A stretch of 24,343 nucleotides of DNA from positions 1-24,343 of IMG/VR virus record IMGVR_UViG_3300034418_000325, one strand, 5' to 3'. Below the pieces are notes generated by a model. The model was not told where the DNA came from and did no database searches. It worked only from the letters and a program-made list of their open reading frames with translations. Below are positions 1-24,343 of the stretch, piece after piece. Numbering within the stretch: position 1 is the first letter of the stretch; every line of letters begins with the position of its first letter. This stretch comes from a virus. The position numbers and the translations under genes are program-made.

Positions 1-1083
1 TCAAAGGTTGAGGTTGATAACGACTTTGTGCAGAGTTCTAAAGAAGTTGAGGTTGTGTTTTCTCCTTCTCCGTTAGTGAATGACAACCCATCGAACCGAA
101 TCATTCCAGCAATTTGGGACGCTGATATTGAAGAAGGAGCAAAGCCAACAGACGCAAATATTCGGATTCTTTACTATGGCGGCTTAATACCAAGCGACCC
201 GACTTGGGTGCATCGAAGAACGATAAACCTACAAGACACATTTAACTCGACCTATCCATACGCGGGACATTGGGACGAGCCGATAACGCCAACAGTTGAC
301 ATTAACTTCGGATTGCCTTACGAACTCTACTATCAAGCAAATAGTTACACGGGTACGGTTCAGGTAACGAACGCGAATCTCTTTAACATCTACCACCGAA
401 ACTATATCAACGAGGTAACGGATAAGGACTCGAAGGTTATGACTGGGCTTTTTTACTTAGAGCCGACCGACATTAACACGCTTGACTTTCGCGACCAGAT
501 TGTAATTGATAACGCTTACTGGAGGCTCAACAAGGTAATGAACTACAACCCTTTCAAGGAGGGATTAACGAAAGTGGAATTGATAAAAATCAAAGAACCC
601 GTTACCTTCCAAGAGGCAAGCAAGAGCCTGAACGCAAGCGGTTACTTAGGACTGGAAAGACTGCCCAACCCATCGACTGAAATAAAGACCAACGGCAACA
701 AGTACCCACCGTTTCAGGGAAAGGTTAGCGGAGCGGAGAACGTAGTCGGACAGAGCGTTACGGCTTTCAAGGTAGTTGGTAGCCGCAACACAATCGGAGA
801 GGGTTCTAAAAACATTACAATCTTCGGAAACGACAATGAAGTTCAGGGCGGTCTATTCAACGTGCAACTGATAAACACGAACGGGGTTATTGTAACTGAG
901 TCAAACGTTACTTATGTAAACGGCAAAGAACAAGACAACGTTGAAGTTTTGGAAGGCGGAGAGAATGAAGTCCGGGCGTTGAATGGAGGAACTAACATCT
1001 TCACGGTTGACGGAGGCGAGGACATAGTTCAGACACAATTTTCTGAAATAGCTATTTACTTAATAGAAGGCGGAGAAAACTAA
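1..1083 (+). CDS. Baseplate/tail structural protein with beta-helix-like C-terminus (5' partial)
   Basis: The frame is open from the first base, so the gene starts before the window; the GTG at 28 is only an internal codon. About 360 residues are visible. The first ~215 resemble a long tail or baseplate protein type I associate with Bacteroidota phages (short aromatic stretches such as RILYYGG and YPYAGHW). The last ~130 are rich in G, N and V in short repeats (VVGSRNTIGEG, ITIFGNDNEV), as expected of a right-handed beta-helix or carbohydrate-binding stack. The stop overlaps the next start (TAATG). A virion role is an inference from this fold pattern and from the tail genes beside it; the exact position in the tail is unknown. 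Confidence 0.7.
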   Translation, partial: SKVEVDNDFVQSSKEVEVVFSPSPLVNDNPSNRIIPAIWDADIEEGAKPTDANIRILYYGGLIPSDPTWVHRRTINLQDTFNSTYPYAGHWDEPITPTVDINFGLPYELYYQANSYTGTVQVTNANLFNIYHRNYINEVTDKDSKVMTGLFYLEPTDINTLDFRDQIVIDNAYWRLNKVMNYNPFKEGLTKVELIKIKEPVTFQEASKSLNASGYLGLERLPNPSTEIKTNGNKYPPFQGKVSGAENVVGQSVTAFKVVGSRNTIGEGSKNITIFGNDNEVQGGLFNVQLINTNGVIVTESNVTYVNGKEQDNVEVLEGGENEVRALNGGTNIFTVDGGEDIVQTQFSEIAIYLIEGGEN

Positions 1084-1661
1084 TGGCAACACAAGACTCA
1101 CGGATTAAGATTAAACGGTCAACAGTAACGGCAACCGTTCCAACCGTACCAAGTAGCAACGACCATACGGACGGCACTTGGACGGCTACCGATATTTACA
1201 AAGGCGAGTTATTTTTCAATCAAGCGGACGGAGTTCTTTGGTCAAGAGACGACAACGTAGTTGTTTGTTTAGGAGGTTCGGCTTCTGTTGAGTTAACACC
1301 AGCGCAAGTAAAAACTCTGAACACTACACCTATTACCATAGTCGGAGCGGTTAGCGGTTACGCTATTGAGGTAATTTCTGCAAGTGTTAAGATTGCATTC
1401 AACACAACGGCATACGCAACCAATACGAGTTTGCATTTGCACATTGACGGAGCAGATGACAATGTTGGGCAAATAGGCAACAACATTCTTCTTGCAACCG
1501 TTGACCAAATTAGTTCAGCTTATGCACCTTCCAACCCTTCAAGCGGTCAAACTCAAGTATTGACCAATGCGGCTCTGCAAGTGAAAGCGGCAAACGGAGA
1601 CCCAACAACTGGAGACTCGACCGTAACCGTTTACGTTAATTACAGATTGATACCAGCTTAA
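1083..1661 (+). CDS. Tail-fibre-like virion protein
   Basis: 192 residues. The N-terminus has the layout common at the start of phage fibre and adhesin proteins: a basic IKIKRS segment, a GELFFNQADGVLW segment (the 'GE-x-N-x-DG-x-LY' type repeat) and then a glycine-rich turn. The remainder (residues ~70-190) is T, V, N and A rich with alternating hydrophobic residues, suggesting an all-beta fold. There is no signal peptide or membrane segment. The gene starts in a TAATG overlap with the preceding baseplate-like gene and ends in the same kind of overlap with the tape-measure-like gene, so the three are probably co-translated. Receptor binding is plausible but not shown; it could equally be a tail decoration protein. 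Confidence 0.6.
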   Translation: MATQDSRIKIKRSTVTATVPTVPSSNDHTDGTWTATDIYKGELFFNQADGVLWSRDDNVVVCLGGSASVELTPAQVKTLNTTPITIVGAVSGYAIEVISASVKIAFNTTAYATNTSLHLHIDGADDNVGQIGNNILLATVDQISSAYAPSNPSSGQTQVLTNAALQVKAANGDPTTGDSTVTVYVNYRLIPA

Positions 1662-3406
1662 TGGCGACCAAAGTAGCAATAGAAGTAGACGTTAAAACGG
1701 GCGAAGCCAACGACGACATTATTGCGTTAAGGGAAGAACTCGAAAAGGTTAAGCAGACTCAAAAGGAAATGAGCGACCAGTTCAAGGCTGGTTTCGAGGC
1801 GGCAGAAAAAGGAGCCAAAGGAGCGTCTAAGGGAATGACGGGCTTCGGTAACTCAATCGGAGGAGTTCTGAAGTCGTTGGGTCTTGTTGCTATTGCGGCA
1901 GAGGTCTTTATGTTCATTCGTGATTTACTTATGAAGAATCAAGCGGTTATGGACGCGTTCAACACCGCGACTATTGCGTTTGAGATAATTGTAAAAAAGC
2001 TATTCGACACGGTTTCAGGGTTGGTTACACCAATGAAGGAAGCCTTCGAGAACCCGCTTGAATCACTTAAAGCAATAGGCTCATTTATCAAAGAGCGGCT
2101 TGTTGTAATTATTGGAGGCTTCGTTAACCAGTTTATCGCTTTGGGCGATATTATGAAGGCGGCTTTCGAGTTAGACTGGGACGGAGTAACGAAAGGAGCG
2201 GAGAAGTTCGGAGAGGCGGTTGTTCAGACTTTCACGGCAACAACCAAACAAGAACGAGCCAGTCTTATTGAGTCGGTTACTGAGTTCGCAAATGAAACTA
2301 TCAAAGCAACGAAAGCGGCAGTTGACCAAGCGGACGCACTCGTTAAACTTCGCAACGAGGTTAAACTACTGGAAGCCGACCAAAGGGCTTTAATTTTAGT
2401 ACGACAAAAAGAAGCCGAAGAACAAAGGCAAATTCGAGACGATATTACCAAGACACTCGCTCAAAGAATTGAAGCCAACGAGAAACTCGGAAAGATACAA
2501 GCGAAGCAATTAGAGGAGGAAACCGCGATTGCAAACAAGCGAATTGAGTTAGCAGAAAGAGAACTTGCACTTGATAAAAATAACGTTGACCTACAAGTCG
2601 CACTTAAAGACGCAAGAACAGAACTCGCAGACGTTGAGGAACGAATAGCGGGGCAAAAGTCCGAGCAATTAACGAATCAAGTCGCGCTCGAAAAAGAACT
2701 CTTTGACCTACAAACAGAACTCGCAAAAGTAGGTAAGGAGCAACGGGAACTTGAGTTCCTTGAACTGGAGCAATATTATGCGGCTCTTGAAGAACAAGCC
2801 CGGTTAGCTGGAGACACGACAACCGACATTGAAGGGGCAAAACAAGAAGCACTCGCGAAACTCCGCAAGAAGTTCAGGGACGAAGATTTAAAGAATGAGA
2901 AGAAGCTACGGGACGACAAGATAAAACTTCAACAAGACTATCTTAGCGCGGCTGGTGGAGTTCTCGGAGCGATTGACCAACTTGTCGCGGCAAGTGGTCA
3001 GAACTCAAAGGAGGCGGTCGCATTACAGAAAACTCTTGCTATTGCTCAGATTGCTATTGATACGGCAAAGGCGATAGTCGGGGCGATTGCTCAGGCTCAG
3101 AGCGTACCTTATCCGGGCAACCTTGTCGCGATTGCTACGGGAGTCGCGGCAGTTGTCGCGGGTATTGCTTCGGCAGTTCAAACGCTTAACACGGCAGACG
3201 TTCCCGGAGGTTCAGCACCACCACCACAAGCACCGCAAACGGCAACCGCTCCAGCTATTCAACAAGCGACTGCGGGGACTACGGAACTCGGAGGAGTCGA
3301 ACAAGCACAACTTGCACCGATACAAGCTTATGTCGTTGAGACAGAAGTAACGGGCAACCAAAACAACGTTAATCAAATAGAATCACAAGCAACATTCGGA
3401 GGATGA
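1661..3406 (+). CDS. Tape-measure-like tail protein
   Basis: 581 residues with tape-measure architecture: a short polar start, a glycine/hydrophobic stretch at ~60-90, a second hydrophobic block near 145-160, a long charged coiled coil (~215-440, rich in E, K, L, A and Q), a hydrophobic Ala/Ile-rich helical part (~455-525), and a Pro/Ala/Gln-rich low-complexity tail. Tape measure proteins fill the tail tube and set its length; at the usual ~0.15 nm per residue this would mean a tail somewhat under 90 nm. It sits at the end of the tail genes and its stop overlaps the protease start (ATGA). It is short for the family, so a different coiled-coil tail or ejection protein is possible. Confidence 0.65.
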   Translation: MATKVAIEVDVKTGEANDDIIALREELEKVKQTQKEMSDQFKAGFEAAEKGAKGASKGMTGFGNSIGGVLKSLGLVAIAAEVFMFIRDLLMKNQAVMDAFNTATIAFEIIVKKLFDTVSGLVTPMKEAFENPLESLKAIGSFIKERLVVIIGGFVNQFIALGDIMKAAFELDWDGVTKGAEKFGEAVVQTFTATTKQERASLIESVTEFANETIKATKAAVDQADALVKLRNEVKLLEADQRALILVRQKEAEEQRQIRDDITKTLAQRIEANEKLGKIQAKQLEEETAIANKRIELAERELALDKNNVDLQVALKDARTELADVEERIAGQKSEQLTNQVALEKELFDLQTELAKVGKEQRELEFLELEQYYAALEEQARLAGDTTTDIEGAKQEALAKLRKKFRDEDLKNEKKLRDDKIKLQQDYLSAAGGVLGAIDQLVAASGQNSKEAVALQKTLAIAQIAIDTAKAIVGAIAQAQSVPYPGNLVAIATGVAAVVAGIASAVQTLNTADVPGGSAPPPQAPQTATAPAIQQATAGTTELGGVEQAQLAPIQAYVVETEVTGNQNNVNQIESQATFGG

Positions 3407-3963
3407 ACAAGCTACCAGTAATATATTTAACAATAGATGACGACCACGAAACGGGTCTCGATGCAATCTCAATAGTTGACCACCCAGCAATAGAGCGGGA
3501 ATTTTTGGCGTTCAATAAGCAACACAAATTTTCGTACAATGACGAGAAGCGAATAGTAAGCGGCTTTGCTATGTTGGCGGACTATCCTATTTACAGAAGG
3601 GACGAGGACGAACGCGAGTATTATGTAGTCTTTGACGCTGATTCTATTCGGAAAATAGCTTACAAGTTTATGAAGGAGGGCAAGACCTCAGCGACCAACT
3701 TAGACCACGAGACTCCAGTCGATGGCGTGTTTATGTTTGAGAGCTTCTTGATTGACGAAATGAAGCCAACGCCAAAGGGTTTCGACAAAGCACCAAACGG
3801 GTCTTGGTATGTCAGTTACAAGATTGACAACGACGAAGTTTGGGCGCAAGTAAAGGACGGCACGTTCAATGGTTTCAGCGTTGAGGGCGTGTTTTCAGAG
3901 GCTCGTAAAATGGACGTTGACAAAATGATAATTGAAGAAGTCGAGAAGGCTCTGCGTTCCTAA
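3403..3963 (+). CDS. XkdF-like prohead serine protease
   Basis: 186 residues, matching the XkdF-like (Peptidase_S78_2) prohead protease pattern. Visible landmarks are a start with D-x-x-x-x-GL-x-AIS-x-VD-x-PAI, a catalytic-type His in NLDHE (H102), the ESFLID strand at 113-118, and the VKDGTFNGFSVEG segment whose Ser159 is the likely nucleophile. Such enzymes cleave the scaffold and trim capsid proteins during head maturation. The gene begins four bases inside the tape-measure-like gene (ATGA) and is followed by the scaffold and capsid genes, the expected context. Its stop codon abuts the GTGGCAC box of the promoter at 3964. Confidence 0.85.
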   Translation: MNKLPVIYLTIDDDHETGLDAISIVDHPAIEREFLAFNKQHKFSYNDEKRIVSGFAMLADYPIYRRDEDEREYYVVFDADSIRKIAYKFMKEGKTSATNLDHETPVDGVFMFESFLIDEMKPTPKGFDKAPNGSWYVSYKIDNDEVWAQVKDGTFNGFSVEGVFSEARKMDVDKMIIEEVEKALRS

Positions 3964-3992
3964 GTGGCACAATACAAACACTTTGCTATTTA
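3964..3992 (+). promoter_or_regulatory. Phage-type promoter P1 (GTGGCAC / TTTGCTATTTA)
   Basis: GTGGCACAA begins at 3964, directly after the protease stop, and CTTTGCTATTTA ends at 3992. The same two blocks occur at 6308 and 19575 with identical spacing (GTGGCAC start to TTTGC start 18 nt; GTGGCAC to the YATTTA hexamer 16 nt). It lies 43-15 nt before the scaffold ATG at 4007. The spacing suits a -35/-10 pair of the sigma-70 class; the TTTG part alone also resembles a Bacteroidota -7 element, but no -33 TTG is in place. Promoter function is inferred from the repeated motif and position. Confidence 0.7.
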
Positions 3993-4006
3993 CTAAAAAA
4001 TTACCT

Positions 4007-4633
4007 ATGAACATCTCAGAATTAGTCGGGTCTAAACTTCCCGAAATCAAGAAACTGTTATTCAGCGAAACCGAAGAGAAATTCGAGGACGCTAAACTTG
4101 TGGACGGCACTATTGTACGTTACGAGGTTTTGGAAATTGGCGCGGCTTTGTCAGTTGTTGGCGAGGACGGAGAAATCGTTGCCGCTCCTGACGGGGAACA
4201 CGAACTCGAAAGCGGAGTTGTTGTAAGAACTGAAGGCGGTCTTATTGTTGAGATTCTTGAGCCTGAAGCTGAACCAGTTGAAGAAGAAGCTGGAGACGAG
4301 GAGAAAGAGGAAGAGATGTCAGCAGACGAAACAACCGAAGAGACTGCTGAGGAAACTACCGAAGAAGTAGTTGCCGAGTTTGACGCTGAGGCGTTCAAAT
4401 TGGACATTATGGACTCTGTAGCTACTTTGATACAAGCAGAGGTTGAGAAGTTCGCCAAGACTGAGAAGGTCGGAGAAATCGAGAAAGCGGTTGGTCTAAT
4501 TACAGACATCGTTGAGAAGATGGCGGCAACACCGAAAGAAGAGCCAACGAAGAAGGTTGCTAACCCGTTCAATAAGGGAACAAACTATGTCGAAATCGCT
4601 GAGAAGATGAGAGCGGCAATTACAAAGAAATAA
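4007..4633 (+). CDS. Capsid scaffold protein
   Basis: 208 residues from the ATG at 4007. An earlier in-frame ATG at 3932 would overlap the protease gene and run through promoter P1, so I reject it. The N-terminal ~85 residues (MNISELVGSKLPEIKKLL ...) contain beta-rich VRYEV and VVRTEGG stretches. Residues ~85-125 are a very acidic Glu/Thr run, followed by a helical segment (AFKLDIMDSVATLIQAEVEKF) and a basic C-terminus (KKVANPFNKG). An acidic, helical protein between the protease and the capsid gene is the usual signature of a scaffold, which would be removed by the upstream protease. No enzymatic motif is visible. Confidence 0.75.
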   Translation: MNISELVGSKLPEIKKLLFSETEEKFEDAKLVDGTIVRYEVLEIGAALSVVGEDGEIVAAPDGEHELESGVVVRTEGGLIVEILEPEAEPVEEEAGDEEKEEEMSADETTEETAEETTEEVVAEFDAEAFKLDIMDSVATLIQAEVEKFAKTEKVGEIEKAVGLITDIVEKMAATPKEEPTKKVANPFNKGTNYVEIAEKMRAAITKK

Positions 4634-4654
4634 CCAAAAAAACACTATACAAAA

Positions 4655-5647
4655 ATGGGATTTTCACCATCACCACTAACGAGCGTACTTCAGGCTTATA
4701 TTGAAGAGCAGAATTATCCACTAATCGCGAAGGCGTTAACATCTTCGCCAACTATGGCACTTGCTGAAAAGCAACTAAACGTAAAAGGCAAGAGTGCTAT
4801 CAACTTAGCTGATATTGACGTAACCTTCCAAGACGGAAGCGGTTGCGCTTGGAACGAGGACGGAGACATTACTCTGACTCAGAGATTTATCGACCCAGCG
4901 AAATTGAAGTTGAACATGGAGTTCTGCCCGAAAGAATTGGAGGCTATCTACCTTAGAACTCAACTTCCAAGCGGAGCGCACCAAGAAGCTATTCCTTTCG
5001 AGGAGTTCTTTTCTGATTACTTAGTAAGCAAGATTGCGGCTGAGTTGGAAAAAATGATTTGGAAGTCTGTTGGTTCAACTCCGACTTCATCACTTCCTAC
5101 TGGTTCGGGTAACTTCCAATTCTTTAACGGTTTCCGTGACGCGATTCTTGGAGGTTCTTACATCGATGCAAACACCGCTAACCACGGTTCGGGTACGCCA
5201 TTGACTGCACTTAACGCCACAACGATGCTTGAGGCAGTTCAGAGAGTTTACGAAGCGGCTGCGGATGCAGTTGTTGAGAGCGATGACGCAGTTGTATTCG
5301 TATCTGCAACTAAATTCAGAAGCCTTGCCATTGGAATCCAAAACGGTCTTGGTTCTTTCGTAAGCGATGGAGGTCAGCTACAAGGTTACCAAACTGAAAT
5401 GGGTGGTTTGTCAATGGTTATGCCGGGAACAAACTTGAGAATCCAAGCTACAAGCGGACTTAGCGGAACTGAGGATGTTTACCTTGCTCGTACTAGCAAT
5501 ATGTTCATTGGAATGGACTTGGAAGAAGATGCTTCACGCATCGAATCTTGGTACTCTCAAGATGACCGTAAATTCAAAATTGCGGTCGAAATGACAGTTG
5601 GCGCACAAGTGGCGTTCCCAGACCAAATATCGGTTATCAATATCTAA
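4655..5647 (+). CDS. Major capsid protein (HK97-fold type)
   Basis: 330 residues. Position (protease, scaffold, then this gene) and composition fit an HK97-fold capsid subunit: an N-terminal helical arm, an E-loop/P-domain-like middle, an ATKFRSLAIGIQ helix near 220, and a C-terminal strand run (DRKFKIAVEMTVGAQVAFPD) typical of the family's A-domain end. It would assemble the icosahedral head after scaffold removal. Codon use is markedly regular (many gga, aac, gtt, ctt), as expected of a highly expressed gene. It is served by promoter P1 and followed by a strong UUCG hairpin at 5654, which may protect or end its message. Confidence 0.85.
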   Translation: MGFSPSPLTSVLQAYIEEQNYPLIAKALTSSPTMALAEKQLNVKGKSAINLADIDVTFQDGSGCAWNEDGDITLTQRFIDPAKLKLNMEFCPKELEAIYLRTQLPSGAHQEAIPFEEFFSDYLVSKIAAELEKMIWKSVGSTPTSSLPTGSGNFQFFNGFRDAILGGSYIDANTANHGSGTPLTALNATTMLEAVQRVYEAAADAVVESDDAVVFVSATKFRSLAIGIQNGLGSFVSDGGQLQGYQTEMGGLSMVMPGTNLRIQATSGLSGTEDVYLARTSNMFIGMDLEEDASRIESWYSQDDRKFKIAVEMTVGAQVAFPDQISVINI

Positions 5648-5653
5648 TTTAAC

Positions 5654-5673
5654 GGGGCGGCTTCGGTCGCCCC
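5654..5673 (+). terminator. C(UUCG)G hairpin after the capsid gene
   Basis: GGGGCGGC and GTCGCCCC form an 8-bp stem (one G-U pair) closed by a UUCG tetraloop, 6 nt after the capsid stop. No U-run follows (the next bases are TTCACTCC), so it may be a weak terminator, a processing site or a 3' stabiliser of the capsid message rather than a full stop. Confidence 0.55.
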
Positions 5674-5695
5674 TTCACTCCAAAAAAAAAACAAA

Positions 5696-6217
5696 ATGGC
5701 ATACACTTCTTGTGCATTAACAACGGGTTTTGACCTTGACTGCCGCGACGCAGTTGGCGGAGTGAAGAGCGTTAGCTTTGCAAACCTTGACGACTATCTT
5801 GCGTTGACTCCAGTTGTAACGGCTGGAGCAATTACTTCGATAACAGCAACGGCTACTTTCTACAAATACGAGCAACTGAAGGAAACTTCTTCAATGACGG
5901 AAACGATTAACGGTTCTTCACAAAACGGAACGGTTTATTACACTCCTGAAGTTGTGGTTGTTCTTTCAAAGTTGGACGTTAACAAACGAAACGAAATTAA
6001 GCTACTTGCTCAACAGCGCCTTGTTGCAATCGTTGAGACGAATGACGGTTCTTATTGGATTGTTGGTTACGAAAACGGTCTTGAGTTAAACGCTGGAACT
6101 TCAGCGACTGGAACGGCTTTCGCTGACCTTTCAGGATTTTCGCTTACACTAAGCGGAATGGAAAGCGAACCAATGGTTTCAATTTCAGCTTCTGACGCGG
6201 CTTCGATTACGAATTAA
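5696..6217 (+). CDS. Virion structural protein, possibly head decoration or tail tube
   Basis: 173 residues. It starts with a Cys-containing MAYTSCALTTGFDLDCRD segment, followed by beta-rich sequence with a YEQLKETSSMTETI stretch, a central KLDVNKRNEIKLLAQQRL helix, and a GFSLTLSGMESEP segment near the end. I associate this layout with a structural protein found next to the capsid gene in Bacteroidota phages, but I cannot assign head or tail with certainty. It lies between the capsid hairpin and the double terminator, so it probably belongs to the capsid transcription unit and is made in high amounts. No enzymatic motif, signal peptide or membrane segment is seen. Confidence 0.6.
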   Translation: MAYTSCALTTGFDLDCRDAVGGVKSVSFANLDDYLALTPVVTAGAITSITATATFYKYEQLKETSSMTETINGSSQNGTVYYTPEVVVVLSKLDVNKRNEIKLLAQQRLVAIVETNDGSYWIVGYENGLELNAGTSATGTAFADLSGFSLTLSGMESEPMVSISASDAASITN

Positions 6218-6233
6218 AAAGCTATCTTTGCTC

Positions 6234-6256
6234 ACTCTCTATTGAGAGTTCTTTTT
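6234..6256 (+). terminator. First of two tandem terminators
   Basis: ACTCTC and GAGAGT form a 6-bp stem with a TATT loop, followed by TCTTTTT. It lies 17 nt after the stop at 6217. The short AU-rich stem suggests modest strength, backed up by the terminator at 6275. A TATCTTTG sequence at 6223-6230 fits a Bacteroidota -7 element but lacks a -33 partner. Confidence 0.6.
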
Positions 6257-6274
6257 CATAGTTCTGTTGGAGAT

Positions 6275-6304
6275 GCCCTGACTTCGGTCGGGGCTTTTCT
6301 TTTT
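6275..6304 (+). terminator. Strong Rho-independent terminator with UUCG loop
   Basis: GCCCTGAC and GTCGGGGC form an 8-bp stem (one U-G pair) closed by C(UUCG)G and followed by TTTTCTTTTT. This is the best intrinsic terminator in the window. It ends the capsid unit a few bases before promoter P2 at 6308, insulating the two structural operons. Confidence 0.85.
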
Positions 6305-6307
6305 AAT

Positions 6308-6336
6308 GTGGCACAAAAACAAACTTTTGCTATTTA
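6308..6336 (+). promoter_or_regulatory. Phage-type promoter P2
   Basis: GTGGCACAA at 6308-6316 and CTTTTGCTATTTA ending at 6336, with the same spacing as P1 and P3. It directly follows the terminator at 6275-6304 and precedes the ATG at 6350 by only 13 nt, so the message would have a very short leader. A promoter right after a terminator and before a new gene is strong positional support. Confidence 0.72.
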
Positions 6337-6349
6337 AATAAAAAGCACA

Positions 6350-6802
6350 ATGGCATCGACCGTAACACCAGCAACCGCAACGGTTCAAATAGTTGAATCT
6401 CTAACGCTCGGAGGAGTTGACAGAGGAGGAACGCATACGCGCACAATCGACAACGTGGCAGAGGCAGACCGTAGAGTTATGACAATCGACTCATCGGGCG
6501 AGACAGACGTTATTGAACTGAACACCAATAACGGGCAAGGTAAGTTTGTAAGGGCGTCAATTCGTTACATCCGAATCACGAACCTCGACAACACTAACCA
6601 CATTCGCGTAAGGTTTAAAAATAGCGGAGCGGAGACGGCAGACGTTAAAGTTGATGCTGGAGCGACCTTTATGCTTTCGACTGGTTCAATGGACGCTAAC
6701 ACTTCTGCGAGTGCGTTTAGTGCTTACGTTGACATTGACGAGATAACGGCACAAGCTGACACGGCAGACGTGGACATCGAATACGTTGTTTTAGCGGTTT
6801 GA
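6350..6802 (+). CDS. Small virion protein, unrecognised
   Basis: 150 residues with no motif I can name. It is rich in T, V, A, D and I with short alternating hydrophobic stretches (RASIRYIRITNL, HIRVRFKN, DVDIEYVVLAV), suggesting a beta-sandwich. There is no signal peptide, membrane helix or cysteine. It is the first gene after promoter P2 and stands before the portal, so a head decoration, joining or tail protein is likely. Its stop overlaps the next start (TTGA). The long Thr/Ala run near residues 110-120 would form a flexible loop. Confidence 0.55.
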   Translation: MASTVTPATATVQIVESLTLGGVDRGGTHTRTIDNVAEADRRVMTIDSSGETDVIELNTNNGQGKFVRASIRYIRITNLDNTNHIRVRFKNSGAETADVKVDAGATFMLSTGSMDANTSASAFSAYVDIDEITAQADTADVDIEYVVLAV

Positions 6803-7185
6803 TAAACATCGAACGAAATAGTGCTAACGAGATAGCCTTAACTCTCACCGAGAGAGGCACGGCTACCTATTACCTCTTCAAGTTCCAATCGGATAACACG
6901 GAGGCAGTAAAGTATTGCATTGCAACGGATTCAAGCGCATATCCCGAAAGGTTTAACAAGTTCACAATTACAGAACAGACAAGCCCTGACAACTTGAACG
7001 CGGAGGTCGAACTACCAACCGAAGGACAATGGCGATATTTTGTTTATGCTAACTCTTCAAGTTCAAACCTTGACCCGACTGGGTTGTTAGAATTAGAAAG
7101 CGGAATTGTGAAAGTAACGGGAACACAAACACCAGTTACCAGCTACTCAGGCGGTAACTCAACTTATGTAGTTTATGGGTCTTAA
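6799..7185 (+). CDS. Small virion protein, unrecognised (TTG start)
   Basis: 128 residues. The start is TTG at 6799, overlapping the previous stop as TTGA; no ATG gives a sensible alternative, and MINIERNSANEIALTL at the front looks like a genuine N-terminus. Predicted beta strands (TYYLFKFQS, WRYFVYANSS) and an S/T/G-rich C-terminus fit a small immunoglobulin-like or decoration-type virion protein. The gene overlaps the portal start by 11 nt. The function is not known; location in the P2 structural operon is the main evidence. Confidence 0.55.
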   Translation: MINIERNSANEIALTLTERGTATYYLFKFQSDNTEAVKYCIATDSSAYPERFNKFTITEQTSPDNLNAEVELPTEGQWRYFVYANSSSSNLDPTGLLELESGIVKVTGTQTPVTSYSGGNSTYVVYGS

Positions 7186-9259
7186 AGTATTGAACTTCGG
7201 AGCGCACAAAGTGCCGACCTTCAAGGAGGCAAGGGGAAAGGATTGGATTCTATTCGGAGATGAAGGGGAATACAAAAACCGTTACCCAGAGTACCTTCTG
7301 AACCTTTACAGAAGAAGCGCGAAAAACCACGCGATTATAAACTCCAAAAAGGATTATGTTGTCGGTCAGGGCTGGGCAATAGACAAGGAAGGACTCGACA
7401 CGCTTGGACTTGCACGGCTTCAACAGTTCGTTGAGGAGCCTAACCAATACGAGTCTTTAAACGACATCTTGGAGAAGGTCGCACTCGATTACGAACTTTA
7501 TAACGGCTTTGCTCTTGAGATTGTTTACAACCAGCTTAACGACAAGATTGCGGCTATTTATCACGCAGACTTTGCAAGGTATCGAAGCAACGAGGACGGT
7601 TCTTGTTATTACTATTCTGAAGATTGGGGAAAGCATAACCCAGTAGTTGAGAAGATTGACGCTTTTGACTGGAAGAACCCAAGCGGCAAACAGTTACTTT
7701 ACGTTAAAGGTTACTCTCCTGACTGCAAGTACTACCCACTACCGACCTACTTAGGTTCAACGGGTTACATTGAACTCGATGTTGAGATTGCAAACTTCCA
7801 TTTAAACGCGGTCAAGAACAACTTTGTCGGTGGCACTATTGTATCTTTTTACAATGGAGAACCAACGCAAGAGGAACAAGAGGAAATCGAGCGACAGATA
7901 AAGGACAAGTTCACGGGAACGGATAACGCTAACTCAATAGTGTTAAACTTCGCGGACTCAAGAGACAGAGGAGTAGAGATTCAGCAGTTAAACGGTAACG
8001 ACTTCGACAAGCGTTTTGATATTCTAAACAAGACCGTACAACGTGAAATTTACGCGGGGCATCAAGTAACCGACCCGGCACTATTCGGAATCAAGGAGGA
8101 CGGAATATTTACAAGCCGAAACCAGTTGGTAGACTCCTTTGAGTTGTTCCAAAACACCTATGTAAACAACCGTCAACAATTCATTGAGCGAGTGTTCAAC
8201 GAGTTGGCGGCTTTGCAAGGCTTGAAAAACTGCCTATACATTCAAGACACCGAACCGATAAGCGTTCAATTCTCAGAGGCAACGGTTACTTCGGTAATGA
8301 CAGAATCGGAAATACGTGAGAAAGTAGGGCTACAAGTTGTTCAAACTGAGGAGGATTCTACGGTTGACAGCAAGACCAAAGACGCTCAGGCTGCACTTAA
8401 AGGCTCTGTCGGTGGTGTTACTGGAATCATTACACTACTTCAAAACGTTAAAGAGGGACTTATCGCAGAAGCTTCGGCTATCTCAGTTCTTACCGAGTTG
8501 TACGGATTCACTCCTGAGACTGCAAGGGCTACGGTTACGGGCGAAGTTATACCTGAGAACGTGGCGGCAGAGATGCGCTCAGTATTTGAGAAGCAAGACG
8601 AGGACGCTATTCTAATTGAATACTTTAAGAACTGCGGCTCTACGGATTACGAGCCAGTAGGAAACGGCAAGGCGTTAAACTTTGAAAGTGAAACCTCCGC
8701 GAAACTACACGAGGAACTTAATCGAAAGTATTGGTTTGCTGAAGTAGACCCGATTGATACGGCTATTCTGAACGTATTAAAAGAGAACCCATCGACTCCG
8801 TTTATCGCAATCGCAGAGCAGTTACAACTTTCAATTGAGAGGGTTATGGCTGGACTTCAGGCATTGAACGAAGCGAACGCCATTAAGATAGCAATAGACG
8901 AAGTTCTCGACTCAACTCAAAGATTGGTTGAAGTAACCGAAGAAGGCGAACGACTACTTGAGGAAATACCACCAGTTGAGGAGGAGTTTGTAATTCGTTA
9001 CTTCTATGCTTTGAGACCTGAAGCTGGAGGCAGACAAGACGGAAGCATTGAGTCTGACTTCCTTATTCCAACGAGTAGAAAGTTCTGCGAAGATATGCTT
9101 GAACTCCGAAAGGAAGGGAAAACTTGGAAACTAACCGAGATTCAGAATTTAGGCGTTAGTCAGAACCGTAACGTTTGGATGCGAGGCGGTGGCTTTTGGG
9201 GCAAGTCTTACCATTGCCGACACTACTGGGAGCAACAACTTATGAGAATTAAGAAGTAA
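7175..9259 (+). CDS. Portal protein fused to winged-helix and MuF-like C-terminal regions
   Basis: 694 residues. The first ~400 match an HK97-type portal: an early YRRSAKNHAIINSKKDYV segment, a YELYNGFALEIVYN strand, and the DRFD-like NDFDKRFDILNKTVQREI helix followed by GIKEDGIFTSRNQLVDSF. The portal is the dodecameric ring through which DNA enters the head. Residues ~525-571 look like a winged helix (ILNVLKENPSTPFIAIAEQL then a recognition-type helix). Residues ~603-694 carry the SRKFCEDML ... RGGGFWG ... HCRHYWEQ pattern typical of SPP1 gp7/MuF head morphogenesis domains. The fused C-terminus would replace a separate minor head protein, and none is seen nearby. Confidence 0.8.
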   Translation: MGLKVLNFGAHKVPTFKEARGKDWILFGDEGEYKNRYPEYLLNLYRRSAKNHAIINSKKDYVVGQGWAIDKEGLDTLGLARLQQFVEEPNQYESLNDILEKVALDYELYNGFALEIVYNQLNDKIAAIYHADFARYRSNEDGSCYYYSEDWGKHNPVVEKIDAFDWKNPSGKQLLYVKGYSPDCKYYPLPTYLGSTGYIELDVEIANFHLNAVKNNFVGGTIVSFYNGEPTQEEQEEIERQIKDKFTGTDNANSIVLNFADSRDRGVEIQQLNGNDFDKRFDILNKTVQREIYAGHQVTDPALFGIKEDGIFTSRNQLVDSFELFQNTYVNNRQQFIERVFNELAALQGLKNCLYIQDTEPISVQFSEATVTSVMTESEIREKVGLQVVQTEEDSTVDSKTKDAQAALKGSVGGVTGIITLLQNVKEGLIAEASAISVLTELYGFTPETARATVTGEVIPENVAAEMRSVFEKQDEDAILIEYFKNCGSTDYEPVGNGKALNFESETSAKLHEELNRKYWFAEVDPIDTAILNVLKENPSTPFIAIAEQLQLSIERVMAGLQALNEANAIKIAIDEVLDSTQRLVEVTEEGERLLEEIPPVEEEFVIRYFYALRPEAGGRQDGSIESDFLIPTSRKFCEDMLELRKEGKTWKLTEIQNLGVSQNRNVWMRGGGFWGKSYHCRHYWEQQLMRIKK

Positions 9260-9819
9260 TGGCTAACGTTCTATTTATATCGGAGACTTTCTTGAAGGAC
9301 AATACTCTTCTGCACGAGAATATTGACTTTAAATACTTGCGACCAGTTGTTCTAATGTGTCAGGACATTCACATTCAACACAAGATAGGGACGACTTTGT
9401 ACGATGAACTAAAAACTCAAATTACAACGTCAAGCCTAACGACTGCAAACGAGACGCTTCTCGAAGATTACATTCAACCGTCTTTACTTTACTGGGTTCA
9501 AGCCGAAGCACCGACTGCGATTAGTTACAAGTTCTTAAACAAAGGACTACATCAACAAAGTTCTGAGAACAGTTCCAACGCTTCACTTGATGAGATTAAC
9601 TTTATTTCAAAGCGTTACCGAGACAAAGCGGAATGGTACACGGAAAGACTTGTTTCTTTCTTGTTGGAAAACGAAACGGACTACCCGGCTTATGCGAACC
9701 CGAATAGTGGGCTTGATACTATCCAACCCGATACTCGAACTTACACGACTGGAATGTTTTTAGGCGGTCGCAAAAAGTATATTTCATTGGAGGACAAATA
9801 TGAGCATAAACGCAAGTAG
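9259..9819 (+). CDS. Head-tail adaptor-like protein (DUF6712-like)
   Basis: 186 residues. The pattern 'LKDNTLLHENIDFKYLRPVV', then CQDIHIQHKIGTTLYDEL, then a long helix and YIQPSLLYWVQAEA resembles the all-helical connector adaptors that dock under the portal (SPP1 gp15 type), and the DUF6712 family of Bacteroidota phages as I recall it. It starts in a TAATG overlap with the portal gene, the place where such adaptors are normally found. Residues 150-186 are basic and polar and may be an extended tail. The family name is from memory, not a search. Confidence 0.6.
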   Translation: MANVLFISETFLKDNTLLHENIDFKYLRPVVLMCQDIHIQHKIGTTLYDELKTQITTSSLTTANETLLEDYIQPSLLYWVQAEAPTAISYKFLNKGLHQQSSENSSNASLDEINFISKRYRDKAEWYTERLVSFLLENETDYPAYANPNSGLDTIQPDTRTYTTGMFLGGRKKYISLEDKYEHKRK

Positions 9820-9845
9820 ACGCAATCAAGCGAAGCTAAAGAAGT

Positions 9846-10274
9846 ATGTTGACGCTAAACGAAATACTAACCCTAATCGAAAACCAAGCAACGGCTCATC
9901 TGCAAGTGAAGCAGTACGGACACGGGGACGTTTGGGAAATCAACCCTAAAGAACTTGACTACCTTGTTTTGTGGGCAATCGAAGAGAGCGTGGTTTTGTC
10001 AGATAGGACACTTACTTACAACATTCGACTGCTGGCAATGGACAGAGTTTTACCGGGCGAAGAAAACGAGCAAGAAGTAATGAGCGACACGATTCAAGTA
10101 TTGCTTGACTTTGTGGCTTACTTCAGGCAGTTACATACTACTGATTTAAACATTCAACCGAGCGTAACGCTTGAACCGTTTACCGAGCGATTCGATGACA
10201 AAGTAAGCGGGCATTCTTGCGTTCTTTCTATTACTCAACCTTACGATTATAACAAGTGCCAAATACCTAACTAA
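9846..10274 (+). CDS. Tail terminator / neck-like protein
   Basis: 142 residues. A leading helix with TAHLQVKQYGHGDVWEI, strands (DYLVLWAIEESVV, LTYNIRLLAMDRV), and the EVMSDTIQVLLDFVAYFRQL helix give the alpha/beta pattern of tail terminator or head-closure proteins, which cap the tail and join it to the head. It follows the adaptor gene as expected. A 49-residue ORF starting at 9800 overlaps its first 104 bases in another frame; I consider this longer frame the real one. Its stop overlaps the next start (TAATG). The role is inferred from order and predicted fold. Confidence 0.5.
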   Translation: MLTLNEILTLIENQATAHLQVKQYGHGDVWEINPKELDYLVLWAIEESVVLSDRTLTYNIRLLAMDRVLPGEENEQEVMSDTIQVLLDFVAYFRQLHTTDLNIQPSVTLEPFTERFDDKVSGHSCVLSITQPYDYNKCQIPN

Positions 10275-10540
10275 TGACTGAATCACAAAAACTAATCGGC
10301 TCAAGAGGCTCTAAAGTTCTAACGGGAACGGGAGCGCATACTTCACTAACGGGATACTCTATTATCGTCCAAGAGGACACGGTAATAACTACGTTTGAAG
10401 TTGACGGGGCTGACGCTCTTGCGGCTTACGGATTAAGCGGAGCAACCCTTAAAGCTGGAGCGTACATCGTTGTGCCGACTGGCGATAACATTACCGCGTT
10501 AACAATGTCAAGCGGAAGCGTTATCATTTATAACCAATGA
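10274..10540 (+). CDS. Small virion-associated protein, unrecognised
   Basis: 88 residues, mostly short beta segments separated by glycine (SKVLTGTGAHTSLTGYSIIVQEDTVITTFEVDG), with a hydroxyl-rich end (ALTMSSGSVIIYN). There is no membrane segment or known motif. It starts in a TAATG overlap after the neck-like gene and its stop overlaps the next start (ATGA), linking it to the repeat protein downstream. I read it as a small accessory virion protein, perhaps a base or adaptor for the next protein. Confidence 0.5.
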   Translation: MTESQKLIGSRGSKVLTGTGAHTSLTGYSIIVQEDTVITTFEVDGADALAAYGLSGATLKAGAYIVVPTGDNITALTMSSGSVIIYNQ

Positions 10541-11535
10541 TAGGCGTTGCCAAAATAGGGACTCGCGCAAGTCGCGGAGGTGGCGGTGCGCCATCGGTTA
10601 ACCCCGACTTTGTATCTACTTGGAACGTTGCTTCGGATGGCGAAACGGTAACTTTGCCGTTGCTATCGGGTGGCGTGTATTCGGGTACGATTGATTGGGG
10701 AGATGGTGGCGCAACTTCAGTTCTTAGCTTTGCGAACAAAGCGCACGTTTATACAACTGCGGGAACTTACACAATAACCATTTCGGGAAGTGATATACAA
10801 GGGTTCCAATTCAACAACGGTGGAGACAAGGCGAAAATTACGGACGTTAGTAATTGGGGCAACTTAACTATCACAACTAACAAGTCATTTTTTGGATGTT
10901 CTAATTTGTTAGTAAGTGCAACGGATGCTCCAACAATTACAACAACAGACCTACAAAGTACCTTTAGAGCGACAGACTTAACGGGTGCAGACCTAACTTC
11001 TTGGGATGTTAGCGGTGTTACGAATTTTCTTGGCTGTTTTTATCAGTCAGATTTTGAAGGCGGAAATGTTAGTAATTGGGATGTTTCAAGTGGCGTTGAA
11101 TTTGAATCATGCTTTGGCTTTTCAAATTTTGACGGGGATGTTTCAAATTGGAATTTGGCAAGCGCATCACAAGTTGATTTTATGTTCTACACAACTCCAA
11201 ACTTCAATTCAGATATAACTATAACAAGTGCGACAACTAACGTGACATCAATGCTACAGAGAGCACCGTTGTTCGACCAAGATATAAGCAACTGGAGCGT
11301 TACACAGATTACTTCATTTGGGAATTTTATGGCGGGAGGCGGCATTGGTTCACCAACACTTTCAACTGCTAATTATGATGCTCTTCTAATAGCGTGGGAT
11401 GCTCAAGGAGCAATGAGTTATAGCGGAACGGTTAACTTTGGTGGAAGTCAATATACATCTGGTGGTGCGGCAGAGGCGGCAAGAACCAGTTTAATAAGCA
11501 AATGGGGAGGAATAACCGACGGAGGCGCGGCATAA
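10537..11535 (+). CDS. Host-contact protein with PKD-like domain and DUF285 (BspA-like) repeats
   Basis: 332 residues. After a Gly-rich leader (residues 13-19), residues ~25-85 form a PKD-like beta-sandwich (GTIDWGDGG ... HVYTTAGTYTITISG). Residues ~95-265 contain DUF285/BspA-type repeats, recognisable by recurring LTSWDVSGVTNF, VSNWDVSS, VSNWNLAS and ISNWSV units. The end is low-complexity G, A and S. These modules are found in surface-binding proteins, so a tail-tip or head-surface adhesin is likely. Compared with flanking genes the repeat part is visibly more AT-rich and uses more ttt and aat codons, which hints at acquisition from another source. There is no signal peptide. Confidence 0.7.
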   Translation: MIGVAKIGTRASRGGGGAPSVNPDFVSTWNVASDGETVTLPLLSGGVYSGTIDWGDGGATSVLSFANKAHVYTTAGTYTITISGSDIQGFQFNNGGDKAKITDVSNWGNLTITTNKSFFGCSNLLVSATDAPTITTTDLQSTFRATDLTGADLTSWDVSGVTNFLGCFYQSDFEGGNVSNWDVSSGVEFESCFGFSNFDGDVSNWNLASASQVDFMFYTTPNFNSDITITSATTNVTSMLQRAPLFDQDISNWSVTQITSFGNFMAGGGIGSPTLSTANYDALLIAWDAQGAMSYSGTVNFGGSQYTSGGAAEAARTSLISKWGGITDGGAA

Positions 11536-11544
11536 ACTAACGAG

Positions 11545-11760
11545 ATGAATGAAATAAGATACCCTTCAGTTACAACCTACTACATCTGCTTTGATGACCT
11601 CAGAACAGAAGTAAAAAGCTACGGACTTGTAGAGCCGAGCCAAGTGTTTACAACCATTTGGATTTTTGATGAGTTTACAGACCGAGCAGAGTGGGTAGAA
11701 GAGTTAGCCAAGTGGGGAATAATCCCAGAGTTTGACGAACAAGGAAACTTAGTATTCTAA
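11545..11760 (+). CDS. Small protein of unknown function
   Basis: 71 residues, acidic and aromatic-rich (TYYICFDDLRTEVKSYG, TTIWIFDEFTDRAEWVEEL). No motif is recognised. It lies between the adhesin-like gene and the holin-like gene, with its stop overlapping the next start (TAATG). Such small genes near fibre genes sometimes encode fibre chaperones, but nothing in the sequence proves it. Confidence 0.5.
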   Translation: MNEIRYPSVTTYYICFDDLRTEVKSYGLVEPSQVFTTIWIFDEFTDRAEWVEELAKWGIIPEFDEQGNLVF

Positions 11761-11987
11761 TGGACGCAATACTTGAGGCTTTAGCATCTTACGGAATCGC
11801 GGGAATATTTCTTGCCGTGTTGGTTTACTATCTGAACAAACTTACCGACATACACCGAGATGAGCGGAGAGATTGGCAAGAGGCGAACGATAAGCACGTA
11901 GAAAAGTTTGCGGACGTTATTAGCGAGAACACGAAAGCGTTGGTTGAGATGAGGGGGGAACTTAAAGAGAACCGTTGCAAAATGTAA
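11760..11987 (+). CDS. Holin-like small membrane protein (BhlA/UviB-like layout)
   Basis: 75 residues: one N-terminal hydrophobic helix at ~7-25 (LASYGIAGIFLAVLVYYL) followed by a charged amphipathic tail (TDIHRDERRDWQEAND ...). This layout, with no signal peptidase site, is that of the BhlA/UviB type of holin. The next gene is the lysozyme, which supports a lysis role: the holin would open the inner membrane so that the lysozyme, which lacks a signal peptide, reaches the wall. The small membrane proteins at 13976 and 21740 are alternative holin candidates. Confidence 0.6.
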   Translation: MDAILEALASYGIAGIFLAVLVYYLNKLTDIHRDERRDWQEANDKHVEKFADVISENTKALVEMRGELKENRCKM

Positions 11988-11990
11988 AAT

Positions 11991-12006
11991 GGTGCGCTAT
12001 TGCACC
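11991..12006 (+). other. Small hairpin between holin-like and lysozyme genes
   Basis: GGTGC and GCACC form a 5-bp stem around GCTATT, just after the holin-like stop. No U-run follows. The hairpin contains the TTG at 12000, which makes that TTG an unlikely start and favours the ATG at 12027. It could modulate translation or simply be chance. Confidence 0.35.
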
Positions 12007-12026
12007 GCGAGAATGCGATTGTAAGA

Positions 12027-12518
12027 ATGGAAGAAACTGCGAAGAAAAAACCAAGACCAAGCGCGGCAAAGATAGCCGCAGAGGTAATAAAGGAGTTTGA
12101 AGGCTACTCTTCAAAGCCTTATTTGTGTCCTTCAGGCATTCCGACAATCGGATACGGTAATACAATGCACTTGAACGGCGAACGAGTCACTATGGACGAC
12201 CCGGAAATCGACAAGAAAGAAGCGAACAAGATGCTACTGGACACTATTAAATCGGTCGAAAAGCAAGTAAAGAACGTTCTTGAGGTCAAACTTCCAGCGC
12301 ATAAAATGGCGGCTTTAATCTCCTTTACTTACAACGTAGGAATCGGCAACCTTTCAAAGTCCACTTTATTAGCTTGGGTTAATTCAAACCCGGATTACTC
12401 CGAAATTCCGAGCCAGTTCAGAAGATGGAACAAGGGCGGAGGTCGAGTTCTTAAAGGTTTAGTCAGAAGAAGAGAAGCAGAGGTCGCAGTTTGGGAAAAG
12501 ACATCGCAATACATTTAG
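12027..12518 (+). CDS. GH24 lysozyme (endolysin)
   Basis: 163 residues from the ATG at 12027; a TTG at 12000 is possible but lies in a hairpin. The pattern EFEGYSSKPYLCPSGIPTIGYGNT is the active-site region of T4/P21-type muramidases: Glu25 is the catalytic acid and Thr40 the conserved threonine. The usual Asp is replaced by Cys34, as is common in the CPxG subgroup, and a D20C change is reported to be tolerated in T4 lysozyme. The C-terminal half shows the helical FTYNVGIGNLSKSTLL and FRRWNKGGGRVLKGLVRRR segments. It cuts peptidoglycan at lysis. No signal peptide is seen, so export depends on a holin. Confidence 0.9.
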   Translation: MEETAKKKPRPSAAKIAAEVIKEFEGYSSKPYLCPSGIPTIGYGNTMHLNGERVTMDDPEIDKKEANKMLLDTIKSVEKQVKNVLEVKLPAHKMAALISFTYNVGIGNLSKSTLLAWVNSNPDYSEIPSQFRRWNKGGGRVLKGLVRRREAEVAVWEKTSQYI

Positions 12519-13078
12519 TTAAGGTCTACACGCCTTACATTTTAGCGTTCTTGTTGGGCGTTATAATTGCGTCCAAAGGTTGCAACTCTGAAGCCAAGAC
12601 CATCACGAAGGTTATTGAGAAGCCAGTCCCGACCATTGAATACGTTGATAGATGGCGGACTGACACCGTTAGATTCGTCTCTAAGCAACTCGTTACCCGA
12701 ACCGATACAATCTACTCCGAGAAAGTAGTTACTCGTTTAGACACTATGTTATTGGTAGATACTCTGAAGATAGTTGAAACGTGGTTGAGCGAAGTAGCTA
12801 ACTACGACACCACCGTTAACGATGTTCGGCTAACTTGGAGCAATTATCAAAACAGAACGGAGAACCTGAAGGTTGAGTTACGCAAGAAACCGTTAAGCTG
12901 GGCATTGGGTGTTCACGGATTGGTCGGGCTTCAAAGCGATTTTGTCGAAAGTTACACTCCGTTATTCGCAATCGGCTTACAAGGAACCGTTAAAAGGACT
13001 TATTTTAGCGTAAACTATGGATACAATGGTCAGCACTTCGTTGGTGTTGGCATTGGTCGCAACATAATAAACAGATGA
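12491..13078 (+). CDS. Spanin-like envelope protein with beta-type C-terminus (TTG start)
   Basis: 195 residues. The start is TTG at 12491, 28 nt inside the lysozyme gene; no ATG precedes the membrane helix. The protein has an N-terminal transmembrane helix (~14-30, PYILAFLLGVIIASKG), then a long charged, probably periplasmic part (~35-135), then a glycine/aromatic C-terminus (WALGVHGLVGLQ ... GYNGQHFVGVGIGRN) like an outer-membrane beta segment. The Cys after the helix (SKGC) is not a good lipobox. A protein anchored in the inner membrane and touching the outer membrane next to the lysozyme would suit a spanin, which joins the membranes in the last step of lysis. This role is inferred. Confidence 0.5.
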   Translation: MGKDIAIHLVKVYTPYILAFLLGVIIASKGCNSEAKTITKVIEKPVPTIEYVDRWRTDTVRFVSKQLVTRTDTIYSEKVVTRLDTMLLVDTLKIVETWLSEVANYDTTVNDVRLTWSNYQNRTENLKVELRKKPLSWALGVHGLVGLQSDFVESYTPLFAIGLQGTVKRTYFSVNYGYNGQHFVGVGIGRNIINR

Positions 13079-13269
13079 TATACAACGAGAACCCGATTAC
13101 GAGAGAAGCAATCGACAAGCTATTGAAAAAGAACGCTTCAATTCAAGCCAGTTTAGGAACTGACTCGACAGAAGTAGAACTATTTGAGGCAAAAATAAAG
13201 TGGGCGGAGATACTTCGCGAAATCCGTTCACTTGATGCTGAGTTTGCTGACGTAGTTCAAGCACAATGA
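13075..13269 (+). CDS. Small helical protein of unknown function
   Basis: 64 residues, predicted all-helical (TREAIDKLLKKNASIQASL and KIKWAEILREIRSLDAEF). It starts in an ATGA overlap after the spanin-like gene and overlaps the phosphoesterase start by four bases, so it is translated as part of the same cluster. No motif is recognised. Confidence 0.5.
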   Translation: MIYNENPITREAIDKLLKKNASIQASLGTDSTEVELFEAKIKWAEILREIRSLDAEFADVVQAQ

Positions 13270-13979
13270 GCGACTTTCGACCCCGTATTAAGGGGCAAAT
13301 GTTGGACGCTTGGAATAACCTAAACCGAAAGGAGCGCAGGATATTAGTAATAGGCGACCTCCACGAGCCGTTCTGTCTTGAAGAGTATCTTGACTTTTGC
13401 AAAGAGACTTACCGAAAGCACAATTGCAACCAAGTTATTTTTATCGGAGATGTTATTGATTCGCATTACTCCAGTTACCACGAAACAAACCCGGACGGAA
13501 TGGGCGGAGGAATGGAACTTGAACTTGCGATTAAACGTTTACAACGATGGGTTGAGGCGTTTCCAGTTGCTGACGTTACTATCGGAAACCACGACCGCAT
13601 AATAAGTCGAAAGGCGTTTACTGGAGGAATCCCAAAGGCGTGGATTAAATCGTTTAACGAAGTATTGAACGCTCCGACTTGGAACTTCGCGGACCGGGTT
13701 GTTTACGATGGAGTCCAGTACGTTCACGGAGAAGGCGGAACGGCAAGAACCAAGTGTCGAGCAGATATGCAAAGCACGGTTCAGGGGCATCTACATACTC
13801 AGGCTTACACCGAGTTTTATGTTGGGCAAAATTTTAAAGTGTTCGGCACTCAGATTGGTTGCGGAATAGACAACGACAAGTATGCTTTTGCTTACGCGAA
13901 GAGAGGAAAGAAACCCGCTATCGGTTGCGCGGTTGTAATAGGTGGCAAGACGGTAATTAACGAGTTGATGGACTTATGA
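13266..13979 (+). CDS. Calcineurin-like metallophosphoesterase
   Basis: 237 residues with the full metal-binding set of the family in order: GDLH (D31, H33), GDVID (D62), GNHD (N108, H109), a VHG histidine (H154) and GHLH (H175, H177). These ligands hold two metal ions that attack phosphoester bonds. The substrate cannot be read from the sequence; phage members act on nucleotides, RNA or protein phosphates. It stands between the lysis genes and a small membrane protein, joined by ATGA overlaps on both sides. The length and intact motifs indicate a working enzyme. Confidence 0.88.
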   Translation: MSDFRPRIKGQMLDAWNNLNRKERRILVIGDLHEPFCLEEYLDFCKETYRKHNCNQVIFIGDVIDSHYSSYHETNPDGMGGGMELELAIKRLQRWVEAFPVADVTIGNHDRIISRKAFTGGIPKAWIKSFNEVLNAPTWNFADRVVYDGVQYVHGEGGTARTKCRADMQSTVQGHLHTQAYTEFYVGQNFKVFGTQIGCGIDNDKYAFAYAKRGKKPAIGCAVVIGGKTVINELMDL

Positions 13980-14176
13980 TAATCTTCTTGTTGACCGTTT
14001 CGCTTTGTCTCCTTCTGCTTGTTGTCGGTTTGCTGGTCTATCTTTTGTACGCGGTCCGGGCGATAATCGACACGCAAGAAGTTATCTTTGACGCGGCAGT
14101 CAACGCGGAAGAAATGTATAAGGACATCGAGATGAATCAAGAGGCTATTATGAACGCTTACTCAAGACAGAACTAA
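13976..14176 (+). CDS. Small membrane protein
   Basis: 66 residues: a strongly hydrophobic helix at 1-27 (FLLTVSLCLLLLVVGLLVYLL) followed by a polar, slightly acidic helix. It overlaps the phosphoesterase by four bases. No motif is recognised. It could be a second holin, an antiholin or a superinfection factor; its place at the very end of the late operon, before the early promoter at 14194, fits a lysis-related role but does not prove it. Confidence 0.5.
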   Translation: MIIFLLTVSLCLLLLVVGLLVYLLYAVRAIIDTQEVIFDAAVNAEEMYKDIEMNQEAIMNAYSRQN

Positions 14177-14193
14177 AAAAATTTAATCCATTG

Positions 14194-14225
14194 TTTTGGA
14201 TATTCAAAAGTAATTTAGATATTTG
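14194..14225 (+). promoter_or_regulatory. Early host-type promoter E1
   Basis: TTTTG at 14194-14198, then 19 nt, then GATATTTG at 14218-14225: close to the Bacteroidota consensus TTG-N19-TAnnTTTG. An A-tract (AAAAAAATTTA, 14175-14185) precedes it. A near copy stands at 16447-16478, sharing TTTTG-n-ATATTCAAAAG-y-AATT-w-AGATATT. It heads the recombination operon beginning at 14243. Confidence 0.75.
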
Positions 14226-14242
14226 GGGAAACATTTAGAACT

Positions 14243-14500
14243 ATGAACCACTTAGAATTTCAAAACCGATTATTACTCGACAAGACAATACCAGCGTTCG
14301 TTCGCTTGGTAGCAAGTAAAGCACTGAGCGACCTACGCACCGCAGAAGTTGACGCGGGAACTATCCGAGTCGAGTCGTTTGTCTTTTGGCAGTTAGTCCG
14401 TTGGTCAGGCGCAGAGCCTATAAAGTCCGGGCTTTACACTTTCATTCGCATTTATGACGACCACTCAAACGCGGTTGACATTCAATGTTTAAATTCGTAA
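14243..14500 (+). CDS. Early protein of unknown function
   Basis: 85 residues. First gene after promoter E1. It has a helical N-terminal half (FQNRLLLDKTIPAFVRLVASKAL) and a mixed C-terminal half with FVFWQLVRWSG and YTFIRIYDD. No motif is recognised. First genes of phage early operons often act on the host, but nothing here shows a target. Confidence 0.5.
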   Translation: MNHLEFQNRLLLDKTIPAFVRLVASKALSDLRTAEVDAGTIRVESFVFWQLVRWSGAEPIKSGLYTFIRIYDDHSNAVDIQCLNS

Positions 14501-14535
14501 ATTCAATTTTTAATAATCATCATAAAAACAGAACG

Positions 14536-14937
14536 ATGAATCAAACACAGAAAGAGAGACTTCAAAGTCTCGCAACCGAGAACGGTCTAAACAAAGACCA
14601 CTTTTTCAAAAGTCCTCAAGGCTTTGTAATTATCACAAGACAAGGAATCGAGCGCATTCAAGCGCACAAAGGAATCCGCGTAACTTACGAAGTTGTCAGA
14701 TTATCCGATGACCTGAAGCACGTAGTAATAAAAGCAACTGGCGAAATGTCAAGACCTGACGGTTTACCCGTTACTATGGAGACATTCGGAGAGTCAGCAC
14801 CTGACAACACGCGGCAAAAGTACCCCGTTGCAATGGCAGAAAAACGCGCACTTTCAAGAGTAGTTTTAAAACTTAGCGGGCTATATGAAGTTGGCGTATT
14901 TGGCGAAGATGAATCTGATGACTTTAAAAGAGCGTAA
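14536..14937 (+). CDS. Recombination-associated protein, possible single-strand annealing type
   Basis: 133 residues from the ATG at 14536. An ATG at 14485 would overlap the previous gene and add a low-complexity F/N-rich leader, so I reject it. The protein has a FVIITRQGIERIQ strand-helix, a beta hairpin (VTYEVVRLSDDLKHVVIKATG) and a helix with KYPVAMAEKRALSRVVLKLSG. The last segment recalls the AEKRA helix of Rad52/Erf-type annealing proteins. Three genes on lies a YqaJ exonuclease and then an SSB-like protein, the usual partners of an annealase. The assignment rests mainly on this context and could be wrong; the protein is short for an annealase. Confidence 0.45.
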   Translation: MNQTQKERLQSLATENGLNKDHFFKSPQGFVIITRQGIERIQAHKGIRVTYEVVRLSDDLKHVVIKATGEMSRPDGLPVTMETFGESAPDNTRQKYPVAMAEKRALSRVVLKLSGLYEVGVFGEDESDDFKRA

Positions 14938-14939
14938 CG

Positions 14940-15137
14940 ATGAAATGGATAAGCGTAAAAGATAAGTTGCCAGAACATAAAAGAAACGGTTTTTCTAAAA
15001 AGGTTGTTGTGTTTACTGAGTATGGAAACTATCATATGACAAATTATGATTTCGAACATGAAAGGTGGTGTCATCCAACTTACACGGACACTATAACACA
15101 TTGGATGCCTTTACCTGAACCACCAAAAGAACGATAA
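14940..15137 (+). CDS. DUF551-like small protein
   Basis: 65 residues with the DUF551 layout: an opening WISVKDKLPE, a middle KVVVFTEYG strand, and the closing THWMPLPEPP. The family is common in phages and has no known biochemical role. The gene is more AT-rich than its neighbours (many aaa, tat and ttt codons), suggesting it is a mobile extra. It sits two bases after the previous stop and one base before the exonuclease start. Confidence 0.7.
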   Translation: MKWISVKDKLPEHKRNGFSKKVVVFTEYGNYHMTNYDFEHERWCHPTYTDTITHWMPLPEPPKER

Positions 15138-15138
15138 G

Positions 15139-15768
15139 ATGGAGAATATTTTTGAAGCAATTAGCGACACACAACAACGAACTGAAGAATGGCACGAGCA
15201 ACGAATGGGGAAGTTTACGGCTTCCCGGTTCGGGGACTTGATGACCAACTCAAGAAAGAAAGACGAAGTTCTCGGAGCGACTGCGGTCAGCTACATTTAC
15301 GAGAAGGCGGCAGAACTTCTAACGGGAGAACGCAAGGAAATCTTCGGAGCGGCTCTTGATTGGGGCAACGAATACGAGCCTATTTGCAAGGCTTACTATT
15401 CAGAACTGAAAGGCGTTACCATTGAGGAAATGCCATTCGTTCCGATTAACGACTACTCAGGCGCAAGCCCGGACGGTATGGTGGACGGAGAACTCATTGA
15501 GATTAAATGCCCGTACAACACCGCGAACCATCTCAAGACTGCCTTTGAAGGTTACATCGACCCGAAGTATGTTTGGCAGATGCAAGGGCAGATGTTAGCA
15601 ACTGGCGCGTTAGCTTGTCGGTTCTTATCATTCGACCCGCGCATAAAAGACGAGCGGTTTAAACTCATCGAGATTAGAGTAGAAGCCGACCTTGAGATGC
15701 AAGAGAAACTCCGGGAAAGGCTGGAGTTCGCAAACGATTATTTACGTAACCTTTTAAACTCTAAATAA
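15139..15768 (+). CDS. YqaJ-like viral exonuclease
   Basis: 209 residues with the PD-(D/E)XK set of the YqaJ/lambda exonuclease family: an N-terminal EEWHEQRMGKFTAS motif, GNEYEP (E80), GASPDG (D112), EIKCP (E121-x-K123) and the WQMQGQML helix (Q147-Q151). Such enzymes chew one strand of linear duplex DNA to make single-stranded ends for annealing during phage recombination or concatemer repair. The neighbours (annealase-like candidate upstream, SSB-like protein two bases downstream) form a typical two-component recombination set. All catalytic residues are present. Confidence 0.88.
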   Translation: MENIFEAISDTQQRTEEWHEQRMGKFTASRFGDLMTNSRKKDEVLGATAVSYIYEKAAELLTGERKEIFGAALDWGNEYEPICKAYYSELKGVTIEEMPFVPINDYSGASPDGMVDGELIEIKCPYNTANHLKTAFEGYIDPKYVWQMQGQMLATGALACRFLSFDPRIKDERFKLIEIRVEADLEMQEKLRERLEFANDYLRNLLNSK

Positions 15769-15769
15769 A

Positions 15770-16063
15770 ATGCAGAACAAAGTAATTTTTGTAGACGGCT
15801 TGAACGTCTTTGAACCTAACGAGAACGCTCCTGAATGGATAAAAGCGGACATGGTTATAAACCCGACTCAGTTGGTTAAATGGCTGGAGCAGAACGACCA
15901 GCACCTCCGCGAAGGAAAGCGCGGTCTTGAGTTACGACTTCAGATTAAGAAGTCAGCACAAGGCAAACTTTATGCGGCAGTTGACACCTATCAACCTAAG
16001 CTAAAAGAGGAAGTAACTTCTAAACAAGCAGTCGTTGAAGAAGAAAGCGACCTCCCGTTCTAA
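15770..16063 (+). CDS. Atypical single-stranded DNA-binding protein
   Basis: 97 residues. An N-terminal VIFVDGLNVFEPNENAPEW segment and beta stretches (LELRLQIKKSAQGKLYAAVDTY) suggest a small OB-type or beta fold. The end EEESDLPF mimics the acidic hydrophobic tip of bacterial SSB (D-D-I-P-F), which docks partner proteins. Placement between the exonuclease and the NinG-like nuclease supports ssDNA binding. It is shorter than a usual SSB, so the fold assignment is tentative while the tail motif is clear. The next gene begins 29 nt before its stop. Confidence 0.65.
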   Translation: MQNKVIFVDGLNVFEPNENAPEWIKADMVINPTQLVKWLEQNDQHLREGKRGLELRLQIKKSAQGKLYAAVDTYQPKLKEEVTSKQAVVEEESDLPF

Positions 16064-16430
16064 AATTGTCAAAGAGTTGGACAAGGCATTCAGTCGGTAT
16101 ATCCGATTGAGTGCTTCCAACCTTGACGGTTATTGTGAGTGCTACACTTGCGGACGTTCTTACGAACTAAAGAAAATGCAATGCGGACACTTTATGAGCA
16201 GAGCAAGGTACGCGACAAGGTGGCACGAGGACAACTGCCGACCGCAATGCTACGGGTGCAACGTAATGCAGCAAGGAAGACAGTACGACTTCGGTTTGAA
16301 CCTTGACCGGGAACGCGAAGGACTGGCGGAGGAGATGCACGAACTCAGCTTAACGACCGTCAAGTTTGCAACGTGGGAACTAGAAGAGAAACTTGCCTAC
16401 TATCGACAGAAGGTTCGGGAACTGGAATAA
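16035..16430 (+). CDS. NinG-like HNH recombination nuclease (TTG start)
   Basis: 131 residues. The start is TTG at 16035; the first in-frame ATG lies inside the zinc domain, so a non-ATG start is required. The pattern C36-x-x-C39, GHF (H52), DNCRPQC (C72-x-x-C75) followed by Asn76 matches the lambda NinG (Rap) family, which binds and cuts Holliday junctions and other branched DNA. Residues ~85-131 form a charged helical tail. It closes the recombination operon. The overlap with the SSB-like gene suggests coupled translation. NinG identity comes from the residue spacing, not a search. Confidence 0.78.
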   Translation: MKKKATSRSKIVKELDKAFSRYIRLSASNLDGYCECYTCGRSYELKKMQCGHFMSRARYATRWHEDNCRPQCYGCNVMQQGRQYDFGLNLDREREGLAEEMHELSLTTVKFATWELEEKLAYYRQKVRELE

Positions 16431-16446
16431 AAAATTTACCCTAATA

Positions 16447-16478
16447 TTTTGAATATTCAAAAGCAATTAAGATATTGC
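16447..16478 (+). promoter_or_regulatory. Early host-type promoter E2
   Basis: TTTTG at 16447-16451, 19 nt, then GATATTGC at 16471-16478. It is nearly identical to E1 over about 30 bases, including a preceding A-tract (AAAAAATTTA). It drives the second early operon from the ATG at 16529, leaving a leader of roughly 45 nt. The TTG at 16475 is part of the promoter, not a start codon. Confidence 0.72.
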
Positions 16479-16528
16479 ACCAATCAAACGGGGGTCGCGC
16501 ATCCGTAACGCGAGAAAAAACAAGAACA

Positions 16529-16858
16529 ATGAAAAACTCAATTAAATTAGAATTAAAACGTTATGTGTTTGAACTCGTCGATGAGGGAGTACTAACCGAA
16601 GAAAACAGAGACGACTGGCACTTTTTCGCATTCAACGAAAGCCCCTATTTAATAGGTAGCTATGAGTGCAAAGGTTGGCTTGCCTTACATGGAATTGACA
16701 CTTTTGAAGCAATCAGAATCTGTCAAGAATACGAAATGGACAATTTTGGGCAAATTTACAAGTCATACGATAATGAAGAAACACTGGTTAATATGTTGGT
16801 TTACATATATGGCGAGGAAGTTATTGCAGAAGTTGAATTTGAAAAAGAATGCGAGTAA
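16529..16858 (+). CDS. Acidic early protein, unrecognised
   Basis: 109 residues from the ATG at 16529; an in-frame TTG at 16475 lies in promoter E2 and is rejected. The protein is clearly acidic (repeated E and D, e.g. LVDEGVLTEENRDD and EEVIAEVEFEKE) with aromatic-rich strands (WHFFAFNESPYLIGSYECKGWLA cut here to its key residues W, F, Y). First position in an early operon plus high negative charge would suit a DNA-mimic or host-takeover protein, but no family is recognised and I do not assign a function. The gene is more AT-rich than the structural genes. Its stop overlaps the next start (TAATG). Confidence 0.6.
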   Translation: MKNSIKLELKRYVFELVDEGVLTEENRDDWHFFAFNESPYLIGSYECKGWLALHGIDTFEAIRICQEYEMDNFGQIYKSYDNEETLVNMLVYIYGEEVIAEVEFEKECE

Positions 16859-17037
16859 TGGAATGGGCATTGAACGAATACACATACCGTGAATGTTGCG
16901 GACAGCGAATCAGAGATTGTGATGACTGTGATTGCTACGAGTGCGAAACTTGCGGAGAGTTCTATCAACAAGGTAGTTCAGAGAGCGACTGCCAATGCAA
17001 TGAATGTTACACCTATAATATGGAAGAAGAATGGTAA
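16858..17037 (+). CDS. Cysteine-rich acidic small protein
   Basis: 59 residues from the ATG at 16858 (TAATG junction); an ATG nine bases earlier is possible. Ten cysteines, several in C-x-x-C pairs (CDDC, CETC, CQCNEC), in a strongly acidic background suggest a small zinc-ribbon or rubredoxin-like metal-binding protein. There is no DNA-binding basic patch. Its stop overlaps the start of the next small gene (ATGGTAA). Function unknown; an early regulatory or host-directed role is a guess from the operon. Confidence 0.55.
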   Translation: MEWALNEYTYRECCGQRIRDCDDCDCYECETCGEFYQQGSSESDCQCNECYTYNMEEEW

Positions 17038-17201
17038 TACAAGCAAATCCCGATGCGTTAGTTGTTTACATAACTATCCGTCAAACCACATTTTACATTG
17101 ACTACTCAATGGAAGAACCCATAATTGAGATGTGGGAAGAAAAAGAAAACGAAGTAATAACCCTAAAACCCGAAACAGATGTTACAAGTACCGAAGATTG
17201 A
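17031..17201 (+). CDS. Small early protein (56 residues), unrecognised
   Basis: Starts at the ATG at 17031, overlapping the previous stop by seven bases, and ends 23 nt inside the HTH gene. A hydrophobic beta-like front (DALVVYITIRQTTFYIDY) is followed by an acidic end (MEEPIIEMWEEKENEV). The continuous reading frame with overlaps on both sides is the main evidence, since without it 17038-17178 would be the only gap in this packed operon. Function unknown. Confidence 0.5.
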   Translation: MVIQANPDALVVYITIRQTTFYIDYSMEEPIIEMWEEKENEVITLKPETDVTSTED

Positions 17202-17358
17202 AGAGGTAACTGCGGTAGCAAACGCCAAAGGCATAACCGCATATCGCATAGCTAAAGATACGAAGCTATCAACACAAACAGTTTACGCTTACTTTAAAGG
17301 CGACAGGGTCAGCGTAAGAACTCAAGAAACGATTATTAACTACATAAACAAACAATGA
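17179..17358 (+). CDS. Cro-like helix-turn-helix regulator (59 residues)
   Basis: The reading frame from the ATG at 17179 contains a compact HTH: AKGITAYRIAKDTKLS forms the first helices and TQTVYAYFKGD the recognition helix, with a short C-terminal helix (ETIINYINKQ). The spacing matches the XRE/Cro fold. A protein of this size is a single-domain repressor that would bind as a dimer. It ends in an ATGA overlap with the next gene. Likely targets are the early promoters E1 or E2, by analogy with other phages; no operator repeat was identified. A matching CI-type repressor is not in the window. Confidence 0.75.
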   Translation: MLQVPKIEEVTAVANAKGITAYRIAKDTKLSTQTVYAYFKGDRVSVRTQETIINYINKQ

Positions 17359-17741
17359 AAAAGACGACAATCAAGTATGCGGCAATGCTGCAAGAAGTGA
17401 AAGAAGCTTGTAAAAATAACCAGCGAATTGTTGGGAAGAAACTCGGGGAGAAGTACCGAGCAACTAACAACATGACATCCAGCTTACAAAGAATAGGGTG
17501 GATTGAAAAGACTGGAACGGCACGTTACAAGTGGAAAGCTGGAGAAGTAACCTTAGAAATGGCTACTCAGTTGGCAGACTTTATGAACGAGCAGACTAAC
17601 GGCAAAAAAAGACAACTAAAGGTTGATTTTAAAGAGCCGAAGGCGCAACAGAAGGCGCAACAGAAAAGGAAAGTTAAACCAGTAAAGACAGAAACCACTT
17701 CTTGGTTTTGGGGACTTTACACAAAGACCATAAAAGGATGA
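17355..17741 (+). CDS. Basic DNA-binding-like protein with winged-helix character
   Basis: 128 residues. Residues 1-65 look like a helix-turn-helix (KEACKNNQRIVGKKLGEKY, NNMTSSLQRIGWIEKTG). Residues ~85-115 are a lysine/glutamine-rich linker with a repeated KAQQKAQQK, encoded by an exact 12-bp tandem repeat at 17639. The last residues (SWFWGLYTKTIKG) form an aromatic tail that might be a partner-docking motif. A DNA-binding role in replication or control is likely from charge and fold; no family is named with confidence. Confidence 0.55.
   Translation: MKKTTIKYAAMLQEVKEACKNNQRIVGKKLGEKYRATNNMTSSLQRIGWIEKTGTARYKWKAGEVTLEMATQLADFMNEQTNGKKRQLKVDFKEPKAQQKAQQKRKVKPVKTETTSWFWGLYTKTIKG
17639..17662 (+). 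repeat. Exact 12-bp tandem repeat inside a coding region
   Basis: GAAGGCGCAACA occurs twice in a row and continues with GAA. It encodes the KAQQ repeats of the basic linker in the 17355 gene. In-frame duplication in a linker is probably neutral slippage. Confidence 0.8.
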
Positions 17742-18046
17742 GTTACCACAACACGAACAACGAAAAAGGAGCGACTCTTAAGGAGTCCCGGAAGAAAGCA
17801 AAGACTCAGGACGAAATGGTGCTGGAGTTCTTGAGAAGTCACGACCAACTCGGAGTAACACCTGAGCGAACCTTGAGGCACTTTAAGATAATGGAGAGCT
17901 TAAGCGGGAACAGATGGCACAACACGCCACTCACTTCGATAAGAAGGTCGTTCAGTAATTTGAAAAACAAAGGTTTAATTTACAAAACGGGGGACACCGT
18001 CAAGGGAGACTTCGGAAAACAAGTAGCGATATGGAGAGCGAAGTAA
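17738..18046 (+). CDS. Winged-helix protein
   Basis: 102 residues from the ATG at 17738 (ATGA junction); an earlier ATG at 17702 would overlap the previous gene by 40 nt and is less likely. The order DEMVLEFLRSHDQLGVTPERTL, TPLTSIRRSFSNLKNKGLIYKTG, then a beta wing (KGDFGKQVAIWRA) is a clean winged helix of the sort found in phage early operons. Residues 1-25 are basic and flexible. It probably binds DNA, with target unknown. The DnaA-like gene starts 16 nt before its stop. Confidence 0.65.
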   Translation: MSYHNTNNEKGATLKESRKKAKTQDEMVLEFLRSHDQLGVTPERTLRHFKIMESLSGNRWHNTPLTSIRRSFSNLKNKGLIYKTGDTVKGDFGKQVAIWRAK

Positions 18047-18573
18047 CACAACCAAGTCAAAAGTGGGCTTACGAAACGATTGAGATAATCAAGGAAGCCA
18101 TAACAGAGCGAGAAGGTAGAGTCGGCAACCAAGTCGTTAACGAACTGTCAGGAATATACGCGGACGTTCTACTCGTGGAGATTAACAAGCTACGGTCTAA
18201 CGTCAAGAGGGAACTCTACGGAGACGGCAACAACAACTCGGTCGTTGAGTTGATGAACGAGATTGCAGACATCTACAACATAACCGTTGACCAGTTAGAA
18301 CTCAAGACACGCAAGAGGCAGTTCTTAGAGCCTCGTCAACTATTCCATTGGGCAATGGTCAACAAGGTCGTTAAGAATAGCCTAACCCTTGAGCAGATTG
18401 GACAACTCACGGGCGGACACGACCACGCTACCGTCTTACATTCCAACCGTCAAGTGAAGGATAGAATCGCAACCGAGCGAGAGTTCCGTGAGATGGTTAT
18501 GCAATTCTGCAACAAGTTTGGACTGCGGACTCATTGGACTGGAAACAACATCGAAACCACGCGAGTATTATGA
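18031..18573 (+). CDS. Free-standing DnaA domain IV-like protein
   Basis: 180 residues. Residues ~75-160 match the DnaA C-terminal DNA-binding domain: DIYNITVDQLELKTRKR, EPRQLFHWAMVNKVV, LEQIGQLTGGHDHATVLHS, then the NRQVKDRI helix. GGHDHATVLHS (128-138) corresponds to the GG-x-DH-TTVLH signature that reads DnaA boxes; His replaces the usual Arg. There is no AAA+ ATPase domain, so it cannot load helicase alone. Residues 1-70 are helical and of unknown fold. It may act at the phage origin, compete with host DnaA, or regulate promoters. It lies upstream of the initiator gene at 19739. Confidence 0.8.
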   Translation: MESEVTQPSQKWAYETIEIIKEAITEREGRVGNQVVNELSGIYADVLLVEINKLRSNVKRELYGDGNNNSVVELMNEIADIYNITVDQLELKTRKRQFLEPRQLFHWAMVNKVVKNSLTLEQIGQLTGGHDHATVLHSNRQVKDRIATEREFREMVMQFCNKFGLRTHWTGNNIETTRVL

Positions 18574-18644
18574 GCAAGTGGAAGATTAGAGTTCTCGATT
18601 TTATAATGCTAACTTTAGGATACGAGAGAGATGAAGAAGTTTAG
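18570..18644 (+). CDS. Very short ORF (24 residues) bridging two genes
   Basis: ATG at 18570 overlaps the DnaA-like stop (ATGA) and the ORF ends 14 nt inside the methyltransferase gene. It encodes a basic-to-acidic peptide with a hydrophobic middle (VLDFIMLTLG). The overlaps on both sides suggest it may serve for translational coupling across the 57-nt gap; whether the peptide matters is unknown. Confidence 0.3.
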   Translation: MSKWKIRVLDFIMLTLGYERDEEV

Positions 18645-19302
18645 GGTTTTGAATTTGTACGCTTGTTTAGGCGGCAATCGATACAAGTGGGACGAAGTAG
18701 CTGAAGAAGCCAACGTAGATATACAAGTTACTGCGGTAGAGTTAGATGAAGAACTTGCTAAGTTATATCAAGAGCGATTCCCAAACGACACGGTTATCGT
18801 GGCAGACGCTCACCAATACTTACTTGACCACTACCAAGAGTTCGATTTTATTTGGACTTCACCGCCTTGTCCGACACACTCAAGAGCAAGGTTTTGGGGC
18901 TTTGGCGCAAATGGAAAGATGCCAGTTTATCCCGATATGAAACTTTACGAAGAGATAATTTTCTTACAACATCACTTCAAGGGGCAGTACGTCGTTGAGA
19001 ATGTCGTTCCGTATTATGACCCATTGATGAACCCAGTAACAAGAGATAGGCACTTGTATTGGGCGAACTTCGCAATTCCAAACGATGTTAGCGCAAGGCA
19101 TTTCGATGGACTTTGTCAAACGAAAAACGAAGTTGATAAGCTATGCGAGTTTCACGATTACGACTTTAGAAAATACAAGGGCGGTCAGTTGCTTAATAAA
19201 GTTGCTCGTAACCTTGTTGATTACGAAGTCGGTCGAACAATCTTCGAAACTGCTCTCGGAATTGTAAGGAAGAAAGACGTAACACAAACTGAGTTGTTCT
19301 AA
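18631..19302 (+). CDS. C5-cytosine DNA methyltransferase
   Basis: 223 residues with core motifs of the C5 family: an AdoMet-binding start (VLNLYACLGGN, motif I), TAVELDE (motif II), the catalytic PPCPTHS (Cys80, motif IV), and VVENV (E123-N124, motif VI). It is shorter than typical restriction-linked enzymes, with a small target-recognition part, and no restriction endonuclease lies nearby, so it is an orphan phage methylase. It would protect phage DNA against host restriction or mark it. The target cannot be read from sequence. Its stop overlaps the next start (TAATG). Confidence 0.88.
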   Translation: MKKFRVLNLYACLGGNRYKWDEVAEEANVDIQVTAVELDEELAKLYQERFPNDTVIVADAHQYLLDHYQEFDFIWTSPPCPTHSRARFWGFGANGKMPVYPDMKLYEEIIFLQHHFKGQYVVENVVPYYDPLMNPVTRDRHLYWANFAIPNDVSARHFDGLCQTKNEVDKLCEFHDYDFRKYKGGQLLNKVARNLVDYEVGRTIFETALGIVRKKDVTQTELF

Positions 19303-19574
19303 TGAATTACAAAAGAGAAAAGATTGAGTCATTTTTACAGAACTGCGAGATGGAAGCGGTAGTATTGCCTGGATTAGACCAAGCTATCGTAGGCATTGTT
19401 GTAATTGACGGAGAAGCGAGGGTAGTGTACGAGGAAGATGTGGTGATAGACTTACTTGTAGAGCAAGGTATGGAGCGTGAAGAAGCGATTGACCATTACT
19501 ACTTTAACATCGAATGTCAATCAATCGGCAACTCTTTGCCATTATTTATAAACTCAGTAGAACGAATGCTCTAA
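19302..19574 (+). CDS. Small conserved-type phage protein of unknown function
   Basis: 90 residues with the order LPGLDQAIVGIVVIDG, ARVVYEEDVVIDLL, GMEREEAIDHYYFNIECQSIG, then a hydrophobic LPLFIN. I recall this layout (a 'YD-x-ii-L-x-GM-x-EEA' core) from many unrelated phages with no known role. It is acidic and soluble. It starts in a TAATG overlap with the methyltransferase, and its TAA directly touches the GTGGCAC box of promoter P3, as the protease stop does at P1. Confidence 0.6.
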   Translation: MNYKREKIESFLQNCEMEAVVLPGLDQAIVGIVVIDGEARVVYEEDVVIDLLVEQGMEREEAIDHYYFNIECQSIGNSLPLFINSVERML

Positions 19575-19603
19575 GTGGCACAAATTGCTAACTTTGCCAT
19601 TTA
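19575..19603 (+). promoter_or_regulatory. Phage-type promoter P3
   Basis: GTGGCACAA at 19575-19583 and CTTTGCCATTTA ending at 19603, with the spacing of P1 and P2. This copy also has an exact TAACTTTG (19589-19596) like the Bacteroidota -7 element, but no TTG 19 nt upstream. It would transcribe the structured leader and the replication block, and possibly the sigma-like gene at 21023. Confidence 0.7.
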
Positions 19604-19605
19604 CT

Positions 19606-19735
19606 ATTGAACGTCTGACAAGCGTTTATCTAAATGCTCAAGAATGAAGAAACTACTTTATGGGGTTAAAACAAACGGACGGCTTCTTGAGCGGCTGAAC
19701 GTGAGGGGCGCAGTCAACGCCAACCCCTTTCTTTT
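19606..19735 (+). ncRNA. Structured leader or small RNA before the replication initiator gene
   Basis: The 135 nt between promoter P3 and the ATG at 19739 have no credible ORF but clear structure. GCTCAAGAA (19636-19644) pairs perfectly with TTCTTGAGC (19684-19692). AGGGG (19704-19708) pairs with CCCCT (19724-19728), followed by TTCTTTTATT, a terminator-like end. GGGGTT (19662-19667), in the loop of the first hairpin, is exactly complementary to AACCCC (19722-19727) and could compete with the terminator. So this may be an attenuator controlling the initiator, or a free small RNA with its own promoter and terminator. Ends are approximate. Confidence 0.5.
19704..19735 (+). terminator. Terminator-like hairpin just before the initiator start
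   Basis: AGGGG and CCCCT enclose a GGCG/CGCC-capable inner stem and are followed by TTCTTTTATT, three nt before the initiator ATG. It may end a short leader RNA unless opened by the GGGGTT stretch upstream. Confidence 0.5.
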
Positions 19736-19738
19736 ATT

Positions 19739-20458
19739 ATGAACGGTTACGAACTATCAAGAACCTGGTTCGATTGGTGCTTTGAGAATCCAGAGAAGAT
19801 AAAGCCGAACCACACCGCTCTATATTTCTTTGCGGTTGAACATTGCAACCGTTTAGGCTGGAAGGCAAAGTTTGGAATGCCGACCACAATGGCGATGGAG
19901 GCAATAGGAATCAAGTCTTACAATACCTACATCAACACGTTGAACGACCTTGTAGAATGGGGTTTTATTAGCATGGTTCAAAGGTCTAAGAATCAATACT
20001 CCGCTAACATAGTTGCCCTATCAAATTTTGATAAAGCACTTGACAAAGCACTTGATAAAGCATTGATAAAGCACGAGACAAAGCAACGTGAAAGCACTTG
20101 TAGTATAGATAAACAAGAAACAAGTAACCAAGTAACAATAAACCAGTTACCCGCGTATGAGGAATTTAGAGAGTATGCTTTAGATAAATGTTCAGAGTTG
20201 AACTTTAACGTTCCTGAGAACAGTATCAACGCGAAGTATCAAAGTTGGAAGGCTAACGGTTGGAGGAACGGAAACGGAAAGAAAATAAAGAACTGGAAAA
20301 CCACAATTCTAAACACCTTACCTTATCTTCAGCAAAAAGAAACCATTGAGCAACCCGAAACAAAGGAGGAACGAGAGGCTCGGGAAATGATGGAGGAAAT
20401 AAAACGACAAGCTATTCACGAATCACTTTACGGAAATAATCAATTAGGCAATGTATAA
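19739..20458 (+). CDS. Replication initiator with winged-helix N-terminus
   Basis: 239 residues. The first ~95 (FDWCFENPEKIKPNHTALYFF, GMPTTMAMEAIGIKSYNTY, LVEWGFISMVQRSKNQYSA) form a winged helix of the DnaD/RepA/lambda O kind, a type I associate with flavobacterial phages. A linker (~96-125) has repeated KALDK units encoded by iteron-like DNA. The C-terminal part (~135-200) has YALDKCSELNF and a WKANGWRNGNGKKIKNWK segment typical of phage replication proteins that bind a helicase or loader. It ends in a polar acidic helix. Like lambda O, it would bind the repeats in its own gene and recruit host helicase. Confidence 0.78.
   Translation: MNGYELSRTWFDWCFENPEKIKPNHTALYFFAVEHCNRLGWKAKFGMPTTMAMEAIGIKSYNTYINTLNDLVEWGFISMVQRSKNQYSANIVALSNFDKALDKALDKALIKHETKQRESTCSIDKQETSNQVTINQLPAYEEFREYALDKCSELNFNVPENSINAKYQSWKANGWRNGNGKKIKNWKTTILNTLPYLQQKETIEQPETKEEREAREMMEEIKRQAIHESLYGNNQLGNV
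20028..20085 (+). repeat. Iteron-like repeats inside the initiator gene (candidate origin)
   Basis: Five copies of an 11-bp unit: TTGATAAAGCA at 20028, TTGACAAAGCA at 20040, TTGATAAAGCA at 20052, TTGATAAAGCA at 20063 and GAGACAAAGCA at 20075. Starts are 12, 12, 11 and 12 nt apart, about one helical turn, so a protein would see them on one face. AT-rich sequence with AAGTAAC repeats follows (20100-20150). The arrangement resembles the lambda origin, which also lies within the initiator gene. Confidence 0.65.
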
Positions 20459-21005
20459 TCTTGTAAGCACAATTACACAACTGCCGTCAATGGTCGGTTG
20501 TCAGGAGTTTCCAAACTCTCCGCAAGGAATGAACCTTATTAAACTGATTCAGGACTTCATAAACGAGGAATACAAGTACAATAGCGAAACGGTAAGAAAA
20601 GCGTTTATGTTGGCGGCAAAGCAAGAACTCTATCTTGATAACAAACGAATAGACGCTTCGACATTCGGGCAACACTTGAGCGTTAACGTAGTCGGTAAGG
20701 TTCTGACGGCTTACAAAGAACACATAAGGAAAGGGAACGCGCGACCGGGCTACAATCAAAACCAACTACCCGAAGCACCAGTAAAGAAGATAACACCAGC
20801 CGAAGCGTGGGACTTGGTTCTCAAGTGGTTTAAAGAAGAAGGGCAACCTCCGCAGTTCGCGCCTTACTTATCGGCTTATGAATACCTTCTAAGCAACAAC
20901 CAAGTGAAACCAGTTAAACACTCAACCAAGAAGTTCGGGAACTTTGACGAAGATTGCCCCGAACGGTTATCGGTTGAAAGGTATCTTTTACAACATTGTA
21001 AATAA
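20451..21005 (+). CDS. Replication-associated protein, possible helicase loader
   Basis: 184 residues, beginning 8 nt inside the initiator gene. Helical throughout, with FINEEYKYNSETVRKAFMLAAK, a middle basic segment (YKEHIRKGNARPGYNQNQ) and a C-terminal PAEAWDLVLKWFKEEG region. No ATP-binding motif is visible, so it is not a DnaC-type ATPase. Its position right after the initiator matches lambda P, the loader that brings host helicase; that is an inference from gene order. No polymerase or helicase gene is seen in the window, so host enzymes are presumably used. Confidence 0.5.
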   Translation: MYNLVSTITQLPSMVGCQEFPNSPQGMNLIKLIQDFINEEYKYNSETVRKAFMLAAKQELYLDNKRIDASTFGQHLSVNVVGKVLTAYKEHIRKGNARPGYNQNQLPEAPVKKITPAEAWDLVLKWFKEEGQPPQFAPYLSAYEYLLSNNQVKPVKHSTKKFGNFDEDCPERLSVERYLLQHCK

Positions 21006-21022
21006 ATACTTAACTTGCGAAA

Positions 21023-21547
21023 GTGAAACAACAAGCCGCAATCGACCTACTTGCAGACGAGGAACTCCACGAACTCGCGGATAAGTTGTGCAACTGCCCG
21101 GACGACTTGATTCAGGAAGTCGCAATGGTTCTACTGGAGATGACCGAAGAGAAATGGAATCAGATTAACGAAGGCGGTTACTTGCGGTTTTACGTGGTTA
21201 GAACAATGATGACAATGGCGACCAGTCCGCGTTCCAGCTTCTCGAAACTCTACGACCTCCACAACCATAAGAAGGTTGACCACGAGAGAGAGGACTACGA
21301 TTGGGAAAAAGAAGAGGACATTTCGTTGATTGAAACACTTATGCAAGAGTTGCATTGGTACGACCGCGAAGTTCTTAAACTATGGCTGGAAGAAGGCAGT
21401 TACAGAAAGGTCGCGAAGAAGGTGGGCATACCTTACAAGAGCATCGGCAACACCGTAAAGAAAACAATAGAAACACTTAGAGCGAATTACTATGGAATAC
21501 ATCTTGAGCGCATTATCCGGGAGCGTGTTAAGCTTCCTTTGGATTGA
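21023..21547 (+). CDS. Sigma-factor-like protein (region 2 and region 4 pattern)
   Basis: 174 residues, GTG start. Residues ~15-80 resemble sigma region 2 (PDDLIQEVAMVLLEM, then GGYLRFYVVRTMMTM). An acidic linker (~85-103) follows. Residues ~104-155 resemble region 4 (LMQELHWYDREVLKLWLEEGS, then the HTH RKVAKKVGIPYKSIGNTVKK). The two-domain size and spacing are those of an ECF-type sigma factor. If so, it would steer host RNA polymerase to phage promoters, and the repeated GTGGCAC/YATTTA promoters are the obvious candidates. Region 2 is weaker than region 4, so a simple HTH regulator is an alternative. Confidence 0.65.
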   Translation: MKQQAAIDLLADEELHELADKLCNCPDDLIQEVAMVLLEMTEEKWNQINEGGYLRFYVVRTMMTMATSPRSSFSKLYDLHNHKKVDHEREDYDWEKEEDISLIETLMQELHWYDREVLKLWLEEGSYRKVAKKVGIPYKSIGNTVKKTIETLRANYYGIHLERIIRERVKLPLD

Positions 21548-21743
21548 AGTCTTTGGCATTGACCTACTTCTAAAAAAGTGGCTTGGAATGAACGAGAGCC
21601 AGTCTTTTAAGCCGTTAGACTGTCGGCTTTGTTTGTCGTTTTGGTTTGGAGTTCTTTACTGCGCTAACGACCCGGAGGCACTTCTTTACGTTCCTCTCCT
21701 GAGTGTTTTGTTTGAGCGGTTAATGTGGAGGTTTGAAATATGA
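21492..21743 (+). CDS. Small membrane protein with C-x2-C-x3-W motif (DUF1360-like)
   Basis: 83 residues. An N-terminal hydrophobic helix (ILSALSGSVLSFLWIEVFGIDLLL) and a second one (~48-75) flank DCRLCLSFWFG, where C44, C47 and W51 recall the C-P-x-C-x-x-x-W motif of DUF1360 membrane proteins. The start overlaps the sigma-like gene by 56 nt, long but the only ATG before the first helix. Function unknown; membrane placement is clear. Confidence 0.55.
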   Translation: MEYILSALSGSVLSFLWIEVFGIDLLLKKWLGMNESQSFKPLDCRLCLSFWFGVLYCANDPEALLYVPLLSVLFERLMWRFEI

Positions 21744-21823
21744 GCGATGCAGTTACATTCTGTTGCATATTGCTTTTATTGGTTTGGATTGTACGAATTT
21801 TAAAAGGAGAAAATTTTAACTAA
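21740..21823 (+). CDS. 27-residue transmembrane peptide
   Basis: ATG at 21740 overlaps the previous stop (ATGA) and the stop overlaps the next start (TAATG). The peptide is one helix (VTFCCILLLLVWIVRIL) with a short polar tail. Junctions on both sides match those of the neighbouring real genes, which supports translation. Too short to assign a function; small phage membrane peptides can be holin-related or exclusion factors. Confidence 0.5.
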   Translation: MSDAVTFCCILLLLVWIVRILKGENFN

Positions 21824-22065
21824 TGGACAAAAAACAACTTTTGCTATTTATCAAAGAGAGGCACGAGGCACTAAGTAGAATGAAAGCCGCGAAGTTCTCA
21901 GGACGAATAACACGAGAAGAACAGAAACTTTACCAAGATGCTTGGTCGTACATTGACCCGAAAGCAAAGGTTTGTTTTACTTGTGGAAGGAGTCCGCAGA
22001 TTATGAGTGTTGCTCTTCTGAACTATTACGAAGCCAACAAACCAAAGAGACGCAAAAAGAAGTGA
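21823..22065 (+). CDS. Small basic protein with one C-x-x-C motif
   Basis: 80 residues. Helical N-terminal half (LLLFIKERHEALSRMKAAKFSG, EEQKLYQDAW), a single CFTCGRS pair near residue 51, and a KPKRRKKK tail. The basic end and cysteine pair would suit nucleic-acid binding. The start sits in a TAATG overlap. Bases 21838-21850 in this gene resemble the CTTTTGCTATTTA half of promoter P2, but the upstream GTGGCAC is missing. Function unknown. Confidence 0.5.
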   Translation: MDKKQLLLFIKERHEALSRMKAAKFSGRITREEQKLYQDAWSYIDPKAKVCFTCGRSPQIMSVALLNYYEANKPKRRKKK

Positions 22066-22406
22066 AGTATAACAACGACTTTCGACACGACTTAGAAGTC
22101 GGGCAACTCGGAGAGAAGCTACTGGCGGACATCTTAGAGAACCGAACCATTGAAGTAAAGAAAGACTTGAAAGCAACGCAAACGGGAAACGTGTTTATTG
22201 AATACTCTTCACGAGGCAAGCGTTCCGGGCTTTCGACTTCTGAAGCTGACTACTGGGCTTTGATAGTTTCGGAGAATGTTATTAAATTAGTCAAGACTGA
22301 CTTTTTAAAAGAACTATGCCGAACGTATCTTGGAACTAAACGAGACGTTCTCGGAGGAGACAACGACACGAGCAAAGGCATACTTTTACCAATCTCAGAA
22401 ATATGA
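22062..22406 (+). CDS. PD-(D/E)XK-like nuclease (GTG start)
   Basis: 114 residues from GTG at 22062, overlapping the previous stop as GTGA. An upstream in-frame ATG at 21972 would overlap the preceding gene by 94 nt and add a non-matching leader, so I reject it. The pattern LEVGQLGEKLLADIL, TIEVKKD (E31-x-K33), TGNVFIEYSSRGKRSGLS and EADYW resembles small phage endonucleases of the PD-(D/E)XK fold related to Holliday-junction resolvases. It may resolve branched DNA before packaging or attack host DNA. The exact substrate is unknown. Confidence 0.65.
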   Translation: MKYNNDFRHDLEVGQLGEKLLADILENRTIEVKKDLKATQTGNVFIEYSSRGKRSGLSTSEADYWALIVSENVIKLVKTDFLKELCRTYLGTKRDVLGGDNDTSKGILLPISEI

Positions 22407-22594
22407 GAGAGAACAAGCAACACGAAAATTACGGGCTTTACATTACTCAAAACACGTATACGATGGAGTTCTATTGCTTCAGTAGAGAAGCCGCAGACGA
22501 CTACTGGAACGGTAACCCGTGTAAGAAAGCAAAAGGAAAGACGAGTCACGAGGCTCTAAAAAATTACAAGAATGGATTATATTGCGATAAGTAA
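22403..22594 (+). CDS. Small protein of unknown function
   Basis: 63 residues, basic and aromatic (NYGLYITQNTYTMEFYCFSREAADDYW cut to its key Y, F and W residues; then CKKAKGKTSHEALKNYKNG). It resembles small RNase-H-fold or double-stranded-RNA-binding-like accessory peptides only vaguely; no family is claimed. It starts in an ATGA overlap with the nuclease and overlaps the ParB-like gene by 23 nt. Confidence 0.45.
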   Translation: MRENKQHENYGLYITQNTYTMEFYCFSREAADDYWNGNPCKKAKGKTSHEALKNYKNGLYCDK

Positions 22595-23102
22595 GGTTAG
22601 ACCAAACTCGGACAACCCGCGTTACATCAAGGACGAGAAGTTTAAGAAGTTGGTTCAATCGCTCCGGGACTTTCCTGAGATGGCTAACGTCCGACCGATA
22701 GTCGTTAACAAAGAGATGATAGTCCTGGGCGGTAATATGCGCTTAAAGGCAATGCAAGAAGCTGGATGGTCAGAGGTACCCGTTCAAGTTGTTGATTGGT
22801 CAGAAGAAAAACAGCGCGAGTTCATCATCAAAGACAACGTAGGGTTTGGAGAATGGGACTGGGACGAGTTGGCGAATACTTGGAATGAAATGGAATTAGA
22901 TGCTTGGGGTTTAGATGTTCCGAACTTTCTTGAAATGCCGACAGATGAAGATTTGATAGGAGAAGAAAAGAACAAACCAGCGACTATGAAAATAACATTC
23001 ACAAGCCCCGAACAACTGCAAAGTGCTGAGATTGACATTCAAGAACTACTTGACCGAAAGTATCAAGGTGCGTTCTTTTCCGTAAGTGCTGGAGAGATAT
23101 GA
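22572..23102 (+). CDS. ParB/sulfiredoxin-like nuclease-fold protein
   Basis: 176 residues. Residues 1-90 show the ParB N-terminal domain pattern: IAISKVRPNSDNPR, PIVVNKEMIVLGGNMRLKA (52-61, corresponding to the G-G-x-R nucleotide-binding box) and EVPVQVVDWSEEKQREFIIKDN. The C-terminal half (TMKITFTSPEQLQSAEIDI ...) is a separate small domain. ParB-fold phage proteins bind or cleave nucleotides and are often found beside DNA methylases and terminases. Here the Mom-like gene follows directly (ATGA). A role with Mom in DNA modification is possible but unproven. Confidence 0.75.
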   Translation: MDYIAISKVRPNSDNPRYIKDEKFKKLVQSLRDFPEMANVRPIVVNKEMIVLGGNMRLKAMQEAGWSEVPVQVVDWSEEKQREFIIKDNVGFGEWDWDELANTWNEMELDAWGLDVPNFLEMPTDEDLIGEEKNKPATMKITFTSPEQLQSAEIDIQELLDRKYQGAFFSVSAGEI

Positions 23103-23683
23103 GATTAGAAAAGGCATCATATAAAGCAGTAAAATACGCTTGCTTAAAGTTTCACTATGCAAAAGTCTGCCCGGTTGTTGGAATTGCTTTTTCAGTATTC
23201 AATAAAAGTAATCAATGGTGTGGAGTGATTACATTTGGATATGGTGCCTCAGCAAATATGGGTAAGCCATACGGATTAAAGCACGGACAATACTTGGAAC
23301 TAACAAGGATGGCTTTGAATGGTAAGCAAGAGAGCACATCAAAAGCAATGGCTATTGCAATGAAGTTAATTAAGAAGAAATGCCCAACAGCAAAGCTGTT
23401 AATTAGCTATGCAGACAAAGGTCAGAATCATAAAGGTATTATTTATCAAGCTACAAATTGGCATTTAGTAGATGAAAGTGAAAGCTCAGGCAATGAGGTA
23501 TTTTATAAAGGTAAATGGGTACACGATAGAGGACCAAATACATTGCCAAAAGAACAGAGAGAAAAACTAACATACAGGAAGAAAAGCGGAAAATACAAAT
23601 ACGTCTACCCACTTGACAAATCTTTAGTACCTTTATGCCAGTCGCTGGCGAAACCATATCCAAAAAATGCGTCAGAAGTGTAA
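23099..23683 (+). CDS. Mom-like DNA adenine modification protein
   Basis: 194 residues. The pattern LKFHYAKVCPVVGIAFSVF, a QYLELTRMALNG strand-helix (64-75) and LLISYADKGQNHKGIIYQ plus ATNWHLVDE (100-126) matches the Mom family of GNAT-fold enzymes. In phage Mu, Mom adds a methylcarbamoyl group to adenine and so protects DNA from many restriction enzymes. The C-terminus is basic. Base use is clearly more AT-rich than in neighbouring genes (many aaa, tat and att codons), suggesting recent arrival. It follows the ParB-like gene in an ATGA overlap, and its last codons form part of the tRNA at 23669. Confidence 0.75.
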   Translation: MRLEKASYKAVKYACLKFHYAKVCPVVGIAFSVFNKSNQWCGVITFGYGASANMGKPYGLKHGQYLELTRMALNGKQESTSKAMAIAMKLIKKKCPTAKLLISYADKGQNHKGIIYQATNWHLVDESESSGNEVFYKGKWVHDRGPNTLPKEQREKLTYRKKSGKYKYVYPLDKSLVPLCQSLAKPYPKNASEV

Positions 23684-23738
23684 TGGTTGCACATTCTACT
23701 TCCAGTAGAAAGGAGGAGTTCGATTCTACCCTGACGCT
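23669..23738 (+). tRNA. tRNA-Gly, anticodon UCC
   Basis: GCGTCAG (23669-23675) pairs 7/7 with CTGACGC (23731-23737). The D-arm GTGT-AATGGTT-GCAC is the usual tRNA-Gly form, the anticodon stem TTCTA/TAGAA is perfect, and the loop CTTCCAG gives anticodon TCC (23701-23703), reading GGA. The T-loop TTCGATT is standard, but the T-stem has two mismatches or a bulged A, the variable loop is short, and position 8 is A rather than U. TCACCA follows. Function may be weakened. GGA is visibly the favourite glycine codon here, so a supplement makes sense. It starts 15 nt inside the Mom-like gene. Confidence 0.72.
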
Positions 23739-23761
23739 CACCAAACAACGAAATAACAGCG

Positions 23762-24163
23762 ATGCCAAACCCTGAGAACATAGAACAGCACAAGTTCAAG
23801 AAAGGACAGAGCGGCAACCCGAAAGGGCGACCGAAGAACGTGGAGACGCTTCTAAAAGAACACTTCCTTGATGAGCATAACGTCAAACTCTCCAAGTCTC
23901 AGGTTCAGGACATAATCAAGAACGTACTGGGCAAGTCCCGGAGCGAGTTGGTGGAGTTGGCAAAGAATGACGAACTTCCGTTTTGGATTGCTCTCATTGC
24001 TAAGAAAGCGCAGAGGGACTACGAGAAGGGTTCGATTCATATTCTCGATGTTCTCTTTGACCGGGTTTACGGCAAACCGAAAGAGGAGGTTGAGCAGACT
24101 GTCAACGGTGGAAAGCCTGACCGAATAGACGTTATTATTCACGAGCCAAAGGATGACAATTGA
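23762..24163 (+). CDS. Terminase small subunit candidate (DUF5681-like)
   Basis: 133 residues opening with FKKGQSGNPKGRPK, the hallmark of DUF5681 proteins. A helical middle (LLKEHFLDEHNVKLSKSQ, FWIALIAKKAQRDYEKGS) and a YGKPKEEVEQTVNGG end follow. The terminase large subunit gene starts 11 nt before its stop, the standard neighbour of a small subunit, which recognises phage DNA and starts packaging. Small subunits vary widely, so context is the main support beyond the DUF motif. Confidence 0.75.
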   Translation: MPNPENIEQHKFKKGQSGNPKGRPKNVETLLKEHFLDEHNVKLSKSQVQDIIKNVLGKSRSELVELAKNDELPFWIALIAKKAQRDYEKGSIHILDVLFDRVYGKPKEEVEQTVNGGKPDRIDVIIHEPKDDN

Positions 24164-24343
24164 CGGAACGAGAGTTTTTCGCAAACTATGGAACGCGCTT
24201 AATGATAAATCAGTTCGGGGAATTGTTTTGGAAGGTGGCTCACGTTCCTCGAAAACGTGGTCAATCTGTCAAGCGTTGCTCCTACTTGGTACGCAAACAC
24301 CGCAGAGATTCGCGATTGCAAGGTGGCGCAGAACGTGGATTAA
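24153..24343 (+). CDS. Terminase large subunit (3' partial)
   Basis: The ATG at 24153 overlaps the small-subunit gene by 11 nt and the frame stays open to the window edge (63 residues visible). Residues ~24-33 (VLEGGSRSSKTWS) hold the Walker A ATP-binding loop in the GGSRSSKT form common in phage large terminases, followed by a LLLLGT helix and RFAIARWRRT, the expected adenine-binding/Walker region spacing. This is the ATPase-nuclease motor that packs DNA through the portal. The rest lies outside the window. Confidence 0.88.
   Translation, partial: MTIDGTRVFRKLWNALNDKSVRGIVLEGGSRSSKTWSICQALLLLGTQTPQRFAIARWRRTWI

What the first reader, a model, noticed from the sequence alone, without database searches (positions are those of the whole stretch)
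1..24343. No GATC and no GGCC site in the whole window
Reading through all ATC and GCC triplets, I found none preceded by G in either case. A 24 kb sequence would hold about 95 copies of a 4-base site at equal base frequencies, and still some 50 GGCC at this moderate GC. Other palindromes such as TCGA, AGCT, GTAC and CCGG are present. Complete loss of two sites points to long exposure to restriction systems cutting GATC and GGCC. It also suggests that the phage's own modification does not cover these sites.
Basis: seen in the sequence. Interest (0 to 1): 0.74.

Follow-up and report, generated by a model that had tools for sequence, protein, structure and literature searches.

The report
Flavophage genome stripped of restriction sites
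This piece of a virus of marine bacteria has lost every copy of two short DNA words, GATC and GGCC, and nearly all copies of a dozen more, most likely because its bacterial hosts carry enzymes that cut DNA at those words; this is a known strategy, seen here in an unusually complete and readable form.

Summary
They are not the only missing words. CTAG, CATG, CGNCG, CASTG, GCWGC, CCWGG, GTSAC and GGWCC are nearly gone, and total 6-bp palindromes are 122 against 323. The window is a fragment of a tailed phage related to Nonlabens phage P12024, so the host is probably a marine flavobacterium. Relatives avoid different, changing sets of words. GATC is lost in 51 of 81 related records and GGCC in 40 of 57. 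Host type II restriction is the best explanation. The phage also encodes a Mom-like DNA modifier and a short cytosine methylase, but GATC/GGCC avoidance does not follow these genes. The unexpected part: CCGG survives only inside CCSGG (28 of 28 sites; other contexts 0 against 31 expected), and asymmetric words such as GAGCT (3/49) and VCAGG (5/71) are also purged. These may be undescribed restriction specificities or protection rules. The core finding is a strong new example of a known kind. No host genome was available to show the matching enzymes.

The parts
1..24343 (.). Region without any GATC or GGCC on either strand
   Evidence: one search count; codon-preserving null
5493..5496 (.). one of the only two CTAG sites (the other is at 16380-16383)
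4915..4918 (.). first of seven CATG sites (others start at 11108, 15057, 15850, 16688, 17471, 19972)
7175..9259 (+). portal protein; marker used to find relatives; about 27% identical to Nonlabens phage P12024
13266..13979 (+). metallophosphoesterase, 70% identical to Nonlabens phage P12024L; points to a marine flavobacterial host
15139..15768 (+). YqaJ-like recombination exonuclease, conserved gene block shared with P12024L
16035..16430 (+). NinG/HNH-type nuclease; considered and rejected as the cause of the missing sites
18631..19302 (+). short (223 aa) C5-cytosine DNA methyltransferase; specificity unknown
22065..22406 (+). possible PD-(D/E)XK-like nuclease, of unknown function in PHROGs (phrog_13596); absent from most relatives that still avoid GATC
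   Evidence: the nuclease reading is by eye only
22572..23102 (+). ParB_N-domain protein, constant partner of an exchangeable DNA-modification gene
23099..23683 (+). Mom-like DNA modification protein (PF25680, phrog_1384)
23762..24163 (+). DUF5681 protein, probable small terminase, followed by the start of the large terminase (24153 to the window end)
   Evidence: relatives

Best explanation
The phage infects marine Flavobacteriia that, as a population, carry many type II restriction systems, among them GATC-specific and GGCC-specific ones. Genomes carrying an unmodified site are cut on entry. Mutations that remove sites are favoured, and most are synonymous. Over time the genome has lost all GATC and GGCC and nearly all sites of about ten other specificities. 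The set of avoided words follows the restriction repertoire each lineage has met, so it changes between close relatives. Shown: complete absence, statistical excess, recognition-word specificity, and turnover between relatives. Inferred: the identity of the hosts and of their enzymes, and that cutting at entry is the selective step.
For: GATC and GGCC are 0 against 58 and 27 with proteins and codon usage held fixed. The missing words match type II recognition words at fine resolution: CCWGG 3/19 but CCSGG 29/14; CASTG 2/29 but CAWTG 76/53; GCWGC 4/37 but GCSGC 47/26; GTSAC 5/24 but GTWAC 81/59. Naming these words as enzyme specificities (EcoRII, TspRI, TseI, Tsp45I, AvaII, Hpy99I) is from memory of REBASE. 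Relatives have different sets: window CGCG sites are kept at only 4 of 45 aligned positions in G008, all 21 CTAG of G008 in aligned genes are absent in the window, and window CCGG is kept at 1 of 23 positions in G002 but 9 of 23 in G008. Across 81 de-duplicated related records, GATC is lost in 51 of 81 and GGCC in 40 of 57. In G002 and G010 the few leftover GATC/GGCC sites concentrate in one variable module, as expected for recently acquired DNA. Protein relatives in the phage collection are from Nonlabens/Persicivirga, Tenacibaculum, Cellulophaga and Flavobacterium. Rusinov et al. 2018 (PMC6286503) report the same strategy, complete or almost complete in about a tenth of viral genomes.
Against: No host genome could be tied to this phage, and no GATC- or GGCC-cutting enzyme was shown in any candidate host. 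Some avoided words (DCCGGH, GAGCT, VCAGG) match no type II specificity I know. Nonlabens phage P12024L, the nearest cultured relative found, has normal GATC (80 against 65) and lacks only GGCC and CCGG-type words completely or nearly so, so GATC avoidance is not general for the wider group.
Confidence: 0.85

Rival explanations
1. A phage-encoded nuclease cuts host DNA at GATC or GGCC and the phage spares itself by lacking the sites.
For: The window encodes a NinG/HNH-type nuclease and a possible PD-(D/E)XK-like protein.
Against: The possible PD-(D/E)XK gene is absent from relatives that still avoid GATC and GGCC. P12024L and phage 11b lack GGCC without a NinG hit by tblastn. One or two nucleases cannot account for ten or more distinct words that change between lineages.
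Confidence: 0.04
2. Mutation bias, codon usage or protein composition removes these words.
For: Phage genomes have skewed word use in general.
Against: 400 codon-preserving shuffles never fell below 43 GATC or 16 GGCC. S-centred and W-centred versions of the same word behave oppositely.
Confidence: 0.02
3. The phage's own modification shapes which sites must be avoided: Mom and the cytosine methylase protect some sites, and only unprotected ones such as GATC and GGCC are removed.
For: Mom and a C5 methylase are present. GATC and GGCC lack the Mu Mom context (C/G)A(C/G)N(C/T) (from memory). CCGG is tolerated only inside CCSGG, as a CCSGG-protecting methylase would produce.
Against: Sites matching the Mu Mom context are avoided too (SAGCTS 0/18, SACGTS 1/12), and no less in the Mom carriers (window, G008) than in the relatives in which no Mom was found (G002, G007, G010). 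The CCSGG rule holds in G008, in which no C5 methylase was found and which has an adenine-type one instead. Many C5-methylase carriers avoid CCSGG. GATC and GGCC are avoided with every cassette type in the close clade.
Confidence: 0.1

Closest known systems
Restriction-site avoidance in phages (Sharp 1986; Karlin 1992; Rusinov et al. 2018, PMC6286503)
   Same: Complete loss of type II recognition words in a dsDNA phage; GATC is among the classic avoided sites.
   Different: Many words are purged at once, sets turn over between close relatives, CCGG loss depends on its flanks, and asymmetric 5-mers are purged as well.
Nonlabens (Persicivirga) phages P12024S/L (genus Inhavirus)
   Same: Same gene order from portal through metallophosphoesterase, YqaJ, methyltransferase and sigma-like gene to terminase; GGCC and CCGG words absent or nearly so.
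   Different: Proteins are only 27-70% identical; GATC is not avoided; it has a 2OG-Fe oxygenase and a different methyltransferase, and no Mom homologue is annotated.
Phage Mu Mom and Mom-like proteins (PF25680)
   Same: The window protein scores far above the Pfam cut-off (119.8 against 27.1 bits).
   Different: It is paired with a ParB_N protein and is exchangeable with methylase or glycosyltransferase genes at the same place; target specificity unknown.

Membership tests
Genome shaped by type II restriction-site avoidance | Recognition words depleted beyond base, codon and protein constraints | tested here: met
   GATC z -9.3, GGCC z -5.9, CTAG z -8.1, CATG z -7.8
Genome shaped by type II restriction-site avoidance | Depletion follows the recognition word and not palindromes in general | tested here: met
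   CCWGG low and CCSGG high; CASTG low and CAWTG high; CGCG not depleted
Genome shaped by type II restriction-site avoidance | Avoided set differs between lineages that meet different hosts | tested here: met
   (differing sets shown; differing hosts inferred)
Genome shaped by type II restriction-site avoidance | Hosts encode the matching endonucleases | not testable with these tools
   no host genome linked; genome-contig scans found no Mom relative and one misbinned-looking portal hit; the genome search would not take a taxon name as centre
Mom family (PF25680) | Profile match over the full domain | tested here: met
   E 1.5e-34, profile 5-202 of 202
Mom family (PF25680) | Adenine carbamoylmethylation activity | not testable with these tools
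   needs nucleoside mass spectrometry
C5-cytosine methyltransferase (PF00145) | Catalytic N-terminal motifs present | tested here: met
   29.5 bits against cut-off 22, residues 4-87; PPC motif visible in the translation
C5-cytosine methyltransferase (PF00145) | Full-length domain with target-recognition region | tested here: inconclusive
   only profile positions 1-78 of 324 aligned; protein is 223 aa

The most novel reading that the evidence does not exclude
The negative space of this phage clade reveals undescribed restriction specificities or protection rules in marine flavobacteria: an activity that removes CCGG except when it lies within CCSGG, and activities acting on short asymmetric words (GAGCT, VCAGG, CCAGA, ACAGC).
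Probability: 0.35. Interest if true: 0.65.

Novelty: new member of a known kind. Interest (0 to 1): 0.48.

Why it matters
Phages with such complete and varied site loss record the restriction repertoire of hosts that are hard to culture. The changing sets between close relatives could be used to infer host defences and host range from phage sequence alone. The CCGG-in-CCSGG rule and the purged asymmetric words are concrete predictions of enzymes to look for.

Tried and rejected
Phage-encoded nuclease as the cause: rejected, since avoidance persists without the candidate genes. Phage C5 methylase as the reason for CCSGG tolerance: not supported, because G008 keeps the rule with no C5 methylase found and many C5 carriers avoid CCSGG. 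Phage C5 methylase as protector of CGCG: no consistent link (10 of 41 C5-carrying contigs avoid CGCG). Mom protecting Mu-type sites: not supported. RCCGGY plus WCCGGW enzymes explaining the CCGG pattern: they leave GCCGGA/TCCGGC uncovered, yet these are also zero. The window's DNA has no megablast match among phage records. Paper searches found no prior report for this phage group.

Full report
Observation. The window has 24,343 bases, 44% G+C, and is about 96% coding by my ORF choice, all on the plus strand. It holds no GATC and no GGCC. With each protein and the codon usage held fixed, 400 shuffles gave 58.3 +/- 6.3 GATC (minimum 43) and 26.9 +/- 4.6 GGCC (minimum 16). It is not a sequencing accident of one contig: contigs that carry the same proteins at 100% identity, from three IMG/VR sample identifiers (3300007344, 3300007346, 3300025853), also lack both words.

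More words are missing. CTAG 2 (48 expected), CATG 7 (51), CGNCG 7 (72), CASTG 2 (29), GCWGC 4 (38), CCWGG 3 (19), GTSAC 5 (24), GGWCC 3 (15). All 6-bp palindromes together: 122 against 323. The loss is specific to the exact word. CCSGG, CAWTG, GCSGC and GTWAC, which differ only in the centre base, are at or above expectation, and CGCG is not depleted (72 against 60). General avoidance of palindromes or base composition cannot do this; sequence-specific enzymes can. The matching enzyme names I give (EcoRII, TspRI, TseI, Tsp45I, AvaII, Hpy99I and so on) are from memory and were not checked against REBASE here.

What the element is. G000 is a virus record equal to the window. Genes include portal, XkdF-type protease, lysozyme, metallophosphoesterase, YqaJ exonuclease, NinG, a short C5 methylase, ParB_N protein, Mom-like protein and terminase. 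Nonlabens phage P12024L has the same gene order and a 70% identical metallophosphoesterase; the next best matches to that protein are phages of Tenacibaculum, Cellulophaga and Flavobacterium. The host is therefore probably a marine flavobacterium (inference).

Relatives. Portal relatives, Mom relatives and methylase relatives were counted. Each lineage lacks its own set of words. In 81 de-duplicated records of at least 9 kb, counting only those with an expected number of 10 or more, words at 15% of expectation or less were: GATC 51/81, GGCC 40/57, CATG 47/81, CTAG 34/81, CCGG 16/46, CASTG 50/75, GGWCC 25/33, CCWGG 25/36, CGSCG 20/29, CGWCG 22/40. These records were gathered by kinship to window genes, so the fractions are not a survey of phages at large. 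Codon alignments of the window with relatives of about 75-79% nucleotide identity show removal at matching positions: 45 window CGCG sites, 4 kept in G008; 21 CTAG in G008, none kept in the window; 23 window CCGG, 1 kept in G002 but 9 kept in G008. Leftover GATC/GGCC sites in G002 and G010 concentrate in one variable module between the portal-side block and lysozyme (2 of 5 GATC in G002; 2 of 3 GATC and the single GGCC in G010), as expected for newly acquired DNA not yet cleaned.

The phage's own modification. A ParB_N gene between the sigma-like gene and the small terminase is followed by exchangeable modifiers: Mom in the window and G008, TET-associated glycosyltransferases in G002 and G007 (a weaker match to the same PHROG family in G011), and a fused N6/N4 methylase in G010. 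GATC is avoided with all of them, and GGCC with all but G011. So the avoidance does not depend on the cassette. Words that contain the Mom context known from Mu (from memory) are avoided too (SAGCTS 0/18, SACGTS 1/12), and no less in the two Mom carriers than in relatives in which no Mom was found. Contigs may be incomplete, so absence of a gene in a relative is provisional.

An unexpected rule. All 28 CCGG sites in the window lie in CCCGG or CCGGG. All other contexts (DCCGGH) are 0 against 30.9 +/- 4.8, while CCSGG is 29 against 13.9 in the coding sequence, where overlapping genes are counted twice. The same holds across the close clade (G006, G007, G008, G009, G010), while G002 and G011 have lost CCSGG as well. 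Other clades avoid both forms or tolerate both, and L079 shows the reverse. The simplest readings are a CCGG-cutting enzyme in hosts where CCSGG is protected, or an enzyme whose true specificity excludes a flanking C. The phage C5 methylase does not explain it, since G008 keeps the rule with a different methylase. Asymmetric words are purged as well: GAGCT 3/49, VCAGG 5/71 (TCAGG 49/34), CCAGA 7/39, ACAGC 9/40. The GAGCT and CCAGA depletion recurs in every full relative examined, less completely in G002 for GAGCT; the strong ACAGG and ACAGC depletion is shared with G007 and G008 only. In the wider set, CCCGC, GACGC, GGGAC, GTCTC and GAGTC appear among avoided asymmetric or 5-bp words; these match FauI, HgaI, BsmFI, BsmAI and PleI from memory, which suggests type IIS systems are part of the pressure. 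GAGCT, VCAGG and CCAGA match nothing I know and stay unexplained.

Verdict. The finding is real, and its cause is most likely restriction by host type II systems, a known strategy (Rusinov et al. 2018, read). Its completeness, its many words and its turnover make it a good example. The CCGG rule and the asymmetric words are the parts a specialist may find surprising. The missing link is the host: no matching enzyme has been shown.

Noticed in passing
window 22572-23683; L213:6224-7437; L210:1691-3245; L211:16530-17844; L215:14901-16388; L217:1-1220: A conserved ParB_N gene is followed, in related phages, by exchangeable DNA-modification genes: Mom, TET-associated glycosyltransferases, or a fused N6/N4 methylase. 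ParB may be a shared partner of these modifiers.
   Followed up: partly
window, all CCGG sites; relatives G002, G006-G011: CCGG occurs only inside CCSGG; DCCGGH is 0 against 31 expected. The rule holds across the close clade independent of the phage methylase found.
   Followed up: partly
window and G007, G008: Asymmetric 5-mers GAGCT, VCAGG, CCAGA and ACAGC are strongly depleted, while TCAGG and CCAGC are common.
   Followed up: partly
L217-L218 (contig 3300017971_000175): The 4-mer CCAG/CTGG is almost absent (2 against about 122), while ACAGG is nearly threefold enriched (136 against 46).
   Followed up: no
L079: Reverse CCGG pattern: CCSGG 0 against 5 while DCCGGH is normal (12 against 9).
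   Followed up: no
L126: A portal relative (42%) sits on a short contig of a Delaware Bay bin named Candidatus Microthrix, probably a misbinned phage contig.
   Followed up: no
window 10537-11535: DUF285/PKD repeat protein in the variable module where relatives keep several of their few leftover GATC sites; possibly a host-contact protein.
   Followed up: no

Follow-up and report, generated by a model that had tools for sequence, protein, structure and literature searches.

Known phage sigma factors and their promoters

To our knowledge, late sigma factors of phages with mapped bipartite promoters are known mainly from enterobacterial phages. In Salmonella phage 7-11, gp47 is a sigma factor with regions 2 and 4, and its late promoters, GTAAtg-(16)-aCTA, were read in vitro (PMC8948821); a computational precursor of this work was also published (PMC4331800). 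Between phage 7-11 and phage phiEco32 the promoter positions are kept and the sequences are changed (PMC8948821). The phiEco32 sigma factor gp36 reads middle and late phage promoters together with the host core polymerase (PMC8948821, PMC4331800). Its promoters consist of a single element, tAATGTAtA, and gp36 has no region 4 homology. A literature search revealed no study of sigma/promoter pairs in phages of Bacteroidota, and no transcription study of the cultured Nonlabens phages P12024S/P12024L (Inhavirus), whose gp33 and gp35 are annotated with Sigma-70 region 2 and lie between replication-type genes and terminase.

The locus analysed here belongs to an IMG/VR virus record, and the window is the whole stretch of 24,343 bases. 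It resembles phage 7-11 in a phage sigma with regions 2 and 4, in bipartite promoters before late genes, in promoter positions kept while the sequences diverge among related phages, and in early genes that would be read by the host holoenzyme. It differs from phage 7-11 in promoter sequence, host phylum and genome type. The link between sigma and promoter was shown by in vitro transcription in phage 7-11, whereas we infer it for the window phage. Phage 7-11 was reported without middle promoters, whereas the window has a site (P3) before the replication/sigma block, overlapping a host-type element. Like gp36 of phiEco32, the window protein would read phage promoters with the host core, but it has region 4 and its sites have a -35 element. 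With gp33 and gp35 of P12024S/P12024L it shares the location between replication-type genes and terminase.

The system is therefore of a known kind (7-11, phiEco32), and what is new is its own specificity, another phylum and a broad lineage of Bacteroidota phages. It provides a sigma-promoter pair for phages of Bacteroidota, a phylum with atypical primary sigma and promoters. Diverged sigma/promoter pairs could show how region 4 specificity evolves, and the sigma with its promoters might be put to use for orthogonal gene expression in Bacteroidota. The cultured relatives P12024S/L make the sigma-promoter proposal directly testable.

The phage and its host

The window covers part of the genome of a tailed phage, and nearly all its genes lie on the plus strand. 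The closest named phages were Nonlabens phages in the portal comparison, and Nonlabens, Tenacibaculum, Cellulophaga and Flavobacterium phages (52-70%) in the phosphoesterase comparison. Because these nearest named phages infect members of Bacteroidota, this is likely the host phylum, which agrees with the first-pass annotation of a Bacteroidota phage. The window phage is of marine type.

The sigma-family gene and its product

21023..21547, plus strand: sigma-70-family (ECF-type) factor gene, GTG start, 174 aa (from ORF, homologues, profile and predicted structure)

The reading frame proposed in the first-pass annotation was correct, with GTG at 21023, stop at 21545-21547 and a product of 174 aa. 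The GTG start is common to close relatives. There were more than 60 homologues in IMG/VR with 62-99% identity, and further groups with about 30% identity. Since a peptide-pattern search found none in 84,980 bacterial and archaeal genomes (one per species), the gene looks like a phage-only lineage. A protein-level search of INPHARED with the window protein and four distant relatives gave one weak match, for one of these relatives, and none for the window protein or the other three.

The NCBIfam model for sigma70-ECF proteins (TIGR02937) matched the window protein with E = 3.8e-9. Residues 26-154 were aligned with profile positions 26-163 of 165, which is nearly the entire model, from region 2.2 through region 4, and the same model matched 50 of 53 aligned family members. 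The score of the window protein, 36.4 bits, is below the curated cut-off of 42.9 bits, which is a naming rule and no biological feature. Two ECF models of Bacteroidota, NF058625 and TIGR02985, also matched significantly over regions 2 to 4, again below their curated cut-offs. With Pfam, region 4 (PF08281) was weak (E = 0.003, 17.5 against a cut-off of 25.7), and region 2 (PF04542) gave no match for the window protein on its own. The distant member L152 is above the PF04542 (Sigma70_r2) cut-off (24.6 versus 24.0), and the DDLIQE...YVVRT pattern of the window protein aligns with it. Region 2 is thus placed by the TIGR02937 alignment and this pattern, which is profile evidence.

An AlphaFold2 model made with 53 diverse sequences reached pLDDT 87 (56 with 32 near-identical sequences) and showed two helical domains with a linker of low confidence (84-90) between them; its pTM was 0.46, so the arrangement of the domains is unsure. 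Model residues 94-161 fitted on region 4 of E. coli sigmaE with -35 DNA (2h27) with Z 9.3 and rmsd 1.7 over 68 residues, and together with the weak PF08281 match this places region 4 and its helix-turn-helix (HTH). The PDB matches listed by Foldseek were sigma factors or transcription-initiation/holoenzyme entries, with E no better than 0.011, and structure matches in BFVD include phage proteins annotated as sigma-70, with E down to 3.7e-8. Whole-length structural alignments span model residues 1-163 at a large rmsd, owing to a domain arrangement that is either different or poorly predicted.

The first-pass annotation had described a region 4-like HTH preceded by region 2-like helices. Profile and predicted structure agree with both, and the comparison which could have revealed a lack of region 2 instead placed a region 2-type domain besides region 4. 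The protein has a two-domain build without regions 1.1 and 3, and its 174 aa lie within the range of about 160-190 aa. By profile and model, the product of 21023-21547 is a compact two-domain sigma-70-family (ECF-type) protein.

The 3' end of the sigma gene is overlapped by 56 nt, in another frame, by a gene for an 83-aa hydrophobic protein (21492-21743, plus strand) with a CxxCLSFW motif. Relatives retain this pair, even those of clade C, where L278 and L281 have CGFCLSFW. No Pfam family was above cut-off for the 83-aa protein, which is a possible candidate for a membrane partner such as an anti-sigma.

The proposed promoter element and its sites

The motif GTGGCAC, which had been proposed as the promoter read by this protein, occurs five times in the window versus 1.33 expected. 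Only the copies at 3964, 6308 and 19575 belong to a longer repeat; those at 7830 and 16220 are inside ORFs, are of another type and were taken as chance. Aligned upstream regions of homologous genes showed a bipartite element, TGGCACA-N15-TATTTA, with GC directly ahead of TATTTA. The proposed sites were therefore real, and the element is longer than had been noted. The 'TTTGC' part of the first alignment is conserved only in part. All 29 distinct P1 sites carry GCTATTTA without change, and among the 23 distinct P2 sites only two deviate, by T>C at one position.

1031..1058, plus strand: candidate promoter P5, weaker, AGACACA-N15-TATTTA, at the 3' end of ORF 28-1083, 24 nt before ATG 1083
3965..3992, plus strand: promoter P1, TGGCACA-N15-TATTTA, 14 nt before ATG 4007 of the scaffold-position gene
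4007..4633, plus strand: first gene after P1, scaffold candidate by position between prohead protease and capsid candidate
4655..5647, plus strand: second gene after P1, major capsid candidate by position; conserved with the block; phrog_11320 (function-unknown family)
6309..6336, plus strand: promoter P2, TGGCACA-N15-TATTTA, 13 nt before ATG 6350, heading the portal block
7175..9259, plus strand: portal gene, identified, within the block after P2
19576..19603, plus strand: promoter P3, TGGCACA-N15-CATTTA (TACTTA in relatives), before the replication/sigma block
21823..21850, plus strand: candidate promoter P4, weaker, ATGGACA-N15-TATTTA, overlapping the start of gene 21823

The prohead protease upstream of 4007..4633 was identified, and the scaffold identity of 4007..4633 is from position alone. 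P1 and P2 stand before the scaffold/capsid and portal blocks and the sigma gene lies downstream of P3, as the first-pass annotation had it. P1, P2 and P3 form a repeated, phage-specific class of predicted promoters before late genes, distinct from host promoters. With a matrix made from P1 and P2 sites, P1-P3 scored 28.6-39.5, and 20 shuffles of the window gave at most 9.6. No copy of the motif lies between 9.2 and 19.5 kb, where the lysis and early-type genes are. Crude dyad counting recovered the motif in the window and not in other genomes.

In all of IMG/VR, 108 stretches matched GTGGCACA-N13-GCTAYTTA exactly, and nearly all exact matches were within this phage group, mainly before the same genes. 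Motif patterns were used to fetch 99 loci, nine of them outside the phage group, and the P1 sites in the larger sample are partly motif-fetched. Because many loci were fetched with the motif itself and most not by P2, P2 is the fairest test of conservation. Of 31 in-group upstream regions, 30 have the P2 motif, and the remaining one retains just its -10 part. The P2 motif extends to a relative with a capsid protein match of only 46-48%, while 13 distant relatives, 26-36% identical in this gene, lack it. Within the close group, no P3 motif could be located among the more divergent half of the members. The reversed motif was not present in any of 23 records. As for co-occurrence of gene and motif, the sigma gene is present in 14 of the 99 motif-fetched loci, its slot lies outside another 76, and nine are not of this group; relatives that cover the slot and keep the promoters without the gene, which would have spoken against the first-pass annotation, numbered 0 of 99.

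Among the weaker sites, the -10 part of P4 is kept in all relatives listed, with a -35 part of ATGGACA or ATGCACA overlapping the start codon, and P5 is also kept in relatives. The conservation of the sites at 1031 and 21823 may be partly protein-derived, because both overlap coding sequence. A third weaker site, AGACACA, lies past terminase in relatives, outside the window.

P3 and the host sigmaA-type element

19589..19596, plus strand: TAACTTTG, host sigmaA-type -7 element (TAHHTTTG) in the P3 spacer (consensus from PMC6847099)

The sequence TAHHTTTG is the host -7 consensus (PMC6847099). It was found in all six distinct P3 spacers, which come from related phages, and in none of the 24 distinct spacers of P1 or the 17 of P2. 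Because it is kept in P3 and absent from P1 and P2, it suggests that P3 may be opened by the host first and by the phage sigma later, with self-boosting. A conserved -33 TTTG was not seen by eye at P3; for this reason, and because the six spacers come from kin, the two-step use of P3 is the least certain step. A conserved hairpin in the P3 leader was also considered and dropped, as its predicted fold is scarcely more stable than those of shuffled sequences (z -0.7 to -1.3).

Diverged relatives

In clade C, whose sigma is 31-34% identical, TTGAACA/TTATACA-N15-TATTTA stands before the scaffold gene and before the first gene equivalent to that after P2. In clade B, AGTAACA-N15-TATTTA stands before the scaffold gene. 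Relative to the window, both clades differ in the first four positions of the -35 part and retain ACA, the spacing of 15 bp and TATTTA. The ACA core recalls the AAC of ECF -35 elements. The distant clades G031, G032 and G034 showed no convincing version of the motif upstream of homologous genes. In distant clades, searching the same motif with up to three mismatches gave noise, and footprints upstream of homologous genes were used instead.

In P12024S, gp33 is syntenic with the window sigma, annotated as Sigma-70 region 2 (PF04542) and 24% identical to the window protein. This phage also has a repeated bipartite motif before virion-type genes, but it is AAACAA...CGTTAATA instead of TGGCACA-N15-TATTTA. 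There are six AAACAA-type copies (CGTTACTA once in place of CGTTAATA), each exactly 4 nt before an ATG.

167, 3019, 5400, 23949, 25189 and 26790 of P12024S (L294): motif copies, with ATGs at 179, 3031, 5412, 23961, 25201 and 26802

The motif was first spotted by eye and counted afterwards, and its regular expression matched the coding strand 12 times, with several matches to a site, the opposite strand 0 times and shuffles 0.1 times on average. The distance of exactly 4 nt to the ATG suggests that the late mRNAs of P12024S may be leaderless.

Proposed mechanism and alternative explanations

The analysis shows a gene with the homology and fold of the sigma family, and a motif of fixed spacing together with the positions and conservation of its sites. 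We consider it highly probable that the sigma encoded at 21023-21547 directs the host core RNA polymerase to the TGGCACA-15 bp-TATTTA promoters. Since the phage has its own sigma and matching two-part promoters before structural genes, it very probably redirects the host polymerase to its own late genes. The phage sigma would bind the host core RNA polymerase and recognise TGGCACA at -35 and, after 15 bp, TATTTA at -10. P1 would then serve scaffold/capsid, P2 the portal block and P3 the replication/sigma block, and the weaker sites at 1031, at 21823 and past terminase might be added. Early genes without the motif would be read by host sigmaA. At P3, host sigmaA would act first, using the overlapping TAHHTTTG; the phage sigma would follow, boost its own block from P3 and switch on the virion genes at P1 and P2. 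Core binding, recognition of P1-P3, timing and autoregulation are the parts that we infer.

It is unlikely that the protein, though derived from a sigma, has lost that function and acts as a regulator (HTH activator or anti-host factor), with the sites read by host sigmaA and this or another phage activator at TGGCACA. The sigma-model scores below curated cut-offs, the host-type TAHHTTTG kept at P3, and matches to phrog_36 'transcriptional regulator' in relatives would fit such a regulator. However, P1 and P2 lack TAHHTTTG in 41 of 41 distinct spacers, and yet they have (nearly) invariant -10-like GCTATTTA at fixed spacing. The homology also covers regions 2 to 4, and the -35 half diverges while ACA-N15-TATTTA stays, as expected of sigma recognition.

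Lower still is the probability that an alternative sigma of the host reads the sites as its promoters and that the phage protein has another role. TGGCAC is similar to the -24 element of sigma54 promoters, but these need a GG-GC spacing of 10; the spacing in TGGCAC...TTGC is 17 bp, and the sigma54 reading was rejected. Flavobacteria have several ECF sigmas and one sigma54, as this reading would require, but the motifs reported for them in PMC9723704 (TAnnTTTG, TAnnTTGY, sigma54 and the CGT-box ECF type) include none like TGGCACA/TATTTA. The exact pattern is also rare outside the phage group in IMG/VR.

A reading of the sites as something other than promoters, such as operators, a repressor site or some other conserved DNA element, would agree with the few copies and the long conserved string, but it is hardly credible with the strict orientation to genes, the two invariant blocks with a free spacer of low-information columns, the 13-15 nt to ATG at P1 and P2, the terminator-like hairpin preceding P2 and the other sequences in the same layout in relatives.

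The phage sigma reading of these promoters can be extended to a joint picture, which is more tentative and slightly less probable than its opposite. A lineage of small tailed phages of Bacteroidota would run its late genes with its own ECF-type sigma; the -35 part would drift by clade (TGGC, AGAC, TTGA or AGTA, followed by ACA) with spacing and -10 part staying, and the two-headed P3 would make a self-amplifying early-to-late switch.

Other features of the window

Residues from about 525 to 597 of the portal protein (7175-9259) form an AsnC-type winged helix-turn-helix domain (PF13404/PF13412); in the relative G017 the portal match ends at residue 403. The protein of 18031-18573 (180 residues) has the DnaA C-terminal DNA-binding domain PF08299 (E = 8e-14, residues 74-142) and no other Pfam match. 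A tRNA-Gly (TCC) at 23669-23739 overlaps the 3' end of ORF 23099-23683, upstream of a small terminase-type gene. In the early-type region there is a 48-nt direct repeat at 14176-14223 and 16429-16476 (83% identical); each copy precedes a gene start and may act as an early promoter or operator.

The stretch 6223-6300, between gene 5696 and P2, contains a host-type TATCTTTG; after it come conserved sequence and a hairpin resembling a terminator, GCCCTGACTTCGGTCGGGGCTTTTCTTTTT. It gave a weak, sub-threshold match to SorX in Rfam, and it possibly encodes a small RNA of about 70 nt.
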